A DNA stretch of 64,000 bases. Origin: Arthrobacter sp. CDRTa11. Lineage in GTDB: Bacteria; Actinomycetota; Actinomycetes; Actinomycetales; Micrococcaceae. The stretch lies in the NCBI RefSeq assembly GCF_026427775.1, contig NZ_CP044532.1:2356001-2420000 (forward strand), written 5' to 3'. Below the pieces are notes generated by a model. It was not told the DNA's origin. It searched no databases and saw nothing but the letters and a program-made list of their open reading frames with translations. Position numbers and translations under genes: made by a program. Numbering within the stretch: position 1 is the first letter of the stretch; each line of letters begins with the position of its first letter. This document shows positions 1 through 64,000 of the stretch, in pieces.

Positions 1-261
1 AACTCCTCCGAATTCGGACTGAGCGCGCAAATCTGGGGCAACGACGCACGGACCATCCAACACCTCGCCAAACGCCTTGAGGCAGGAACAGTATGGATCA
101 ACACCTACCGCTCCTTCCACCCCACCGTCCCCTTCGGAGGCATGAAACAAAGCGGCTTCGGCAAAGAAAACGGCTTCGACTCCATCGCCATGTACACCCG
201 CCGCAAAGCCGTCGTCTGGGACCTCACCACCGAACGAGAACTACCCTACGCCGACAACTAA
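1..261 (+). CDS. Aldehyde dehydrogenase, C-terminal part (cut by the window edge)
   Basis: Open from the first base and ending TAA, this frame encodes the last 86 residues of an NAD(P)-dependent aldehyde dehydrogenase. It carries the usual C-terminal landmarks of the family, a GTVWINTY stretch and PFGGMKQSGFG. The protein is almost identical to the end of the complete ALDH on the minus strand at 48999-50519; the DNA differs at only a few bases. The catalytic Cys and Glu lie upstream of the window. It may be a whole second gene or only a duplicated 3' end; the window cannot decide. An SDR gene follows 65 bases downstream. Confidence 0.85.
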   Translation, partial: NSSEFGLSAQIWGNDARTIQHLAKRLEAGTVWINTYRSFHPTVPFGGMKQSGFGKENGFDSIAMYTRRKAVVWDLTTERELPYADN

Positions 262-271
262 TACAGCAGAT
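1..271. repeat. Inverted repeat with 48989-49259
   Basis: These bases match the reverse complement of 48989-49259 at about 99 percent by eye. Identity stops abruptly 10 bases after the ALDH stop codon. The repeat continues off the left edge, so its full length is unknown. Confidence 0.85.
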
Positions 272-326
272 GGCTGCGTGTGGAAAGAAAAACGCGAACG
301 CGATTATGAACCAAGGGAATATGGAT

Positions 327-1067
327 ATGAACGATCATGCAGAAACTCCGACCCAAAGGCTGAAGGGGCGCCGGATTCTTGTTACGGGAGCAGCTTCTGG
401 GATTGGACGGAGTACGGCGGAGCTCTTTGCACGCGAAGGGGCAGCGGTTGGGCTTCTCGACCGTGATAAAGAGAGACTCCAGGCGGCCGCCGAGGAGATT
501 GGTGGCTGGGCTTTCCCGGTGGACATTACCGATGATGAGGCAGTTGTCAGTTCAATTTCGGAAGCTGCGGCCACACTGAGCGGGATCGATGGCGTCGTCA
601 ACGCAGCGGGCATCATGTTCCGTGGGCATGCTGCCGACGTATCAGCTCAGGATTGGCGGAAGGTAATCGAGATCAATCTGACTGGCACCTACAACGTAGT
701 TCGCGGCTGCATCCCCTGGCTGTCACGGGAACCCTTAGCCACTGTTGTCACGATTGCCTCGGCGGCGGGGCTGCTGCCGAACGCGGCCGGGTATACGGCT
801 TATGCTGCCTCGAAGGGGGGAGTGGTGGCTCTCACGAAGGCGCTTGCGGCCGAGCTGGCCCCGAAAATCCGCGTGAACACTGTCTGTCCAGGCATGGTCG
901 ATACAGCGATGGCTGATGGCCATAGGGGAAATGTCGGAGCCTACGCGCTCAATCGGCTGGCAGACCCGGTGGAGATCGCCCGTGCCATTCTTTTCCTCAC
1001 CAGCCAGGAATCGTCGTACATCACTGGATCGGCCTTGGCAGTAGATGGAGGAAGAACCTTCCACTAA
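327..1067 (+). CDS. Short-chain dehydrogenase/reductase (SDR)
   Basis: A 246-residue classical SDR, an NAD(P)-dependent oxidoreductase of alcohol or keto groups. The N-terminal GAASGIGRS is the TGxxxGxG cofactor loop, VVNAAG replaces NNAG, and YAASK is the catalytic YxxxK, followed by PGMVDT and the C-terminal ITGSALAVDGG. The frame stays open back to position 93, but ATG 327 sits 8 bases after an AAGGGA ribosome site and begins just before the Rossmann fold, so I chose it. It lies 65 bases behind an ALDH end, and a strong terminator closes it. Substrate unknown. Confidence 0.88.
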   Translation: MNDHAETPTQRLKGRRILVTGAASGIGRSTAELFAREGAAVGLLDRDKERLQAAAEEIGGWAFPVDITDDEAVVSSISEAAATLSGIDGVVNAAGIMFRGHAADVSAQDWRKVIEINLTGTYNVVRGCIPWLSREPLATVVTIASAAGLLPNAAGYTAYAASKGGVVALTKALAAELAPKIRVNTVCPGMVDTAMADGHRGNVGAYALNRLADPVEIARAILFLTSQESSYITGSALAVDGGRTFH

Positions 1068-1072
1068 GCGTC

Positions 1073-1104
1073 GAGCAGGGTATCTCCGTTTTGATACCCT
1101 GCTC
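1073..1104 (+). terminator. Intrinsic terminator-like hairpin after the SDR
   Basis: A perfect 12-base inverted repeat (GAGCAGGGTATC and its complement) with an 8-base loop lies 6 bases after the SDR stop. No long T run follows, so it could act in both directions between this gene and the converging ADH remnant. Confidence 0.7.
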
Positions 1105-1119
1105 AATCAACGTCGGCGA

Positions 1120-1697
1120 CGAGTTCGTCGCCTCGTCCTACCTTGCTCGATCCACGCCCTAGACGTCGAAAGACATCAGGGCTGTCCGATGCACCGAATT
1201 CACGTGCCAACGCCTGCCGGTCGGCACGCCGCGACATGGCGATTATGCGCTCGGCGCCCATCTGCTTGGCTGCAAGACCCGAGAAGCCCGACGGCGCCAT
1301 CGCCCACCACAGCGACGGTCGTGCCCGGCCCGACTCGACGGCTTTGGCGCCGAACCGTCCGGTTCCCAGGACGTCAGAGCGGTCAACAGCGTTGGACCTT
1401 GTCGGCGTCGGGAATTTGCGGGATGGCCCCCAGCGTGCCGTCCGCGAGGTGGATACGCATGAACTCCGCTTGGGTAGCGCCCACGCCCTGTCGGTGGACG
1501 CACCCGTTCTGGTAGCCGGAGAGGCAAATCTCGCATGTGTTGTCCGAGGCGAACGAACCGACCACAAACTGACCCACCTGGACGTCCTTTACGTCCGCGC
1601 CGACCTCATCGACGATGCCCACATACTCGTGGCCCATAGCCGTAGGTTGGGATAGGTTGTCTGCGTCTTGTGGCTGACTAAAAGGGGCCATCCCCAA
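1120..1697 (-). pseudogene. Zinc-dependent alcohol dehydrogenase remnant
   Basis: On the minus strand, medium-chain ADH motifs occur in order but in different frames. First come MGHEYVGIVDEVGADV and SDNTCEICLSGYQNGC (structural zinc region), then DVLGTGRFGAKAV after a frameshift, then VAVVGDGAVG (the Rossmann GxGxxG) in the third frame, then AAKQMGAERIIAMSRRAD after another shift. The N-terminal catalytic-zinc Cys segment and the C-terminal half are missing. The order and wording match the intact ADH at 16608-17651. At least two frameshifts and truncation at both ends make this a dead gene. Confidence 0.85.
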
Positions 1698-1791
1698 GAA
1701 ACCGGCTGCTGAAAGAGGCTTGCGAGGGTTTGCTGAAACGGGTTATGACAGAGCCTCCCTGGGCATCACGGATTCATCGTAAAGTCGCCCT

Positions 1792-2691
1792 ATGGATAAC
1801 CGAGCCGAGGTACGAGAGTTCCTCTCCACGCGCCGTGGGCGCATCACGCCAGAGCAGGCGGGCATCGAACTGTACGGCGGCCGGCGCAGAGTACCGGGAC
1901 TGCGGCGGGACGAAGTTGCCCGCCTGGCCGGTGTGAGTGTGGACTACTACACCCGCCTCGAGCGCGGAAACCTTTCCGGCGTTTCAGACAGCGTCCTCGA
2001 TGCGATCGCCAGGGCGCTGGAACTCGACCAGGCCGAACACGAACACCTCTACAACCTCACTAGGGCAGCGAACACATCCGATCGGAAACGTGCTACAAAC
2101 ACACCGACTCCAGACGTGAAGCCCGTTTTGCAGCATCTCCTGGATGCGATCACGGCCGCGCCTGCCTTCATCGGGAACAACCGGATGGACATCGTCGCCG
2201 CCAATACACTGGGTTTTGCTTTGTACGCCGACATGTACCGCGGCGCCGCCCGGCCCGCCAACCACTCGCGCTTCATTTTTCTGGATCCCCGCGCGCATAA
2301 CTTCTATCCCGACTGGGACCGCGCTGCAAACGTAAATGTCGCGATTCTCCGCCGCGAGGCCGGCCGAAACCCGCACGACAAGGGCATCGCCGAGCTGGTG
2401 GGAGAGCTCTCCATGCGAAGCGACGAGTTCCGCACCCGGTGGGCGACGCACAACGTACGACGGCATTACTCCGGAGCAAAGTCCTTCCTTCATTCCGTCG
2501 TCGGGCTGCTCGAACTGAACTACCAGGCTATGGAACTCGAAGACAACCCCGGCCATACCCTGACGGTTTATCCCGCCATACCGGGCAGCCCCTCCGAGGA
2601 AGCCCTGAAGCTCCTGGCCTCTTGGGCCGCGACCGAGAACATCGGCGAGTTCGGTCGAAACCCACGTATGCAGCATGTAAAGCCCCAATAA
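1792..2691 (+). CDS. XRE-family transcriptional regulator with MmyB-like ligand domain
   Basis: A 299-residue regulator. Residues about 20-90 form a helix-turn-helix: RRVPGLRRDEVARLAGVSVD followed by YYTRLERG and SDSVLDAIARALEL, the typical N-terminus of actinobacterial XRE proteins. The remainder (ITAAPAFIGNNRMDIVAANTLGFALYADM, FLDPRAHNFYPDWD) matches the MmyB-like PAS-type ligand domain that follows such DNA-binding domains. These proteins often control a neighbouring dehydrogenase or hydrolase gene. A shortened, damaged copy of the first 100 codons lies at 19269-19587. The aldo/keto reductase next to that copy is a candidate ancestral partner. Confidence 0.9.
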   Translation: MDNRAEVREFLSTRRGRITPEQAGIELYGGRRRVPGLRRDEVARLAGVSVDYYTRLERGNLSGVSDSVLDAIARALELDQAEHEHLYNLTRAANTSDRKRATNTPTPDVKPVLQHLLDAITAAPAFIGNNRMDIVAANTLGFALYADMYRGAARPANHSRFIFLDPRAHNFYPDWDRAANVNVAILRREAGRNPHDKGIAELVGELSMRSDEFRTRWATHNVRRHYSGAKSFLHSVVGLLELNYQAMELEDNPGHTLTVYPAIPGSPSEEALKLLASWAATENIGEFGRNPRMQHVKPQ

Positions 2692-3030
2692 CCAATCATG
2701 GGGGAGGGCAGACGAACGCCCCATCGCCATCGACAAGGGGCCTGCCCATCCTCCCGTGCTCGCCAGCAGAGGCGGGGTTTGGGGATCTTCGGACACTGCA
2801 CGTAATCCCAGTTTAAGAACCTACGCGCAAATGGGGGGCTGCCATAACCCGTTTCGCCAGTACTCTCGCTACGAGCTTCCACGGCGGGTTGGATGGACAT
2901 TGAACCGGCTGGTGCGACCGGGCATCAGCTTGTACACGCGGCCGTCGATCGGCCCTCGGGAGCTGTCCGCGTCGACGAGCGCCTCAACGCGCTATTCAGC
3001 AACGAATTGTCTAAATCAAGGAGCAATATC
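2692..3030. other. Gene-free stretch before the hydrolase operon
   Basis: 338 bases without a convincing gene; frames here lack coding character. The last 15 bases hold the AAGGAG ribosome site of the next gene. I see no strong hairpin or operator. Confidence 0.5.
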
Positions 3031-4029
3031 ATGGCACCGTACGAAGACGGCCTCACATTTTCCACCGCCCCTGAAGTGACGCGATCGTCTGTCCGTTACC
3101 AGAACCGGTACGGGATCGAGATCGCTGCTGACCTCTACCTTCCAAAAAGGCTCGACGAGTCAGCCAAGCACCCAGCCATCGTTATCGGGCCGCCCTACGG
3201 TGGTGTCAAGGAGCAAGGGCCAGGCGTTTACGGCAACGAACTCGCCCGTCGCGGCTTCGTCGCCGTCGCCTTCGACCCCTCCTACAACGGTGAGAGCGGC
3301 GGCGAGCCTCGCCACGTATCGTCACCGGACATCTTCGCCGAGGACTTCAGCGCAGGTGTCGACTACCTCGGCACCCTGCCATTCGTCGACCGCGAGCGGA
3401 TCGGTGCTATCGGCATCTGCGGCAGCGGGGGATTCGCACTGAACGCCGCCCAGGTGGACCCGCGCATCAGGGCTGTCGCAACGTCCGCGATGTACGACAT
3501 CAGCCGTGTCTCCCGCAACGGATGGCTAGACTCACAAAGCGATGACGAGCGTCGCGCCGGGCTCGAAGTCACGGCAGCACAACGATGGGCAGACGTGGAC
3601 GCGGGTAAGACGGCGCTGACCCCGGTCTTCCCTGACGAGTTCAAGCCGGAGTCTCTTGACCCGGTCACTTCCGAGTTCCAGGAGTACTACGTCACTGACC
3701 GGGGCCACCACCCTCGCTCCATCGGTGGGTTCACTGTCACAAGCAGCCTGTCCCACATCAACTTGGGACCCCTTGCCCATCTCCAGGACATCGCACCGCG
3801 GCCAATCTTGCTCATCACGGGAGAGTACGCACATTCGCGATACTTCAGCGACACCGTGTATGCGCAGGCGGCAGAGCCAAAGGAGCTCATCGTGGTTCCC
3901 GGGGCACGCCACATCGATCTTTACGACCGAACGGATCTCATCCCTTTCGACACGCTGGAGAGCTTCTTCACCAAGAGCCTGATTTCGGGCAATCGTCCGA
4001 ACGGGGAGCTGGGACGTGCCCGGGCATGA
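3031..4029 (+). CDS. Alpha/beta hydrolase, cytoplasmic, Cys-elbow type
   Basis: A 332-residue alpha/beta hydrolase of the dienelactone hydrolase/YcjY-like group. The nucleophile elbow reads GICGSGG near residue 130, putting Cys where serine hydrolases have Ser. Downstream are RPILLITGEYAHSR and a likely catalytic His in GARHIDLYD near residue 292. No signal peptide is present, so it should act in the cytosol. ATG 3031 follows AAGGAG by 8 bases; the frame is open further upstream but without coding sense. It overlaps the next gene by 14 bases, and a Tat-exported relative lies at 6084. The substrate is unknown; ester or lactone hydrolysis is the family expectation. Confidence 0.88.
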   Translation: MAPYEDGLTFSTAPEVTRSSVRYQNRYGIEIAADLYLPKRLDESAKHPAIVIGPPYGGVKEQGPGVYGNELARRGFVAVAFDPSYNGESGGEPRHVSSPDIFAEDFSAGVDYLGTLPFVDRERIGAIGICGSGGFALNAAQVDPRIRAVATSAMYDISRVSRNGWLDSQSDDERRAGLEVTAAQRWADVDAGKTALTPVFPDEFKPESLDPVTSEFQEYYVTDRGHHPRSIGGFTVTSSLSHINLGPLAHLQDIAPRPILLITGEYAHSRYFSDTVYAQAAEPKELIVVPGARHIDLYDRTDLIPFDTLESFFTKSLISGNRPNGELGRARA

Positions 4030-4618
4030 TTCCGGGGGCGCCGCAGGCAGCGGCTTGCCGGGCTGGCACCGCCAAGTGTTTCGCGTGCTCAGGCAGGTAC
4101 AGCGGATGGGTGCAGTTCCAATGACCGTCGTGCTCGCCGTCGTACTCTCCGGGTGCGTCGGGGGCACAGCGGAAAACGCCCCCACAGGCGCGCAAGCCAC
4201 GACTGCTCAAGCACCGTCACCTGATTCCACCACCTCAGCCAGCTCACCGGCTCCCGCCGGGATCACGAGACCGATCATCATAGAATTCGGAGATCAGCAA
4301 ATTGCGGGTGAACTGGACGATAGCGCAGCCTCAGCATCGCTCATCGACCAGCTCCCCCTGACGCTGTCCTTCCGCGACCACGGCGGCCAGGAAAAAATCG
4401 CAGTGCTTCCTGCACCTCTGAATCTCGAAGGCGCACCAAACGGCAGCGACGCTGCACCACTCACCATCGGCTACTACGTCCCCGAGCAGGGACTAGTCCT
4501 CTACTACGAAAACGTCGGCTACTACGCCGGGATTGTGCCCATCGGAACCTTTGAGAACGCTGACGCCGTCCGGGGCCATACGAGCGAATTCACGGTCACC
4601 ATCCGTCAAGCGCAGTAA
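4016..4618 (+). CDS. Lipoprotein with cyclophilin-like fold
   Basis: About 200 residues. A hydrophobic segment ending in the lipobox LSGC at residue 47 marks it as a lipoprotein on the outer face of the membrane. A Ser/Thr/Pro/Ala linker follows, then IIIEFGDQQIAGELDDSAA, LPLTLSFRD, GYYVPEQGLVLYYENVGYY and IVPIGTFEN, the order seen in the small cyclophilin-like (Cyclophil_like2) family. Function in this family is not established. GTG 4016 has a GGGGAG site 7 bases upstream and overlaps the hydrolase end, suggesting translational coupling; GTG 4085 or ATG 4106 would give a shorter, more typical signal peptide. Confidence 0.8.
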   Translation: MPGHDSGGAAGSGLPGWHRQVFRVLRQVQRMGAVPMTVVLAVVLSGCVGGTAENAPTGAQATTAQAPSPDSTTSASSPAPAGITRPIIIEFGDQQIAGELDDSAASASLIDQLPLTLSFRDHGGQEKIAVLPAPLNLEGAPNGSDAAPLTIGYYVPEQGLVLYYENVGYYAGIVPIGTFENADAVRGHTSEFTVTIRQAQ

Positions 4619-4735
4619 CGCCTAACCGCCTCGCCTTCAGCACCTTCCGGGAGGTGCGCAGCGTCGGCGGCAGCACTTCCGGCTGCTCCGGGGCCAGAAC
4701 AGCACGCTCGGACCTCCATGACCCAAGGAGAAACT

Positions 4736-5875
4736 ATGAACTTCAGGTATAGGACCGCCCTGCTGATGGTTAGTGTCAGCGCTGCAGCGCTCTTAACGTC
4801 ATGCACTACAGATTCCGCTGAATCCAGCCCACCACCCTCCACCCCGCCCTCGTCAGGTCCCTCGGCCGCGGCCCTGCCTGACAGCTCGGCGTCGCAACCA
4901 GGTCAGGCAGTTGCAGGCTCCCCACCCCGGACCATCGCCACTGGTTTGGAGGCCCCGTGGTCTGTGGTGCTCTCCGACGGGGCAACGCTCGTCAGCGAGC
5001 GGGACAGTGCCCGCATTCTCGAAATCATTGACGGCGGAGAGGCACGAGTCGTGGGAACGATCGAGGGTGTAGCCAGTGCAGGCGAAGGGGGACTGCTTGG
5101 ACTGGCGATGGACGATGAACAGAGGCTGTACGTGTACTCCACCGCATTGGATGGGAACCGTATTCAAAGGTTCACTCTCAGTGGGTCGCCCGGATCATTG
5201 GGACTTGGAGAAGCAGAGACCATCGTAAAGAGCATCCCATCGGCTAGTTATCACGATGGAGGAAGAATAGCTTTCGGCCCGGACGGCATGCTTTACGCGA
5301 CCACCGGCGACGCCGGCCAACGGGACAACGCGCAAAACCTGGCTTCCCTGGGCGGAAAAATCCTCAGGATGGAGGCGGACGGTGCTGTTCCGGAGGACAA
5401 CCCTTTTCCGGGGTCCCTCGTCTACAGTTACGGCCACCGAAATCCCCAGGGACTTACCTGGGATGACAGCGGAACGATATTCGCCACAGAGTTTGGACAG
5501 AACACTTGGGATGAACTGAACGTCATCACGCCCGGGTCCAACTACGGTTGGCCCATGGTGGAAGGCATCGCTAGGTCTGCGGCTTTCACCGACCCCGTCC
5601 AACAATGGGAACCCAGCGTCGCCAGCCCCAGCGGCCTGACCCACTTGAACGGTACGCTCTTCATCGCCAACCTTCGCGGGAGGGTATTGCGCGCTGTCCC
5701 CGTATCTGATCCCGGCACCTCGACGGAATATTACAGCGACGAATATGGGCGCATTCGCGATGTCATCCCGGGACCCGATGGAACCCTGTGGATACTCACC
5801 AGCAACACGGACGGACGTGGCAGGCCAACCCCCGAGGACGATCGGCTGCTGAGCGTCAGCCCAGTCGTGCAGTGA
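4736..5875 (+). CDS. PQQ-type sugar dehydrogenase-like lipoprotein
   Basis: A 379-residue exported protein. Residues 1-23 form a lipoprotein signal with lipobox LTSC, followed by a Pro/Ser-rich linker to about residue 60. The rest is a six-bladed propeller of the GSDH/YliI (Asd) family: GLEAPWSVV, GEGGLLGLAMDD, YHDGGRIAFGPDGMLYATTGD and YSYGHRNPQGLTW. Family members oxidise aldoses with PQQ at the cell surface, although many lack demonstrated activity. ATG 4736 follows AAGGAG by 7 bases. It lies 117 bases after the cyclophilin-like lipoprotein and before the Tat hydrolase, so the four genes may work together outside the membrane. Confidence 0.87.
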   Translation: MNFRYRTALLMVSVSAAALLTSCTTDSAESSPPPSTPPSSGPSAAALPDSSASQPGQAVAGSPPRTIATGLEAPWSVVLSDGATLVSERDSARILEIIDGGEARVVGTIEGVASAGEGGLLGLAMDDEQRLYVYSTALDGNRIQRFTLSGSPGSLGLGEAETIVKSIPSASYHDGGRIAFGPDGMLYATTGDAGQRDNAQNLASLGGKILRMEADGAVPEDNPFPGSLVYSYGHRNPQGLTWDDSGTIFATEFGQNTWDELNVITPGSNYGWPMVEGIARSAAFTDPVQQWEPSVASPSGLTHLNGTLFIANLRGRVLRAVPVSDPGTSTEYYSDEYGRIRDVIPGPDGTLWILTSNTDGRGRPTPEDDRLLSVSPVVQ

Positions 5876-6083
5876 GATCAACGACCAACCGGCATGGGAT
5901 GTGATTGTTGACCCATTCCGGCGTGCGTTCGCCGGGCTACCTGACTCAGCCGCCGTTCTCTTAGGGGGCTCTGGCAAAACCAGTTTCAGGAGGGACTCCC
6001 ACTGACTACTCAGCCTGTGATGTGCTCGAAAAGACGACGAAGTCCATCACGATACGAAACCGATTATCACGAGGATGAATACG

Positions 6084-7223
6084 ATGAGTACGAACTTCAA
6101 CGGAAGCGACAACACGTCCATGGGAGCCGGGGCGGAGGGTGTATCCCGCCGGAACCTGATCAAGCTGACAGGCGCAGGGGCAGCGGCCCTTGGGATCGCC
6201 AGTGCAGCGGGGCTGGCAGGAGCCGGGCCGGCTTTCGCCGCGCCGGCTGCTTCACGCAACAACCTGGAACCCGGCGACACTTCCAACGGGGCGGATAACT
6301 TTTACACCAGCGACCAGGTCACGGTCCGGAAGATCTCGTTCAAGAACCGGTATGAGATGAAGGTGGTGGGCAACCTGTTCGTCCCCAACAACCTGAACCG
6401 GGGGACCACCCACCCGGCACTGGTGGTAGGCCACCCCATGGGCGCCGTGAAGGAACAGAGCGCCAACCTCTACGCCACCAAGATGGCCGAACAGGGCTAC
6501 GTCACGCTCTCCTTCGACCTCTCCTTCTGGGGTGAGAGCGCCGGCAAGCCTGGAAACTCCGTACTGCCCGACGTTTACGCTGAAGACTTCAGCGCTGCCG
6601 TCGATTACCTGCGGGCCCAGGCCTTCGTTGACAAGGAACGCGTCGGGGCGATCGGGATCTGCGGCAGCGGCAGCTTCGTGATCAGCGCGGCAAAAATCGA
6701 CCCCCGGATCAAGGCCATCGCCACGGTGAGTATGTACGACATGGGTGCCGCCAACCGCGACGGGCTCAACAAATCAGTGACCCTGGCACAGCGCCAGGCC
6801 ATCACCGCGCAGGCAGCTGCCCAGCGCGACGTCGAGTTCGCCGGCGGGGCGATTGAGTACACCGGCGGCACACCGGAAGTACTCACCGCTGAATCCACAG
6901 CGGTTGACCGGGAGTTCTACGACTTCTACCGCACGGCCCGCGGATACCACCCCAACACCACCACGCATCCCGCCCTGGCCACCAACACCAAGTTCATGAA
7001 CTTCCACCCGTTCAACGACCTGGACCTGCTCTCCCCGCGCCCGCTGCTGTTCATCACCGGCGACCAGGCACACTCACGGGAGTTCAGCGAAGAGGCATAC
7101 CGCCTTGCCACCGGGCCGAAGGAACTCTTCTGGGTCCCCGGGGCCGGCCACGTCGACCTGTACGACCGTGTCGGCCTCATCCCGTTTGGCAAGCTTACGG
7201 ACTTCTTCCGGACACAGCTCTAA
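6084..7223 (+). CDS. Tat-exported alpha/beta hydrolase, Cys-elbow type
   Basis: A 379-residue relative of the hydrolase at 3031, with an added N-terminal Tat signal: SRRNLIKLTGAGAAALG followed by a hydrophobic stretch and AFAAPA cleavage region. The mature domain shares KNRYEMKVVGNLFVPNN, the GICGSGS elbow (Cys near residue 193), FITGDQAHSREFSE and GAGHVDLYD. It should therefore fold in the cytoplasm and act outside. ATG 6084 has GAGG 9 bases upstream; ATG 6075 is in frame but abuts that site. A strong terminator follows. Substrate unknown. Confidence 0.9.
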   Translation: MSTNFNGSDNTSMGAGAEGVSRRNLIKLTGAGAAALGIASAAGLAGAGPAFAAPAASRNNLEPGDTSNGADNFYTSDQVTVRKISFKNRYEMKVVGNLFVPNNLNRGTTHPALVVGHPMGAVKEQSANLYATKMAEQGYVTLSFDLSFWGESAGKPGNSVLPDVYAEDFSAAVDYLRAQAFVDKERVGAIGICGSGSFVISAAKIDPRIKAIATVSMYDMGAANRDGLNKSVTLAQRQAITAQAAAQRDVEFAGGAIEYTGGTPEVLTAESTAVDREFYDFYRTARGYHPNTTTHPALATNTKFMNFHPFNDLDLLSPRPLLFITGDQAHSREFSEEAYRLATGPKELFWVPGAGHVDLYDRVGLIPFGKLTDFFRTQL

Positions 7224-7230
7224 TCAGGCA

Positions 7231-7266
7231 AGGGAGCCCGCGCAGTCCCTTGTGCGCGGGCTCCCT
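7231..7266 (+). terminator. Intrinsic terminator after the Tat hydrolase
   Basis: A perfect 14-base GC-rich stem (AGGGAGCCCGCGCA and its complement) with an 8-base loop, 7 bases after the stop codon and followed by TTTA. Confidence 0.85.
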
Positions 7267-7395
7267 TTACTCCTGTCTCAAATTGGGGAATCGGAGCGTT
7301 CCGGGGTTGCCCTCTTGAGGTGTGGGGGCAAGCATGGACAAATGTTTAGGGTTTGGGTGCTTGTAGCAGTGTTGGAACACGTGAGGTAGACCCCT

Positions 7396-8382
7396 ATGGC
7401 GCGACCACTGGGCCGTTCTATCAGGAGCGCTCGTCCGTTCCTGCGTGCTGTGGCGTGCGGTATATGCTTCGGCCTCGCTGGCTTGATTTGGTCCATGCCA
7501 CGGTTCAGAGTGCGTCGGTTAAGACGGGCGTCCAAGTGCGGAGCCTGCGCGTCGCACATGAGGGTGCGCAACGTGGCCGTTTTCATGGCCGCGGCGCTGC
7601 TCCTCGCCGGAGCTGCTGCCCGGACGTTCGAGTCGGCCTCGCCGCAGATCGTTTGCCACAGTCACATCACCCCGGACGGGCAAGTGTATCCGGAGCCATA
7701 CCTTGAAATCTCACCGCCTGTCGAATGGAGTATCACCCGCAACTTCTTGGTTACACCCATCAGCGGAGTTGGGGTTTTAGCTGGCCGGGTGATGGGGATG
7801 GAGTCCTGCTCCGGACCGCCACTGCTGGTCATGTTCTGGCCGCCACCCCGGACAAGTGGCGGCGGAAGCGCCCTCGGTGATGTGTTCGTCGCGTGGATGC
7901 CCCCGGGAGAAATGCGCGCCGGGCCTTTGAGCATCAATGGGTACGGGACTGAAGGCGAGCGGTTGTACGTCAGGTATGGGCCGAACATTTCGCAAGCCCG
8001 GTCTGAGGAGGGAGAACTCGGGCTTCACGAGTCTCGGCACGTGGACCAATGGGCTGTCGCCAATTTACTGGCGGGACCGTCAGCCTTCCCCACGGCGTAT
8101 TTTGTCGATGAGGCACTCTTTCCCGCGTCGCGCAACCATTTTGAACGGGACGCTGGCCTGTCCAGGGGTGGATACCCGCCCGCGCCGGACAACTGGCCAG
8201 CCCCTAAATGGGCCGATACTGCGGTCCTTGCCCTGCTCGGTCTGATCATTTTCCGGCGCCGGTTGCGGTGGGCTGTCCGGGTGATCCGGGGCGGCCCGGG
8301 GCAGCGGACGGCGCACGCAGCCGGTGCGTGTCCTGTCCACACTCCTGGTTGGAAGCCCCTTGATGACGGTCCGGTCCGATGA
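7396..8382 (+). CDS. Membrane protein with HExxH motif
   Basis: A 328-residue protein I cannot assign to a named family. There are hydrophobic segments near residues 15-35 and 58-77 and a C-terminal one near 272-290 (TAVLALLGLIIF) with basic residues after it. Between them is LHESRHVDQWA near residue 212, an HExxH zinc-peptidase-type motif with a following Gln, reminiscent of the HExxHxxQ of DUF4157 proteins; activity is not shown. ATG 7396 has GAGGT 9 bases upstream; ATG 7558 would remove the first segment. Its 3' part, from about 8127, recurs in fragments at 19588-19735, so the last 30 codons may be repeat-derived. Confidence 0.6.
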   Translation: MARPLGRSIRSARPFLRAVACGICFGLAGLIWSMPRFRVRRLRRASKCGACASHMRVRNVAVFMAAALLLAGAAARTFESASPQIVCHSHITPDGQVYPEPYLEISPPVEWSITRNFLVTPISGVGVLAGRVMGMESCSGPPLLVMFWPPPRTSGGGSALGDVFVAWMPPGEMRAGPLSINGYGTEGERLYVRYGPNISQARSEEGELGLHESRHVDQWAVANLLAGPSAFPTAYFVDEALFPASRNHFERDAGLSRGGYPPAPDNWPAPKWADTAVLALLGLIIFRRRLRWAVRVIRGGPGQRTAHAAGACPVHTPGWKPLDDGPVR

Positions 8383-8526
8383 TGTGCGCCCGGCTCGGGT
8401 CACGGCACGTTGTGGCGACGCCGTACCTGATGGCGAGCCGGTCGAGTTCGGCGTTGAGCATTGGATGCTCCCCGGAGCCGAAGAACACGCCGTGCTGGAA
8501 ACCCTTCTGAAAGGGCGACCATGCAC
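8383..8526 (-). pseudogene. Aldo/keto reductase remnant
   Basis: The DNA matches two parts of the 3' half of the intact aldo/keto reductase at 19754-20689 with the middle deleted. The phrase encoding WSPFQKGF..GVFFGSGEHP is preserved next to the distal part. Identity ends near 8526. No start codon or catalytic Tyr/Lys region remains, so this is a truncated copy. Confidence 0.8.
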
Positions 8527-8579
8527 AGAGCCTCAATGAGAGTGGCTCCGACCAAACAGGATCCGCATAGTAGAGATTC

Positions 8580-9593
8580 TCAGGGGACGATAACGCCCTT
8601 ACCACTGCTCTGGCGGTCGAACCATTCATAGGCTTCGACTGCCTGGTTGAGCTTCCATCGATCAGTGAAGAGAGCATCCACGTCAACACCGCGATCAAGG
8701 ACAAAGTCTGCCAGCCGACCCATCTGCTCCGTGGAGAGTGTCCAGGAAGTTTTGGCCGTTACTTGCTTCGAAAGCAGTCCTGTCATGTCGACCTGAAGCG
8801 GGGCTCCACGCCCGACCCAGCACACGGTACTCCAGAGGCCGAGTACCTGAAGCGCCTGATTGGTAGCAACCGGCGCACCTGATGTCTCAAGGCTCTTCGT
8901 CACGCCGCGGCCGTTGGTGAGGTCGAGTACTGCCTCGCGGACGGAGCTGACCTCGAGCGGATTGATGACTTCGGCTGCGCCGAACTCGCGCGAACGTTCC
9001 AGCCGGTGAGGTTCGATATCGAGCGCGATGACCTTGGCTCCGAGCTCGGTGGCCAACTGGGTAGCGGAAAGACCCACCGGCCCTTGCCCGAAGATGGCGA
9101 TGGTGTCGTCGCCGCGCAGGTTGATCATTTCGAGTGCACCCCACGCGGTTCCCGTCCCGCAGCTGATGGCGGCAGCCGCCTCGAACGACAGACCGTCAGG
9201 CAACGGCATAACAATCGAGAATGGCACCTTTATGTAGTTGGCGTGCCCTCCGTTCACCGCGTATCCGAGCGCGCGATGCTCCTTACGGCACATGTGGGTC
9301 CAACCCGTCCGGCACTGGTCGCAGCGCCCACATCCGATGTAGTGGTGGATCATCACCGAGCGCCCGATCCACGACGCCGGCACCAGATCGCCGACGGCCA
9401 CGACCACGCCGGCGGGTTCATGGCCGGCGATGGCTTTCGGGGTCTGGCCCTGCGGCTTTCGATACTCGTGCAGATCTGAACCGCACATTCCTGACGCGCG
9501 GACTTCGACGACGACCTCATCGGGTCCCGGAGTCGGGTCCGGAAACTCCCGCAATTCGAGTTTGCGGTCTCCCTTGAATAGAACTCCTTGCAT
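8580..9593 (-). CDS. Zinc-dependent alcohol dehydrogenase
   Basis: A 337-residue medium-chain dehydrogenase. GMCGSDLHEYR holds the catalytic-zinc Cys, GHEPAGVV the zinc His/Glu, and GCGRCDQCRTGWTHMC the four-Cys structural zinc lobe. The Rossmann fold starts at IFGQGPVGL. It should oxidise an alcohol to an aldehyde or ketone with NAD(P). The frame is open to 9680, but ATG 9593 follows AGGAGA and starts at the conserved N-terminus (MQGVLFKGD). It shares its strand with ALDH (144 bases upstream) and an MHS transporter, a plausible uptake and two-step oxidation set. It resembles the ADH at 36114-37142. Confidence 0.92.
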   Translation of the reverse strand: MQGVLFKGDRKLELREFPDPTPGPDEVVVEVRASGMCGSDLHEYRKPQGQTPKAIAGHEPAGVVVAVGDLVPASWIGRSVMIHHYIGCGRCDQCRTGWTHMCRKEHRALGYAVNGGHANYIKVPFSIVMPLPDGLSFEAAAAISCGTGTAWGALEMINLRGDDTIAIFGQGPVGLSATQLATELGAKVIALDIEPHRLERSREFGAAEVINPLEVSSVREAVLDLTNGRGVTKSLETSGAPVATNQALQVLGLWSTVCWVGRGAPLQVDMTGLLSKQVTAKTSWTLSTEQMGRLADFVLDRGVDVDALFTDRWKLNQAVEAYEWFDRQSSGKGVIVP

Positions 9594-9737
9594 GGGATTC
9601 TCCTGTATATAGCAGCAATTGATGAGCATGATCAGCGGCTCACGACGTCTGTGGGCGGCTGTTTCAACGCACGGGAGCAACGAAAGCGCAAAGCGTTCCG
9701 TGCACCATGGGGCGTCAGGGCCGGAGGGTTGAACTAC

Positions 9738-11210
9738 TCACTGAAGTGAATCGGCGATTTCCTTTGGGATTCCGATCGACTTGAGCTCGACGAATGCGTC
9801 GATGCCTTCCGGGCCGAATTCGCGGCCGAGTCCGCTCTGCTTGACTCCGCCCATCGGGGCGCAGAATCCTGCAGGATTTCCGTTCAGTTCCACCGTCCCC
9901 GTGTGCATCCGGCTGGCTGCGCGCAAGCCGCGCTCGATGTCCGTCGTGAAGACTGACCCGTTGAGGCCGTAGATCGAGTTGTTTGCGATTGCGATAGCTT
10001 CGTTTTCGTTCTGATATGGGATGACCGCTACCACAGGTCCGAAGATCTCCTCCTGCGCGATGGTGGCATCCGAGTCGACACCGGTGAACACCGTCGGTTC
10101 GACGAACCACCCTTTCTCCAGCCCGATGGGACGTCCTCCCCCTCGCACGAGTCGTGCGCCTTCTGCGATGCCGGTTGCGATGTAGCCCTCAACTCGATCG
10201 CGCTGGCGGGCACTGACGAGGGGGCCGATGTGAGTGTTCTCGTCCTGCGGGTCACCGATGGGCATCGTGTCGATCAGCGCGTTGAGGCGCTCAAGAAATT
10301 CGTCCTGGAGCTTTGAGGGCACTAGGAGCCGTGTCTTGAGGCTGCAGACCTGTCCGCTGTTTCGGAAGGAACCAAGACGCAGGGCCGAGACGGCGGCATC
10401 CAAATCGGCGTCGTCGAGGATGACGGCCGCCGACTTGCCTCCAAGCTCCAGGGTTACACGGCGCAGATCGTGGCCGCAGAGCTCGGCGATCCGCCGTCCG
10501 GCGACGCTCGAACCAGTGAAGGTCACCTTGTTCACACGTGGGTGCGTCACTAGGTACTCGCTTACCTCGCGCTCGGCAGGCACAACGTTCACAACACCAG
10601 GTGGCAGGCCGGCTTCCGAGAGCAGTTGAGCCACGAAGTAGGCATCGAGAGGAGTCTCTGGTGCTGGTTTGAGCACGACGGTGCAGCCGGCCAGCAGTGC
10701 CGGGACGATCTTTTGCGCTGTCAGTGAGGCGGGTACGTTCCATGGCACGACAGCCGCGACCACGCCCACCGGCTCGCGGGTGACGAGAGCCTGGCCGTTC
10801 GCCGAACGGCGCAACGTACGGAAAGGATACGTCTCTGCGGTTTCCAGGTACGCCTCGAGAATGCCGACGGGATTGACGACCTGGATGGTGCGGGACTGCG
10901 TGATCGGGCAGCCCATCTGAGCCGTAATGAGCTGGGCGAGTTCCTCGCTGCGTTCGAGGAGGAGCCCGCGGAACCGTTTTAGGATCGCCATCCGTTCGTC
11001 AAGAGACATTGAGGGCCACCGTCCCGCCGTCAGCGCCTGCTGCGCGGCGGCCACCGCCCGGTCCACGTCCTCTCTGGAGCCCGATGGCACCGTGGCAATA
11101 ACGTCCTCGCTCCACGGTGATACCACCTCGATACGATCACGTGTTGCTGGAGCGACCCAGTCACCCCCGATGAAGATTGACTCGTGGGCTGTCATCAAAT
11201 TGGTAGCCAT
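9738..11210 (-). CDS. Aldehyde dehydrogenase
   Basis: A complete 490-residue NAD(P)-dependent ALDH. Visible landmarks are VVPWNVPA, the cofactor segment FTGSSVAG, the general-base Glu in LELGGKS, the catalytic Cys in NSGQVCS near residue 300, EEIFGPVV and the C-terminal GGVKQSGLGREFG. It would convert the aldehyde made by the neighbouring ADH to an acid. ATG 11210 lies 9 bases after GGAGG. One of four complete ALDHs in the window, which are clearly diverged from one another and so probably have different substrates. Confidence 0.93.
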   Translation of the reverse strand: MATNLMTAHESIFIGGDWVAPATRDRIEVVSPWSEDVIATVPSGSREDVDRAVAAAQQALTAGRWPSMSLDERMAILKRFRGLLLERSEELAQLITAQMGCPITQSRTIQVVNPVGILEAYLETAETYPFRTLRRSANGQALVTREPVGVVAAVVPWNVPASLTAQKIVPALLAGCTVVLKPAPETPLDAYFVAQLLSEAGLPPGVVNVVPAEREVSEYLVTHPRVNKVTFTGSSVAGRRIAELCGHDLRRVTLELGGKSAAVILDDADLDAAVSALRLGSFRNSGQVCSLKTRLLVPSKLQDEFLERLNALIDTMPIGDPQDENTHIGPLVSARQRDRVEGYIATGIAEGARLVRGGGRPIGLEKGWFVEPTVFTGVDSDATIAQEEIFGPVVAVIPYQNENEAIAIANNSIYGLNGSVFTTDIERGLRAASRMHTGTVELNGNPAGFCAPMGGVKQSGLGREFGPEGIDAFVELKSIGIPKEIADSLQ

Positions 11211-11298
11211 TGGAAAGCGCCTCCGAAAATATTACGCGGCTGTGTGGGTGCCTGGGGTGCGGGTTCGCACCCCAGGCTTGACGGGAATATCGTGCTCC

Positions 11299-12690
11299 CT
11301 ATTTGCCTGCGACGACATCCATGTCCGACGATTTCGGATCAGTGGATGAACTCGCGACAGCGGTTTCGTCATCGGAGGAGTCGTCCTTGCGCTTTTTGTC
11401 TCCGAGCAAAGAATGGCGGAGGCTCACGTGCCGTGTTTCCGGGGTGAGCAGCAATCCGGCAACGCCCAGGGTCAGGGCGATCCCGATGGCGTAAAACGCG
11501 GGGGCGACCGGGGAATCGAATTGGTCCACCAGAGCTGTGGCGACAAGGGGGGTTGTTCCGCCGAAGATGGCTGCTGCGAGGTTGAAGGCGAGTCCATGCC
11601 CGGCGTACCTTACGCGGGTCGGGAAGATCTCTACCGCGACGACGAAGTACGCCGAGGTGATGAGCGCGCTGGCGGTGGCCAAGAGGCATTGGCCAAGGAG
11701 GGCGCCAATCACAGTGCCGTTCGAGGCAAGGGCAAACGCTGGATACGCTGTCACTGTCAGCCAGATGAAGCCTGCCCAAATCACAGGCTTGCGTCCTACC
11801 CGGTCGCTAAGTTTTCCGAAGACCGGGCCGAGGCAGGCGAGAAGGAGGACTGCCGCTCCGCTGGTCCATTGGGCGTCAATCTGTTTGAGGCCGCCCTGAG
11901 TCACGACGAACGTGTACATGTAGCCGACAATCAGGTATGCCACTGCTGCCTGCGGGGCCTGCAGGAGGAGAATTCGGCCGATCGACTTCCAGGACTCGGC
12001 GAGTCCGCGGAAAGTGTCCTTGATGGTGACCTTAGTGGCCGTGGCGGCTTCGAACTCCTCAGGGTCATCGAGGTTTTTCCTCAGCCAGAAGCCGACCACC
12101 GCAAGGACTCCACCGAAGATGAAGGGGATACGCCATCCCCAGTCCATGTAGGCATCCCCCAATGCACTCTGAACACCGACGATTGTGAGGGACAGGAACG
12201 AGTGCGGCAGGTAGATAGCGAACATGACGATGCCAATCCACAGCCCTCGCTTTTTGGCGGGGGCTGATTCAATAACATAGGTGTAGCCGCCGGAAGACTC
12301 ACCTCCCATCGACAGACCTTGGATGATGCGGCAGATCGCCAGCAAGATCGGGGCGGCGATGCCGATCGCCTCGTAGGTGGGGAGCAAGCCGGTCACCAGC
12401 GTGCCGCCGCCCATCATCAGGACCGTTAGGGTCAGGATGCGCAACCGGCCGAGCCGATCGCCAAGAATACCGAAGATCACCCCACCGAGTGGACGTGCGA
12501 AGAACGCTGCCGCGAATACCGCAAACGTGCCCAAGAGAGCAGCTGCCGGATCGCCCTTCGGGAAGAAGTGTGCTGCCAGCGCGGGAGCCGTCAGCGCGTA
12601 CACCGACCAGTCAAAGGTTTCAACGACGTTGCCGATAGCTCCGCCCATGAGTCTCTGATGTGGGCGAACCTCTTTTTTAGTTTTTTTCAT
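11299..12690 (-). CDS. MHS-family MFS transporter (proton symporter type)
   Basis: A 463-residue, 12-helix major facilitator of the metabolite:H+ symporter (ProP/ShiA-like) group. GGVIFGILGDRLGRLRIL is the loop 2-3 signature; RIIQGLSMGGESSGGYTYVIESAP and the WGWRIPFIFGG region are typical of MHS carriers for organic acids and osmolytes. The C-terminal 50 residues are a charged Ser/Asp-rich tail. ATG 12690 follows GAGGAG. It heads the minus-strand group MFS-ALDH-ADH and is divergent from the IclR gene across a region with two perfect palindromes, which suggests control by that regulator. Confidence 0.92.
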   Translation of the reverse strand: MKKTKKEVRPHQRLMGGAIGNVVETFDWSVYALTAPALAAHFFPKGDPAAALLGTFAVFAAAFFARPLGGVIFGILGDRLGRLRILTLTVLMMGGGTLVTGLLPTYEAIGIAAPILLAICRIIQGLSMGGESSGGYTYVIESAPAKKRGLWIGIVMFAIYLPHSFLSLTIVGVQSALGDAYMDWGWRIPFIFGGVLAVVGFWLRKNLDDPEEFEAATATKVTIKDTFRGLAESWKSIGRILLLQAPQAAVAYLIVGYMYTFVVTQGGLKQIDAQWTSGAAVLLLACLGPVFGKLSDRVGRKPVIWAGFIWLTVTAYPAFALASNGTVIGALLGQCLLATASALITSAYFVVAVEIFPTRVRYAGHGLAFNLAAAIFGGTTPLVATALVDQFDSPVAPAFYAIGIALTLGVAGLLLTPETRHVSLRHSLLGDKKRKDDSSDDETAVASSSTDPKSSDMDVVAGK

Positions 12691-12780
12691 GGCTTATCTC
12701 CTCGCTGAGTGCCTGGATGATTGTTGCTGTAGTGGGGATTGTTTGTACGTGGTGAGCAGTAAAGGGCCGCAGGCCTCCGG

Positions 12781-13020
12781 TTAGGTGCCCTTCATGACTG
12801 CGATCAGGGTCGTGGCGTCCTTTTGCGACTCCAGCGTGCGGGTGATCTCCTGTGCTGCGCGGATTTGTTCCGCCGTGAGCGGGATGGCGGCTGTGGCCGC
12901 ACAGTTGCCGAACTTCTGAGCTATCTGGTCTCAGGTCATTTGGTGCCTCCGCCCATGGTGGCTGCGGATCGCGACCCGCCCAGATCATGGACGATATCGA
13001 CATCGGCTTCACTACCTCCG
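12781..13020 (-). pseudogene. MmgE/PrpD-family remnant (C-terminal end)
   Basis: Read on the minus strand, DQIAQKFGNCAATA, then PLTAEQIRAAQEITRTLES and a TAA at 12781 match the ends of the two intact PrpD genes here (FKDCAAAS/PTPDQLATAERIARNLE at 37610-39004 and FSDCAEAS at 52169-53551). Just before it a TGA stands where the family has a Trp (MTW), and the upstream similarity (HLTGG, TMGGGTK) is in a shifted frame. Only the last 80 or so codons survive. It lies between the MHS transporter and the IclR operators. Confidence 0.75.
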
Positions 13021-13121
13021 GTTAGGTGCAAGGGTGAAGTGGCGAAGTTATCTTGACCTGGGGGCCCAAATGCCTTGGCTCGAGAGTGAGGTTCAACAAC
13101 GTGTATGGAAACCTCCTCTTT

Positions 13122-13138
13122 GTGGAACTCGGTTCCAC
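13122..13138. promoter_or_regulatory. IclR-type operator-like palindrome 1
   Basis: GTGGAAC-TCG-GTTCCAC, a perfect 7-3-7 palindrome. Its core TGGAAC-N3-GTTCCA resembles the E. coli IclR site TGGAAATNATTTCCA. It lies about 300 bases upstream of the IclR gene and 430 upstream of the divergent transporter. Confidence 0.6.
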
Positions 13139-13188
13139 GAAGCCACGATATCCCGCGATCTAGGATTTGGTCAACATCTATATTGGAA

Positions 13189-13205
13189 CTGGAACCAGGT
13201 TCCAG
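13189..13205. promoter_or_regulatory. IclR-type operator-like palindrome 2
   Basis: CTGGAACC-A-GGTTCCAG, a perfect 8-1-8 palindrome 67 bases from the first and sharing its GGAAC/GTTCC half-sites; an extra TGGAAC half-site abuts it on the left. Confidence 0.6.
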
Positions 13206-13436
13206 CGCGGACGTTATCCGGGATATCAGGATTTCGTCAATGACCGTGTGGGGGGATGGTGAAAAAGGGAACTTCCATCGCGACCGGGCGAAGATTGGCA
13301 GGACCCCTTTGATTGAGGCTAGGCTGGGAGTGTCGAATGGCGCCGCCACCTAACGGCAGGTCTTGAAGCCGCATTCTTGAGCGCCTGAAGGATGTCGGTT
13401 CGGCAGGAAGAATGGTGGATGCAGTATGGAGAAGGC

Positions 13437-14237
13437 ATGAGTGCTGAACTGGAGCGCGGACTCCACGCAATCGAGATGATGAGCCACGCGCCACGGGGGT
13501 TGACTTTCACTGACATCGCTACGGCCTTAGGGGCATCCAAAGGCCCCACGCACAGGCTGCTCGGTGAGCTGACGCGTCTGGGATACACGCGTATCGACGA
13601 GTTTGGACGTTATCACCTCACGCTGAAACTTATGTCTCACGCCCTGCAGTACCTTGAACTAATCCCGCTGGTGGCCCTCGCAGGCCCCCTGCTGGAAGAT
13701 CTTGCCGTGGCCAGCGGAGAGCTCGCCCGTCTGAACCTCGTCGACGGAAACCATCTTGTACGCGTCAGCAAGGCCCAGGGCAGAAAGTCCGGCCTGAAGT
13801 ACGACCCCCTTCATGTCCATGGCGGCATCATGCCTTTTGCCTCCACCGCAAGCGGCTTACTCCTGCTTAGCAGCCTCTCCGACGACGAGGCAGCGGTACG
13901 TTTAGAGGCAGAAGGTTTCGCGCTTCCGGATGAGTACGGTTCTGCCGCGCCCCGCAGCATCGAAGAGGCCCTAAACATACTGAATAGGGCGCGGACGGCT
14001 GGTTACCTTTACGTAGCCAACATCTACGAGGAGGGCATTGCCGCCCTTGCCTATCCCATCCGAGCGGCCGGCAGCAGTGATATCGTCGGCGTACTCACCG
14101 TGTCCGGACCCAGCTTCCGCTTCACCGAAGAGGCGGCCGAACGCGTGCTGCCCGTCATGGAGAAAATCGCTGGCGAACTGGGACGCATGCCGGTGGCAGA
14201 CATGCTCGGATCCTACGTCCCGACGCGGGTCGCCTAA
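13437..14237 (+). CDS. IclR-family transcriptional regulator
   Basis: A 266-residue regulator. The N-terminal winged helix (LERGLHAIEMMSHAPRGLTFTDIATALG, HRLLGELTRLGYTR) is followed by the effector-binding domain (LARLNLVDGNHLVRVSKAQG, GGIMPFASTASGLLLLS, GIAALAYPIRA). IclR proteins bind small organic acids and repress or activate catabolic operons. ATG 13437 follows GGAG by 5 bases; ATG 13392 and 13419 are in-frame alternatives. Two GGAAC/GTTCC palindromes lie upstream, between it and the divergent transporter-ALDH-ADH group, which it probably controls together with itself. Confidence 0.9.
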   Translation: MSAELERGLHAIEMMSHAPRGLTFTDIATALGASKGPTHRLLGELTRLGYTRIDEFGRYHLTLKLMSHALQYLELIPLVALAGPLLEDLAVASGELARLNLVDGNHLVRVSKAQGRKSGLKYDPLHVHGGIMPFASTASGLLLLSSLSDDEAAVRLEAEGFALPDEYGSAAPRSIEEALNILNRARTAGYLYVANIYEEGIAALAYPIRAAGSSDIVGVLTVSGPSFRFTEEAAERVLPVMEKIAGELGRMPVADMLGSYVPTRVA

Positions 14238-14765
14238 GAGCCATTGAATATGGTTGCTGGGCCGGTGCGGCACAGCGTTTCGTTGGGATGGCTGTCCGAT
14301 TCAGACAGGCACTAGCAGCAGGCGCGGGAGATGGCCACAGGACTACTGCTTACATGCGTTTAATACCTCTTGCCTGGCATTCGATACGCATGAACACGGG
14401 GTGTGTTGCGAACTGGTCTTCCTCGCCGTGGTGACCTCTGCGGGGAAGAATTATTGCTCTCCATGCCACAACGCGATTGGCCCTCGTGGCCTGCAACAAT
14501 GCCGGTGCACACGCTGGAGAAAAGTGTCGACGATATCTTGCACTATGTGGCCCTATTCAGCACTTCCGCGTGGCACGGCTTCCGCCGTTGCACTACCGGT
14601 TGGCGAAAATTGGCCACGGACAGGGACGGGGAAAACAGGAGGGTGTATAAATCCTAACGCTTTCTATAATCCTATCTTTTGAGATATTCTTAATATCAAG
14701 GTGCCGCAACAGGGTTGTTCCGAAGAGACCAATGCGCCTAATTTCACACGCTGAAAGGGGCCACG
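14238..14765. other. Gene-free stretch between IclR and MFS
   Basis: About 530 bases with no supported gene. The last 120 bases become AT-richer and hold a weak version of the shared operator (14668-14686) and the AAGGGG ribosome site of the MFS gene. Confidence 0.5.
14668..14686. promoter_or_regulatory. Weak TATCCC-N7-GGGATA operator variant
   Basis: AATCCT-ATCTTTT-GAGATA keeps the 7-base spacer of the shared operator, but both halves deviate from the consensus. It lies 80 bases before the MFS start. Low confidence. Confidence 0.3.
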
Positions 14766-16067
14766 TTGGTCACGCGCAAAGACGGGCCTGCCAGAGTTCC
14801 GCGGATCGGCTTGGGCTTAACCCTTCTCTTCGCCTTCGTGGGCGGCGTCGGCGTCGGAAACTTGTATTGGGCCCAGCCGCTTCTGGGCGAGATTGCTGCA
14901 GACCTGGACGTCGAGGCCGGCACGGCCGGGCTGCTCGTAACGCTGACGCAGGTTGGTTACGCGCTCGGTGTGTTTTTCGTCGTGCCGCTCGGCGACACCA
15001 TGAACAGGAAGCGCCTGATCCCTGCAATCATGATCTGCTGTTCCTTGTCGCTGGCGGGCTGCGTGCTGGTTCCGAGCTTTGCGCTCCTTCTGTCGACTCT
15101 TGCGCTGGTTGGCTTCACCAACGTAGCCGGTCAGATGTTGCTGCCACTCGCGGGAGATCTTGCCACTGATGAGCAGCGCGGACGGGTACTCGGGACGGTG
15201 GCTTCTGGGCTCTTATCGGGCATCCTGCTGTCTCGTTTGGTCAGCGGTATAGTGGCGGACGTCTTCGGGTGGCGCATGATTTATGTTCTGGCATCAGGGA
15301 CAATACTTCTTCTTGCCGTCATCATGTGGCGTGCGATTCCAGTCCTCGAGCCTAGGGAGCGGCTTCCTTACGGCAGGCTTCTCTGCTCTGTCCTCCAAGT
15401 TGCTTTTCGGCATCGGCGGGCCAAGGTGATCCCGCTCTTTGGGTCATCGTTGATGTGTGTCTTCACTGCATTCTGGACTGGGCTTACATTGTTACTGTCC
15501 GCCCCTCCGTTCTCCCTTCCAGCATCACACATTGGCCTTGTGAGCCTGTTCGGGGTGGTGGGAGTCATCGGCGCCCAGTTCGCAGGACGGGTGTATGACC
15601 GTGGGCGGGCCGTTCCTGCCATCGGCATTGGGCTGGTTGTTACCTTGGCGGCGGTCGCTCTGGCCGGATTCGGCGGCTCATCCATCGTCGCCGTACTCAT
15701 TGCCATTTCATTACTCTCCGTCGGCACTCAATCCGTACTTGTGCTCCTTCAAACGATGATGGTCTCGATAGACCCTGCCGCGCGCAGCCGCCTCAACACG
15801 GCCCACATCGTCAGCAACTTCATTGGAGGTGCTCTCGGTTCAACTCTGGCAGCTGTGCTCTGGCAAGTCGGTCAGTGGACGGCGGTCATGGCTTGTTCAG
15901 CCCTCGTCGTCGTTTTCGCGCTCAGCCTATGGTTCTTTCAAAGAAACCGGGCTCTCGCGGCAGAGGCGCCCTCCTCCGCCAAGCGACGAGCTGCGGCCGA
16001 CAAGTCGCCGGAGCAACAAGGCCCGGAAGGTCGATGCCAGATGCCGACTGGGTCTCGTCCCGATTGA
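14766..16067 (+). CDS. MFS transporter, YnfM-like
   Basis: A 433-residue, 12-helix major facilitator of the YnfM/drug-efflux-like group. Features are NLYWAQPLLGEIAADL at the first helix, FFVVPLGDTMNRKRLI as loop 2-3 signature, and VLGTVASGLLSGILLSRLVSG in helix 5. It begins with TTG 14766, 5 bases after a GAAAGGGG ribosome site. The final 40 residues after helix 12 are charged and low in structure. It probably exports or imports a small metabolite; direction and substrate are unknown. It follows IclR on the same strand after a 528-base gap, so a shared transcript is unlikely. Confidence 0.88.
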   Translation: MVTRKDGPARVPRIGLGLTLLFAFVGGVGVGNLYWAQPLLGEIAADLDVEAGTAGLLVTLTQVGYALGVFFVVPLGDTMNRKRLIPAIMICCSLSLAGCVLVPSFALLLSTLALVGFTNVAGQMLLPLAGDLATDEQRGRVLGTVASGLLSGILLSRLVSGIVADVFGWRMIYVLASGTILLLAVIMWRAIPVLEPRERLPYGRLLCSVLQVAFRHRRAKVIPLFGSSLMCVFTAFWTGLTLLLSAPPFSLPASHIGLVSLFGVVGVIGAQFAGRVYDRGRAVPAIGIGLVVTLAAVALAGFGGSSIVAVLIAISLLSVGTQSVLVLLQTMMVSIDPAARSRLNTAHIVSNFIGGALGSTLAAVLWQVGQWTAVMACSALVVVFALSLWFFQRNRALAAEAPSSAKRRAAADKSPEQQGPEGRCQMPTGSRPD

Positions 16068-16082
16068 TTTCGCGGGTGGTCA

Positions 16083-16250
16083 ATGCAACTGGAAGTGCGC
16101 TGCGTTCCGGTCCGGGCGGCCAAGGCTCCCAGGAGCGAGGGTATGACGTTGGTCATGGGGGAGTCCTCGCCCGCGAGGACCAGGTTCGATTTCACGAACT
16201 CCAGCCGCACACCTTTACCTGTGAGGCCTGGCTCAGAGCAGGTAAGTTGT
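16083..16250 (-). other. Fragment related to the small ORF at 18941-19219
   Basis: The minus-strand reading KGVRLEFVKSNLVLAGEDSPM corresponds to KGERVEFVNESLVFTREDSPM near 19066-19130, with matching DNA around a GAGGACTCCCCCATG ribosome-site and start region. The downstream continuation (ALAARTG) is only faintly similar and has no nearby stop. Probably a decayed copy of an unnamed small gene. Confidence 0.45.
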
Positions 16251-16378
16251 CGAGGTTGCGCCCTGAGCTCCCGTTCTACGCCGCCAAGCCTCTTGATGGT
16301 GCCGGTGAGCAACGAGGGATCTCTAGAACGGTCAGATGTCTCTGGCAGATGCGTCGATCAGTACCTCACAATGGACAA

Positions 16379-16397
16379 TATCCCATAATCCGGGATA
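16379..16397. promoter_or_regulatory. Shared operator, site A (TATCCC-N7-GGGATA)
   Basis: TATCCC-ATAATCC-GGGATA, perfect in both halves. TGGACA just left and GATAGT or ATAGTA at the right edge form a plausible -35/-10 pair (16-17 base spacing) with the palindrome between them. The ADH gene starts 211 bases downstream. Confidence 0.65.
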
Positions 16398-16607
16398 GTA
16401 TATGCGCTAGACTTGCTGGTTAGTTAAGCAACAAAGCTCCCGTTCATTGCTTCGGCCTATGTACAGCGTCTATATCGGGTCGGCGACGTCCGACAGATGC
16501 GGGTGAGCCAACTTCGCCGCGGTGCTCAGAGGAAGTCAATAGTATCTGCCCTCTTCCGGGGGCGAGCGGAAATTCGCCCGAGCATTCATTGAGAGAAGGA
16601 AAAATCT

Positions 16608-17651
16608 ATGCGTGCAACCCTTATGTACGGCCCTGGGGACGTCCGCGTCGAGGGCGTCCCGGATTCAATCATCAGACATCCCACTGACGCGCTGGTCCGC
16701 GTGACCGCCTCATGTATCTGCGGCAGCGATCTGCACCCGTACCACTCCATGTCCCCCGAGGACGGACCCGCCCGGATGGGCCACGAGTTCATCGGCGTCA
16801 TCGAGGACATCGGCTCGGCTGTTGCCACCCTTAAAAAAGGTGATCTGGTGGTCTCTCCGTTCGCTATTTCCGACAACACCTGTGAGTACTGCCGCGAAAA
16901 GATGCATACATCCTGTTCGCACCACGAGGCAGCCTTTTGGGACACCATTCCGGACGAAGGGGGCCAGGCCGAGGCGGCACGTGTACCGTTGGCGGACGGA
17001 ACCCTTGTCAAGCTGCCAGTCGCCGTCGACTCATCCCTCATCCCGTCCCTGCTGACCCTCGCCGACGTCTTTGGCACCGGCCACCACGCCGCCCACGCAG
17101 GCGGCGTCAATAAGCGCACCAACGTCACAGTCATCGGTGATGGGGCCGTCGGGCTGATGGCCGTGCTGGCGGCTAAACGGCTAGGCGCCGAGCAGATCAT
17201 CCTCATGGGCCGGCACAAGGCCCGCACCGACCTCGGCCTTGAGTTCGGCGCCACCGACGTCGTTTCCGCCCGCGGCGACGAAGGCATCGCCCAGGTCCGT
17301 GACCTGACTGGCGGCCACGGCACCCACGTGGTTCTTGAGGCCGTCGGACACATGCCGGCCTATGACCAGGCAGTGGGAGTCGTCCGACCTGGCGGCATCA
17401 TCAGCCGGGTTGGCGTCCCGCAGTACGAGGAGGGTCCGATTGGGTTCGGCAGCCTGTTCCGCCACAACATCAAACTCACTGGAGGACCCGCACCGGTGCG
17501 TGCCTACATTGACGAGCTGCTGCCCGAAATTCTCAACGGCTCCATAGAGCCGGGCAAAGTTTTTGACGTCACCACCAACATGGACGGCATTCCTCAGGGA
17601 TACAAGGACATGGATGAGCGCAGCAGCCTCAAGGTACTCATCAAACCCTGA
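16608..17651 (+). CDS. Zinc-dependent alcohol dehydrogenase
   Basis: A 347-residue medium-chain dehydrogenase. CICGSDLHPYH carries the catalytic-zinc Cys, MGHEFIGVI the second ligand region, and SDNTCEYCREKMHTSC a structural lobe with three visible Cys. LADVFGTGHHAA precedes the Rossmann motif VIGDGAVGL. The Arg in GRHKART where NAD enzymes have Asp hints at NADP, which is uncertain. ATG 16608 follows AGAAGGA. It belongs to a different subgroup from the ADHs at 8580 and 36114, and its nearest relative here is the pseudogene at 1120-1697. It stands alone behind operator site A. Confidence 0.92.
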   Translation: MRATLMYGPGDVRVEGVPDSIIRHPTDALVRVTASCICGSDLHPYHSMSPEDGPARMGHEFIGVIEDIGSAVATLKKGDLVVSPFAISDNTCEYCREKMHTSCSHHEAAFWDTIPDEGGQAEAARVPLADGTLVKLPVAVDSSLIPSLLTLADVFGTGHHAAHAGGVNKRTNVTVIGDGAVGLMAVLAAKRLGAEQIILMGRHKARTDLGLEFGATDVVSARGDEGIAQVRDLTGGHGTHVVLEAVGHMPAYDQAVGVVRPGGIISRVGVPQYEEGPIGFGSLFRHNIKLTGGPAPVRAYIDELLPEILNGSIEPGKVFDVTTNMDGIPQGYKDMDERSSLKVLIKP

Positions 17652-17828
17652 GCCTGACAGAGGAAATCAATCCAGGACCTTTGGGGCCGAAAGAAGATAA
17701 GCGGGGTCGTGACTTTGTAACGGGGGGCGAACCTTCCCATTACAGCCCGTCGTGAGGGCAGTCACCCGGCGATTTTGCGACCGCCTATAAGCAGCCTTCC
17801 ACCAGGCCACGGCCGCTTCAGACAGGAA

Positions 17829-17874
17829 AAAGGAGGCCGACGGCGGCAGTTGCCTGCCACCGTCGGCCTCCTTT
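17829..17874 (+). terminator. Intrinsic terminator-like hairpin
   Basis: A perfect 15-base stem (AAAGGAGGCCGACGG and complement) with a 16-base loop lies 177 bases after the ADH. It may stop transcripts from either side, since the next gene converges. The rest of 17652-18170 shows no gene. Confidence 0.75.
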
Positions 17875-18170
17875 GGTGGCCGTGCCGGGAGGGGAGGCAT
17901 CCCCGATTGGCCTTGCGCAGGCCCGGGCGGCCGCGTTTCTCGGCCATTTGGGTAATCGTGGCGCGTTGTTCATCTGCAGTTCGCCCCGCGGACTGGGCCG
18001 GCCAGCTGTCCTTTCAGTGCAATCGGAGGGGAGGTTCTGCCGGGACGCGGAGTTCCTCGTCAAATCGGACGTCAGCGGAAAAGGGCCCTTGGCCAGGAAT
18101 GGTTTGGTTCCTCGCCGACGGTCCCGGTTCAGGTGGCCTTTGTGCCAGGCCAGGCCTTGGAATTTGCTCC

Positions 18171-18944
18171 TTAGTCGGTACCTCCGCCCAGCACGTCCAC
18201 GTGCACGTGGTCGAGGTGACGCAGGATGTCGTTGCCTGGCTCTGGTGCGTCGTAGTAGTTCCATTGCCCTCGTGTGCTGTGCACGCTCCAGAAGCGGTCA
18301 TCAAAGATGACGTACTGGATGTCGAGGTCCTCAGCATGAGCCACGAGCCAGTGGGCCAGTATCCATCCCTCACGCCGGTTTTCCTCGGTGACAGGGCGGA
18401 AGAAGATGTCAATTGCCCGGCCGTCGTAATGCGTCGAGTCCGCTCCGTGCCCCTGACCGATGCCACCCGGGGCGAACCCGCCCAGGCTCTGTTGGCCGAA
18501 CACCTCGGTCATGGCTTCGCGCAACTGTTCAGCGCGTGGTGTAAGGCCGGTGACACTCAACTGCTGTTCCTGCAGATCATTTGCGGCCGATGCCTGACAG
18601 GTCAGGGTAGGGCCAGCGTCTTCGGACGGCCCGTCGGCAAGCTGCTGTAACACCGCCTCGTCAATATTGGAGGTGTCCGGGACCTCCATTCCGCGGGCCT
18701 GGAGCGCGACGGCGGTTGTTGCCAGCTGCGCCTCCGCACGGTCGAGTCCTACCTCTCCCTCTGAGGTTTCGACTGTGCATTCCGGTGGCCCCAGCAGCAC
18801 CGGGGCGATCTCGGTGTGCAAGCCTTTGAGCAGGCCGGGCCCGAGAAGCACCAGCCCTGGCCCGAGAATCCCGAGCAGGAAAAGGCCCAAGAGTAGCCGA
18901 AGCGAGCGGCGTCGGACCCCATGCGTCTGGTCGTTCGCCATCAT
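18171..18944 (-). CDS. Membrane-anchored VldE-like (ARB-07466-type) domain protein
   Basis: A 257-residue protein with one N-terminal membrane segment (LRLLLGLFLLGILGPGLVLLG) after a basic start, then an extracytoplasmic region with two Cys (PPECTVET, LTCQASA). The C-terminal domain reads HYDGRAIDIFFRP, GWILAHWLVAHAEDLDIQYVIFDDRFWS and HLDHVHVDV, the His/Asp pattern of the actinobacterial VldE/ARB-07466 family related to M15-type peptidases. A cell-wall role is likely but unproven. Its ATG overlaps the stop of the small ORF upstream, suggesting coupling. Two in-frame Met codons begin the gene. Confidence 0.75.
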   Translation of the reverse strand: MMANDQTHGVRRRSLRLLLGLFLLGILGPGLVLLGPGLLKGLHTEIAPVLLGPPECTVETSEGEVGLDRAEAQLATTAVALQARGMEVPDTSNIDEAVLQQLADGPSEDAGPTLTCQASAANDLQEQQLSVTGLTPRAEQLREAMTEVFGQQSLGGFAPGGIGQGHGADSTHYDGRAIDIFFRPVTEENRREGWILAHWLVAHAEDLDIQYVIFDDRFWSVHSTRGQWNYYDAPEPGNDILRHLDHVHVDVLGGGTD

Positions 18945-19153
18945 ATGTGCAGACGTGCGTGCCGCATGGGGACCTCGTGGGCGCCCGTGGCGGCCAACGC
19001 ACGTCCCGGGGCTATTTCGAGGTCTTTAGCGAGAACGGCGATCTTGCCTAGCAGGGGGTTGGCCATGGGGGAGTCCTCTCTGGTGAAGACCAGGCTTTCA
19101 TTGACGAACTCCACCCGCTCGCCTTTGTGTGTTAGAGCGCGGATGAAGCACAT
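18941..19153 (-). CDS. Small protein of unknown function
   Basis: A 70-residue frame whose stop overlaps the start of the VldE-like gene. It is open back to a stop near 19219 (SELQPREKTAF precedes the first Met), so a longer decayed form is possible. An internal ATG at 19066 has its own AGAGGA ribosome site and would give a 41-residue product starting MANPLLGKIAV. The segment EFVNESLVFTREDSPM is shared with the fragment at 16083-16250. I recognise no family. Confidence 0.35.
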   Translation of the reverse strand: MCFIRALTHKGERVEFVNESLVFTREDSPMANPLLGKIAVLAKDLEIAPGRALAATGAHEVPMRHARLHI

Positions 19154-19268
19154 GAATGCCGTCTTCTCACGTGGCTGGAGCTCGGACCATGCGTTTGTGC
19201 TCCATCCGGCTGTTGACTAAGTAGGGTTGTCACCATCCAACCATCTGCCAGGAAACCACAGCGAGACC

Positions 19269-19587
19269 CTGCTGAAACGGGTTGTGGCAGAACCTCCATA
19301 GGCATTGAGGATTCGTCATAACGTGTCCTATTGGATAACCGAGCCGAAATACGGCAGTTCCGCTCGAGCCGCTGTGGACGCCTCACTCTGGAGCTGGCGG
19401 CATCGAACCGCAGGCGGGCGGCGCCGCGTGCAGGGGCTGCGGCGGGAAGAAGTGTCCCGTCTCCCTGGAGTCAGCGTGGAATATGACACCACCATTGGGG
19501 GCGGAAACTTCTCTGGTGTCTCGGACAGTGTCCTTGACGCGATCGCCAGGGCCCTGGAACTCCACCAGGCCGAGCCCGAATACCTCC
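19269..19587 (+). pseudogene. XRE regulator remnant (copy of 1729-2050)
   Basis: The DNA follows 1729-2050 from the promoter region (CTGCTGAAACGGGTT) through the helix-turn-helix codons (GLRREEVSRLPGVSVEY, FSGVSDSVLDAIARALEL). Small indels break the N-terminus, the Tyr-Arg-Glu part is changed, and the copy ends abruptly at TACCTC, where it joins a piece of another gene. The ligand domain is absent, so it is not functional. Confidence 0.85.
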
Positions 19588-19735
19588 ATCGCGCGTCGCG
19601 CAACCATTTTGAGTGGGACGCTGGACTGTCCAGGGGTGGATACCCGCCTGCCCGGGGCAGCACGGCGCACGCAGCCGGTGCGTGTCCTGTGCACACTCGT
19701 GGTTGGAAGCCCCTTGCTGGCGGTCCGGGTCCGTG
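19588..19735 (+). pseudogene. Fragment of the HExxH membrane-protein gene
   Basis: After the XRE piece the DNA switches to ASRNHFEWDAGLSRGGYPPA and then, after a deletion, TAHAAGACPVHTRGWKP, both matching the 3' part of the gene at 7396-8382 (about 8125-8200 and 8304-8370). The transmembrane segment in between is deleted. The fused frame is a by-product, not a gene. Confidence 0.8.
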
Positions 19736-19753
19736 ATGTGCGCCCGGCTTGGG

Positions 19754-20689
19754 TCAGGGCACGTTGTGGCCGGCGGCCTGGATGAGGCCATACCACTCGC
19801 CCCGGGTCAGTGGGATGTCAGAGCCAGCTGCCGCGTCCGTGATGCGCTGGGGGGTGGTAGTCCCAAGGACTACCTGGAAGCCGGCGGGGTGGCGGGTGAT
19901 CCAGGCTGTGGCAATCGCGGTCGGCGTGACGCCGTACTTGGTGGCGAGCCGGTCGAGTTCTGCGTTCAGGTTTGGATGCTCCCCCGAGCCGAAGAATACG
20001 CCGTCTTGGAAACCCTTCTGAAAGGGTGACCATGCCTGCAGGGTGATTTTGTTGATCCGGGCGTAGTCGACGACGCCGCCTCCGTCACGGCTGATCGAGT
20101 CGTCCTCGCCGGTCATGTTTGACGACAGGCCCTGCGCGAAGATCGTGGAGTGAGTCAGCGACAGCTGCACCTGGTTTGCGACGATCGGCTGCGTCACCGC
20201 GGTCTTGAGCAGGTCGATCTGGCGCGGTGTGTGGTTAGAGACGCCGAACGCGCGGACCTTCCCGCTGGACTCCAGGTGGTCAAAGGCGCGGGCGACTTCC
20301 TCTGGCTCGACGAGGGCGTCGGGTCGGTGCAGCAGCAGCACGTCTATGTAGTCGGTCCCGAGGGCTTCCAGCGACTCTTCGGCGGAGGTGACGATGTGTT
20401 CATAGGAGGAGTCGTAATGCCACTGCTCTGCAATGATGCCGGTCTTGGTTTGCAGGGTGATCTGTTCGCGCTCGGTTGTGCTCAGTTTCAGGGCTGAGGC
20501 GAATCGTCGCTCACATGTGTGCCGTTCTCCGCCGTACAGGTCGGCGTGATCGAAGAAGTCGATACCGGCATCGCGAGCTGTCATGTACAGCTTACGAATG
20601 TCCTCGTTGGATCTGTTCTTGATCCTCATCATGCCGGCCACGATGTTGGGGACTTGGGTGCCTGTTGGTCCCAAGGGAACGGTGCGCAT
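19754..20689 (-). CDS. Aldo/keto reductase, YdhF-like
   Basis: A 311-residue NADPH-type aldo/keto reductase. The tetrad is visible: Asp and Tyr in FFDHADLYGG, Lys in QTKTGI, His in LLLHRPD. AFGVSNHTPRQI and VLGTTTPQRI are further family landmarks, the second near the cofactor site. It closely follows the E. coli YdhF group, whose substrates are unclear. ATG 20689 has GGAGGAG just upstream; an ATG four codons earlier precedes that site. A truncated copy of its 3' part lies at 8383-8526 and a broken XRE copy at 19269, suggesting an ancestral XRE-reductase pairing. Confidence 0.92.
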   Translation of the reverse strand: MRTVPLGPTGTQVPNIVAGMMRIKNRSNEDIRKLYMTARDAGIDFFDHADLYGGERHTCERRFASALKLSTTEREQITLQTKTGIIAEQWHYDSSYEHIVTSAEESLEALGTDYIDVLLLHRPDALVEPEEVARAFDHLESSGKVRAFGVSNHTPRQIDLLKTAVTQPIVANQVQLSLTHSTIFAQGLSSNMTGEDDSISRDGGGVVDYARINKITLQAWSPFQKGFQDGVFFGSGEHPNLNAELDRLATKYGVTPTAIATAWITRHPAGFQVVLGTTTPQRITDAAAGSDIPLTRGEWYGLIQAAGHNVP

Positions 20690-20701
20690 AATCTCCTCCA
20701 T

Positions 20702-21087
20702 GAAGTATCTTTCTGTGCATTTGCCGGTTTCATTCAGTCAGGCAGCGTGAACTGCGGAGCCCTGGGGTATTGAGTGTTAGTCGGTTTCAGGGCTTGTGCA
20801 GAAGGGACAATCGCTCCGGTTGGTGTCTCCTACGCAGACTGGTCCTGACCAGTTGGTAGCCCTGAGCCGAGGTTCAATGGTGTTTAGGTCTTTCTGATCA
20901 ATAGCCACGGTTGGTCGCTTTCGGTTCTCTTTGGTTTGCCGGATCCGACCGGTTGCGAGCACAATCGGACCCGGCAAGATTGACTGAAAAATGGGCTGCG
21001 AGGCCGGAAGAACAAGCGGCATGTGGGCCAATCATCCGGAGGGCAACGCCTTGCCCCAGGCCCTAGCTTCGCTGTTGAGGTCCGGCG
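20702..21087. other. Gene-free stretch
   Basis: No supported gene. A minus-strand frame at 20777-21031 ends in a Cys-containing DCPFCTSPETD, but the rest has no family likeness and no ribosome site, so I leave it uncalled. Confidence 0.4.
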
Positions 21088-21354
21088 TCAGCCAGAAACC
21101 GTGATGCGCCGAATGGTTTGTTTCTGATCGTGCAGGAGCACAAACAAGCGGGGGTCTACGCCGTTGGCGGCCAACCAGAAGCCTGAGTTGTCCTCCATCA
21201 CCGTCTCGATGACCCCTCGTCGTACTTCACACCCCAAGCGTCGTACTTCAACGAGTTCGCTTGGGTTCGGCATCCAACGCGAGCTGGTCAGCTCGTTGTC
21301 CGTTCCCGCAACCATGAAGGCGTCTTCGTCATCTGGCTTACGACTGGTAATCAT
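21088..21354 (-). CDS. Small hypothetical protein
   Basis: An 88-residue acidic protein beginning MITSRKPDDEDAF behind AAGGGGA, 4-5 bases from the ATG. The composition looks coding (VIETVMEDNSGFWLAANGVD, LFVLLHDQKQTIRRI), and nothing stronger overlaps it. It may be cytoplasmic; I recognise no family. It follows the ketopantoate reductase-like gene by 130 bases on the same strand and could be the end of that operon. Confidence 0.5.
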   Translation of the reverse strand: MITSRKPDDEDAFMVAGTDNELTSSRWMPNPSELVEVRRLGCEVRRGVIETVMEDNSGFWLAANGVDPRLFVLLHDQKQTIRRITVSG

Positions 21355-21483
21355 GACTTCCCCTTGAACTCGATAATGGTTGGTTCAAAGCCTGTGCCCT
21401 AACCGCCCTGCCGACGCCTGGATGTCTCATAGCCCGCTCTTATGCACCTCAAGGGCGGAAGCCCTTCCCAAGGATGAGCGGTG

Positions 21484-22470
21484 TCATCTACTGGTGGCTT
21501 GATATAGCCCCGCGGCACGTGCGCGCTGGGTGGCCAGCTCGATCACCAAATCGAGGTTGGGGGTCGGGACCTGCACTAGTTCGGCCAGATCGAGTGGGAC
21601 ACGGAACAGTCCGTCGATCTCCATAGGCCGGCCAGCCGCGAGGTCCTGCGCGATGCTTTGGAGATGGCTGGATGTCGCCAGCTTACTCAAACCCTTGTCG
21701 GGATCGCCCGGGTCACATCCGAGGGCACGGGCGATAGCGACGCCCTCGTCTGCCATCGCCTTGGCGGTGCCGGCAACGGCAGGCTTATCGAGGACGTCCT
21801 TCATGGCCGAAGCGGTAAGGACGCCCAGCGAACCCCCGATCAGGTTCATCACCAGTTTGGCCCATACCGCGTCTCGGATTTTCGGCGTGATGGTGACCTC
21901 CAGGCCACTGGGGTTCAGCAGCGACGCTAGCGTGTCGAGCCTTGCGTCAGGCTGACCGTCAGGGCGTCCGATGATCAGGCGGTTAACTGCGTTCTCGGCA
22001 CGGATCACTCCCGGTGCGATCACGCTGCAGGCGGTGTAGGCCACGGCGCCCGCAGCGCGTTCTGGGCCAACGTGTTCCCAGAGCGCCCCCTTGGGATCCA
22101 GCCGTCGAAGACGGGTGCCGTCCAGGGATCCGCCGTGAGAGTGGAAGTACCACCACGGGATGCCGTTCATGACGAACAGCACCAGACTGTCGCGGTGGAG
22201 CAGGGAAGCGACGTGCTCAGCGATGGTCGGCAGGGATGGGGCCTTCACCGCGACGATGACGACGTCCTGAGGCTCCAGATCCGAGGGCCGGTCGGTCGCA
22301 GCCGGGTGGGAAATCAGGCTTCCGTCACGGGTTTCCACCCGCAGCCCGCGCTGCCGGATCGCGGCAAGTTGCTCACCGCGGGCGATCAGTGAGACTTCGG
22401 CTTCACTCCCTGCGAGCCGTCCGGCGATGTGCCCGCCCACGGCCCCTGCTCCATAGATGCAGATTTTCAT
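21484..22470 (-). CDS. 2-dehydropantoate 2-reductase family protein (PanE/ApbA-like)
   Basis: A 328-residue NADP-dependent reductase. IYGAGAVGGHIAGRL is the N-terminal Rossmann motif, DVVIVAVKAPSLP the next strand, and AVWAKLVMNLIGG holds the conserved Lys and Asn of the ketopantoate reductase C-terminal domain. In a catabolic operon such proteins usually reduce or oxidise a 2-keto or 2-hydroxy acid rather than make pantothenate. It is the fourth gene of a tight minus-strand run SDR-ALDH-aldolase-reductase (gaps of 28-35 bases), probably transcribed from operator site B. Confidence 0.9.
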   Translation of the reverse strand: MKICIYGAGAVGGHIAGRLAGSEAEVSLIARGEQLAAIRQRGLRVETRDGSLISHPAATDRPSDLEPQDVVIVAVKAPSLPTIAEHVASLLHRDSLVLFVMNGIPWWYFHSHGGSLDGTRLRRLDPKGALWEHVGPERAAGAVAYTACSVIAPGVIRAENAVNRLIIGRPDGQPDARLDTLASLLNPSGLEVTITPKIRDAVWAKLVMNLIGGSLGVLTASAMKDVLDKPAVAGTAKAMADEGVAIARALGCDPGDPDKGLSKLATSSHLQSIAQDLAAGRPMEIDGLFRVPLDLAELVQVPTPNLDLVIELATQRARAAGLYQATSR

Positions 22471-22498
22471 GTGTGCTCCCTGTTCCGGATTGTGCCGA

Positions 22499-23287
22499 CT
22501 ATTCGAACTGTTGACGCTTTTGTGCTGCCGCGCCGCTCAGGAATGAAATGTCGTTCCCCGTGGAAACGTAGCCGGCACCGAGATCGAGATACTTGCGGAT
22601 GAGATCCGGCCGCCCGCCAAGTCCACCGATACCTACGGACTTTCCGTTCGCCTGGCAGGCCTTGATGACCTGAAGATACGCCTCGTGCACCCGCGGATGG
22701 TCCATCTGCCCGGCAACACCAAGCTCGACGCTGAGGTCGTTGGCACCCACGAGGATCATGTCCACACCGTCTACTGACGCGATGGCTTCCACCGCGTCCA
22801 GGCCTGCCTGCGACTCGATCATCGGCACCACCATGGAGGCCGAATCAAGCTCACGGACGACTTGATCTGCCGGCAGGGTGCGATAGTGAAGCTGGGGCGC
22901 GGCCCCTGCCAGGGAACGTTCGCCCAGCGGCGCATGCTTGACGGCACGAACCAAAGCGCGCGCCTCCTCGGCCGACTCCACCCCGGGGACGATGATCCCC
23001 ATTGCACCGGAATCCATGACCCTGGCGATGAACGACGGGTCCAAGCCGGGCACGCGAACAAGAGGAGTGACGCCGAGGTGATTGCTGGCAAGGCAGATTT
23101 GACCCGCCGCCTCCAGGGAAAAGCTGCTGTGCTCCATATCGATGTAAATGGAGTCAAAACCTGCGGTGTAGGCGATAGATGCGATGTCGACGGTCCGCAC
23201 CAGACGGACTGTCATGGAATACACTGTCTCGCCCCTGGATAACTTTTCCTTGGCGTGATTGCGCAGCAGTGGGGCTTCGTTGTTCAT
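22499..23287 (-). CDS. HpcH/HpaI-family aldolase
   Basis: A 262-residue class II pyruvate aldolase. FDSIYIDMEHSSFSLE, LVRVPGLDPSFIARVMDSGAMGIIVPGVESAEEA and MVVPMIESQAGLDAVEAIASVDGVDMILVGANDLS carry the conserved Arg, Glu and Asp that hold the metal and 2-keto acid. Family members cleave 4-hydroxy-2-keto acids to pyruvate plus an aldehyde, or run in reverse. The aldehyde could feed the ALDH encoded directly upstream. ATG 23287 follows AGGAGA. Placed third in the SDR-ALDH-aldolase-reductase run. Confidence 0.92.
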   Translation of the reverse strand: MNNEAPLLRNHAKEKLSRGETVYSMTVRLVRTVDIASIAYTAGFDSIYIDMEHSSFSLEAAGQICLASNHLGVTPLVRVPGLDPSFIARVMDSGAMGIIVPGVESAEEARALVRAVKHAPLGERSLAGAAPQLHYRTLPADQVVRELDSASMVVPMIESQAGLDAVEAIASVDGVDMILVGANDLSVELGVAGQMDHPRVHEAYLQVIKACQANGKSVGIGGLGGRPDLIRKYLDLGAGYVSTGNDISFLSGAAAQKRQQFE

Positions 23288-23318
23288 GTTCTATGTCTCC
23301 TGATCGACTTGGGTTGTT

Positions 23319-24770
23319 TCAGCCGAAGAGAGCCGGCAGTTTTTGGGCCTCGTCTTCGAACCCGTAGACGGATTTGGTTTCGAGGTATTCTTCAAGTCCG
23401 AATCTGCCCATGGAGCGGCCGATGCCTGACTGCTTGTATCCGCCCATGGGCGTGTACGAATCCGTGGCGGCGCCGTTGTAGCTGATTCGCCCGGCACGCA
23501 GCCCGTTTACCACACGGCGGGCGTTGGTCTCGTCGCCGCCAAAGACGTAGCCTCCGAGCCCGTAGGGGGAATCGTTGGCGATCCGTAGGGCTTCTTCCTC
23601 GTCACGGTAGGGGATGACGGCGAGGACGGGTCCAAAGATTTCCTCCCGGGCGATCGTCATGTCCGGTGTAACCCCAGTGAATACTGTGGGCTGCACGAAA
23701 TAGCCATGTTCCAGGCCCTCAGGGCGCTCAAGCCCACCGGTGACGAGGTTGGCTCCCTCATCGATACCGGTTTGAATCAGGTCCCTAATCGACTTGTACT
23801 GGTCGGCACTGACGACCGGACCCATTGTCGTGGAGTTTTCCAGTGGGTCACCGAGGCGGAAGCGTTGAGCCTCATCGACGAGGAAGGGGACAACCTGCTC
23901 CATCTGGCTCTCGTGCACCAGCATGCGCGTAGGGGCATGGCAGGACTGACCAGCATTAAAGAAGCTGCGTTGAATGTTCCAACGGGCAGCTTTTTCGAGG
24001 TCTGCGTCGGGCAGCACGATGTTGGCTGACTTTCCACCCAGTTCGAGCGAGACGCGCTTCACTGTTTCGGCGGCGGCGGCCCCGACCTGCTGCCCGGCAC
24101 CGGTGGACCCAGTGAAGGAGATCATGTCCACGCCGGGGTGGCGGGACAGCGCATCGCCCACGACGCGGCCTGTCCCGTTCACCAGGTTGAACACACCCGC
24201 CGGTACGTTGGCCTCGTGCAACACCTGGGCAAGGAGGGTGCCGCTGGCTGCGGAGTTAATACTGGGTTTGGCTACAATAGTGCAGCCTGCAGCCAGCCCA
24301 TAAATGATCTTGATGACACCGGTTTGGATTGGCCAGTTCCATGGTGAGATCAGCGCGCAGACGCCGATCGGCTCGCGTCGAACAATGGCGCCACCGATTC
24401 GCGACTCGAATGGGTAGTCTCGCAAGATGTCGCGGGCCACCCGCATGTGGTCTGCAGGGCCCATGACCTGGGCTCGGCTGCTGACGGGGATGCCCACTTC
24501 GCGCGCAATCAACTCGGAGAACTCGTCGGTGTACGACTCGTAGACGTCGATGATGCGGTCGATCAGCGCTATTCGTTCGTCCACCGATGTGGTGGAAAAG
24601 CTTTCGAACGCACGTCGCGCTGCGGCGACCGCGCGGTCTACGTCCGCAGCGCTCCCCAACGTGACCCGGGCGAAGGCCTCCTCGCGGGTGGGGTCGATGA
24701 GCTCCACCTCGCGGGCGTTGATCGGGTCAGTCCATTTACCGTCGATGTACAGGTGCGGGTACTGCTTCAT
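23319..24770 (-). CDS. Aldehyde dehydrogenase
   Basis: A 483-residue ALDH. ISPWNWP, FTGSTGAG, the Glu in LELGGKS, the catalytic Cys in NAGQSCHAPTR, EEIFGPVL and GGYKQSGIGRSMG are all in place. The open frame runs on to 24932, but ATG 24770 follows CAGGAGAA and matches the usual family start (HLYIDGKWTDP). It is the second gene of the minus-strand operon after the SDR (35-base gap). Likely oxidises a small aldehyde released by the aldolase or made by the SDR. Confidence 0.93.
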   Translation of the reverse strand: MKQYPHLYIDGKWTDPINAREVELIDPTREEAFARVTLGSAADVDRAVAAARRAFESFSTTSVDERIALIDRIIDVYESYTDEFSELIAREVGIPVSSRAQVMGPADHMRVARDILRDYPFESRIGGAIVRREPIGVCALISPWNWPIQTGVIKIIYGLAAGCTIVAKPSINSAASGTLLAQVLHEANVPAGVFNLVNGTGRVVGDALSRHPGVDMISFTGSTGAGQQVGAAAAETVKRVSLELGGKSANIVLPDADLEKAARWNIQRSFFNAGQSCHAPTRMLVHESQMEQVVPFLVDEAQRFRLGDPLENSTTMGPVVSADQYKSIRDLIQTGIDEGANLVTGGLERPEGLEHGYFVQPTVFTGVTPDMTIAREEIFGPVLAVIPYRDEEEALRIANDSPYGLGGYVFGGDETNARRVVNGLRAGRISYNGAATDSYTPMGGYKQSGIGRSMGRFGLEEYLETKSVYGFEDEAQKLPALFG

Positions 24771-24805
24771 GGTCGGGGTTCTCCTGTGGTGGCGTGTGGG
24801 GTGGG

Positions 24806-25630
24806 TTAGCTGCTGTGGGTGTAGCCGCCGTCGCAGGCGATGGTTTGGCCGGTGATGAATGCGGCGGCGGGGGTGGCCAGGAAGAACATGATGCCGACGA
24901 GGTCGGTGGGGACCATTCCGCGGGGGATGCACTGCAGGGACGCGGCGCGTTCGCGGACTTCGGCGGTGGGGTTGACGGTGCGTTCGACTTCGGTTGCGAC
25001 GCTGCCGGGCCGGATGCAGTTGACGGTGATCCCGTGGCTGCCGAGTTCGCGGGCCAGGGAGTTGGTCATGCCGATCAGTGCTGATTTGGAGGTGACGTAG
25101 TGCAGGTAGTTAGCGGTGCCGCGGGTGACTGCGTCGGATGAGATGTTGATGATGCGGCCGAAGCCTGCTTTGCGCATATGGGCAGCGACTGCCTTGACGC
25201 AGAGGTAGGTGCCGGTGATGTTGACCTTCAGCACGTTTTCCCACTGATCCAGGGGAATCTGGTCGAACGGGCCCTTTTCGATGCTGGCGAAGATCGAGGC
25301 GTTGTTGATCAGCACATCGATCCTGCCCCATGTTTGGATCACGGTGTCGACCATGGCCGTGACGGACGCTTCGTCGGCCACGTTCACCTTTACGGCCAGA
25401 CCTACCCCGCCGGCGTCATGAATTTCCTTCACGACTGCTTCGGCCTTGTCGATGGCGAGGTCAGCTACCACGGCAACGGCTCCGGCCGCGGCGAACTGGC
25501 GCGCGAGTTCCCGGCCGATGCCCTGGGCTGCGCCGGTGACAATGACCACCCGCCCCTCGACGCTGAAGTCCCGCGCTGATGCCGGCACGCCGGAGTCATG
25601 GGGAATGTGAGTCAGGGGTGTCGTCGTCAT
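24806..25630 (-). CDS. Short-chain dehydrogenase/reductase, copy 1
   Basis: A 274-residue classical SDR. VTGAAQGIGRELA is the cofactor loop, VLINNAS the NNAG position, and YVTSK the catalytic Tyr/Lys, with RPGSVATEVE and ITGQTIACDGG at the C-terminus. ATG 25630 follows GAGGA; the frame runs further upstream without sense. It is the first gene of the run SDR-ALDH-HpaI aldolase-reductase and diverges from the cupin gene across operator site B. Copy 2 at 32255-33079 differs by a single Val/Ile exchange that I could find. Confidence 0.93.
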   Translation of the reverse strand: MTTTPLTHIPHDSGVPASARDFSVEGRVVIVTGAAQGIGRELARQFAAAGAVAVVADLAIDKAEAVVKEIHDAGGVGLAVKVNVADEASVTAMVDTVIQTWGRIDVLINNASIFASIEKGPFDQIPLDQWENVLKVNITGTYLCVKAVAAHMRKAGFGRIINISSDAVTRGTANYLHYVTSKSALIGMTNSLARELGSHGITVNCIRPGSVATEVERTVNPTAEVRERAASLQCIPRGMVPTDLVGIMFFLATPAAAFITGQTIACDGGYTHSS

Positions 25631-25771
25631 GGTCGATCCTCGTGGTTTCGCGTCGTGATGGTCGTGCAGGCAGTGGTGAACGGGGTGCTGTCCTGGACAG
25701 CAATGACCCATAACCGGCTGGGCGTTATCGGGAAAACAGGAGGCGGTGTGCCCGGCCTTGCTATTGAACAA

Positions 25772-25790
25772 TATCCCGTCATGTGGGATA
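25772..25790. promoter_or_regulatory. Shared operator, site B, inside face-to-face promoters
   Basis: TATCCC-GTCATGT-GGGATA. Rightward: -35 TTGAAC (25764-25769), 17 bases, -10 GATAGT (25787-25792), toward the cupin. Leftward, read on the minus strand: TTGACA (25797-25792), 18 bases, TATTGT (25773-25768), toward the SDR. The two core promoters occupy the same bases and the palindrome fills their spacers, so a bound repressor would shut both. Confidence 0.75.
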
Positions 25791-25896
25791 GTGTCAATGG
25801 ACGGCGACCGGTCTGCACGATAGCAGCGGCGGACCGGACGCCGCGCCCCCCGCGGATCTTGCCGGGGGATGACTCGACTTTATAAAGGAGCTGGAG

Positions 25897-26736
25897 ATGC
25901 GCGTAAGCAAGGCAGCGGATACCGATATCGAAGCAGTCGGATCCATGCGTGAGGGAGTACTGGACCAGAAACACCTGCTGTTCGGTGAGGACGGCTCACC
26001 GAACAATTACGACCTGAACATGGGCCACACCGGCGGCGGTGGGTGGCGGACCCCGCGTCACCGGCACAACTTTGACCAGGTCCGCTACGTGATCAAAGGC
26101 CGGCTGCCCTACTCCGAGGAGGATTTCCTGGAGGAAGGCTGGGTCGGGTACTTCCCCGAGAGTGTCCACTACGGCCCGCAGGAACGCGCCGAAGGCCTCC
26201 GCACACTGGTTCTCCAGTCCGGCGGCGCCAGCGGCCAGGGCTACCTGTCCGTCGCCCAGCGCGAAGCGACCAACGCTGATCTGGAAAAGACCGGCGAGTT
26301 CAAGAAGGGTATGTACCACTACACCGACGCCAACGGCGCCGAGAAGGTCGTGGACGGCTCCCAGGCGATCTTCGAACACGCCACCGGTGGCAAGCTCGAA
26401 TTCGCCACCCCCCGCTACGAAGACGTCATCGCCATGAACCCAGACGCCTACGACTGGCTCCCCTCAGCCGATCAGGGCGTGGCCGAGAAATGGCTGGGCA
26501 CCTTCACCGAGCGCAACTTCCGCATCGGCTTCGTCCGCCTGGATGCCGGCGCCGTTTACCAGGCAGGCCAGTTCCCCTCCATCGAAATCCTGTTCCAAAC
26601 CAAGGGCCAGGTCACCGCAGGCGGCGAAAAATACGGCCCCGAAACCGGATACGAATTCCTCGCCAACGAAGGCCCCGTACCCCTCGAAGCCATCGAACCC
26701 ACCGAATTCCTCCGCTTCGTCCTCCACACCTTCTAA
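25897..26736 (+). CDS. Two-domain cupin-like protein, copy 1
   Basis: A 279-residue protein of cupin type. WRTPRHRHNFDQVRYVIKGRLPYSE matches the first cupin metal motif (HxH followed by Gln/Glu and a Gly turn). The C-terminal part (RIGFVRLDAGAVYQAG, EILFQTKGQVTAGGEKYGPETGYEFLANEG) reads as a second jelly-roll without the His pair. No signal peptide. Enzymatic isomerase/dioxygenase or sensing roles are both possible; I cannot name the family. ATG 25897 follows AAAGGAGC. An identical-looking second copy is at 31149-31988, and a GC-rich hairpin follows the stop. Confidence 0.8.
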   Translation: MRVSKAADTDIEAVGSMREGVLDQKHLLFGEDGSPNNYDLNMGHTGGGGWRTPRHRHNFDQVRYVIKGRLPYSEEDFLEEGWVGYFPESVHYGPQERAEGLRTLVLQSGGASGQGYLSVAQREATNADLEKTGEFKKGMYHYTDANGAEKVVDGSQAIFEHATGGKLEFATPRYEDVIAMNPDAYDWLPSADQGVAEKWLGTFTERNFRIGFVRLDAGAVYQAGQFPSIEILFQTKGQVTAGGEKYGPETGYEFLANEGPVPLEAIEPTEFLRFVLHTF

Positions 26737-26751
26737 ACCACCACGGGCCAA

Positions 26752-26775
26752 CACGGGGCCCACAAGGGCCCCGTG
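26752..26775 (+). terminator. Hairpin after cupin copy 1
   Basis: CACGGGGCCC-ACAA-GGGCCCCGTG, a perfect 10-base stem 16 bases after the stop, followed by a C-rich run rather than T residues. It may partly insulate the racemase gene from the cupin transcript. Confidence 0.6.
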
Positions 26776-26916
26776 CTCACCCCCACCCCCCCGCGGGCAA
26801 GCACACGGAAGATCAAAGCCCGCATCTCCAACTAGTTGGAGCCACCCATGCATACCAGATCTGCCCTGATGAATCTTCAGACGCGTCAGGCATCCACACC
26901 AAAGGAAGTAACCAGC

Positions 26917-27594
26917 GTGCCCAAGAAAATCGCGATTCTGCACACAAGCTTTGTTTTCGTTTCTGTCGAGCCTGTGATCAATGACCTCATTGCTGAGCTC
27001 ATTCCCGATGCTGAAGTCATGCACTTTGTAGACTCCGACGTACTGGCAACAGTTGTGCGCGAGCAAGGTATTTCACCCAACAGTGAGGCACGAATGACCC
27101 ATCTGGCGCAGGCGGCTGAAGCAGCAGGCGCGGACATCATCTTCTCCGCATGCTCTTCCTTGGGACCGGCTCTGGACGTCGCCGCCCGAAACGTTCATAC
27201 CCCTGTGGTGAAAATTGACGAGGCGATGGCGCTGACCGCCGCCCGTGAAGGCAACCGCATTGGCGTCCTGGCCACCGTACCCACCACGCTTGGTCCGACA
27301 TCTGATCTGATCCAGGCAAAAGCAGATGAAATCGGGCGCAGCATCACACTCGAGCAGCGGTTGTGCGAAGGAGCATTCTCAGTCCTCATGTCGGGGGACC
27401 GCGAAAAGCACGATGCCATGATCATTGAGCAGGCGACGGATCTCGCCAAAAACGTTGACATGATCGTTCTTGCGCAGGCATCCATGAACCGTCTTGCCGG
27501 GGTTCTCCAGGAGAAGACCGGGATGACCGTGCTGTCGAGCCCCCGTATCGGCGTGGACTACCTCGCTCAGCGCGTCGCGGAGCTCCCCGCGTGA
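26917..27594 (+). CDS. Asp/Glu racemase family protein
   Basis: A 225-residue protein of the aspartate/glutamate/hydantoin racemase superfamily. It starts PKKIAILHTSFVFV; FSACSSLGPALD carries the first candidate catalytic Cys and RLCEGAFSVLMSGDREKHD the second Cys region. MIVLAQASMNRLAG is the typical penultimate segment. GTG 26917 has AAAGGA 10 bases upstream; an ATG at 26836 in frame encodes an unlikely leader. Racemases of this group also include maleate isomerases and decarboxylases, so the reaction is open. It follows the cupin on the same strand. Confidence 0.87.
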   Translation: MPKKIAILHTSFVFVSVEPVINDLIAELIPDAEVMHFVDSDVLATVVREQGISPNSEARMTHLAQAAEAAGADIIFSACSSLGPALDVAARNVHTPVVKIDEAMALTAAREGNRIGVLATVPTTLGPTSDLIQAKADEIGRSITLEQRLCEGAFSVLMSGDREKHDAMIIEQATDLAKNVDMIVLAQASMNRLAGVLQEKTGMTVLSSPRIGVDYLAQRVAELPA

Positions 27595-27785
27595 CACTGA
27601 CGAATTGACCGGGAACGCCACGGCTGTCTGAACGGTTTCATCGAGGAGTTCCAGTCTTAGCGTTCCTGGGTCAGCCACTTTTCGTTTGCTCAAGCCACCG
27701 TGCTTTCTGATCCCTGTAATGTGCAGCTGCGGACCTTCTGAAGCAGGTCCAAGCATTGGTTTGGCCTTCAAAGAGTGGAGGGTCC

Positions 27786-28457
27786 ATGAACGTAGACGGG
27801 CCGGAATCACGTAGCTGGCTTTGGATGCTGATTGCGTCCGCTGTCCTGTCCCAAATCGCCCTAAATCTCGTACGCCCGTTGATTTCCTATAAAGTGCTGG
27901 CTTTGGGCGGTGACTCCATCACCATCGGTCTGACGTCGGCATCGTTCGCGCTGGTACCGGTGGCCGCAGCTCTATGGCTCGGCAGGATATCCGACAGGTG
28001 CAGCTCCCTGCGGGGAATCGTGACTATCGGAGCGCTGCTCCTTGCCGTCGGGCCTTTTGTACTTGCAGTGTCTCCGTCCCTTGTCTTGGTCATCTTAGCG
28101 AGTGCTCTACCCGGCGTAGGTCAATTGTGCTTCGTGATCGCCGGACAATCGGCGATCGCTAGATTCGTACCCGCTAACCTGATGGATGCGGGAGCCCTGA
28201 TGGCCATCACCGGGTTCTTTCTGGGTTTGGGACAGCCAATCACGATGGTGCTTGTTGCTCGGGCCGTTCCACCAGCTTCCCGAGGAGCGGCACTGGCCCT
28301 GCGCCTACTCGGCAATCGGGTAGGCCAGGTAGGCCTGCCCGCCGCGGCGGGGCTGCTGGCGGCTCCCGTTGGGCCCAGCGGAGCGCTCTGGATGTCTTGC
28401 GCCGTGCTCGCGGCCGCGTCGGTGCGCTGGCCCACGAACAAGCGCGACCCGGCCTGA
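27786..28457 (+). CDS. Shortened MFS transporter (probably defective)
   Basis: A 223-residue hydrophobic protein, about half the usual 400 residues. TM1-5 of a major facilitator are present, including the loop 2-3 signature LWLGRISDRCSSLRGI. After LGLGQPITMVLVARAVPPASRGAALALRLLGNRVGQ the sequence resembles the loop and helices near the C-terminal end (GLPAAAGLLAAPVGPSGALWMS). This looks like an internal in-frame deletion of the central helices. ATG 27786 follows GGAGGG. Transport activity is doubtful. Confidence 0.6.
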   Translation: MNVDGPESRSWLWMLIASAVLSQIALNLVRPLISYKVLALGGDSITIGLTSASFALVPVAAALWLGRISDRCSSLRGIVTIGALLLAVGPFVLAVSPSLVLVILASALPGVGQLCFVIAGQSAIARFVPANLMDAGALMAITGFFLGLGQPITMVLVARAVPPASRGAALALRLLGNRVGQVGLPAAAGLLAAPVGPSGALWMSCAVLAAASVRWPTNKRDPA

Positions 28458-28568
28458 TCCTGCGGACGACCCACCGCACGCCTGGTGATCCCACGGCTGC
28501 TTTGGTGCTGGTTCAGCAGTTTGACGATCAATTTTGGAGCAGTCACCCGGTGACATGGGGGAGTGCGC

Positions 28569-29420
28569 TTAACGGGTGAGGGTGGCCAGGGCGCTGACAG
28601 CGAAATTCCTGGCTGAGGTGTTCCAATGACCCAGTAAGCTCTGGAGGTTTTCGCCGTCGGCACGGTGGCCTGGCAGCTGCTCCTGCAACGTGGCGAGCAC
28701 GCCAGTACGAAGTTCGGTGTTGAAGTTTACCTTTCCCACGTTCATGGACGCCGCCTTCATCAGTTCCTCCGCAGGGATGCCGGAGGCACCGTGCAGCACC
28801 AAGGGAATGTGAGTCCGCACCGCGATGTCTTGCAGTACGTCCCAGCGCAGCCGGGGCTCACCCTTGTACCTGCCGTGGACGTTGCCGACCGCCACTGCCA
28901 GCAGTTCGGCGCCGGTGCGGGACACGAAGTCCTCCACCTGCGAGGAGTCGGTCAGGCCGGCCACGGACACACCGGACTGGTCAGCACCGAACGCCCGGTC
29001 CTCATCACCGGCAAGGCCGCCCAGCTCTGCTTCAAGCACGACGTCGGGACCCAGCAGAGCGCGGGCCGCAACGACCAGTGCAATGTTGTCCTTGTAGGGA
29101 AGGGAGGAACCGTCCGCAAGGACGGAATCCGCCCCCGCCGCGACGGCATCGACCATCACTTTCAGGTCTGAGGCGTGGTCCAGCTGGACCGCCACGGGAA
29201 CATCGGCGGTGTCCGCCAGGCCCCGAAGCGCTGCCATCAGCCGCAGGCCGTTTGGGGTTGCGGCGGTTTTGGGGGCAACGAGTAGGATGACGCCGCGGCC
29301 GGCTTCCTCTGCCGCCCCCACCACAGCCAGGGCGGTGGTGAAGTCGTAGCAGGTGAACGCGGGAACGGCCGAGCCGTGCTGCAGGGCGGAGGTGACCAGG
29401 TGGTCCAGTCGAGTACGCAT
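28569..29420 (-). CDS. Class II fructose-bisphosphate aldolase family protein
   Basis: A 283-residue zinc aldolase of the FbaA/KbaY/GatY family. VPAFTCYDF, the zinc ligand region VAVQLDHASD, VLEAELGGLAGDED, GNVHGRYKGEPRL and LVLHGASGIP carry the conserved Asp, Glu and His residues, and KVNFNTELR the phosphate-binding end. It is shorter than true FbaA, as in tagatose-type and sugar-acid aldolases. It lies 85 bases after the four-carbon acid kinase on the same strand, so the pair probably phosphorylates and then cleaves a sugar acid. ATG 29420 is preceded by an in-frame TTG. Confidence 0.92.
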   Translation of the reverse strand: MRTRLDHLVTSALQHGSAVPAFTCYDFTTALAVVGAAEEAGRGVILLVAPKTAATPNGLRLMAALRGLADTADVPVAVQLDHASDLKVMVDAVAAGADSVLADGSSLPYKDNIALVVAARALLGPDVVLEAELGGLAGDEDRAFGADQSGVSVAGLTDSSQVEDFVSRTGAELLAVAVGNVHGRYKGEPRLRWDVLQDIAVRTHIPLVLHGASGIPAEELMKAASMNVGKVNFNTELRTGVLATLQEQLPGHRADGENLQSLLGHWNTSARNFAVSALATLTR

Positions 29421-29505
29421 CAAACGCCTAGGCCTTTCATATGATCCAGTGGACGAATGTCAGGACGATCCTGGCTCGGCTCAAGTTCGTCCTGAAATTT
29501 CCGGG

Positions 29506-31008
29506 TTAGAAGGTGTTACTGAGCTTGCGCGTGACATCTGCGAGGGACTGGTCGTCACCCACGTTGCCGGCGAAGACGATGTACGGGATGCCCTTGGCGG
29601 GGCCGTCCACAGGCTCCCAGAGGGAGACAATGCCCGGCAGCATGGGCCCGCGGACAATCGCATGGCGGATTTCCAGGCCGTGCGCGGCAACGTCGGAGGA
29701 CGTGATGCCGCCCTTGGCGATGACGAACCGCGGCGGGAAAGTCTTCAGGGTCCGGTTCACCACGGCGACGACGGCGGCAGACACCGTGCGCGCGATCCGC
29801 AGGCTTTCGGTAGGATCGTCGGTTTTGATCAGTATGCGGCTGGTGTGGACGATGACGTCGCCGCTGCGCAGTGCGTCCACGACCGTGTCCACGGTCTCGT
29901 CCAGGTAGGCGTCAACGGCTGCAGTGGTTTCGGCGGCGAGCAATTTCTCCACGTCAATCTCAACAATCCGAGCCGAGCTGTGTTGTTCGGTCAGGGCCTT
30001 GAGCTGACGGGTAGTGACGCCCACATGGGAGCCGACGACGATCAGTCCGCCGGCCTCAGACGGCGTGTTGCCGGCGTAGGCCTCGGCGCCGCTGAGTTCC
30101 GTGCGGATTTCTTGGCCAATTCGGGCACGGCCAAACGGCGGGCCCACCCGGCATAGGAGCTTCTTGCCTCGCCGTTCGGCTTCCTCCAGCCCCAGTGCCA
30201 ATGCCCGAAGGTCATTCTCGGTGACGATGTCGGCCACTATGGGAGTGGAATCAGCAGCAGCCTCGATGGCATCGGCGATGGCGTTGGCGCTGGTCCTTGC
30301 CCTGTCGGCCGGGTTTTCGGCTGAAGCCCCGGCGCGGATGATGTTTAAGTCCAAAACAATCACCGAGGCCGCGGCGAAGCGTCCCTGGGACTTCTCCTGC
30401 ACGTAGTTGGCCATGACGGAGGTGGTGAAGCCGAAGGTGGCGTCCTTGGCGAATTCCGTCTCCGACACCGGGGTGAGGGTGCCAGCCGCATCGCCTGTGC
30501 CGCGCATGTAGTGGACGCCGCCGATGGTGACGCGCCCGGCGTCGGGGAAGGCTGGGACCAGCACAACGCCATCGGTCTTTTCTCCGCTGACGTCCGCCAC
30601 AGTGGCAGCGATGACGTCCGGCTCCAGTGGGTAGTGGCCGCGAAGGGTGGAATCGCTGCGGCTGACGAAGCCCAGGCGCAGTTCCTCAGGCGACCCCGCT
30701 GCTGCCAGGGCGTTGCGGACCACTTCTTCATTCCGGGCGGCCGCTTCGGCAGGGTCCAGGCTGCGGGTATTGGTGAGGACGTAGACGGCGGGCTTGGACT
30801 GGCTGAACGCCCAGATGAAGTCCTCAACTTCCCAGCGAGTGAGCACGGGCAGATCTGCCACGGACTGTGTGCCGGTGGGGTCGTCGTCGAGCACCACCAG
30901 GACACGGGGGATCTCCGCGTTGGAAGAGGCAAGGGCATCAGCCACGGTCTGGGCGGAGATCGGGACCTCGGCCGGGTAGGCGGCCAGAACGTCTGCTTCA
31001 AGCGTCAC
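29506..31008 (-). CDS. Four-carbon acid sugar kinase family protein (DUF1537)
   Basis: A 500-residue two-domain kinase of the DtnK/OtnK type, which phosphorylates D-threonate, D-erythronate or related sugar acids. The N-terminal domain has VVLDDDPTGTQSVADLPVLT, VYVLTNTRS and VSRSDSTLRGHYPLE. The C-terminal nucleotide-binding domain has FVIAKGGITSSDVA and VSLWEPVDGPAKGIPYIVFAGNVGDDQ, the conserved GGxT/SS and GNxG elements. GTG 31008 follows CGGAG. Directly downstream is the class II aldolase. Upstream on the same strand, 140 bases away, lies cupin copy 2. Confidence 0.93.
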   Translation of the reverse strand: MTLEADVLAAYPAEVPISAQTVADALASSNAEIPRVLVVLDDDPTGTQSVADLPVLTRWEVEDFIWAFSQSKPAVYVLTNTRSLDPAEAAARNEEVVRNALAAAGSPEELRLGFVSRSDSTLRGHYPLEPDVIAATVADVSGEKTDGVVLVPAFPDAGRVTIGGVHYMRGTGDAAGTLTPVSETEFAKDATFGFTTSVMANYVQEKSQGRFAAASVIVLDLNIIRAGASAENPADRARTSANAIADAIEAAADSTPIVADIVTENDLRALALGLEEAERRGKKLLCRVGPPFGRARIGQEIRTELSGAEAYAGNTPSEAGGLIVVGSHVGVTTRQLKALTEQHSSARIVEIDVEKLLAAETTAAVDAYLDETVDTVVDALRSGDVIVHTSRILIKTDDPTESLRIARTVSAAVVAVVNRTLKTFPPRFVIAKGGITSSDVAAHGLEIRHAIVRGPMLPGIVSLWEPVDGPAKGIPYIVFAGNVGDDQSLADVTRKLSNTF

Positions 31009-31109
31009 TATTTACTCCGTTGTAATGAAAGGTTTCGGTAAAGCTCAATTCGTGCTGGTTGCGTCCGAATTTGCTGTATATCTGGTCACCCGTGGGGGGT
31101 GGGGGTGAG

Positions 31110-31133
31110 CACGGGGCCCTTGTGGGCCCCGTG
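31110..31133 (-). terminator. Hairpin after cupin copy 2
   Basis: Mirror copy of the hairpin at 26752-26775, here lying between cupin copy 2 and the kinase gene. Confidence 0.6.
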
Positions 31134-31148
31134 TTGGCCCGTGGTGGT

Positions 31149-31988
31149 TTAGAAGGTGTGGAGGACGAAGCGGAGGAATTCGGTGGGTTCGATGGCTTCG
31201 AGGGGTACGGGGCCTTCGTTGGCGAGGAATTCGTATCCGGTTTCGGGGCCGTATTTTTCGCCGCCTGCGGTGACCTGGCCCTTGGTTTGGAACAGGATTT
31301 CGATGGAGGGGAACTGGCCTGCCTGGTAAACGGCGCCGGCATCCAGGCGGACGAAGCCGATGCGGAAGTTGCGCTCGGTGAAGGTGCCCAGCCATTTCTC
31401 GGCCACGCCCTGATCGGCTGAGGGGAGCCAGTCGTAGGCGTCTGGGTTCATGGCGATGACGTCTTCGTAGCGGGGGGTGGCGAATTCGAGCTTGCCACCG
31501 GTGGCGTGTTCGAAGATCGCCTGGGAGCCGTCCACGACCTTCTCGGCGCCGTTGGCGTCGGTGTAGTGGTACATACCCTTCTTGAACTCGCCGGTCTTTT
31601 CCAGATCAGCGTTGGTCGCTTCGCGCTGGGCGACGGACAGGTAGCCCTGGCCGCTGGCGCCGCCGGACTGGAGAACCAGTGTGCGGAGGCCTTCGGCGCG
31701 TTCCTGCGGGCCGTAGTGGACACTCTCGGGGAAGTACCCGACCCAGCCTTCCTCCAGGAAATCCTCCTCGGAGTAGGGCAGCCGGCCTTTGATCACGTAG
31801 CGGACCTGGTCAAAGTTGTGCCGGTGACGCGGGGTCCGCCACCCACCGCCGCCGGTGTGGCCCATGTTCAGGTCGTAATTGTTCGGTGAGCCGTCCTCAC
31901 CGAACAGCAGGTGTTTCTGGTCCAGTACTCCCTCACGCATGGATCCGACTGCTTCGATATCGGTATCCGCTGCCTTGCTTACGCGCAT
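31149..31988 (-). CDS. Two-domain cupin-like protein, copy 2
   Basis: 279 residues, same protein as copy 1 at 25897-26736 as far as I can read, including the HRHNFDQVRYVIKG metal motif. It points toward the sugar-acid kinase and aldolase instead of the racemase. Identity over the whole gene, including third codon positions, means either a recent duplication or continuing gene conversion. Start ATG 31988 has the same AAAGGAGC site. Confidence 0.8.
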   Translation of the reverse strand: MRVSKAADTDIEAVGSMREGVLDQKHLLFGEDGSPNNYDLNMGHTGGGGWRTPRHRHNFDQVRYVIKGRLPYSEEDFLEEGWVGYFPESVHYGPQERAEGLRTLVLQSGGASGQGYLSVAQREATNADLEKTGEFKKGMYHYTDANGAEKVVDGSQAIFEHATGGKLEFATPRYEDVIAMNPDAYDWLPSADQGVAEKWLGTFTERNFRIGFVRLDAGAVYQAGQFPSIEILFQTKGQVTAGGEKYGPETGYEFLANEGPVPLEAIEPTEFLRFVLHTF

Positions 31989-32094
31989 CTCCAGCTCCTT
32001 TATAAAGTCGAGTCATCCCCCGGCAAGATCCGCGGGGGGCGCGGCGTCCGGTCCGCCGCTGCTATCGTGCAGACCGGTCGCCGTCCATTGACAC

Positions 32095-32113
32095 TATCCC
32101 ACATGACGGGATA
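32095..32113. promoter_or_regulatory. Shared operator, site B', duplicate of site B
   Basis: TATCCC-ACATGAC-GGGATA, the reverse complement of site B, with the same face-to-face promoter elements. It serves cupin copy 2 leftward and SDR copy 2 rightward. Confidence 0.75.
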
Positions 32114-32254
32114 TTGTTCAATAGCAAGGCCGGGCACACCGCCTCCTGTTTTCCCGATAACGCCCAGCCGGTTATGGGTCATTGCTGTCCAGGACAGCAC
32201 CCCGTTCACCACTGCCTGCACGACCATCACGACGCGAAACCACGAGGATCGACC

Positions 32255-33079
32255 ATGACGACGACACCCCTGACTCACATTCCCCATGACTCCGGCGTGC
32301 CGGCATCAGCGCGGGACTTCAGCGTCGAGGGGCGGGTGGTCATTGTCACCGGCGCAGCCCAGGGCATCGGCCGGGAACTCGCGCGCCAGTTCGCCGCGGC
32401 CGGAGCCGTTGCCGTGGTAGCTGACCTCGCCATCGACAAGGCCGAAGCAGTCGTGAAGGAAATTCATGACGCCGGCGGGGTAGGTCTGGCCGTAAAGGTG
32501 AACGTGGCCGACGAAGCGTCCGTCACGGCCATGGTCGACACCGTGATCCAAACATGGGGCAGGATCGATGTGCTGATCAACAACGCCTCGATCTTCGCCA
32601 GCATCGAAAAGGGCCCGTTCGACCAGATTCCCCTGGATCAGTGGGAAAACGTGCTGAAGGTCAACATCACCGGCACCTACCTCTGCGTCAAGGCAGTCGC
32701 TGCCCATATGCGCAAAGCAGGCTTCGGCCGCATCATCAACATCTCATCCGACGCAGTCACCCGCGGCACCGCGAACTACCTGCACTACGTCACCTCCAAA
32801 TCAGCACTGATCGGCATGACCAACTCCCTGGCCCGCGAACTCGGCAGCCACGGGATCACCGTCAACTGCATCCGGCCCGGCAGCGTCGCCACCGAAGTCG
32901 AACGCACCGTCAACCCCACCGCCGAAATCCGCGAACGCGCCGCGTCCCTCCAATGCATCCCCCGCGGAATGGTCCCCACCGACCTCGTCGGCATCATGTT
33001 CTTCCTGGCCACCCCCGCCGCCGCATTCATCACCGGCCAAACCATCGCCTGCGACGGCGGCTACACCCACAGCAGCTAA
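32255..33079 (+). CDS. Short-chain dehydrogenase/reductase, copy 2
   Basis: 274 residues, with the same VTGAAQGIGRELA, NNAS and YVTSK landmarks as copy 1 at 24806-25630. I see one residue change near the C-terminus (AEIRERAASL here, AEVRERAASL there). Unlike copy 1 it is not followed by ALDH and aldolase genes: the repeat ends 23 bases after the stop and the next gene (IclR) converges. It may be a passenger of the duplication or a spare enzyme dose. Confidence 0.93.
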   Translation: MTTTPLTHIPHDSGVPASARDFSVEGRVVIVTGAAQGIGRELARQFAAAGAVAVVADLAIDKAEAVVKEIHDAGGVGLAVKVNVADEASVTAMVDTVIQTWGRIDVLINNASIFASIEKGPFDQIPLDQWENVLKVNITGTYLCVKAVAAHMRKAGFGRIINISSDAVTRGTANYLHYVTSKSALIGMTNSLARELGSHGITVNCIRPGSVATEVERTVNPTAEIRERAASLQCIPRGMVPTDLVGIMFFLATPAAAFITGQTIACDGGYTHSS

Positions 33080-33102
33080 CCCACCCCACACGCCACCACA
33101 GG

Positions 33103-33457
33103 CAGCGACTTCTTCCAGTGTCATTTATGGTCGGACGTGCCCCAACTATGCGTGATTCTCCCGAAGGAGAAAACGGCTCGACGGCTTAAGTTCTGCTTCC
33201 TCGACTCATGCTCGGGCCAATGTTGTGTCGAAAGACCTTTTGGGTTTGTATGCATATGGGCAGGCGGGCTCGGTCGTTGTGGGAGGGGCCTTGGACTAGG
33301 AAATTGCGGGCACCGACCAGGCGTTGATTTCCAGGTCTCTCTGCTCCAGGCGCCCTTTCGGCGGGATCAGCGAGTGCGGTTGGGAGCACGAGGGGTATTG
33401 GGGCCTCGTGGAATACGAAGGTGCGGTGGCGGGCGCAGGCTGCCCACCGCTTCTTGC
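33103..33457. other. Gene-free stretch between convergent genes
   Basis: About 355 bases between SDR copy 2 and the IclR stop. I see no gene, operator or strong terminator. Confidence 0.4.
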
Positions 33458-34270
33458 TTATGGTCGCTGTTGGTTCTCCAGTAGGCGTTCGGATATGGTC
33501 GACGCCGCTTGTTTGACTGCAATGACCGCTTGCTGGACCTCGACGTCGCGCCGCGCTTTTTCATCCCAGGCGACACCGACGCTGCCCAGGGCTGTCTTTT
33601 GCTCGTTGAAAATCGGTGCTGCGAGGCCGTAGACGCCAGGGTTGAATTCTCCCATGGTCAGCAGGTAGCCGTCCTTCTTTATCTCGCCCAAGGTCTTGCG
33701 GAAGACGCTCCAGGTGCCACCCAGCCCGGCGTCCTCAATTTCGGTGCTGTGACGGGCGTAGATGGCTTTCAGCCGATGGTGGGGGAGATGAGCCAGGATG
33801 ACTTTCGATACTGCTCCTTGAAAGAATGGGCGCCGCTGGCCGCGGCTGAACCGGTTGGCCGGGCTCGATGGGGCACGGGACTCCCCAATGCACAGGACTG
33901 AGTCGCGAAAAGCGGTGCACAGCAGAGCCGAGTGCCCAATCTTGTCCACCAGGTCCTCAAGGACGCCATGGCTGGCCAGGAGCAGCGGATCCGTCTGGCG
34001 AATCTGCAGGTCCATCTCGATGATCCGCGGGCCAAGGCTGTAGTAGCCGTTGCGAACCGTGGTGAGCAGGCCGGCATCATGCAACGTCTTGATGTACCGG
34101 TACCCCGTCGACCTGGAAGTCTCGAGAGACTCGATAATGTCCGCTGTTGACCAAACAGGGTCGGCTTCGCTGAACAGCTCCAGGACGTTCAGCATCCTTG
34201 CCAGACTGCCCGCGCTATCTGGAGCCGCAGTAGCCTCCCCAGCGCCATCCAATGAAACGCGTCCTCCCAT
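33458..34270 (-). CDS. IclR-family transcriptional regulator
   Basis: A 270-residue IclR protein. The winged helix is at residues about 22-85 (SLARMLNVLELFSE, STADIIESLETSRSTGYRYIKTLHDAGLL) and the effector domain follows (HSALLCTAFRDSVLCIGES, RRPFFQGAVSKVILAHLP, YLLTMGEFNPGVYGLAAPIFN). A decayed relative lies at 48125-48870. It sits between the kinase/cupin region and an ALDH-ADH pair on the same strand. Three other regulators here have their own adjacent motifs, so this is a candidate (not proven) for binding the TATCCC-N7-GGGATA operators; no such site is seen at its own promoter. Confidence 0.9.
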   Translation of the reverse strand: MGGRVSLDGAGEATAAPDSAGSLARMLNVLELFSEADPVWSTADIIESLETSRSTGYRYIKTLHDAGLLTTVRNGYYSLGPRIIEMDLQIRQTDPLLLASHGVLEDLVDKIGHSALLCTAFRDSVLCIGESRAPSSPANRFSRGQRRPFFQGAVSKVILAHLPHHRLKAIYARHSTEIEDAGLGGTWSVFRKTLGEIKKDGYLLTMGEFNPGVYGLAAPIFNEQKTALGSVGVAWDEKARRDVEVQQAVIAVKQAASTISERLLENQQRP

Positions 34271-34580
34271 AACCTGACTCCCATCCCTTTCCTTGTGTTA
34301 CCCAGCCAACGGGCGATCAGCGTCCGCGTTGGCGGGCTACCAAACAAGCGGACGCGCCAGGTAGCTACTGCTCTAAGCTCTCTTCAACGATGGGCTTATT
34401 CGACGGGCTACGGTATGTGGTGTCCATTATAGTGCGTAGCTGCCTGGTGGCCGCGTAGAAATGCGACTGGCGATGCCTGCTGCCAATCGAAATGAGGGGC
34501 GGCAGGCATCGGCAGGCACGCTTGTGTGCAGCTTCCGCAAGCCCGAGGCATGAACTTGCATCCGCAGCTCCGCCCGATGC
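34271..34580. other. Gene-free stretch with weak hairpin
   Basis: 310 bases. A stem of TGCCTGCTGCC with a nearly complementary GGCGGCAGGCA (one mismatch, about 34474-34507) could end the ALDH transcript coming from the right. No gene seen. Confidence 0.4.
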
Positions 34581-36080
34581 TTACAGTTGGATGTAGACGC
34601 TTTTGGTGTAGAGGTAGTTGTCCATGTGTGCGGCGGTGCCCTTGTATCCGTAGCCGCTCATTTTGGTTCCGCTGAATCCGACCAGGGGGTCGATGTAGCC
34701 GTAGCAGTTCACCCACATTGTGCCTGTGTGTACGCCGTGGACCACGCGAAGAGCGGTGGAGAGGCTTTGTGACCACACTGCTCCGCCGAGGCCAAAGTCG
34801 CTGTCATTGGCGATGTCGATGGCCTCATCGACGTCGTCGAAGGGCAGGATCGACAGGACCGGGCCGAAGATCTCTTCGCGGGCGATTCGCATGTGGTTGG
34901 TCACACCACCAAAGACGGTCGGCTGAACATAGTATCCGTTTCCGAGTTCGTCCCCGAGCCGTTGGCCGCCGTGAAGCAGTTCGGCCCCCTCGTTCTTCCC
35001 GATATCGATGTAAGACAGGACTGTGTCCAACTGCTGTTGGGAGATGACCGGGCCCATCGTCGCCGTGTCGTCCAAGCTATGACCGACCCGCTGGGTTTCC
35101 ATGAAGGCCAGCAGCCGCCGGGTGAACTCATCGACGATGGACCGCTGAACCAGCACCCTGGTCCCGGCGAAACAGATTTGGCCGGAGTTGGCGAAAACGC
35201 CCATCGCGGCCCCGGGCACGGCTTTGTCCAGGTCCGCGTCCGCGCACACAATGTCCGCGGACTTGCCGCCCAGTTCCAGCTGCAGTTTTTTGATATTCGT
35301 CGTGGACGCCTCAATGATGCGCCGGCCGGTCTCAGTGGAACCGGTGAAAGCGATGCGGTCCACATCCGGGTGGGCCGCCAGCGCGTTACCGGCGTCCTTG
35401 CCCGGTCCGGTGATGACGTTGATGACGCCTGCCGGGACGCCGGCTTCGTGGAGGAGCTCGGCAACCCGCAAAACCGACAGGGAAGCTTCCGAAGCCGGCT
35501 TGAGCACGGTGGTGCAGCCGCTGGCCAGAACCGCCCCGATGATCCAGAACTGACCGCCGAGCGGGCCGTTCCAGGGGATGATGCCGCCGATGACACCGAC
35601 GGGGGCCTTCAATGTCATGGTCGCGACGTTGCCGGGGATGCCGTTCATCAGCGTTTCACCGGAGATGTTGGTCGCCTGTCCGGCGAAGAATGCCAGCATC
35701 TTCATCAGGGCAGGCTTGGAGTTGCGCAGCCTTGAGATCGGGGCGCCCATGTCCAGCGCCTCGATCTGGATCAGTTCCTCGAATCTTTCGTCAAGGACCT
35801 GGGCGATGCGTGTCAGCAACCCCTGGCGCTCGTACGGTGTCCAGGTGCTCCACTGACCCTTAAACGCCGCACGTGCAGCGATGACCGCACGGTCGACGTC
35901 GGCCTCACCGCCGGCAGCAAACCGGGCCAGGAACTCACCGGTCGACGGATTCGTCGTGGTCAGGGTTTTCCCCGACACGGCCGGGACCCTCTCTCCGTCG
36001 ATAAAGAGGTGGTGCACATCGCGGGACAGGAAACCCTGCGCCTGCTCGCTCAAAGCGAAGTTCTGTTCGGTTACGGTCAT
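34581..36080 (-). CDS. Aldehyde dehydrogenase
   Basis: A complete 499-residue ALDH of the betaine-aldehyde/phenylacetaldehyde dehydrogenase type. IIPWNGPLGG, FTGSTETGRR, the Glu in LELGGKS, the Cys in NSGQICFAGTR, EEIFGPVLS and a C-terminal TKMSGYGYKG are visible. ATG 36080 follows GAGAGGA by 5 bases. The Zn-ADH gene ends 34 bases upstream on the same strand, so the two form an alcohol-to-acid pair. Confidence 0.93.
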   Translation of the reverse strand: MTVTEQNFALSEQAQGFLSRDVHHLFIDGERVPAVSGKTLTTTNPSTGEFLARFAAGGEADVDRAVIAARAAFKGQWSTWTPYERQGLLTRIAQVLDERFEELIQIEALDMGAPISRLRNSKPALMKMLAFFAGQATNISGETLMNGIPGNVATMTLKAPVGVIGGIIPWNGPLGGQFWIIGAVLASGCTTVLKPASEASLSVLRVAELLHEAGVPAGVINVITGPGKDAGNALAAHPDVDRIAFTGSTETGRRIIEASTTNIKKLQLELGGKSADIVCADADLDKAVPGAAMGVFANSGQICFAGTRVLVQRSIVDEFTRRLLAFMETQRVGHSLDDTATMGPVISQQQLDTVLSYIDIGKNEGAELLHGGQRLGDELGNGYYVQPTVFGGVTNHMRIAREEIFGPVLSILPFDDVDEAIDIANDSDFGLGGAVWSQSLSTALRVVHGVHTGTMWVNCYGYIDPLVGFSGTKMSGYGYKGTAAHMDNYLYTKSVYIQL

Positions 36081-36113
36081 GACTTTCCTCTCAGATGACC
36101 CTTTGACATTCCG

Positions 36114-37142
36114 TCAATCAAAAATGAAGACGCCTTTGCCGATCTTGCGCTGATCGAACAGCTCGTAAGCCTGCTCTGCTTGGGCCAGCCGGAACTCGTT
36201 CGTAAACAGGGACTCAACGTCCAAGCCTCGTTCGGCGATGAACTGCGCACAGTCTTCCTGCTGGTTCTTGCTGAACGTGAGCGACCCCTGGACGGTTTTG
36301 TGCAAGTGGATGAGTTCTTCGCTGTCCAGGTCGATCTTGCCGAAGACTCCGACCATGCATGCGGTGCCCCAGGGCCGGACTGCCTGTATCGCCTGGCGGC
36401 GTACGGCGGGAATTGCGCTGCATTCGACAGACTTGTCCGCACCTTCCCCGTTGCGGGTCAGCTCGCGGATAGCAGCAACCGGGTCCTGCTCCCGGGGGTC
36501 GACAACGTAATCGGCTCCGAGATGCTTGGCCATTTCCAGCCGCGAAGGCTCAACGTCAATTGCGATGACCCTGGCCCCGAAAGCCTTCGCCAGCATAGTG
36601 ACGCTCAGGCCAACGGGCCCTTGGCCGAAGACGGCCACGGTCTCGTCGGCAGACAGCTCAACTCTCTTGATCGCTGCGAAAGCCGTGCCGGTGCCACACG
36701 AGATCGCCGCACCGGTTTTGAACGAGAGTGAGTCGGGCAATTTGATGAGTGTGTGCGCGGGAACCTTCATGAACTCGGCATGCCCGCCGTCACCGTTTAA
36801 TCCGCCGTAAACGATCCGGTGATTCTGACAATACTGCGTCCAGCCGGACCGGCAGTATTGGCAGGTACGGCACCCGTCGTAGTGGTGGACCATGACCCTG
36901 TCCCCGACTTTGGCCTCGGTGGGTCGGACGGCGTCGCCGACAAGCGTTACTACTCCGCAGGGCTCGTGCCCTTCAATGACCAGGTCCGATCCGGTGCGCA
37001 GCGGACCGTGGAGGTGATGAAGATCGCTCCCGCACATGCCGGAGGCTTTTATACTGATGACCACTTCATCCGGCCCGGGCACCGGGTCCGGATAGTCACG
37101 GATCTCGAGCTTACCTTCACCCTGGAAAACAACAGCTTTCAT
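36114..37142 (-). CDS. Zinc-dependent alcohol dehydrogenase
   Basis: A 342-residue medium-chain dehydrogenase. GMCGSDLHHLHG is the catalytic-zinc Cys region, GHEPCGVV the next ligand site, GCRTCQYCRSGWTQYC the four-Cys structural lobe, and VFGQGPVGLS the Rossmann motif; IDVEPSRLEMA carries an Asp suited to NAD. It is the closest relative of the ADH at 8580-9593. ATG 37142 follows GGGAAGGGAG. Divergent from the PrpD gene; operator site F lies 272 bases upstream. It should feed the downstream ALDH. Confidence 0.92.
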   Translation of the reverse strand: MKAVVFQGEGKLEIRDYPDPVPGPDEVVISIKASGMCGSDLHHLHGPLRTGSDLVIEGHEPCGVVTLVGDAVRPTEAKVGDRVMVHHYDGCRTCQYCRSGWTQYCQNHRIVYGGLNGDGGHAEFMKVPAHTLIKLPDSLSFKTGAAISCGTGTAFAAIKRVELSADETVAVFGQGPVGLSVTMLAKAFGARVIAIDVEPSRLEMAKHLGADYVVDPREQDPVAAIRELTRNGEGADKSVECSAIPAVRRQAIQAVRPWGTACMVGVFGKIDLDSEELIHLHKTVQGSLTFSKNQQEDCAQFIAERGLDVESLFTNEFRLAQAEQAYELFDQRKIGKGVFIFD

Positions 37143-37413
37143 GCTAGAGCTTCTCCCTTCCCGGCGGTGTCTGGCAGGGGGCGCTACCGGATGCGTCCGG
37201 GGCAGGGGGAGCGAGGGGCAGCAATACCCGCTCCGGAATGACTTTTGAAATACGAGTGCGGCCGGATGGTCCGAGAGTGCCCGTTTGGCACTGGTTCGAC
37301 AGACATTGTCCAGTCATGTGTCTTACTACCTTCGGCTGAGTGTTCGGTGGTCAGCGGCGCTGTGTTCACCGCTTTGGCAATGCTCCCCATGGCCCCGCGA
37401 TACCTCTTGATGA

Positions 37414-37432
37414 TATCCTGCATTATGGGACT
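37414..37432. promoter_or_regulatory. Shared operator, site F (degenerate)
   Basis: TATCCT-GCATTAT-GGGACT keeps the 7-base spacer and most of both halves. It lies in the 467-base region between divergent ADH (37142) and PrpD (37610) genes, which otherwise holds no gene. Confidence 0.5.
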
Positions 37433-37609
37433 TGGTCAATGACTCGGTAGTCTTGGCTCTACTCGTAAAAAAGGGAGACAGGGCGCACCAGGCGAAGTCA
37501 TCCATGGTCGGCGAGTTGATCAGGGCGCCTGCGCCGCATCTTGTCCCGAAGTCTGCGGCCGTAGCTCTCGATTCCGCGCATTCTCGATTTCCACAACGAA
37601 AGGTGTCTC

Positions 37610-39004
37610 ATGCCCATGCCTTCCAGTGATCTGGTTGAACACTTCGCGAGCTTTGTCGCTGAGACCAGTTACGCAAGTACGCCTCCCGATGCTGTTGAGG
37701 CGGCAAAGAAGAGCATCCTGGACACCTTCGGGGTCATCCTTGCCGCGAGTGGAACGGAACCGGCCGTACGCGGCTTGGTGGAGATCGTTCAGGAGAGCGC
37801 CGGCCGGCCAGAATCGTCCATACTTGCGTTCGGAGGAAGGGCTCCCGCGATCATGGCTGCCTTCGCTAACGGCGCTATGGCGCACTGCCTGGATTTCGAC
37901 GATCAAACCCCCTGGGGCCAACATTCGTCCAGTTCCATCGTCCCGGCGGCGTTCGCCGTTGCCGAACGCATTGGGGGTGTGACCGGCAAGGACATGATCG
38001 CTGCAGTCGCCGCCGGACAGGACATCTTCGCCCGACTGCGCTGCAACGTCGGATGGAAAAAAGACTGGAACCTCTCACCGGTGATAGGAGTGTTCGCGGC
38101 TGTTGCTGCCGCGGGCCATCTGCTGAACCTGTCGCGCGCAGAGATGATTAATGCCTTTGGCATCGCCACTATGCAATCATCCGGGCTTATGGAGCTTGTC
38201 GCCGGCACTGGCGGCAATGTACGCGGAATGTATGCCGGGTTCTCAGCCAAAGGTGCCGTTCTCGCCGTACTGCTCGCCCAGAAAGGCGTGACCGGCGTCC
38301 CGACTGTCTTCGAAGGCCAGTATGGATTCTTTAACACCTACTTCGACGGCCGATACGATCGCGAAGCCATCCTCGAAGGCCTGGGGAAAGAATTCAAAGG
38401 CAGCGGAACGCTGTACAAGCTCTGGCCTACCGTGGGCACCGCTCATAGCCACATCCACGCCATTATTGAGCTGGTGAACGAGAACAACCTTCTGCTGGAC
38501 GACGTTAGGGAAATCCGTCTCTACGTCGGCGACTACCACGATCTGATGTGTCGCCCGCTGGAGGAGAGGCGCGCGCCGGCAACGCTGGTAGACGCCAAGT
38601 TCAGTCTTCCCTTCCTAGTGGCTGTGGCGGCCGTTCATCGGGGTGTGCAGGTTTCACATTTCACTGAGGAAGCGCTGAAAGATCCCAGAGTTTTGAACGT
38701 AGCCAAGAAGATAGTCCCAGTAAGCGACGCAAGCCTTGACTGGAAGCTCGAGCTGCCCCCGGGTCGCGTAGAACTCGAAATGACCGACGGCAGGAGATTC
38801 CACAAAGTGGGGACCGGTGTCCCCGGCAACCCGGAAGCGCCGTTGGACTGGAAGGCCATTGGGCAGAAGTTCAAGGACTGTGCAGCTGCCTCTGTCACGC
38901 GCCCGACACCCGATCAGCTAGCCACCGCCGAACGAATCGCGCGGAACCTTGAGACTGTTCCCGATGCCGTGGAACTGGTGAGGGCTCTGGCGCCCCGGAA
39001 CTAA
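37610..39004 (+). CDS. MmgE/PrpD family protein
   Basis: A 464-residue member of the 2-methylcitrate dehydratase/iminodisuccinate epimerase superfamily. LDTFGVILAASGTEPAVRG, FANGAMAHCLDFDDQTPWGQHSSSSIVPAAFA (the conserved H-x-x-D-F-D-D with a following His) and LWPTVGTAHSHIHA are the main landmarks. Members act as dehydratases, isomerases or epimerases on polycarboxylic acids. ATG 37610 has AAAGG 6 bases upstream. A second intact member is at 52169-53551 and a third, broken one at 12781; both intact ones sit near ALDH and IclR genes. Exact reaction unknown. Confidence 0.9.
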   Translation: MPMPSSDLVEHFASFVAETSYASTPPDAVEAAKKSILDTFGVILAASGTEPAVRGLVEIVQESAGRPESSILAFGGRAPAIMAAFANGAMAHCLDFDDQTPWGQHSSSSIVPAAFAVAERIGGVTGKDMIAAVAAGQDIFARLRCNVGWKKDWNLSPVIGVFAAVAAAGHLLNLSRAEMINAFGIATMQSSGLMELVAGTGGNVRGMYAGFSAKGAVLAVLLAQKGVTGVPTVFEGQYGFFNTYFDGRYDREAILEGLGKEFKGSGTLYKLWPTVGTAHSHIHAIIELVNENNLLLDDVREIRLYVGDYHDLMCRPLEERRAPATLVDAKFSLPFLVAVAAVHRGVQVSHFTEEALKDPRVLNVAKKIVPVSDASLDWKLELPPGRVELEMTDGRRFHKVGTGVPGNPEAPLDWKAIGQKFKDCAAASVTRPTPDQLATAERIARNLETVPDAVELVRALAPRN

Positions 39005-39025
39005 ACCTTTCCACCATTTCAAAAA

Positions 39026-39066
39026 AGACCACCCCGGTTCCATGGAGCCGGGGTGGTCTCTTTGTT
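39026..39066 (+). terminator. Intrinsic terminator after PrpD
   Basis: AGACCACCCCGG pairs perfectly with its complement across a 10-base loop, followed by CTTTGTTTT. It is preceded by an A run, so it may work in both directions. Confidence 0.88.
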
Positions 39067-39128
39067 TTCGGATCAGGTGGAAAGACCACCAATCGTCTCG
39101 TGGTCAGCGATATCTTTCCGCTCACACG

Positions 39129-39161
39129 AGCCGCGGGTCGGGAAGGGTGGGACCCGCGGCT
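39129..39161 (-). terminator. Terminator-like hairpin after binding protein 2
   Basis: AGCCGCGGGTC and its perfect complement, 11-base loop, just downstream (minus strand) of the gene at 39179. Confidence 0.75.
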
Positions 39162-39178
39162 TTGTGAGGCCGAACTGC

Positions 39179-40462
39179 TTACGGTGCTGCCAGTGCGATG
39201 TTCATATGCTCAGGCGTGAGCAGGCTGGAAACCGGGACGCTGGAGGGGATCTCCGGGCTGTTGGTGTCAAGGACCGAGTCGCTTGAAACGGTTGGAACCC
39301 GCACAGGCACCTGGGCTGGAACCTCCCGGCCTTCCCTTATCTTGATCCCGGCGGTGACGCCAAACCGACCAAACCAGACGTGGCTGCTCGCGAGCCACGA
39401 CTTGGGCGTCATTCCAGCATCCTTCGCCTGCTGAACCATGGTGAGCCAGGAGTGGTTCATCACGTCGCTCAGGAAGGCCGGAGGTGTCTTGCGATCGTCG
39501 ATGTAGGGCTTCAGGAAGTCGTCGGTCGTGTAGTCGTAAATGACTGCCGCGGGCTCCTGTCCCGAGGCCAGAAGGGCGTTGGCAGCCTGCGCTGCGCCTT
39601 GTGCTGTCCATTGCGTGAAGCCCTCTGTGATCTGGGTCCAGCCAGCACCGTCGAGGACCTTCTTAAGGCAGGGCTGCCATTCCGCGGCGTTGCTGTTTCC
39701 GGGGATCCCGGTGTACAGGGCGTAGGTCTTGTTGTTCCCGAGCTCATCAATCAAGGCTTGGGCGCCCTCGGTGTAGAGCTCGCACAGGGCCAGCGGTACC
39801 TGGGCGGACACGGAAGACGCTGCGTCACCTGGGAGCGGTGTGTTCACTGTGACGACGGTGATCCCGGCCTGTTTGGCTTGCTGCAGCGCGGACGCGATGG
39901 CCCCACCAAAGACTGGGTCGGTTACGATGATGTCGACCTTCTGTGCGATAAGACTCCGCAGGTTCGCCAGTACCGCCGCGACATCGCCGTTGGCGTTGTT
40001 GTAAACGATCCTCTTGACTTGCGGATACGCCAACGCCTGGGCTGTGGCCTCGCCCCGGAAGATGTTACCCCACGCGTTGCTACTCTGCATCGCCAGGGCC
40101 ACGGTAAGGGAGCCGCGTCCTGTGTCGCAGGAACCCTGCTGCAGGCAGGTTTGGAACAGTTCATTCTGCTCCGGGGTCAGCGGCTTTGAGGCAGCTGCCA
40201 TGGCATCTGCCACAACCGGGTCCAGCTCGGAAACGGGGATGTCGGTAAGGAAGGTCTTCTTGATCGTGGCCGCGAGGGCCTGCTGATCGACGCTTTGTGC
40301 GGTGATGTCCTCGCCGGACGCGGTCGCGGGCGCGTTTGAACCGCCCGAGGACCCCGTCGTCGAGCAGCTTGCCAACGATGCGGCAAGCAGGAACGCTGCC
40401 AGCAGCTGAAGAACCGATCGGTTCTTGTTGGGCCCTGAGCGGGCCGGGGATGCAATTTTCAT
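39179..40462 (-). CDS. Sugar-type ABC transporter substrate-binding lipoprotein, paralogue 2
   Basis: A 427-residue lipoprotein: a basic N-terminus, hydrophobic LQLLAAFLLAASLASC with lipobox Cys at residue 33, then a Ser/Gly linker. The body is a periplasmic-binding-protein type 1 fold (ALAYPQVKRIVYNNANGDVAAVLANLRSLIAQKVDIIVTDPVFG), typical of RbsB-like proteins. ATG 40462 follows AAGGAGAT. It is a close tandem paralogue of 40650-41933; the ligand-side segments differ most (LAMQSSNAWGNIFRGE here, IALENSNSFASIMRGE there). Its partners are the permease and ATPase genes at 42483-46120. The ligand may be a sugar or polyol. Confidence 0.9.
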   Translation of the reverse strand: MKIASPARSGPNKNRSVLQLLAAFLLAASLASCSTTGSSGGSNAPATASGEDITAQSVDQQALAATIKKTFLTDIPVSELDPVVADAMAAASKPLTPEQNELFQTCLQQGSCDTGRGSLTVALAMQSSNAWGNIFRGEATAQALAYPQVKRIVYNNANGDVAAVLANLRSLIAQKVDIIVTDPVFGGAIASALQQAKQAGITVVTVNTPLPGDAASSVSAQVPLALCELYTEGAQALIDELGNNKTYALYTGIPGNSNAAEWQPCLKKVLDGAGWTQITEGFTQWTAQGAAQAANALLASGQEPAAVIYDYTTDDFLKPYIDDRKTPPAFLSDVMNHSWLTMVQQAKDAGMTPKSWLASSHVWFGRFGVTAGIKIREGREVPAQVPVRVPTVSSDSVLDTNSPEIPSSVPVSSLLTPEHMNIALAAP

Positions 40463-40593
40463 GTGGTGTATCTCCTTAATGGAAGGGTAGAGGCGCACAC
40501 GGTTCTCCTTTGATGTGGGTGCGATGACAGGCTGTGCTCAGCGGTGTGACTCATGGGCTTGTGCAGGAAGCGCAGTGCACTCCTGCTTCCCCA

Positions 40594-40631
40594 AAAGCCG
40601 CGGGTTCCCGATTGTTGGACCCCGCGGCTTT
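40594..40631 (-). terminator. Terminator-like hairpin between the two binding-protein genes
   Basis: AAAGCCGCGGG and CCCGCGGCTTT form an 11-base stem just past the stop of binding protein 1 on the minus strand. It could lower transcription of the second binding protein. A related sequence follows the second gene, so it was duplicated with the gene. Confidence 0.75.
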
Positions 40632-40649
40632 GGTGAGGGCGATCCGTGG

Positions 40650-41933
40650 CTATGGTGCAGCCAGTGCGAGGTTCATCTGCTCGGGCGTGAGCAGGCTGGA
40701 AGCGGGAACACGGGAGGGGATTTCCGGGCTGTTGATGTCCATAACCGAATCGGTTGTGACAACCGGTACCCGAACGGGCACTTCAGCGGGAACCTGCTGG
40801 CCCTCCTTGATCTTGATTCCGGCCGTAACGCCGAACCGGGGGAACCAGACATGGCTGCTTGCGAGCCAAGACTTCGGGTTGATTCCGGCATCCTTCGCCT
40901 GCTGAACGGTGGTGAACCATGAGTGGGTCATCACGTCGCTCAGGAATGCCGGAGGTGTCTTGCGGTCGGCGATGTAGGGCTTCAGGAAGTCATCTGTGCT
41001 GTCGTCATAGATGATCGCGTCAGGTTGCTGACCCGATGCGAGAAGGGCGTTGGCAGCCTGCGCGGCGCCTTGTGCTGTCCATTGCGTGAAGCCCTCTGTG
41101 ATCTGGATCCAGCCGGCATCTTCGAGAACCTTCTTTGCGCACGGCTGCCATGCAGCGGCGTTGCTGTTGCCAGGGATGCCGGTGTATAGAGCATAGGACT
41201 TGTTGTTCCCGAGCTCCCTCACCAGGGTCTGGGCGCCTTCGGTGTACAGGTCGCAGAGTGCCAGCGGAACCTGGGCAGACACCGAGGACGCTACATCGCT
41301 GGGGAGCGGGGTGTTGTATGTGACCACGGTGACCCCTGCCTGCTTGGCCTGCTGGAGTGCGGACGAGATGGCCCCACCAAAGACCGGGTCCGTCACAATG
41401 ATGTCGACCTTCTGCGCGACGAGGCTGCGCAGATTGGCCAACACCGCCGCGACATCACCGTTGGCATTGTTGTAGACGATTCTCTTAACCTGCGGGTACG
41501 CGAGCGCCTGGGCTGTGGCTTCGCCACGCATGATGCTGGCGAAGGAGTTGCTGTTCTCCAGCGCGATGGCCACGGTCAGGGAGCCGCGTCCTGTGTCGCA
41601 GGAACTCTGCTGCAGGCACGTCTTGAACAGTTCATTCTGCTCCGGTGTCAGCGGTTTTGAAGCCGCTGCCATGGCATCTGCCACAACCGGGTCCAGCTCG
41701 GAAACGGGGATGTCGGTCAGGAAGGTCTTCTTGATCGTGGCCGCGAGGGCCTGCTGATCGACGCTTTGTGCGGTGATGTCCTCGCCAGACGCCGTCGCGG
41801 GCGCGTTTGAACCGCCCGAGGACCCCGTCGTCGAGCAGCTTGCCAGCGACGCCGCAAGCAGAAACGCTGCCAGCAGCTGAAGAACCGATCGGTTCTTGTT
41901 GGGCCCTGTACGGGCCCGGGATGCCATTTTCAT
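40650..41933 (-). CDS. Sugar-type ABC transporter substrate-binding lipoprotein, paralogue 1
   Basis: A 427-residue lipoprotein with the same signal and lipobox (ASLASC) and PBP1 fold as its neighbour at 39179. The first 120 residues are nearly identical in both, while ligand-domain stretches such as ADVMTHSWFTTVQQAKDAG and DDSTDDFLKPYIADRK versus DYTTDDFLKPYIDDRK show scattered changes. It starts at ATG 41933 and diverges from the permease across operator site C. Two binding proteins for one transporter would broaden substrate range. Confidence 0.9.
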   Translation of the reverse strand: MKMASRARTGPNKNRSVLQLLAAFLLAASLASCSTTGSSGGSNAPATASGEDITAQSVDQQALAATIKKTFLTDIPVSELDPVVADAMAAASKPLTPEQNELFKTCLQQSSCDTGRGSLTVAIALENSNSFASIMRGEATAQALAYPQVKRIVYNNANGDVAAVLANLRSLVAQKVDIIVTDPVFGGAISSALQQAKQAGVTVVTYNTPLPSDVASSVSAQVPLALCDLYTEGAQTLVRELGNNKSYALYTGIPGNSNAAAWQPCAKKVLEDAGWIQITEGFTQWTAQGAAQAANALLASGQQPDAIIYDDSTDDFLKPYIADRKTPPAFLSDVMTHSWFTTVQQAKDAGINPKSWLASSHVWFPRFGVTAGIKIKEGQQVPAEVPVRVPVVTTDSVMDINSPEIPSRVPASSLLTPEQMNLALAAP

Positions 41934-42482
41934 TGATGTAACTCCTCATAGGGATGTTTGGTGGGGCCCATGGCTCCCCGTTGATATGGGCGCCCACGAA
42001 ATAGCCAGCTGGGACATACGGCAAAAGCTGTGGGCCTCAGCCATCGGTGACGAAGCATGGAAAGCCTCGCTCGAGTGGCGAGAAGTCAGCTGTCAGCGTC
42101 ATCTACCCGTGGACAGGAACCTTTTTGTGTCCTTGCTCACGGTTGAACAATATCTCGTAATGTGGGATAGTGTCAATCATGGACGTCGGCCCCTGCGCGG
42201 ATAAAGCGGACGGGCCGAATGACGCAGTCCCTGGTTTTGCTGGGATCGCATGAACATTTCAAGTGCAGGAGAGACTGGCCGCCCGCGGGCGGAAAAGGCT
42301 CTTGCCTTGCGCATGACTTAAACCGTTTGTGACCTACAGCACGTTCGCGCTAAGTGGAGCAAAGTGCAGCCAATCTGCGCGAACCAATCGTTCGGTCGCC
42401 CTGGCCGAAACTTCAGTGAAGCAATGTTGCTTCTGACCCGGAGGTTCAAAGAAGTGTTGATAACCCTGCGGAGGAATCCGCG
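41934..42482. other. Divergent promoter region of the ABC transporter
   Basis: About 550 bases between binding protein 1 and the permease. It contains operator site C. A plus-strand frame from 41896 to 42204 crosses the operator and has no family likeness, so I do not call it. Confidence 0.5.
42151..42169. promoter_or_regulatory. Shared operator, site C, inside face-to-face promoters
   Basis: TATCTC-GTAATGT-GGGATA. Rightward -35 TTGAAC (42143-42148), 17 bases, -10 GATAGT (42166-42171); leftward TTGACA and TATTGT, 18 bases apart, on the other strand. About 35 bases around it match site B almost exactly although the flanking genes are unrelated. Confidence 0.75.
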
Positions 42483-43541
42483 ATGACTACAGATGTGACC
42501 GGCAACGGCCCGACTTATATCCCGCCCGCTGCCGCCCAAAACCGGCTGACAGATCTGAAGTACCGGTTTCCCGCCCGGTATCTGGCCAGTTGGGGCGCAC
42601 TGGTCCTGCTGCTGCTGTTTGCAGTGGTAGTTGCTCCCGCCAGCCTGGGCGGGAACTCCGTGCGGGTTGTCAGTGCCCTCGCCGGTGTCCTCGCCTTGGC
42701 AGCAATGGGGCAGATGCTCGTCGTAATGCTGGGCGCAATCGATCTGTCAGTCTCTGCCGTGGTGGCTGCCTCCGCCGGAATAGTAGTTCACTACGGTGTT
42801 CCCGGAGCCAACCTGTGGCTCGTCATTCCCGCAGCCCTTGTACTGTCCATGTTGATAGGCATCGTCAACGGCTTCTTTATTTGCGTTCTTCGGCTCAACT
42901 CGATCATCGTGACATTGGCGACCTACGGAATCGTCACAGGAGGGATGCTTCTGTGGACCGGAGTGTCCTTCTCACTGACGGGTGAAGCGCCGGAGCAACT
43001 GCAGCAAGTAGCCCAGTGGTCACTGCTAAACATCAACATGTGTTTCATGGCCGCGCTTATTGTCGGCCTGATCCTTGCTGCCGTGCTCTCGTACACCCGT
43101 GCAGGGCGCAGGGTCGCCCAAGTCGGATCGAATCCTCGGGCAGCAATGGCCTTGGGGGTACGTGTCACCCTGGTTCAGATGAGCACGTTCGCCGCCGTCG
43201 GCCTCCTTTACGGAATCGCCGGGGTGCTCGTTGCCGGCTTCATCGGTACTCCGGACATCTCCATCGGTGCTCCCTACCAGCTGGCGACGGTGACGGCCGT
43301 GGCCATCGCCGGGCTCACCTTCAGTGGCGGCCCAACCAGTGTCGCGAGCCTGCTCGTATCCTGCGTCTTTCTTCAACTGCTTGATCAGGCCCTTGTTGTG
43401 GCCGGGTTCCCCACAGGCGCGCGAATCATGATTCAGGGCTTCACCCTCGTCGTCGCAGTGGCGGCAATAACCATCAGCCAATATGGCGTTGCCGGAATTC
43501 GGCGCATTGCGGCGCTGCAACTGGGAAGGCCTCTGAAATGA
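42483..43541 (+). CDS. ABC transporter permease, RbsC-like
   Basis: A 352-residue inner-membrane permease of the BPD_transp_2 (ribose/xylose/galactoside) family. After a 35-residue cytosolic N-terminus come about 10 membrane segments; GQMLVVMLGAIDLSVSAVVAASAGIV and the cytoplasmic loop GRRVAQVGSNPRAAMALGVRV are the family signatures, followed by GLLYGIAGVLVAG. It overlaps the next gene by 4 bases (ATGA), so the two are translationally coupled. It probably pairs with the permease half fused to the ATPase to form a heterodimeric channel. Confidence 0.92.
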   Translation: MTTDVTGNGPTYIPPAAAQNRLTDLKYRFPARYLASWGALVLLLLFAVVVAPASLGGNSVRVVSALAGVLALAAMGQMLVVMLGAIDLSVSAVVAASAGIVVHYGVPGANLWLVIPAALVLSMLIGIVNGFFICVLRLNSIIVTLATYGIVTGGMLLWTGVSFSLTGEAPEQLQQVAQWSLLNINMCFMAALIVGLILAAVLSYTRAGRRVAQVGSNPRAAMALGVRVTLVQMSTFAAVGLLYGIAGVLVAGFIGTPDISIGAPYQLATVTAVAIAGLTFSGGPTSVASLLVSCVFLQLLDQALVVAGFPTGARIMIQGFTLVVAVAAITISQYGVAGIRRIAALQLGRPLK

Positions 43542-46120
43542 CAAGCCAACTCACACCGCCGCCGTCGCGAAGGATCAAAGGAGAACACGAAGTGGAAAAA
43601 ATTGTGGACGTGGGGACTTCCCATTCCGGCTCTCTGACTGCAGAGGTGGACTCCAAGCAGCCGGCTGTAGTCCTTACCGGAGTGTCCAAGTCGTATCCGG
43701 GCGTGAAGGCGCTCACAAACGTCAATTTCGACTGCCGGCCGGGGGAAGTCCACGCGCTCGTGGGAGAAAACGGCTCCGGGAAGTCCACCCTCATCAAAAT
43801 CGCTTCGGGCGTACTCACGCATGACACTGGCGAAGTCACCATCGGAGGTCAGTCGCTGGCCGGCGGGTCAGTAAAACGCGCCCGCAAACTCGGTCTCGTT
43901 ACCGCATATCAGGACACATCCTTGGTTGAGGAACTCACCGTCGCGGACAACATTGCGCTCTCCTTCAACGCCATTGGCGAGCCGCGCCCGTCGGATCTTG
44001 ACCGGCTGCTTGCCCGCTATGACCTGCCGTTTAAACCCACGGACCTCGTAGGCGCACTGGGTCCCGGCGCACGCCAGCTCCTCGAAGTCGCGAGGGCCAT
44101 GAGCCACCAGCCACGTGTCCTGATGCTTGACGAGCCCACCGCTGCCCTGGACATGCAGTACGCGGCACACTTGGAAGAGCTGATCCGGCAGTCCCGCGAC
44201 GAGGGGGTCGCCATTGTTTATGTCAGCCACCGCTTGGAAGAGGTCCGCCGCCTTGCCGACAGGCTTACTGTCCTCCGCGACGGGGTGATCCAGGGAACCT
44301 ACAGTGGCCGGAACTGGGAAGTGGACGAAATAGTTGAAGTCATGGTCGGTGCCCCAACCGACCTTGAGTTCCCGACTCGAACGCCGACTAAGGCGCAGAC
44401 CAACAGGCTGGAGGTTCGGGACCTGTCCGGGCAGGGCTACGGCCCCGTATCGATCAACGTTCGTCCAGGCGAGATTGTCGGCGTCGCAGGTGCGGAAGGC
44501 AACGGACAGAGAGCCTTACTACGCGGCCTCATCGGTGAAAAACGCACTTCGGGAGAGATCCTGGTCGACGGCAAGCCCGTTGGACGGGGCGGTCCGTCCG
44601 CGGCTCTGGATGCCGGCATCAGTTTCCAGAGCGGCGATCGCGCTGTGGAGTCTGTCTATAGCGAGCTGTCTGTGATGGAGAATGCTACTGCCCAGCTGGG
44701 TCCTGAAAGCGGCCCCTTCGGCCTTGCCCTGCCCAGTCGCCTTCGGGAGGCCTTCGGTAAGGTGTCGAAGCAGCTCGGCATCGTGGCCGCATCGCCCTAC
44801 CAGCCAATCAGTGGCCTCTCGGGGGGTAATCAGCAAAAAGCTGTCCTTGCCAGGCCAGCTTTGCGACCCCCCAAGGTGCTGGTCGTCGATGAACCGACTC
44901 AAGGAGTTGATGCAAGGGCGCGCATGGACATCTACCGCGTCTTGTCCGGCGCGGCCGAGGAAGGAATGGCCGTTCTCGTAAATTCCTCAGACTCAGCTGA
45001 ACTGGCGGGGATGTGTGACCGGGTCTATGTCATGTCACGCGGCACCGTCGTCCAGGAGTTGGCGGGGCCGACGACAGAATCCGCTATCGTCCGCAGCTTC
45101 GTCAGCGCGGCTGGCGTAGACCAGAATCACGTTGACCAGATACCCAGCAATGCTGGTCTGGCGTCGCGACTCATCGCGCGCGCCTCCTCGAATTTCCCCA
45201 TTCTTGCTCTGTTGTTGCTGACGGCAATTGTGGCGGGGTACGCCGGCAGCCAGTCGCCGTTCTTTTGGACGTGGCCCAACCTCGCGAACATGCTGATCAT
45301 CGCATTGCCCTTGGCTTTCGTTGCCCTTGGACAGCAATTCACCATGCTTTCGAGAGGCTTTGACCTTTCGGTCGGTTCAACGATGAGTCTTACCGTCGTC
45401 CTTGTCTCGATGACGCTCCCGGATCTGAGCCCCGCTTCCTTAGCGGGAACGATCCCCTTGCTCCTTCTGGTCGCGGCGGCAATCGGGGGTTTCAACGCCG
45501 TGCTGATCGGCTGGCTGAAAATCAACGCCGTCGTTGCCACCATCGCCACCATGGGCATCGTCCAAGGCATCGCCATCATCCTCCGGCCCGCACCGGGCGG
45601 TGTCATCGCGCCGGACCTCGGGACTGCTGTCAGCCTCGGCGTCGCATTCGTGCCAGCTCCATTTATCGGCCTGGTCGTGTTGACCATCGCACTCGAGCTG
45701 TGGCTCTATCGGAGCCGGTCTGGGCTGGCCGTGCGAGGTGCCGGCTTCAACCCGGAAGCAAGCCGAAGGATCGGCCGGCAGGTCGGCGTCATTCGGGCCG
45801 TCGGACTTCTCGTGTGTGCCCTCGGGGCGGTCGTCGGAGGCGTGCTTCTGGCTTCCCAAACAGGCATCGGATCGAACGCCGTGGGCGCAACATATTCGCT
45901 TCCCGCGTTCGCCGCAGTGTTCCTGGGAGGGGCCGTCATGACCGGCGGCAGGGGCTCCTTCATCGGTGCGCTCCTGGGAGCCGTGTTCCTCTCGCTACTG
46001 GACAACGTCACCCCGCTGCTGAACATCCCCAACGCGACCGAGCAGGTCATTTACGGCATCATCCTGCTCGTTGCCGTGTCCGGCTACACAGTGGCCCAGC
46101 GGGTACGTACACGGAAATGA
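43538..46120 (+). CDS. Fused ABC transporter: double ATPase plus permease (RbsA-RbsC type)
   Basis: An 860-residue fusion. Residues about 40-280 form the first ATPase (Walker A GENGSGKST, Walker B VLMLDEPTAALD, unusual signature LGPGARQ). Residues about 290-525 form the second ATPase (degenerate Walker A GAEGNGQRAL, signature LSGGNQQK, VLVVDEPTQGVD), as in RbsA. Residues about 540-860 form a complete RbsC-like permease (QQFTMLSRGFDLSVGSTMSL, RGAGFNPEASRRIG loop). Usually these are separate genes. ATG 43538 overlaps the upstream stop; GTG 43591 with a strong AAAGGAG site is an alternative start. No frameshift or stop separates the parts. Confidence 0.92.
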   Translation: MTSQLTPPPSRRIKGEHEVEKIVDVGTSHSGSLTAEVDSKQPAVVLTGVSKSYPGVKALTNVNFDCRPGEVHALVGENGSGKSTLIKIASGVLTHDTGEVTIGGQSLAGGSVKRARKLGLVTAYQDTSLVEELTVADNIALSFNAIGEPRPSDLDRLLARYDLPFKPTDLVGALGPGARQLLEVARAMSHQPRVLMLDEPTAALDMQYAAHLEELIRQSRDEGVAIVYVSHRLEEVRRLADRLTVLRDGVIQGTYSGRNWEVDEIVEVMVGAPTDLEFPTRTPTKAQTNRLEVRDLSGQGYGPVSINVRPGEIVGVAGAEGNGQRALLRGLIGEKRTSGEILVDGKPVGRGGPSAALDAGISFQSGDRAVESVYSELSVMENATAQLGPESGPFGLALPSRLREAFGKVSKQLGIVAASPYQPISGLSGGNQQKAVLARPALRPPKVLVVDEPTQGVDARARMDIYRVLSGAAEEGMAVLVNSSDSAELAGMCDRVYVMSRGTVVQELAGPTTESAIVRSFVSAAGVDQNHVDQIPSNAGLASRLIARASSNFPILALLLLTAIVAGYAGSQSPFFWTWPNLANMLIIALPLAFVALGQQFTMLSRGFDLSVGSTMSLTVVLVSMTLPDLSPASLAGTIPLLLLVAAAIGGFNAVLIGWLKINAVVATIATMGIVQGIAIILRPAPGGVIAPDLGTAVSLGVAFVPAPFIGLVVLTIALELWLYRSRSGLAVRGAGFNPEASRRIGRQVGVIRAVGLLVCALGAVVGGVLLASQTGIGSNAVGATYSLPAFAAVFLGGAVMTGGRGSFIGALLGAVFLSLLDNVTPLLNIPNATEQVIYGIILLVAVSGYTVAQRVRTRK

Positions 46121-46238
46121 TGTTGGCGACGGGTCAAAGACGCTCAAAAAAATGAGGAGGAGACGTACGGGATGGCAATGACGGCCGCAACGGGCCTTCG
46201 CTGACCCCGAAGTCTGATTTAGTGATTATTGGTCCCAA

Positions 46239-46276
46239 GCTTGCAGGGCTGGCTTATCCGGCCCTGCAAGCCTCTT
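46239..46276 (+). terminator. Intrinsic terminator after the ABC operon
   Basis: GCTTGCAGGGC pairs with GCCCTGCAAGC over an 11-base loop and is followed by CTCTTT, 118 bases after the fused transporter gene. Confidence 0.82.
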
Positions 46277-46313
46277 TACCGCCATGCCCCCGCTGACAAG
46301 AAGGAGCCCAATC

Positions 46314-46724
46314 TTGCGCGCAAGCCAGGAAATCGTCAACCTGCTGACCGAGTACTACGCCGCGATGGAGACTAACCAACCTGACCGGTACGGCAAGTAC
46401 TTCGCTTACGACATAACTCTGACCTTTGCTCCCGCACCCACCATCACCGGTCGCGATGCGGCGCTCACTGCCATGGCGGGATTGCTTGGCCGGGTGCGAT
46501 CGTTGCACCACGATCTGGTCAACGTATGGGAAGAAGACGAAGGCGTTGTCATTTTCGAGTCTCTCGGCGTCTGGCACCTCCACAACGGGAGGAGCGTGTC
46601 AATCAAGGCATGCTCCGTCTTCACTGTTGAAAATGGCAAGTTCACGGACCAGCGCATCTATGTCGACAATTCGCCCCTCTTCGAACTGCTCGATGAACCC
46701 GTGGCGGCCAGCCCGTCGTCGTGA
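46314..46724 (+). CDS. SnoaL/NTF2-like protein
   Basis: About 136 residues with the pattern of the SnoaL-like polyketide-cyclase/NTF2 fold: EIVNLLTEYYAAMETNQPDRYGKYFAYDITLTFAPAPTITGRDAA, then HHDLVNVWEEDEGVVIFESLGVWHLHNGRSVSIKACSVFTVENGKFTDQRIYVDNSPLF. Family members are small lyases, isomerases or binding proteins. I place the start at TTG 46314, 7 bases after AAGGAG, rather than ATG 46284, which precedes that site. It follows the ABC terminator and is probably transcribed separately or by read-through. Confidence 0.8.
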   Translation: MRASQEIVNLLTEYYAAMETNQPDRYGKYFAYDITLTFAPAPTITGRDAALTAMAGLLGRVRSLHHDLVNVWEEDEGVVIFESLGVWHLHNGRSVSIKACSVFTVENGKFTDQRIYVDNSPLFELLDEPVAASPSS

Positions 46725-46840
46725 GGGACTCCTCTCCGTACACACGTACGGGGACCAATGGTCACCCGGGCGCGAAACCTGATCAACGGGTCCTGGATCA
46801 TCCAAAATGACATCACCGCGCGAGGACTTGTTGTTTAGCA

Positions 46841-46859
46841 AATCCCATTGTATGGGATA
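46841..46859. promoter_or_regulatory. Shared operator, site D
   Basis: AATCCC-ATTGTAT-GGGATA; its core ATCCCAT-TGT-ATGGGAT is a perfect 7-3-7 palindrome. A perfect -10 box TATAAT lies just right of it at 46862-46867. Downstream is only a decayed region with one doubtful small ORF. Confidence 0.65.
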
Positions 46860-47033
46860 TTTATAATATTCAGGATTAGGTTCCCACTAAGCGGGCGATG
46901 GCACCTGAAGCGGACGCGGCAGGCACTCATCCTGCCTGGGGAAGAGCGACCCTCCTGGGCCAGTCCGCTCCCGCTTTCCAAATGGCTGACGGCTCCGCAT
47001 GGGGCCGCATCCGTCGTACATCGAGAGGAGAAC

Positions 47034-47426
47034 ATGGAATACGCGGGGAATCCGGACGAGCCGAACCAGTTCGTCGGATCAGCGGTGGTCACTGGAGCAT
47101 CCTATGACCACCGAAAAACCATTTTGCAACTTCGGACTTTCGCGGGAAGTTGCCTCAACTACAGCCTTGACGACATTCCCGACGCGGCCGGCGAGGCCGA
47201 ATTCCGCAGGAACCATCCCCTTCCCATCTCGGTTAAGATCCAGCAAGGTGGCGAATGCTGCAGCGTGATCGCGCTGACCTCAGATGGAACGCGACGCTCG
47301 AACGTGACTCTGGGCACGGCGCTGGCACTGCACCAGGCCGGGGTTCATGCGGTCGTCGACGGGGGTCGGCAGACCGAAGTGTCTTGTTCATCCAAAACGG
47401 CAAAGAGTCAAACGGCGATGCCCTGA
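47034..47426 (+). CDS. Hypothetical protein, possibly a gene remnant
   Basis: A 130-residue frame starting MEYAGNPDEPNQ behind an AGAGGAGA ribosome site. The middle (LPISVKIQQGGECCSVIALTSDG, then NVTLGTALALHQAGVHAVVDGG) looks protein-like, but I recognise no family and the C-terminal 20 residues (SCSSKTAKSQTAMP) look random, as after a frameshift. It lies 175 bases downstream of operator site D, which suggests that a regulated gene once stood here. Confidence 0.35.
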   Translation: MEYAGNPDEPNQFVGSAVVTGASYDHRKTILQLRTFAGSCLNYSLDDIPDAAGEAEFRRNHPLPISVKIQQGGECCSVIALTSDGTRRSNVTLGTALALHQAGVHAVVDGGRQTEVSCSSKTAKSQTAMP

Positions 47427-48124
47427 CCCTTGACTAAAGAATCCGCCGACGGAGGGGTGTTGAAGTGGCAGACACTTCAGCGAACTCAGCGGCTTCAACA
47501 CCAGTAATGCGGGGCTGGCCCGTGCTCGGTGGTGGACAAGCCTTGCAGAGCGGAGGGTCGCCGCGACGGGTGCAGTGTGGTCGTGCCACCCAGCTCGAAA
47601 ATTCGCGGCGGGGACGCCATCATCGCGATCCTCAATGCGCTCACGGCCAGGACCCGATCTCTGATGTTTACCATGGCATACCGAATGGATCAGTGACGGG
47701 CCACGATTTCGTCTGCCCAGTCGAGGAGCCGGGCAGCAACGAGCTGGTCCGACGTTCCCCCTGCTCTAACGAGGAAACGATCCACCATGCAGGCCCCTTC
47801 TTCGTGAACAGTTCCAGAACGCGCAAAATCAAATCCAGGATTAACGAACCCCGTCCACCCACGTGAGCAACCATCCTCGTATCGTCGACCCGTCACGCGG
47901 GCACACCAACAATTTGTCATATCTCATAGTGTAGGATATTGGTAACTCTTTGGGAATGCTTTTGGAATGCCTAACTTGAGCCGCGCCGCTGGGCGCATCG
48001 CCTCACGTGTCGCAGCCCGCAGGGGGTGAAAGTCTGGGAACGCGTACTTTTGGCTGGGGGAGCGCAGGCGTAGAAGCGCCTGGCCCAGTATTTCCAGCGG
48101 AACTCCCGGATACCTCGATCTCGT
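47427..48124. other. Decayed gene-free stretch
   Basis: About 700 bases without a complete gene. One plus-strand frame ends with a protein-like stretch (SSKIRGGDAIIAILNALTA) before a stop near 47697. A minus-strand frame reading RLLDWADEIVARH starts near the same place. Both look like ends of lost genes that I cannot identify. Operator site E lies at 47920. Confidence 0.4.
47920..47938. promoter_or_regulatory. Shared operator, site E (degenerate, orphan)
   Basis: TATCTC-ATAGTGT-AGGATA keeps the 7-base spacer. No intact gene starts on either side, so it is probably a relic of a lost promoter. Confidence 0.45.
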
Positions 48125-48870
48125 GAACGGCGCTGCTTCTCCAGCAGGCTTTCCGTTGTGAACCTGCCCGCCTGTTTGACGCCGAGCAACGACAGGGACC
48201 TGGACGTCGCGCCGCTCGTTCCCGTTCCACGCGATCCCCAAGCCGCCCAAGACTGTCTTCTGAACGGTGAAAATAAGTGCCGCGGCGCCGTAGACGCCGG
48301 GGGCGAACTCTCCCTTCGTCAAGAGGTAGCCGCCCTCTTGATCTCGCCCAGAGACTTGCGAAAAAAGCATCACGTGCTGCCCAGCCCAGGGACCTCAACC
48401 ACTGTATGTCTACGGGGGACAGATGGCTTTCAGGCGGTGATGGGGGATGTGAGCCAGGATGCCTGTAACCGCTCCTTGGAACAAGGGGCGCCACTGTCCG
48501 CGGCCGAACCGGGTTTCTGGGCTCTGCACGGCGCGGTGCTCTCCAACGCAGAAGATTGAGTCATCATCAAACGCTGTTAGCAGAGCGGAATGCCCGATTC
48601 TTCCACAGTGTCCTCGAGGACGCCAGGGCAGGCCAGCAGCAACGGATCCTCGCGGCGGTATTTAGCCCTTGATGATAAGGCTCTAATAGCCATGGCGCAC
48701 CGCGGTGAGCAGTCCTACGTATGGAGGATCTTGATGTAGCGCCTTCTCGTCGCCCTGGTTCCTGTGACGGCTGGTTCCTGACAATCTATCTGGGCCAATA
48801 TCGACCTTGTCCGGGCGTCGAGGGAAACCCGGACGCTCAAGGAGCACCGCCAGCCGTTAAACATGCTGGC
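48125..48870 (-). pseudogene. IclR-family regulator remnant
   Basis: On the minus strand, pieces match the regulator at 33458-34270 in order but in changing frames: PASMFNGWRC and RRRYIKILHT (HTH end), GHSALL, PETRFGRGQWRPLFQGAV, LAHIPHHRLKAI, GGYLLTKGEFAPGVYGAAALIF, VQKTVLGGLGIAWNGNERRDVQV, VKQAGRF. Several stops and frameshifts interrupt it. It lies directly downstream of the ALDH gene, just as the intact regulator lies downstream of another ALDH. Confidence 0.82.
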
Positions 48871-48988
48871 AGGATGGTTGCTGAACGCGTCACGACGCGG
48901 CCAGGGCAAGGCGTCATCGTCGGACGACTTCAGTTGCTGCCAGTGGCCGCCGTTCCCGATGGCGTGTCCTTTCCTGTCAGGAACAATG

Positions 48989-49259
48989 ATCTGCTGTATT
49001 AGTTGTCGGCGTAGGGTAGTTCTCGTTTGGTGGTGAGGTCCCAGACGACGGCTTTGCGGCGTGTGTACATGGCGATGGAGTCGAAGCCGTTTTCTTTGCC
49101 GAAGCCGCTTTGTTTCATGCCTCCGAAGGGGACGGTGGGGTGGAAGGAGCGGTAGGTGTTGATCCATACCGTTCCTGCCTCGAGGCGTTTGGCGAGGTAT
49201 TGGATGGTCCGTGCGTCGTTGCCCCAGATTTGCGCGCTGAGTCCGAATTCGGAGGAGTT
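48989..49259. repeat. Inverted repeat with 1-271
   Basis: 3' end of the complete ALDH gene plus 10 bases of downstream DNA, matching the reverse complement of 1-271. On the far side the gene continues intact here, whereas the first copy runs off the window. Confidence 0.85.
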
Positions 49260-50519
49260 GGCGCGCGCGGTTACTTCATCGACGTCGGAGTAGGAGAACA
49301 CGCTGGCCATCGGCCCGAAGGCCTCATTGAGGGCCGCGGGATTGTCGTCCTTGACCTCTGCGAGGACCGTGGGCTGGTAGAAGGCGCCGCCTGCGAGTTC
49401 GCCGTCCTCGGCCGGGGTGCCGCCGGCGAGGGCGACCGCGCCGGCGTCGATCGCGCGTTTGACCAGATTGTCCACGCGTTCACGGTGCGGGCGGCTGATG
49501 AGCGTGCCCATCTGCGAGGATTCCTTCGTGGGAAGTCCGACCCGTACTGTTTGCGCTTTCTGCCCGAGCCGTTCGCTGACCTGGGCATACATCGAGTCCG
49601 GGACGAAAATCCGGGATCCGGTCACGCAGCTTTGGCCGCTCTTTGCGAAGTTTGAGTGCAGCAGCGACGGGATAGCGGCCTCGAGGTCGGCGTCCGGCAG
49701 CAGGATCGCGGGGCTCTTCCCGCCGAGTTCGAGGAATACCGGCACGATGTTCTTAGCGGACTGGTTGATGATCGCCCGCCCTGAATCCGGTCCGCCGGTG
49801 AAGGCGATCATCCCGATATCCGGATGCTCGGTGAGCAGCGGCCCGACCACCGCTCCACGGCCGGTCACGACACTGATCACACCGGCCGGAACGCCTGCCT
49901 CAAGGGCAAGTTCAACCATCCGGTAGTTCAGCAAAGGGGCGACCTCGGGTGCCTTGATCACGATGCAGTTCCCGGCCACGAGCGCCGGGCCCGCCTTCAA
50001 CGCGACGAAATTCGCGTTCCCGTTATAGGGGCTGACGCCCGCGACGACGCCGAAGGGCTCATCAAGACCGTACGAGAGCCGGTCAGGCAACTGCGCGAAG
50101 GTACGTCCTTCGAGCTTGTCAGCAATCCCTGCGTAGTAGCGCAGGACCCGGGCGCTGTTGTCAATGTCAGCCATAGCCTCGCGGCGGAGGTGGCCCACAT
50201 CGGCGACCTCCAGGTCAGCCAACTCATCACGGTGCTGAACAATTGCATCCGCCCAGGCCCCGAGCATTCTGGCCCGGACCTCCGGCGCCGTTCCCCGCCA
50301 CACCTTCTCATACACAGCCTTCGCTCCCGCGACCACTGCGTCGATCTCTGCAGCATCAGCCTCATGCAATGAACCAATGACAGTGCCCGTAGCCGGATTA
50401 TGAATCTCCAACTCAAAGCCAGCTGAAGGAACCCTCACCCCCTCGGCAGAGATTAGGCCGACACGAAAGGGCCTTCCTTCTCGCGTCCCGGCAAACACTT
50501 CGGACGTTGTCGTTGTCAT
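48999..50519 (-). CDS. Aldehyde dehydrogenase
   Basis: A complete 506-residue ALDH. VSPYNGNANFV, FTGGPDSGRA, the Glu in LELGGKS, the Cys in KSGQSCVTGSR, an unusual NEAFGPMASVF where most have EEIFGPV, and PFGGMKQSGFGKENG are visible. Of the two nearby Met codons I prefer ATG 50519, since AAGGA touches the earlier one at 50531. Its last 261 bases are repeated at the start of the window. It lies 15 bases downstream of the ACS-type MFS gene, so an uptake-plus-oxidation operon with PrpD further upstream is likely. Confidence 0.92.
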   Translation of the reverse strand: MTTTTSEVFAGTREGRPFRVGLISAEGVRVPSAGFELEIHNPATGTVIGSLHEADAAEIDAVVAGAKAVYEKVWRGTAPEVRARMLGAWADAIVQHRDELADLEVADVGHLRREAMADIDNSARVLRYYAGIADKLEGRTFAQLPDRLSYGLDEPFGVVAGVSPYNGNANFVALKAGPALVAGNCIVIKAPEVAPLLNYRMVELALEAGVPAGVISVVTGRGAVVGPLLTEHPDIGMIAFTGGPDSGRAIINQSAKNIVPVFLELGGKSPAILLPDADLEAAIPSLLHSNFAKSGQSCVTGSRIFVPDSMYAQVSERLGQKAQTVRVGLPTKESSQMGTLISRPHRERVDNLVKRAIDAGAVALAGGTPAEDGELAGGAFYQPTVLAEVKDDNPAALNEAFGPMASVFSYSDVDEVTARANSSEFGLSAQIWGNDARTIQYLAKRLEAGTVWINTYRSFHPTVPFGGMKQSGFGKENGFDSIAMYTRRKAVVWDLTTKRELPYADN

Positions 50520-50534
50520 CTTCGCGATCATCCT

Positions 50535-51926
50535 TCAGTTGGGTGGTGACTGGATTGGAGTTGTTGGTTCAAAAGTTTCGGGCTGGTCCTGCTTCTCGGA
50601 CGGCGCTGCTTCCCCCTGGTTGCGGGGTGGCACTTTGACGAAGAGCAACAATACGAACGCGAGCGAGAGCGCAACCAGCGGAACGGTCATTCCTACAATG
50701 GTGTCGCCAGGAGTGGCCAGCTTGCCGATGAGAAACGGCCCGAAGAAACCGCCGGCAGAAGCCAAGGAATTGATAACGGCGATTCCAACCACTGCTTGCC
50801 GCTTTGTCAGGATCTGGCTGATCAGGGCCCAGTACGTAGGGATGTTCCCGATCACGCCGCAGGCCAGCAGGATGAGTCCTATCATTCCCAGCAGTGGGGA
50901 GCCGCGGAACACGGCAGTCATGAGCAGGCCGACGATAGCGGTGGCGAAGCAAGTCAGGACGATAAACTTCCGTCGTCCGCTGATGTCTGCATAGCGGACG
51001 AGCAGCAACATCACGATGGCACCGCACAAGTACGGTATAGCTCCGTATAGACCGATATTGGTCGGAGAGTATGACGGATTCAATTGGGACACGACTTGCG
51101 GGAGGAAGAAGGTCATCCCATAAGCTGCTACCCCGGCTAGTGCATTGATCAGGCCCAAATACAGGATCTTGGGGTTCCGCAAGGCCCGCAGCTCGCTCGA
51201 GTTGTCGTGCTTGTCTTCGGGCATGGCTGCATACTCTTCGGCTATGGAACCTTCCAGCCACTTCTTTTCGTCAGCATTGAGCCACTTGGCCTTGCTCGGC
51301 CGATCCGCCAGGGTCAGTAGGATCCAAATCCCGAGTAGGACCGGCGGCAGTCCTTGGAGGATGAAGATCCATCGCCAAGAGCTGAGCCCAAACCAGTCCA
51401 CGTGCTCTAGAATCAAGCCGCCACTTACGCTTCCAACAATGAGAGCAGCAGGCATGGCCAGCGCTATGGCACCGATAGCCCGGCCGCGGTCGTGATTCAG
51501 GAACCAATAGGTGAGGAAAAGAATGAGTCCAGGGAAAAGCCCGGCCTCAGCAATGCCTAGTAGGACGCGGGCGAAATACAACTGTGTGACCGAGTGCACG
51601 AATCCAGTAGCCATGGTGACCAGGCCCCAGGTGATCGCAATGCGCGCCAGCCAGAGTCGGGCGCCGACCTTCGCGAGAATCATATTGCTGGGAACCTCAA
51701 GGAGAACATATGCGACAAAGAAAATCGCGGCGACAGCGCCGTACGTCGCAACGTCAATGCCGAGTTCCTTGCCCATCGTCAATTGGGCATAACTAATGGA
51801 GGCGCGATCCATATAGTTAAACGCGTACAGCAGGAAGGCGACCGGCAGGATTGTCCGTCTAACCTTCTTGATGACCGATTTTCGGTCTACGGCCGACTTG
51901 GCCGGTATGAAACTACTTGTAGCCAC
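50535..51926 (-). CDS. MFS transporter, anion:cation symporter (ACS) family
   Basis: A 463-residue, 12-helix carrier. LLYAFNYMDRASISYAQLTM is the hallmark first helix of the ACS group (ExuT, GarP, TsaR-like carriers of sugar acids and organic anions), followed by NMILAKVGARLWLARI and RVLLGIAEAGLFPGLILFLTYWF. A charged C-terminal tail ends the protein. GTG 51926 follows AGGAGGT by 6 bases; the longer frame to 52079 encodes no sensible leader. It precedes the ALDH by 15 bases. The anion transported is probably the pathway substrate. Confidence 0.93.
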   Translation of the reverse strand: MATSSFIPAKSAVDRKSVIKKVRRTILPVAFLLYAFNYMDRASISYAQLTMGKELGIDVATYGAVAAIFFVAYVLLEVPSNMILAKVGARLWLARIAITWGLVTMATGFVHSVTQLYFARVLLGIAEAGLFPGLILFLTYWFLNHDRGRAIGAIALAMPAALIVGSVSGGLILEHVDWFGLSSWRWIFILQGLPPVLLGIWILLTLADRPSKAKWLNADEKKWLEGSIAEEYAAMPEDKHDNSSELRALRNPKILYLGLINALAGVAAYGMTFFLPQVVSQLNPSYSPTNIGLYGAIPYLCGAIVMLLLVRYADISGRRKFIVLTCFATAIVGLLMTAVFRGSPLLGMIGLILLACGVIGNIPTYWALISQILTKRQAVVGIAVINSLASAGGFFGPFLIGKLATPGDTIVGMTVPLVALSLAFVLLLFVKVPPRNQGEAAPSEKQDQPETFEPTTPIQSPPN

Positions 51927-52168
51927 GCTGCTACCTCCTGGTAGGTTGTGCCCATTTGGGCTAGATCTATAGAGCGTTTGTGACGTCCCTGAGGATTTTG
52001 AAGGATGGTTTGGAGACTGAATGACTCTTGAGGGCAGGATGGAGCTGCTTATTTGGCTGAAGCCGACAGATGCTGGCATCCTCAGGAGCTGACATGATCA
52101 GCTCGAGGCGGTGGCCGTTATCACTCGAATGGCGCCATTAGGGCCCAACCGTTTCTGGCCTTGGCCTG

Positions 52169-53551
52169 TCAGCGGACCAGCTCGAGGACCTGAGTGATCT
52201 CAGTACAGGCCTCCAGAGCCATCACGAGGTCTTGCACTTTCTTGACATTCTCAAGGGGAACGGGTTGGATCGAAGCTTCCGCGCAATCACTGAACTTTTG
52301 CTGGAGCTCTTCCCATGTCATCGGGCGTTCCGGCGTCCCGGGCACGTCGGAACCTAGGCGTTCAATGAGGCGACCGTCGCTTGTGACTATTTCGATCTTT
52401 CCGGCGGGCAGTTTAAGATTCCAGTTGTATGCCGGATCAGCTATCGGCTCAATCCGATTCGCAAGCGCGAGGATTTGCTGATCCTTGAGGGTATCCGTCG
52501 AGAAGTCAGAGATGCCCATCCTGCCCTTGACGAGCGCAAAGGCGACGAGGAAGGGCAACGAAAACCTGGCGTCCATAAGGGTTTCTGGCGCTTTTCGTTT
52601 CTTCAACGGCTGACTCATCCGCTCAGCGAAATCCCCGACATAGACGCGGACGGTTTCAATGTCCTCGATCTTGATCGGGTTTTCCCGTGCTAACTCGAGA
52701 GCAGCATGAATATAGGTGTGCGCGTTTCCCACCGCTGGCCAGTACTTGTAGGTCATGCCGGCAGAAAGGAATTCAGATCCGAGGTTCTCGAGCATCTTCT
52801 CGCGGTTGTATTCACCATTGAAGTAGACCTTGAACACGCCAGCCTCGCCTTCAAACAGGTTGGCCATTCCAAGCATCCCCTTCTGGGCCAGGAGCGCAGC
52901 GTTCACGCAGTTCTGTGCTATGAATCCGGCATAAAGCCCGCGCAGCTCACTGCCTGTGCCGAATATCTGCTCCATCGTGCCGCCCGCGTTCAGGCTGGCG
53001 ATGCCCATGGAATGGGCGATTTGCCCGACATTCAGACCTAGAAGCGAGCCGCAGGCGGCTACACCGGAGTACACTCCGACCACGGACGACAAGTTCCAGT
53101 CCATGCGCCACCCCACGTTGCAACGCAAACGAATGAACAGTTCCTGTCCAATTGCCACAGCTGTGATTAGCTCTTTGCCGGTGACGTCGCCCTTGCGTTC
53201 CGCTAATGCAAGAAGCGCAGGTACGAGTGAACTGTCCGGATGAGCCCCCCAAGGCGTTTGGCTGTCGAAATCAAGGCCGTGAGCTAGCGTGCCATTGGCA
53301 AACGCGGCCGCGGTGGCGGGTATACGCCCGCCGAACCCGAGTATTCTGGCCTCTTCCTTGCCACCAGCATCCGTGAGGAGCTCGATTATAGGTCGAACGG
53401 CTGGTTCCATCCCGCTCGCCCCCAGCATGACGCCGAGTGTGTCCAAAATACTCTTCTTAGCGGCCTCGACCGCTTGCGGTGGCAGGTCAGAAAACCGCGT
53501 GTTTGCCGCAAAACCTGCGAGGTCGTGGGAGAGATCGACGCTGTGTACCAT
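52169..53551 (-). CDS. MmgE/PrpD family protein
   Basis: A 460-residue protein related to the one at 37610: ILDTLGVMLGASGMEPAVRP, FANGTLAHGLDFDSQTPWGAHPDSSLVPA, YWPAVGNAHTYIHAALEL, MTWEELQQKFSDCAEAS. The family Asp-Asp is Asp-Ser here (DFDS), a change in the catalytic-loop region that may alter the reaction. A weak GAAAG lies before ATG 53551. It is followed by MFS and ALDH genes (242-base gap) and preceded by SMP-30 and SDR genes on the same strand, pointing to one pathway for an oxidised sugar or carboxylic acid. Confidence 0.9.
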   Translation of the reverse strand: MVHSVDLSHDLAGFAANTRFSDLPPQAVEAAKKSILDTLGVMLGASGMEPAVRPIIELLTDAGGKEEARILGFGGRIPATAAAFANGTLAHGLDFDSQTPWGAHPDSSLVPALLALAERKGDVTGKELITAVAIGQELFIRLRCNVGWRMDWNLSSVVGVYSGVAACGSLLGLNVGQIAHSMGIASLNAGGTMEQIFGTGSELRGLYAGFIAQNCVNAALLAQKGMLGMANLFEGEAGVFKVYFNGEYNREKMLENLGSEFLSAGMTYKYWPAVGNAHTYIHAALELARENPIKIEDIETVRVYVGDFAERMSQPLKKRKAPETLMDARFSLPFLVAFALVKGRMGISDFSTDTLKDQQILALANRIEPIADPAYNWNLKLPAGKIEIVTSDGRLIERLGSDVPGTPERPMTWEELQQKFSDCAEASIQPVPLENVKKVQDLVMALEACTEITQVLELVR

Positions 53552-53605
53552 TTCGTGTCTTTCGTTTGTGTCTAATGCTCATCAAGGACTGCATTGCGTT
53601 CAGGG

Positions 53606-54508
53606 TTACCCGGCAAAGCGCGCTTCTGGCAGGCCCCTCACGCCGAGTCCGTAGATCGCGAACAGACCGCCGGCACCGTCCTGTGTGGTGGGCACCCCAC
53701 GAACCGCCTTGGCCATGCTGGTGAAATAGAGAACGTCAAGATTCCGGCCCCCAAACATGACGCTGGTGACGTTGCGAACAGGAACTTCGAACTCCCCATC
53801 GATTGATCCGTCCGGGGCGTAGCGGATGATGCGACCCCCGAGTACCTTGGCATTCCACAGGTATCCCTCGGAATCGACGGTCGCTCCGTCGACGGTACGG
53901 GCGTAGTTCTGGTCGGAGATATGGAGCCGTTTGTTGGAAACTTCGCCGGCGCTAATGTCGTAGTCGTAAGCCCAGATGAGCTTGTGCTCCGAATCACCGA
54001 AATAGAAGGTTTTGTCGTCAGCACTCCAGCAAGGAGCGTTGGCGCAAACCAGGCCAGTGTCGATCTCCGCAACGGAAAGGTCGGGATCCAGCCGGTAGAG
54101 AGACCCGCCATCACCAGGCTTCCGGGTTATGCTCACGTTCAGGGGGTCGAAGTCATAGCCCATAGATCCCGCAAAAAATCGGCCGGCACGGTCAACCTTC
54201 CCGTCGTTGAACCGATAGCCGGGTTTATCGGTGAAGGGGTTAGCGATTGCAGTGACTCTTTGAGTTCCAAAGTCATAGAAATTGAAGCCATCGGCCAAGG
54301 CTAGAACAGCTCCGCCGCGTTCTCGCAGCGCCATCGAACCGATATAGGTCGGAACGTAGTAGGTGCGAACGTCGCTTCCGTCTTCGTTGCAACTCCAGAT
54401 CTCGCAAGCTGTGCTATCAATCCAGTAGAGGCGCTGGTCCCGGACATCCCAAAGCGGGCCCTCGCCAAGATGATTTTTGCAGTCAACCAAAAGCTTGATT
54501 TCAACCAT
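53606..54508 (-). CDS. SMP-30/gluconolactonase family protein
   Basis: A 300-residue six-bladed propeller lactonase. HLGEGPLWDVRDQRLYWIDS holds the metal-binding Glu, YRFNDGKVDRAGRFFAGSM the Asn/Asp ligand region, and CWSADDKTFYFGDSEHKLIWAYDYD the third. These enzymes open sugar lactones to aldonic acids using Ca or Zn, in the cytosol. ATG 54508 follows GGAGGA. The SDR 73 bases upstream would supply the lactone by oxidising a sugar, and the acid could pass to the PrpD protein encoded next. Confidence 0.93.
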   Translation of the reverse strand: MVEIKLLVDCKNHLGEGPLWDVRDQRLYWIDSTACEIWSCNEDGSDVRTYYVPTYIGSMALRERGGAVLALADGFNFYDFGTQRVTAIANPFTDKPGYRFNDGKVDRAGRFFAGSMGYDFDPLNVSITRKPGDGGSLYRLDPDLSVAEIDTGLVCANAPCWSADDKTFYFGDSEHKLIWAYDYDISAGEVSNKRLHISDQNYARTVDGATVDSEGYLWNAKVLGGRIIRYAPDGSIDGEFEVPVRNVTSVMFGGRNLDVLYFTSMAKAVRGVPTTQDGAGGLFAIYGLGVRGLPEARFAG

Positions 54509-54581
54509 GAATTCCTCCGTTCAAGGTATGGGCTCAAGGCGCCCGAAACGCTTTCAGCCAGTGACCCGCGAAGCGTGCAAG

Positions 54582-55337
54582 CTAAAGGCACGCAGTCTGG
54601 CCGCCATCCACTGAGACAACCGATCCAGTCATGAAGCTTGCATCATCGGTGAGAAGAAAAACGATAACCGCAGCGATTTCTTCAGGGTTGCCTATTCGCC
54701 CAATAGGATGCCTTGCATTAATACGTGCCACGGCCTCGGGATCGCTCATCATGTATTCGATCAAGGGAGTCCTGGTCATCCCGGGGGCGACGGCGTTGAC
54801 CCTGATACCGAGGGGACCGAGCTCGGGTGACATGGATTTCGTTATGCCCGAAATTCCAAACTTGGAGGCGACGTAGGAGAGGCGGTTGGGCACGCCCAGG
54901 ATACCTGCGCCCGAAGAGATATTTACAATGGCGCGCGGCCCTGTGTCGTCTTTGACTGCAAGCACAAATGCTTGGCACATGTTGATCGTTCCGTCTAGAT
55001 TCACAGACATGATCCTGCGGTGCTTTTCGGGATCGGTGGTGACGATACTTCCTTCACCTGTAATACCCGCGCAGTTTACCAAGCCACTAAGGCCGCCAAA
55101 TTTTCCACGCATTTCGGCGAGAACTGCCACTGTCGCTTCTTGGTCACAGACATCAAGCACCGCTCCGTGGATCCGGTTGGAGTTGTCCGCGCTTGAAATT
55201 GCAGCATCGACGCCAGCCTGCGTGACGTCCACCGCAACCACTGTTGCTCCTTCACGAAGCAATCTCTTGACGGTGGCGGCACCAATGCCACTTCCGGCAC
55301 CGGTGACCACGACTGTTCGCTCTTCGAATCGCTTCAT
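54582..55337 (-). CDS. Short-chain dehydrogenase/reductase
   Basis: A 251-residue classical SDR. VTGAGSGIGAATV is the cofactor loop, VDVTQ follows the second strand with the Asp typical of NAD use, LVNCAG replaces NNAG, and YVASK holds the catalytic Tyr/Lys; APGMTRTPL and MTGSVVSVDGG complete it. ATG 55337 follows AGAGGA, whereas the upstream ATG at 55364 does not fit. First gene of the minus-strand group SDR-SMP30-PrpD-MFS-ALDH. Its promoter region carries the ATAGTT-NN-ATATATGA motif that also precedes the IclR gene at 56044. Confidence 0.92.
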   Translation of the reverse strand: MKRFEERTVVVTGAGSGIGAATVKRLLREGATVVAVDVTQAGVDAAISSADNSNRIHGAVLDVCDQEATVAVLAEMRGKFGGLSGLVNCAGITGEGSIVTTDPEKHRRIMSVNLDGTINMCQAFVLAVKDDTGPRAIVNISSGAGILGVPNRLSYVASKFGISGITKSMSPELGPLGIRVNAVAPGMTRTPLIEYMMSDPEAVARINARHPIGRIGNPEEIAAVIVFLLTDDASFMTGSVVSVDGGQTACL

Positions 55338-55425
55338 TGAGACTCCTCTTGTATCTGCGCGCACGTCTGCTCCGGACCGGTTGGTTCCGGGGGAGGCTTA
55401 AGCACGTCGCTTTTGTATGTAAAAG

Positions 55426-55445
55426 ATAGTTCCATATATGAGTTC
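55426..55445. promoter_or_regulatory. Putative IclR operator ahead of the SDR operon
   Basis: Contains ATAGTT-CC-ATATATGA. The same motif, in opposite orientation, recurs at 55978-55995. It lies about 90 bases upstream of the SDR start. Confidence 0.55.
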
Positions 55446-55977
55446 AGTCGTCAAGGGTAAGTGCCCGAAGCAATCGGGTGCGTCAAGCGCGGGCAGCGCG
55501 CCTGGATTTGGGTTTGCTCGTTGCCCGGGGTGCGCCAAGAGAGCGTTACGAGGGCCCGGCCGTACGGGTCCGGTATCCACCGCGCGCGCCGAACTGAGAC
55601 TAGAGGCATGCGGGCCCGGTGCTATTTGTCGGGAACTACCTTGGGATTAGGGCATCGGTCGCCTGGAACCCCTCCACTGAAGGCTTACTACTCTAGGGTG
55701 AGAGCTAATCCCGCAACGCGGGCTCAGTGTCGAAAGGAGGCCACGGGTAGGGCGGCTCAACTTGGCTGGTCCCGTAACGGAACTATCGTGAGAAGCTTTC
55801 AACCGGGCTCCTCAATTCTGGGCGATGAGACGGCGTTGGTATTGCGGCACGCGCCGGGTCAGTGCAGCCGGCCACAGCGATTTGCCTGTAGATCGCAACG
55901 GCCCTTACAAAAGGGCCTTTGGGTCATCATGGAGAACTCCAGAAAGGCATTTGACCTGTTTTAGAGCTATGAGTAAC
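55446..55977. other. Gene-free intergenic stretch
   Basis: About 530 bases without a supported gene, between two copies of the putative IclR operator. It holds one terminator-like hairpin (55900-55920). A plus-strand frame at 55461-55964 has no family likeness and no ribosome site of note. Confidence 0.5.
55900..55920 (+). terminator. Small terminator-like hairpin
   Basis: GGCCCTT-ACAA-AAGGGCC followed by TTT. It stands ahead of the IclR promoter without a gene before it, so it may end an unseen small RNA or be fortuitous. Confidence 0.45.
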
Positions 55978-55995
55978 GTTCATATATAAAACTAT
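55978..55995. promoter_or_regulatory. Putative IclR operator ahead of the IclR gene
   Basis: Reverse complement reads ATAGTT-TT-ATATATGAAC, matching the site before the divergent SDR operon at 14 fixed positions. It lies about 50 bases upstream of the IclR start. Confidence 0.55.
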
Positions 55996-56043
55996 GGTGC
56001 TGGCCTGAGCGGCTTAGCGCTGGCCGAATTAGGAGCAGTCGTC

Positions 56044-56853
56044 GTGGACACGGAAACAAGTGAGAGCAAGTATCGCGCACCGGCCCTGGCGAAGGGGCTC
56101 GAAATTCTTGAACTCCTCGCTTCGGCGGAAGCCGGACTCAGCCAAGCCGAGATCGGCAAGACGCTCGGCCGTACCACATCGGAGATTTTCCGCGTGCTGA
56201 TGGTGCTGCGTGAGCGCGGCTACGTAGAGCTAGATAGCGGTGAGCGTTATCACCTGACGACGAAACTGTTTGAGGTCGCTCACCGTCATCCAATCATTCG
56301 GCGTTTGACGGCAATCGCCGGCGATGAGATGCAAAAACTTGCCAATCGCATAAGCCAAAGCATTCACCTCTGCATCCTCAATTCCGGGAAGTTGCTGGTT
56401 ATCGCTCAGGTCGACGGTCCAGATACCAACGTAAATACGGTCCGTCTCGGTGCGCAGATTCCCATCGACGACTCTGCATCTGGCCGGGTCCTTGCCGCGT
56501 TCATGGAGGAAGAGGAACTCTCGCATTTGCTGGCGCTCGCAGGCAACGAGACAAGTGCTCGCCGCGCGCGATTTCTTTCCGATCTTACCGAGGTACGCAA
56601 AGCTGGGTTCTGCCAAGGGCCGTCGCTCACAATTCAAGGAGTAACGAACATTTCGGCCCCGGTGTTTGACCATACCGGTAAGGCCGTGGCTGCGATCACG
56701 GCGCCTTTTATCCATCGCCTATCGGGCATGGAGACAGTGCCCGTGGAGCAAGCCCGCGAGATGTTGGTCCAAACTTGCCGGGAATTGTCCCGCCGGATGG
56801 GTGCAGGCGTCACTGAAGATCAGACGGACGAAAAGGTCAACAAACACCCATAG
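56044..56853 (+). CDS. IclR-family transcriptional regulator
   Basis: A 269-residue IclR regulator. APALAKGLEILELLASAEAGLSQAEIGKTLGRTTSEIFRVLMVLRERGY is the winged helix, RYHLTTKLFEVA the linker, and IHLCILNSGKLLVIAQVDG with ASGRVLAAFM the effector domain. GTG 56044 follows TAGGAG. It diverges from the SDR-SMP30-PrpD-MFS-ALDH group. A repeated AT-rich motif stands at both promoters, so it most likely controls that group and itself. Confidence 0.92.
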   Translation: MDTETSESKYRAPALAKGLEILELLASAEAGLSQAEIGKTLGRTTSEIFRVLMVLRERGYVELDSGERYHLTTKLFEVAHRHPIIRRLTAIAGDEMQKLANRISQSIHLCILNSGKLLVIAQVDGPDTNVNTVRLGAQIPIDDSASGRVLAAFMEEEELSHLLALAGNETSARRARFLSDLTEVRKAGFCQGPSLTIQGVTNISAPVFDHTGKAVAAITAPFIHRLSGMETVPVEQAREMLVQTCRELSRRMGAGVTEDQTDEKVNKHP

Positions 56854-57038
56854 GGCTCAACTAAGACCTGGGCGTCCCGGGCCAAATGCGGATCGTGGCC
56901 GCTTCTAGGAGCGACCGACCCCTTCTGCACGGCTGTATTGGCCCATGGGTAGGGCGCTAGTGTCCTTCTCAGCCGTGTTATCCGTTGGAGCGAGGTAGGA
57001 CTGCCTGCGCTTAACCGAACAAGGCTTCGAGGTGGCTG

Positions 57039-57057
57039 TATCCCGATATATGGGATA
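57039..57057. promoter_or_regulatory. Shared operator, site G
   Basis: TATCCC-GATATAT-GGGATA, perfect in both halves. It stands 140 bases upstream of the universal stress protein gene, the only gene on that side, and 185 bases after the IclR stop. No other feature was seen in the 340-base gap. Confidence 0.65.
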
Positions 57058-57196
57058 TCTTGTAAATTTATTGACACTGATTGACCCAGACCGACCGCGC
57101 GCTGCCCGGACTCGCCAGGATGAATTTGTGAAGCCATTGCAACTGTGGCCTGTGCTCACACATCTAAGCCGCACGCGTCAAGCAAAGGAGCAAAAC

Positions 57197-57625
57197 ATGA
57201 GTGGAATCATCCTTGTAGGAGTCGACGGTAGCGGAACGGCAGGCAAGGCAGCGGAGTCAGCCAGGGACCTTGCTGCATCGTTGGGCGCATCGTTGCACGT
57301 GGTATCAGCCTTCGACAGCGACCGCGCCGAAGTTTTCGGCAGCGGCAGTGATCAGTTGACCGTGTCCAATGCGGATGCCGCCGAGCACGTCGCCCGCACC
57401 GTCGCCGACACGCTCGGACGGGACATTGAAGTGACCTACTCCGCAGTACGTGGCAGACCGGCCGACGCACTCATCAAAGAGGCCCTGAGGATAGAAGCCC
57501 GGATCATCGTCGTCGGTAACCGGAGGATGCAGGGCATTGGCCGCGTCCTCGGCAGCGTTGCCAACAGCGTGGCCCACAGCGCTCCCTGTGACGTCTACAT
57601 CGCCAACACCTACGACACCGACTGA
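57197..57625 (+). CDS. Universal stress protein (UspA family)
   Basis: A 142-residue single-domain Usp protein. IILVGVDGSGTAGKAAE is the N-terminal strand and nucleotide loop, and ARIIVVGNRRMQGIGRVLGSVANSVAHSAPCDVYIA is the ATP-binding end with the G-2x-G-9x-G(S) pattern nearly intact. Usp proteins support survival in stasis or stress. ATG 57197 follows AAAGGAG; the frame is open further upstream without sense. The shared operator ahead of it suggests it is switched on with the catabolic operons. Confidence 0.92.
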   Translation: MSGIILVGVDGSGTAGKAAESARDLAASLGASLHVVSAFDSDRAEVFGSGSDQLTVSNADAAEHVARTVADTLGRDIEVTYSAVRGRPADALIKEALRIEARIIVVGNRRMQGIGRVLGSVANSVAHSAPCDVYIANTYDTD

Positions 57626-58046
57626 TAGGAACGGTTGCTCCCCGAACTCGCCCCCCGCCCAAAGGCGAACGATCAGTGGGGCCCTCTCGGCAGGTGAAAT
57701 GACTCGCTTTTGAGGGGCTGGAAATGGGCGTTGAGCCGGGGCTGACGCTCACGATCTGGACAGCAGAGTCGGTCGCCGTCGGCCGTCGCATGCAACTGCT
57801 CGCCTCATTGGCGAGCTGGGAGAATACGTCCAGGCCGTCCAGCCCGCATCCCAGAGGATACGCACGGACGGCTGACGACGGCGGCGCTGCTGCCACTTGT
57901 GAACGGTGTGGACGCCGTCGACGGGGAAGCGCACCCGCGATGACACATCTGACGCGGTGTTGCCCGGCCACAGGACTTCAGTGGCCGCCACTTCCGGTTC
58001 CCCGAAATAGTTTGTACTGCCCTACATTCCACGAAAGAAGGACACC
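57626..58046. other. Gene-free stretch
   Basis: About 420 bases; frames are interrupted and have no family likeness. One short stretch (IGELGEYVQAVQPASQRIRTDG) reads like protein and may be the relic of a lost gene. The end holds the GAAAGAAGGA ribosome site of the next SDR gene. Confidence 0.4.
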
Positions 58047-58712
58047 ATGAAGACCACCATCGCGATCATCGGAGCCGGACCTGGCTTGGGTCTCGCCTCT
58101 GCCAGCCGCTTCGGAGCCGAAGGCTTCAACGTCGCACTCCTCTCCCGTACGCAGGAACACGTGGATGCACTCGCCGCTGAACTGACCGGCGCCGGCATTA
58201 CCGCCCGCGGCTACGCCGCCGACGTCCGTGACCATGAGTCACTCAACACCGCTCTTGCCCGGGCAGCCGACGAGTTGGGGCCGATAGAACTCCTTCAATA
58301 CAGCCCTGTGCCATCTAAGGAATATCTGCGCCCTGTTCTTGAAACGACGCGCGAAGAACTTCGCTCTGCGCTGGAATTCTCCGCGCTGGGCGCTGCGGCC
58401 GCCATGAACGCGGTTCTTCCCGGCATGCGTGCCCTCGGCCGGGGAACCGCCTTGTTCGTTAACGGTTCCAGCGCCGTCCGTCCCAACCACAACTACGCAG
58501 GAACCTCTGCCGCGTTCGCCGCTGAATCCGCGTATGCCCAGATGCTTCACGACGCCCTGGCACCGGAAGGAATCCACGTCGCGCAGCTCATCATTCCCTT
58601 GGGCATCGGTGGAGGCGATCCCGCGCACGAACCGGCCGCCCTGTCCGATAGCCTCTGGCGCATCTACACCGAAGGGAAGGACTTCCGTACCTTCGTGACA
58701 CCTCTCGAATGA
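58047..58712 (+). CDS. Atypical SDR-fold protein lacking the YxxxK pair
   Basis: A 221-residue Rossmann protein of the SDR superfamily: IIGAGPGLGLASASRFGAEGFNVALLSRT at the N-terminus, then GYAADVRDH. At the usual active site it reads GTSAAFAAESAYAQML, with Phe where the catalytic Tyr would be and Glu in place of Lys, and LLQYSP replaces NNAG. It therefore probably is not a classical dehydrogenase. The C-terminus is also short. ATG 58047 follows GAAGGA. A second, intact SDR follows 37 bases later, so the two may be co-expressed. Confidence 0.82.
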   Translation: MKTTIAIIGAGPGLGLASASRFGAEGFNVALLSRTQEHVDALAAELTGAGITARGYAADVRDHESLNTALARAADELGPIELLQYSPVPSKEYLRPVLETTREELRSALEFSALGAAAAMNAVLPGMRALGRGTALFVNGSSAVRPNHNYAGTSAAFAAESAYAQMLHDALAPEGIHVAQLIIPLGIGGGDPAHEPAALSDSLWRIYTEGKDFRTFVTPLE

Positions 58713-58749
58713 GTTTTCCCCAGTCAACACCCAGAACGGAAGAAAAATC

Positions 58750-59493
58750 GTGTCCCGCATCCTCGTTACCGGCTCCACCGACGGGCTCGGCCGCGCGGCG
58801 GCCAAAGCGCTGCTCGACGACGGCCATACCGTCGTCGTGCATGCCCGCACGAGCGGGCGGCTGGCAGTTGTCCAAGACCTCCTCGACCGCGGCGCGCAGG
58901 CCGTGGTTGGCGACCTCGCCAGGCTTGACGAGGTACGCGGACTGGCCCAGCAAGCAAACGCCCTGGGCCGATTCGACGCCGTAATCCACAACGCTGGCGT
59001 CATCGGAGGGCCGTCCCTGCTGTCGGTGAACGTCGTCGCCCCCTTCGTCCTCACAGCGGAAATGGAACGGCCTGACCGTTTGATTTACCTCAGCAGCAGC
59101 ATGCACCACGGCGGCCATGCAGATCTCGCCGGGGTGGACTGGAGCGGCGGACAAAAGCCCCGTTCATATTCCGACAGCAAGCTGTTCGTGACTGCCCTCG
59201 CGGCGGCGGTTGCAAGGTTGTGGCCGGATGTGAGCACTTACGCCGTGGATCCCGGGTGGGTGCCGACCCGGATGGGCGGTCCAGGCGCCAGCGACGAACT
59301 TCGGCTTGGCCACGTCACACAGGCCTGGCTGGCTGCGGCAGGGAACCCCGAAGCACTCCGGAGCGGGCGCTACTGGCACCACCAGAAGACGCAGGCGCCT
59401 CATCAGGCGGCAGGTGATGAACACTTCCAGGCGGCGCTCCTTAGCTCGCTGGCCGACTACACGGGAATCGCGATCCAGGGAGCACCAAAATGA
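58750..59493 (+). CDS. SDR-family oxidoreductase
   Basis: A 247-residue SDR. VTGSTDGLGRAAAKALLDDGHTVVVHAR gives the cofactor loop with an Arg suited to NADP. VIHNAGVIG and SYSDSKLF (catalytic Tyr/Lys) follow, then DPGWVPTRMGG. It resembles actinobacterial SDRs of unknown substrate. GTG 58750 follows GGAAGA. It lies 37 bases downstream of the atypical SDR. Confidence 0.87.
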   Translation: MSRILVTGSTDGLGRAAAKALLDDGHTVVVHARTSGRLAVVQDLLDRGAQAVVGDLARLDEVRGLAQQANALGRFDAVIHNAGVIGGPSLLSVNVVAPFVLTAEMERPDRLIYLSSSMHHGGHADLAGVDWSGGQKPRSYSDSKLFVTALAAAVARLWPDVSTYAVDPGWVPTRMGGPGASDELRLGHVTQAWLAAAGNPEALRSGRYWHHQKTQAPHQAAGDEHFQAALLSSLADYTGIAIQGAPK

Positions 59494-59825
59494 CGAATTG
59501 GGGCCAATGCGGTTGCATGGATCGCCGGGAGCGATGACCCGCACATCGCACCGTTCCGCGCCAATGGCGGCACGTACGGAACGCCTACCTGATCTGATCG
59601 GTGGCGGGTGCGAGTTCCAGCAGGTGGGTCTGGTTGATCCGACCGGGCCCGGCGTTCTCCGGGGGCAGAGAGTGATCCACGCCATGTCCTACCTGAAAAC
59701 CGGCCTATCGCTCAGAAATCTGCCGACAGGCCCTGCCAAAAGGTGTACCAACAGGGCCTCCCTGATTCTCGTGATATGGGATTCACTGGATCCGACACCA
59801 GCTTTTGGAAAAGGATCAATTCAGC
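59494..59825. other. Gene-free stretch
   Basis: About 330 bases. No gene, hairpin or operator I can support. Confidence 0.4.
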
Positions 59826-60545
59826 ATGCGCTTCATCACAAGCATCGCGCGACAGACCCGCGCCGGCGCCCGCCACGCTAAGCTAGCGGCGGCCTCCGTA
59901 ATTCTCGCGGCGACGTTCATTGGCTTCCACGCCAGCACCGCAGAGGCCCATCACGGGTTCGACGACTTCGACACGGACCGCCTGTACTACATCTCGGGTA
60001 CCGTCTCGCAGGTCCGCTGGGGCGACCCGCATTCCTATTTCACCGCCACGCTCGACAGCGAGCTCCCCGCTGACACGCCTGAACTGGCTTTACCTGAGCA
60101 GCTGCAGGCCCCTGAAGACAGCGGTCCAATCAGGGACGCTCCGTCGTACAGTGGCTCCTATGACGTGTTGGAGGTCGTCATCGCGCCCCCGAGTTTCACG
60201 GGAAGGTGGGGCCTCGACCGTCCGCTCGTTGACGGCGAGCGAGTCGAAGCGGTCGGCTATATCGGCGCGAGTCACGACGATGAGTTTCGTCCGGTCGTGT
60301 TCTGGTTCGAGGACGGGCAGCCGGTCAATCAGGTGCTCGGAAGTGAACTGCCGGCGAGGCCGCTGCCGGTTCCGTATCCCGCGGACGGCTCGGCTGCCGC
60401 CGACGTTGACCACGATGCCCGGGCTGCTGCCGAGGGCTCGGACGGTACGTCGCCGATAGCGGTGTGGGTCACGGTCGGTGTGGTGCTGGTCGTCGTCGTT
60501 GCAGGAGGGGCTCTGTATCTGCGCGCCCGGTCGCGTCGAGAGTGA
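59826..60545 (+). CDS. DUF6152-like exported, membrane-anchored protein
   Basis: A 239-residue protein with an N-terminal signal (AKLAAASVILAATFIGFHASTAEAHH) and a short mature domain starting HHGFDDFDTDRLYYISGTVSQVRWGDPHSYFTATL, the signature of the DUF6152 family. A C-terminal membrane helix (TVGVVLVVVVAGGALYL) and a basic tail RARSRRE anchor it. The family often neighbours copper or respiratory genes, but its function is unknown. ATG 59826 is preceded by AAAGGA. It overlaps the next gene by 4 bases (GTGA), so the two are coupled. Confidence 0.75.
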   Translation: MRFITSIARQTRAGARHAKLAAASVILAATFIGFHASTAEAHHGFDDFDTDRLYYISGTVSQVRWGDPHSYFTATLDSELPADTPELALPEQLQAPEDSGPIRDAPSYSGSYDVLEVVIAPPSFTGRWGLDRPLVDGERVEAVGYIGASHDDEFRPVVFWFEDGQPVNQVLGSELPARPLPVPYPADGSAAADVDHDARAAAEGSDGTSPIAVWVTVGVVLVVVVAGGALYLRARSRRE

Positions 60546-61039
60546 CTGCGCCCGTCATGGACGACTTCCTCTCCTGGCTCGAGCGCGGCCCGTTTGCCGA
60601 GGTCATCCGTGGCACGGCCTACCTGTATCCGGTACTCGAGAGTATTCACATCATCGGTATCGCTCTCCTCATCGGTCCCGCCGCAGCCTTCGATCTTCGG
60701 CTGCTGGGACTCGGCTGGCAGAAGTTAAGGGTGACGACCGCGGCGAACTATCTGCTCCCGCTGTCACGCCTCGGGTTCGTGATCGCAGCGGCCACCGGCG
60801 TCCTAATGTTCCTGCCCGCGGCGAGCCTCATGGCTGACCGCGGCAGCGCTCCGTGGAAGCTTGGCCTCATCATGGTTGCAGGCCTAAATATCCTGATCTT
60901 CCACCGTGGCACCTACCGGAACGTCGCCGCCTGGGACTCGGGCGGGCCATCGCCTGTCGCCGCTCGGATGGCCGCGGTCATGTCCTTAGTTTCCTGGTCA
61001 GGTGTCACGGTGGCGGGGAGACTCCTGGCCTACACCTGA
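60542..61039 (+). CDS. DUF6644-like integral membrane protein
   Basis: A 165-residue protein with about four membrane helices. LYPVLESIHIIGIALLIGPAAAFDLRLLGLG is the typical N-terminal signature; later helices are LGFVIAAATGVLMFLPAA, LGLIMVAGLNILIFHRG and the C-terminal AAVMSLVSWSGVTVAGRLLAY. The His residues in the first and third helices could bind metal or heme; this is inference. GTG 60542 overlaps the DUF6152 stop; ATG 60557 is an alternative. Confidence 0.75.
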   Translation: MTAPVMDDFLSWLERGPFAEVIRGTAYLYPVLESIHIIGIALLIGPAAAFDLRLLGLGWQKLRVTTAANYLLPLSRLGFVIAAATGVLMFLPAASLMADRGSAPWKLGLIMVAGLNILIFHRGTYRNVAAWDSGGPSPVAARMAAVMSLVSWSGVTVAGRLLAYT

Positions 61040-61124
61040 CATGCGCGGGATAATCAACCGATCCTGCCACTCGGTGAAAAGTGCCTTTTATGTGACAGCC
61101 GGTCACCGTCAGATGGGGGACTAA

Positions 61125-61226
61125 GAGCTCGCTGAGTTTCCGGGCGAAGAACGCGGTCCCCCGCCGGGCCTGGAGGAGCCCCTCCAGCAGTACCGGGTCC
61201 GTGGTTTGGTCGGTGCGGGCTACCAT
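61125..61226 (-). pseudogene. Maleylpyruvate isomerase remnant (mycothiol-dependent type)
   Basis: The minus-strand frame begins with ATG 61226, overlapping the FAH stop by one base, and reads MVARTDQTTDP, LLEGLLQARRGTAFFARKLSEL, the usual N-terminus of a mycothiol-dependent maleylpyruvate isomerase. It then departs into unrelated codons and reaches a stop; the DinB-like remainder is gone. The junction is near 61124. Confidence 0.7.
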
Positions 61227-62083
61227 CAGGCTTCCTTGACCACGCGGTTTTTCAGTTGGCCCAGTCCTTCGATGGTGGTGACGAGGAGTTGGCCTTCCTG
61301 CAGGTACCGTTTGGGGTCTTGGGCGTGGCCGACGCCGCCGGGGGTGCCGGTGGCGATCACGTCGCCGGGGTTCAGGGTGATGATGGTGGAGATGTAGGAG
61401 ACCAGGAACTCGGGCGTGAACACCAGGTCCGAGGTGGGGGTGCTTTGCTGGATGTCCCCGTCGACGGCGGAGGTCATCAGCGGGCCGGGGGTGACTTCGT
61501 CTTTGGTGACCAGGGCCGGGCCGAACGGGGTGGACTTCTCCCAGGTTTTGCCCTGCAGCCATTGGATGGTGCGGAACTGGTAGTCGCGCATGGAGATGTC
61601 GTTCAGGACGGCGTAGCCGGCGATGTGGTTGGCGGCGTCGGCCTCGGGGATGCGGCGGCCGGTTTTGCCGATGATGACGGCGAGTTCGGCTTCCCAGTCC
61701 ACGGTGTCTGATTCCTGCGGCAGGGCCAGGTCGTCGTTGGGCCCGATCAGGGATTCGGCGTACTTGGCGAACAGGGTGGGGTATTCGGGGACTTCGCGGC
61801 CCATTTCCTTGATGTGGTTGCGGTAGTTGTGGCCGACGCAGATGATTTTCCCGGGGGAGGTCACGACGGCGGCAAGGTCCGCGCCGTCGAGCGCGTGCGT
61901 TGCGCCGGAGGCGGCTTTGGCCGTGGTTTCCCAGGCGGGGTCCTGCAGCAGGGCCCCGACGTCGGCGAACCCGTCGATCTCGGTAAGGGTGCCGCCGTCC
62001 TGGCGGACCGCCGCAGTCTTGGCGGGACCGGCGGTGCCGGCGCCGTTGCTGCCGTTGTTCAGGCGGAGGGTGAGGAGTCTCAT
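61226..62083 (-). CDS. Fumarylacetoacetate hydrolase family protein
   Basis: A 285-residue FAH-fold hydrolase. ICVGHNYRNHIKEMG, PTLFAKYAESLIGPNDDLALP and DWEAELAVIIGKTGRRIPEADA carry the conserved metal Glu/Asp and His. YAVLNDISMRDYQFRTIQWLQGKTWEKSTPFGPALVT and VIATGTPGGVGHA finish the active site. It splits acylpyruvates such as fumarylpyruvate, the last step of the gentisate pathway. That reading is supported by the truncated maleylpyruvate isomerase directly downstream. ATG 62083 follows AAGGA. Confidence 0.93.
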   Translation of the reverse strand: MRLLTLRLNNGSNGAGTAGPAKTAAVRQDGGTLTEIDGFADVGALLQDPAWETTAKAASGATHALDGADLAAVVTSPGKIICVGHNYRNHIKEMGREVPEYPTLFAKYAESLIGPNDDLALPQESDTVDWEAELAVIIGKTGRRIPEADAANHIAGYAVLNDISMRDYQFRTIQWLQGKTWEKSTPFGPALVTKDEVTPGPLMTSAVDGDIQQSTPTSDLVFTPEFLVSYISTIITLNPGDVIATGTPGGVGHAQDPKRYLQEGQLLVTTIEGLGQLKNRVVKEA

Positions 62084-62120
62084 GCGTTCTTGCGTCCTTC
62101 GATGTAGGTGCGGTTAAAGC

Positions 62121-62978
62121 TCAGGCTTGTGAGTGGGCTGCTATCAGCTGCCCGATATCCTGGGGCGGTGCCCATCCTGAGGTGAATCGTGCGCGGAGGC
62201 GTGCCGCCTCCTCCATGCCGTGTTTGAGCCGTGACTGATCGGCCATCAGCCCTTGAGGGCCCATCACGTCCGCAGCCACGGCCTCGGAGCTTTCCTGACT
62301 CCAGCCGCGCCTGCCCAGAACTTCGGCTAACGCTGCGGGTCCGCCCGCCTGCAGATCCTCTCTCGCCTGATCCAGGGCATGCAGGTAGCCCGAGAGCCGG
62401 CTGGAAGCAAGATCCGGGCGTGAAGCGACGAGGACTACGGTGGCCAAATCGGGCGCCACGGTGAGGTGGCCGGCCAGCCGGATGCATCCATGCGCTTCGG
62501 CTGCTGCGTCAAAAGGCGGATGCAGAGTCGTCCCGTCGATACTCCCGGAGATCAAGGCCTCGAGCCGTTGCTTGGTACCGCCAACAGGTATGACGTTTCT
62601 GACGCTGACGGGAATTGAGCGTTCTGCCAGGATGGCCTGCAGCACAAACGCGAAGGCGCTGTCCGGCCCGTCGACACCCCATCGGACCGTGGCCCAACCT
62701 CTCAGCGGAACGTCCGGCCGGACATAGACGGCCAGTTCGCCCACCCCCTCAAGGCGCAGCGCCACTGGATCCCGCTTACGGTCCCTCAGCAAGTGATCGG
62801 GGGCCGTATGCATGAAATCCGCCCGTGCTGTGTCCCAAAGCAGCATTTGTTCCTCCGATGACCGCACTTCGATGACACGTACATCGATCCCCGCCTGCTC
62901 GAAGAGTCCGTGGTCCTGCGCGTACCAGATGTGGGCACTGCCGGCGGACGGAAAAACAGCTGTAGTTACCTTTTCCAC
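62121..62978 (-). CDS. NMT1/SsuA-like substrate-binding domain protein without a signal peptide
   Basis: A 285-residue periplasmic-binding-protein type 2 fold of the NMT1/THI5/SsuA kind: VFPSAGSAHIWYAQDHGLFEQAGIDVRVIEVRSSEEQMLL, ARADFMHTAPDHLL, LAERSIPVSVRNVIPVGGTKQRLEALISGSIDG. No signal peptide or lipobox is visible at the chosen GTG 62978 (AAAGGAAA site) or at the longer start, ATG 63065. No transporter genes accompany it. It may be a cytosolic ligand-binding or enzyme-like protein. It is divergent from the GntR regulator and 37 bases upstream of the FAH gene, so probably regulated by it. Confidence 0.75.
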   Translation of the reverse strand: MEKVTTAVFPSAGSAHIWYAQDHGLFEQAGIDVRVIEVRSSEEQMLLWDTARADFMHTAPDHLLRDRKRDPVALRLEGVGELAVYVRPDVPLRGWATVRWGVDGPDSAFAFVLQAILAERSIPVSVRNVIPVGGTKQRLEALISGSIDGTTLHPPFDAAAEAHGCIRLAGHLTVAPDLATVVLVASRPDLASSRLSGYLHALDQAREDLQAGGPAALAEVLGRRGWSQESSEAVAADVMGPQGLMADQSRLKHGMEEAARLRARFTSGWAPPQDIGQLIAAHSQA

Positions 62979-63002
62979 GTAGTTTCCTTTGCTAAGAGGT
63001 TT

Positions 63003-63012
63003 CTGTATACAG
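63003..63012. promoter_or_regulatory. GntR-type operator candidate 2
   Basis: CTGTATACAG, a perfect 10-base palindrome about 25 bases upstream of the binding-protein start; it shares a GTA-TAC core with the longer site at 63154. Confidence 0.4.
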
Positions 63013-63153
63013 TCCCGTAGGCTCGCAATGGCTGCATTGAATCGCAGCAGGTGGTCCAATTGCATTCATTGAGGTGTTGGGCAGCTCTGGGCTGAGTCCC
63101 TGCTGACGGCAGGGCGTGTTATCGACGAGAATTCATCCGGCGCGCTAAGCTCA

Positions 63154-63173
63154 CAGAAGTACATGTACTTCTG
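63154..63173. promoter_or_regulatory. GntR-type operator candidate 1
   Basis: CAGAAGTACATGTACTTCTG is a perfect 20-base palindrome 43 bases upstream of the regulator's start. FCD-type GntR regulators bind palindromes of this kind, often next to their own gene. Confidence 0.65.
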
Positions 63174-63215
63174 AGGCTTTAAGGCCACCCGACCCTCAGG
63201 CTAGGAGACCACACT

Positions 63216-63968
63216 TTGAGCGATCCCGCTGTCCTGGAAGGGCTGCCCCGACCAACCTTCAGCTCTCCCCGGGCCACCAGTCTGGAACTGCACAGCCATC
63301 TCCGTCAGCTCATCACTGATAGCCTCCTGCCTCCAGGGGCAATCTTGAAACAAGCCGAGCTTGCCAGGGTCTTCGATGTCAGCCGTACACCTATGCGCGA
63401 AGCTTTTCGAATGCTGCAGGAGGAGGGTCTCATTGAGGCCGATCTGAATCAGCGTGCCAAGGTAAAAGGGCTGGATGCCCTGGAGTTGGATCAGCTCTAT
63501 GGGGCGCGCATCTGTCTGGAGAGCCTGGGATGCCGGATGAGCACCGGCAAGCTCACAGCGGAAGAATCCCAGGAGGCACGGGAATGCCTCGAGGAAATGG
63601 ACAAGGCGAGAAAAGTTCAGGACATGTCGGCCTGGATGGACAGCCACCGTCGTTTCCACAGCCTTTGCATGTCCCGTGTGAGCGAACCGCTTCGCAGGAC
63701 CATTGACTCCTACGCCCAGCGGAGTGAACGGTATCTTCGACTTTTCCAGCTGTGGCACCCGCAGTCCTTTGATGCCGCACTAAAAGAGCATGAACTCATC
63801 CTGGAGGCGGTGGAGGGAATGGACCCCCAGGCCTCTGGCAGCCTCATGGCAAAGCATTTGTCGAGGACTGCGCTGAGAGTCATTCAGGATGTATCGCCCG
63901 AGTCTGATGCTTTGGCTATTCGTGAAGGGCTGGCAATGGCGACGGGCGCCAGGAGCCGGCAGAAGTAG
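63216..63968 (+). CDS. GntR-family regulator with FCD domain
   Basis: A 250-residue FadR-type GntR protein. LHSHLRQLITDSLLPPGAILKQAELARVFDVSRTPMREAFRMLQEEGLIE is the winged helix. The C-terminal FCD domain has RICLESLGCR, DMSAWMDSHRRFHSLCMSRV (the Asp and His metal ligands) and KEHELILEAVEG. Such regulators respond to organic acids. TTG 63216 follows TAGGAGA. It is divergent from the binding-protein/FAH pair and separated from it by two palindromes. Confidence 0.92.
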   Translation: MSDPAVLEGLPRPTFSSPRATSLELHSHLRQLITDSLLPPGAILKQAELARVFDVSRTPMREAFRMLQEEGLIEADLNQRAKVKGLDALELDQLYGARICLESLGCRMSTGKLTAEESQEARECLEEMDKARKVQDMSAWMDSHRRFHSLCMSRVSEPLRRTIDSYAQRSERYLRLFQLWHPQSFDAALKEHELILEAVEGMDPQASGSLMAKHLSRTALRVIQDVSPESDALAIREGLAMATGARSRQK

Positions 63969-64000
63969 CCTGCGGCTTCACACCTGAGGCCCGACGGCGA

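Follow-up and report, generated by a model that had tools for sequence, protein, structure and literature searches.

Which protein reads the palindrome TATCCC-N7-GGGATA, which stands ahead of many operons in a single stretch of the Arthrobacter sp. CDRTa11 genome, and how does it act there? The stretch analysed (hereafter the window) is 64,000 nucleotides long. Judging from sequence comparisons, this mirror-symmetric site is in all likelihood bound by a single IclR-family regulator encoded among clustered breakdown genes.

Abundance and placement of the palindrome

The exact palindrome occurs four times in the whole 5.16-Mb genome, with all four copies in the window, and a reversed-pattern control has no exact match genome-wide. 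With up to two mismatches the window contains eight matches against 1.41 (sd 1.29) expected, a number reached by none of 100 shuffles. When spacers of 0–30 are allowed, seven exact places are found genome-wide, four with N7 and the remainder with spacers of 17, 21 and 29. Across 731 kb, spacer 7 gives 21 exact and 22 one-mismatch sites, versus no exact and zero to two one-mismatch sites for each of the other 15 spacers (0–15). The reversed pattern with two mismatches gave 22 matches versus 99; its composition differs from that of the motif, so this comparison is no proof.

A genome-wide profile scan, which a preliminary description of this DNA had proposed, was made with a profile trained on sites of other species only (i.e. 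held out). With 150 of 640 first-look candidates scored, it lists 11 places at E ≤ 10, of which ten fall in one ∼62-kb island; the 11th, outside the island, has E 0.7. Eight sites of the window and its flanks were checked against the gene assignments used, and none falls deep within a gene (those at 46841 and 57039 overlap just the beginning of over-long mechanical open reading frames); 65 of 70 distinct sites (≤2 mismatches, 28 sequences) are outside called genes, the gene calls being rough. This agrees with the intergenic placement reported earlier; equal frequency in coding or random DNA, named there as evidence against an operator, was looked at and is not what we find.

Every coordinate given in the preliminary description for the palindrome with its 7-base spacer is right (Table 1), but the sites at 13149 and 13215 and an additional one outside the window, 5 kb to its left (G000:C1:2350894), had been missed. 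Its degenerate site at 37414 was recovered by the held-out profile; its tentative site at 14668 was not, although the position is conserved in three relatives. The sites at 25772 and 32095 are not independent, as both sit in a 2009-bp inverted repeat (24783–26791 and 31094–33102, 100% identical). That pair is what would favour an origin of the matches by chance or as copies of one mobile sequence. The remaining sites differ in spacers and flanks, and the shuffles, the spacer controls and 393 other genomes (see below) contradict such an origin, to which we give a negligible probability.

Table 1. Operator sites and genes of the island (core position in parentheses; mismatches counted over the 12 fixed bases of TATCCC-N7-GGGATA)
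Feature	Position	Strand	Core mismatches	Context
Weak operator-like site (13149)	13142..13174		2	Upstream of second IclR gene; profile E 0.017
Degenerate site (13215)	13208..13240			TATCCG-N7-AGGATT-N2-GTCAA; upstream of second IclR gene, and the positionally conserved site there by alignment with G185 and G186 promoters
Second IclR-family regulator	13392..14237	+		Probable target
Degenerate site (14668)	14661..14693		3	Upstream of MFS gene; not recovered by profile; G185, G186 and G051 have sites there, ahead of the orthologous MFS gene
MFS transporter; zinc ADH	14766–16067; 16608–17651	+		Probable targets
Operator (16379)	16372..16404		0	Upstream of zinc ADH (+); profile-recovered
SDR, ALDH, HpcH/HpaI aldolase, ketopantoate-reductase-like (KPR)	21484..25771	-		Targets; core conserved operon
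Operator (25772)	25765..25797		0	Between SDR-ALDH-HpcH aldolase-KPR (-) and cupin-racemase (+); held-out profile E 7.7e-6; equivalent position occupied in L042, L044, L049, L052, L056
Cupin and Asp/Glu-racemase-like genes	25897..27594	+		Targets
Cupin copy, SBD_N/NBD_C kinase (PF07005/PF17042), class II aldolase	28569..31988	-		Targets
Operator (32095)	32088..32120		0	Copy of 25772 in the inverted repeat, profile-recovered; flanked by cupin-kinase-aldolase (-) and second SDR copy (+)
IclR-family regulator	33458..34270	-		Proposed binder of all sites; Pfam HTH_IclR + IclR_C
ALDH; zinc ADH; then iclR	34581–36080; 36114–37142	-		Targets; Pfam
Operator (core 37414–37432)	37407..37439		3	Between ADH-ALDH-iclR (-) and PrpD (+); held-out profile E 0.0013
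MmgE/PrpD family protein	37610..39004	+		Target; Pfam; nearest solved relatives IRG1 and IDS-epimerase
Two Peripla_BP_4 solute-binding proteins	39179..41933	-		Targets
Operator (42151)	42144..42176		1	Between two solute-binding proteins (-) and sugar-type ABC transporter (+); profile-recovered; position conserved in G185, G186, G051
ABC permease, fused ATPase-permease, SnoaL-like	42483..46724	+		Targets
Operator (46841)	46834..46866		1	Before small conserved ORF (46848–47426, mechanical call), whose relatives are accompanied by an exact site (G186) or one with 1 mismatch (G051); profile E 0.07
Weak operator-like site (47920)	47913..47945		2	Stretch without recognised gene; profile E 0.25
Operator (57039)	57032..57064		0	Upstream of UspA-like gene, ATG near 57198; profile-recovered
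Universal stress protein	57032..57625	+		Probable target

The regulator of the sites

On these sequence data the palindrome is most likely the operator of the IclR-family protein at 33458–34270, which would control its own operon and others of one catabolic island, about ten transcription units in total. The protein had earlier been named as a candidate for a common operator, and that proposal is strengthened by co-occurrence in the genus and in distant phyla, by a site ∼20 bp before the iclR start codon in four other loci and by a group-1 core. Several computed lines support both the existence of a single operator and its connection with this regulator. PF09339 (E 1.3e-9) and PF01614 (E 3e-16) match the protein above their gathering scores, and the family trait of a site before the own operon is seen at 37414 (outer boxes TTGAT/GTCAA), where autoregulation of the iclR operon is probable.

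We searched 204 of 206 genus genomes for the orthologue and for profile sites. An orthologue (E ≤ 1e-60) is present in five, and profile matches (E ≤ 0.01) in six, namely the same five and G064, in which contig ends interrupt the iclR gene. Gene and profile-level operator thus occur together in six genomes, and 198 have neither (Fisher 2e-9 for 5/5 vs 1/199; 1e-11 for 6/6 vs 0/198); four of the six matching genomes supplied training sites for the profile (G185, G186, G051 and apparently G192; not G000 and G064). In a class sample of 393 other genomes, some of them genus members, there are no orthologues and no profile matches at E ≤ 0.001. The exact core is absent from G192 and G064, which have the iclR gene; a single exact core, mostly with a GC-rich spacer, occurs in G059, G123, G190 and G191, none of which is among the genomes with an orthologue or profile match.

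The operator–regulator pair recurs in soil bacteria as far apart as Streptomyces and Pseudomonas, and also in Sinomonas, Modestobacter and Rhodococcoides. The distant comparison covered 31 loci carrying an IclR relative, with 5–21 kb of DNA each; exact cores are present in nine. A core site with at most one mismatch is found in 13/16 loci at ≥68% identity, 2/9 at 45–60% and 0/6 below 45%. The protein helix SRSTGYRYIK is kept in 15/16, 7/9 and 0/6 of these classes, respectively, the locus search having used part of this helix and being biased towards it; as a predictor of the site the helix alone gives a mixed result, given the loci at 45–60%. Among 30 loci with IclR relatives or island DNA, 12, mostly from Proteobacteria, have no profile match at E ≤ 1. 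Of the plasmid relatives, Paracoccus pBEN has two matches (E 0.002 and 0.004), and none is seen at this threshold in S. meliloti pAK76, Sphingobium pEP1 or Caballeronia pNK81.

The operator could instead belong to the IclR proteins at 13392 or 56044 or to the XRE protein at 1792, with IclR 33458 just co-travelling. The genus island moves as a unit, so that other island genes also co-occur with the operator: orthologues of IclR 13392 are found in G185 and G186, and those of IclR 56044 in G185, G186 and G051 (in G051 on another contig). Against this, neither IclR protein has a relative above threshold in the 5–21 kb of DNA of each of the 31 loci, including those with exact cores, and the promoter of IclR 13392 itself carries a different palindrome of the TGGAAC-N3-GTTCCA type. 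The XRE protein, which the preliminary description had also considered as a binder, does not fit: its relatives (49–55%) occur in 4/31 loci and are absent from the exact-site loci L044, L050, L052 and L055. We consider another regulator very improbable.

A 33-bp element and its proposed promoter geometry

The palindrome described earlier is the core of a longer element of ∼33 bp, TTGAC-N2-TATCCC-N7-GGGATA-N2-GTCAA. In 27 symmetrised sites, two being the inverted-repeat copies, the outer boxes show symmetry and fair conservation (85% T at -7, 87% A at -4), the inner spacer has R in 100%, Y in 86% and W in 81% and 86%, and the sixth position from the centre is C in 98%, with a TAT flank. TTGAC is a usual -35 sequence, and the outer boxes look like -35 elements. 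The core would then sit in the 18-bp gap from -35 (TTGAC) to -10 (TAnnnT), and divergent operons would have a promoter on each strand, interlocked such that each -35 overlaps the opposite -10. Such an arrangement would place the operator within a promoter pair and points to repression by occlusion, in which IclR binding would close both directions simultaneously.

Among 31 one-directional sites, 21 have a better TTGAC box upstream than downstream, 7 a worse one and 3 an equal one (Wilcoxon p 0.009); for those with at most one core mismatch the upstream box is better in 15/18 and worse in 1, and at 16379 the upstream box (TGGAC) alone is kept. A weak argument comes from the final base of the -10, kept in 25/31 in the served direction versus 22/31 in the other. 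In L044, L049, L046 and L055 (two Streptomyces, Sinomonas and Pedococcus), the centre of an exact site lies 20–21 bp before the iclR start codon, which is in frame, 7–8 bases after the predicted -10 and at most one base from the predicted transcription start; a leaderless iclR transcript would begin there.

Alternatively, the outer TTGAC/GTCAA boxes could be half-sites for a second IclR dimer instead of -35 elements, which would make the 33-bp element a four-box tetramer operator. Their symmetry and conservation would suit such an operator, and IclR proteins can bind as tetramers, with three-box sites among those described in the excerpted text of PMC8222616. However, an upstream box that outlasts the downstream one at one-directional sites is expected of promoters and not of symmetric operators, and the iclR start codon matches the predicted transcription start in the four loci. 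The start-codon positions make a two-way switch more probable and a four-box operator less so, and we regard the latter as unlikely. Activation, alone or combined with repression, is possible in a family that, according to the same excerpt, has repressors, activators and dual regulators (PMC8222616), but between -35 and -10, the predicted place of the core, a bound protein would usually block polymerase; we consider activation rather doubtful.

To return to the paired promoters, the 33-bp element may be a self-contained two-way switch, with interlocked face-to-face promoters, an IclR operator in their shared spacer and a possible leaderless iclR start. Such a switch would have been reused to wire a large local regulon that includes a second IclR regulator, and would recur, together with its regulator, in lineages of Actinobacteria and Proteobacteria. 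We see the case for this full reading as evenly balanced.

The proposed regulon and comparison with known systems

The island enzymes (PrpD-like, ketopantoate-reductase-like, HpcH aldolase, kinase, class II aldolase and cupin) probably belong to a single catabolic route, one of whose metabolites would release IclR. As to the substrate, NCBIfam and PDB comparisons of the island proteins yield broad families only. We infer operon structure, promoter geometry (with some support in the sequence), induction by a sugar-acid-type metabolite and repression, which the preliminary description had also assumed. The common operator ties dispersed enzymes together, and its sites help to show which genes in other genomes belong to the route. 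The result is a proposed, unusually large local IclR regulon, itself unnamed: in the open-access literature searched, we found no named regulon with this operator, and neither operator nor regulon for this IclR clade, to which both are assigned here.

Group-1 operators of the IclR family, found by phylogenetic footprinting, have the consensus GKTYCRYW3-4RYGRAMC, with a subgroup WTTYCRYW3RYGRAAW, in the excerpt of Suvorova & Gelfand 2021 (PMC8222616). As there, the site is an odd-length palindrome with the central core YCRYWWWRYGR, and an IclR dimer would recognise TATCC-CRYWWWRYG-GGATA as a group-1-type site; its centre 20–21 bp before iclR compares with a most frequent -22 in that excerpt. 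It differs at position 6 from the centre, which is C rather than T, and outside it, where TAT stands in place of GK or WT (i.e. TATCCC instead of WTTYC). Ahead of other operons here the distance can be as large as 100 to several hundred bp versus mostly 20–80 there, and about ten transcription units surround one regulator, whereas one or two adjacent operons are typical according to the same excerpt.

GenR of Corynebacterium glutamicum, listed there with ATTCC-N7(5)-GGAAT at 3-hydroxybenzoate/gentisate genes (PMC8222616), is also an actinobacterial IclR protein with equal half-site spacing, and its half-site ATTCC is one base away from ATCCC over five shared positions, a comparison of the sites and not of the GenR protein. 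In contrast, no Pfam match among the targets here names a 3-hydroxybenzoate/gentisate enzyme. At E ≤ 1e-20, IclR 33458 matches a single NCBIfam family, TIGR02431 (PcaR/PcaU/PobR), with 85.5 bits, far below the curated cut-off of 284.75, and the operators listed for these proteins in the excerpted source differ from TATCCC-N7-GGGATA. Bidirectional prokaryotic promoters, as excerpted from Warman et al. 2026 (PMC12825309), have starts around or within one shared -10. The present element resembles them as pseudo-symmetric DNA proposed to drive divergent transcription; unlike in that excerpt, each -35 here would overlap the opposite -10, with the operator between.

Probable operator: core and full-length element

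The preliminary description had reported a palindrome, TATCCC-N7-GGGATA, ahead of many operons of the window, and its site coordinates are all correct. With up to two mismatches allowed, eight sites occur in the 64-kb window against 1.41 expected, a count reached by none of 100 shuffles, and all four exact cores of the 5.16-Mb genome lie inside the window. Freeing the spacer to 0–30 bases adds just three genome places (spacers 17, 21 and 29). The sites at 25772 and 32095, listed as separate, are one duplicated site and not independent, because they are copies within a perfect inverted repeat. G185, a genome of the same genus, has the same inverted arrangement (proteins about 95–98% identical), so the duplication looks old, although its two copies remain identical within one genome, possibly through gene conversion.

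Alignment of 27 sites from this genome and three same-genus relatives (both strands counted; two sites are the inverted-repeat copies) reveals an element longer than the core: TTGAC-N2-TATCCC-RYWWWRY-GGGATA-N2-GTCAA. Conservation in the outer boxes is 85% for T at -7, 87% for A at -4 and 63% for C at -3, and in the inner spacer 100% for R, 86% for Y, and 81% and 86% for W. A genome-wide scan with R1, an operator profile derived from 31 sites in other species and none in this genome, gave 11 places at E ≤ 10, with 150 of the 640 first-look candidates scored. Ten of them fall in the catabolic island, within 2350888–2413061 (starting 5 kb left of the window and ending at window position 57061); the eleventh, outside that range, has E 0.7. 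The leftmost place suggests that the regulon may extend past the window.

Candidate operator sites and neighbouring features (window positions unless stated)
Feature	Position	Observation
R1 site	about -5106 (G000:C1:2350894; L040:14894-14912)	TATCCC-N7-GAGAAA with GTCAA; flanked, by eye, by isocitrate lyase/PEP mutase-like gene and ABC permease
R1 sites	13149, 16379, 25772, 32095, 37414, 42151, 57039	E ≤ 10
R1 sites, weak	46841; 47920	E 0.07; E 0.25
Site by position only	14668	G185, G186 and G051 sites precede orthologous MFS gene
Site by position only	13215	G185 and G186 sites precede orthologue of IclR 13392
Palindromes ahead of IclR 13392	13123-13137; 13190-13204	TGGAACTCGGTTCCA; TGGAACCAGGTTCCA
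Inverted repeat	24783-26791 / 31094-33102	2009 bp, 100% identical; contains cupin, operator, SDR
Inverted repeat	1-271 / 48989-49259	271 bp, 98% complementary, 48.7 kb apart; ALDH gene edge
Diverged direct repeats	8116-8524 / 19584-20035	87-91%, about 11.4 kb apart; second copy at 3' end of aldo/keto reductase gene; possibly a decayed gene copy
Solute-binding protein genes	39179-41933	two, adjoining and related, 81% identical over 300 nt
IclR 33458-type genes, G185/G186	L032:8344-9147, 14996-15760; L036:15092-15892, L037:3720-4523	two copies per genome

Joint occurrence with an IclR-family regulator

Among the island's regulators, only IclR 33458 has orthologues both in the G185 and G186 islands and on the 20-kb contig of G051; IclR 56044 has an orthologue (82%) elsewhere in G051. 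The IclR 33458 gene type is present in two copies in G185 and G186, and also in G051 and G192, and in one copy here. Its orthologues (E ≤ 1e-60) occur in five of 204 genus genomes, and profile matches (E ≤ 0.01) in six, namely the same five and G064, whose iclR is interrupted by two contig ends (identity 85% for residues 10–90 and 82% for 156–269). Training sites came from four of the six genomes with profile matches (G192 by inference) and none from this genome or G064; the 198 genus negatives and a class sample of 393 other genomes are independent of training, with stricter filters in both profile scans. That class sample, which includes a few genus members, contains no orthologue and no profile match at E ≤ 0.001.

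An exact-core scan, independent of training on other genomes, gives matches in eight of 206 genus genomes. Four also carry the regulator (this genome, G185, G186 and G051), while G192 and G064 have imperfect sites only. The remaining four (G059, G123, G190 and G191) carry a single site apiece and are absent from the set with orthologues or profile matches (204 of the 206 searched); because of this absence and their mostly GC-rich spacers, these lone cores probably represent chance or another site.

A search with an alignment of six orthologues gave 31 loci in named genomes, including Streptomyces, Sinomonas, Modestobacter, Microbacterium, Rhodococcoides, Pedococcus, Pseudomonas and Rhizobiales; fewer than 31 are independent, because L042/L045, L049/L056 and L053/L054 share a genome or near-identical region, and L043 is the G051 contig. 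Nine have an exact core. A core with at most one mismatch is present in 13/16 loci with IclR identity of at least 68%, 2/9 at 45–60% and 0/6 below 45%, and the recognition helix SRSTGYRYIK, part of which was employed in the search itself, is kept in 15/16, 7/9 and 0/6, respectively; the site thus weakens sooner than the helix as identity falls. At E ≤ 1, the profile matches 18 of 30 loci, and the 12 without a match are mostly Proteobacteria. Five loci (L042, L044, L049, L052 and L056) place the site within a divergent SDR-ALDH-aldolase-KPR / cupin pair, as in the window.

Across 28 sequences (731,439 bases; some selected by the motif itself, one stretch included twice), spacer 7 gives 21 exact, 22 one-mismatch and 30 two-mismatch sites, and each of the 15 other spacers from 0 to 15 gives 0, 0–2 and 6–22, so chance may account for many of the two-mismatch sites. 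By rough gene calls (homology and ORF length), 65 of 70 distinct sites (19 exact, 21 one-mismatch and 30 two-mismatch) lie outside genes. The joint occurrence in the genus and at distant loci supports IclR 33458 as the candidate binding protein.

Proposed target genes and predicted promoter geometry

By Pfam, and with operon limits inferred from gene order, the proposed targets are ADH, ALDH and iclR; PrpD; SDR, ALDH, HpcH aldolase and KPR; cupin and racemase; kinase and class II aldolase; two solute-binding proteins and a sugar-type ABC transporter; and SnoaL. Probable targets are an MFS transporter, a second ADH, UspA and a second IclR. Comparison with solved structures points to broad families as the closest relatives (IRG1 and IDS-epimerase, ketopantoate reductases, sugar-binding proteins and HpcH/HpaI aldolases), with no relative at E ≤ 0.001 for either the kinase or the racemase. 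We read these genes as a pathway of sugar-acid type that includes cleavage by an aldolase. The 42151 operator would drive the two solute-binding protein genes and, in the opposite direction, the permease.

On each strand, the outer TTGAC could serve as a -35 (TTGACN), followed by an 18-bp spacer and TAnnnT as -10, so that each -35 would overlap the opposite -10 with CCC-N7-GGG inside the spacer. One-direction sites should therefore keep the upstream TTGAC only. Among 31 such sites, the upstream box is the better one in 21 and the worse one in seven, with three ties (p 0.009), and among 18 with at most one core mismatch it is better in 15 and worse in one; the matching test on the final -10 base is weak (25/31 vs 22/31). 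IclR bound in the spacer would keep polymerase off both promoters and hence repress them; we infer repression, and release by a metabolite.

Exact sites precede iclR in two Streptomyces, Sinomonas and Pedococcus (L044, L049, L046 and L055), with in-frame starts (GTG, GTG, ATG and ATG) 29, 29, 29 and 30 bases from the first core base. In these four loci, the ones inspected, with an in-frame ATG one codon earlier in L044 and a predicted -10 without the final T in L055, the starts lie 7–8 bases past the predicted -10, at the expected transcript start. Leaderless messages are common in actinobacteria, and a leaderless iclR transcript would explain this position.

Comparison with known operators and promoters

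The palindrome at 13190-13204 is of TGGAAC-N3-GTTCCA type, recurs in G186 and, with one change, in G185, and is similar to the IclR group-2 operator; it is probably IclR 13392's own site, and its position adjoining an IclR 33458 site suggests a regulatory cascade. The IclR group-1 consensus, as presented in PMC8222616, is GKTYCRYW3-4RYGRAMC. TATCC-CRYWWWRYG-GGATA shares its YCRYW3RYGR, but the sixth position is C in 98% here and T there, and the two also differ outside that position. The closest site listed there is ATTCC-N7(5)-GGAAT of GenR, and the main text of that source names neither Arthrobacter nor GGGA. IclR proteins are described there as usually controlling their own gene and one or two operons next to it, whereas the proposed reach here is larger, about ten units over 62 kb. 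Bidirectional promoters are known from PMC12825309 with a shared -10 element, from which the arrangement proposed here differs. An unnamed regulon of an ordinary kind is thus well supported, and its promoter design is possibly uncommon.
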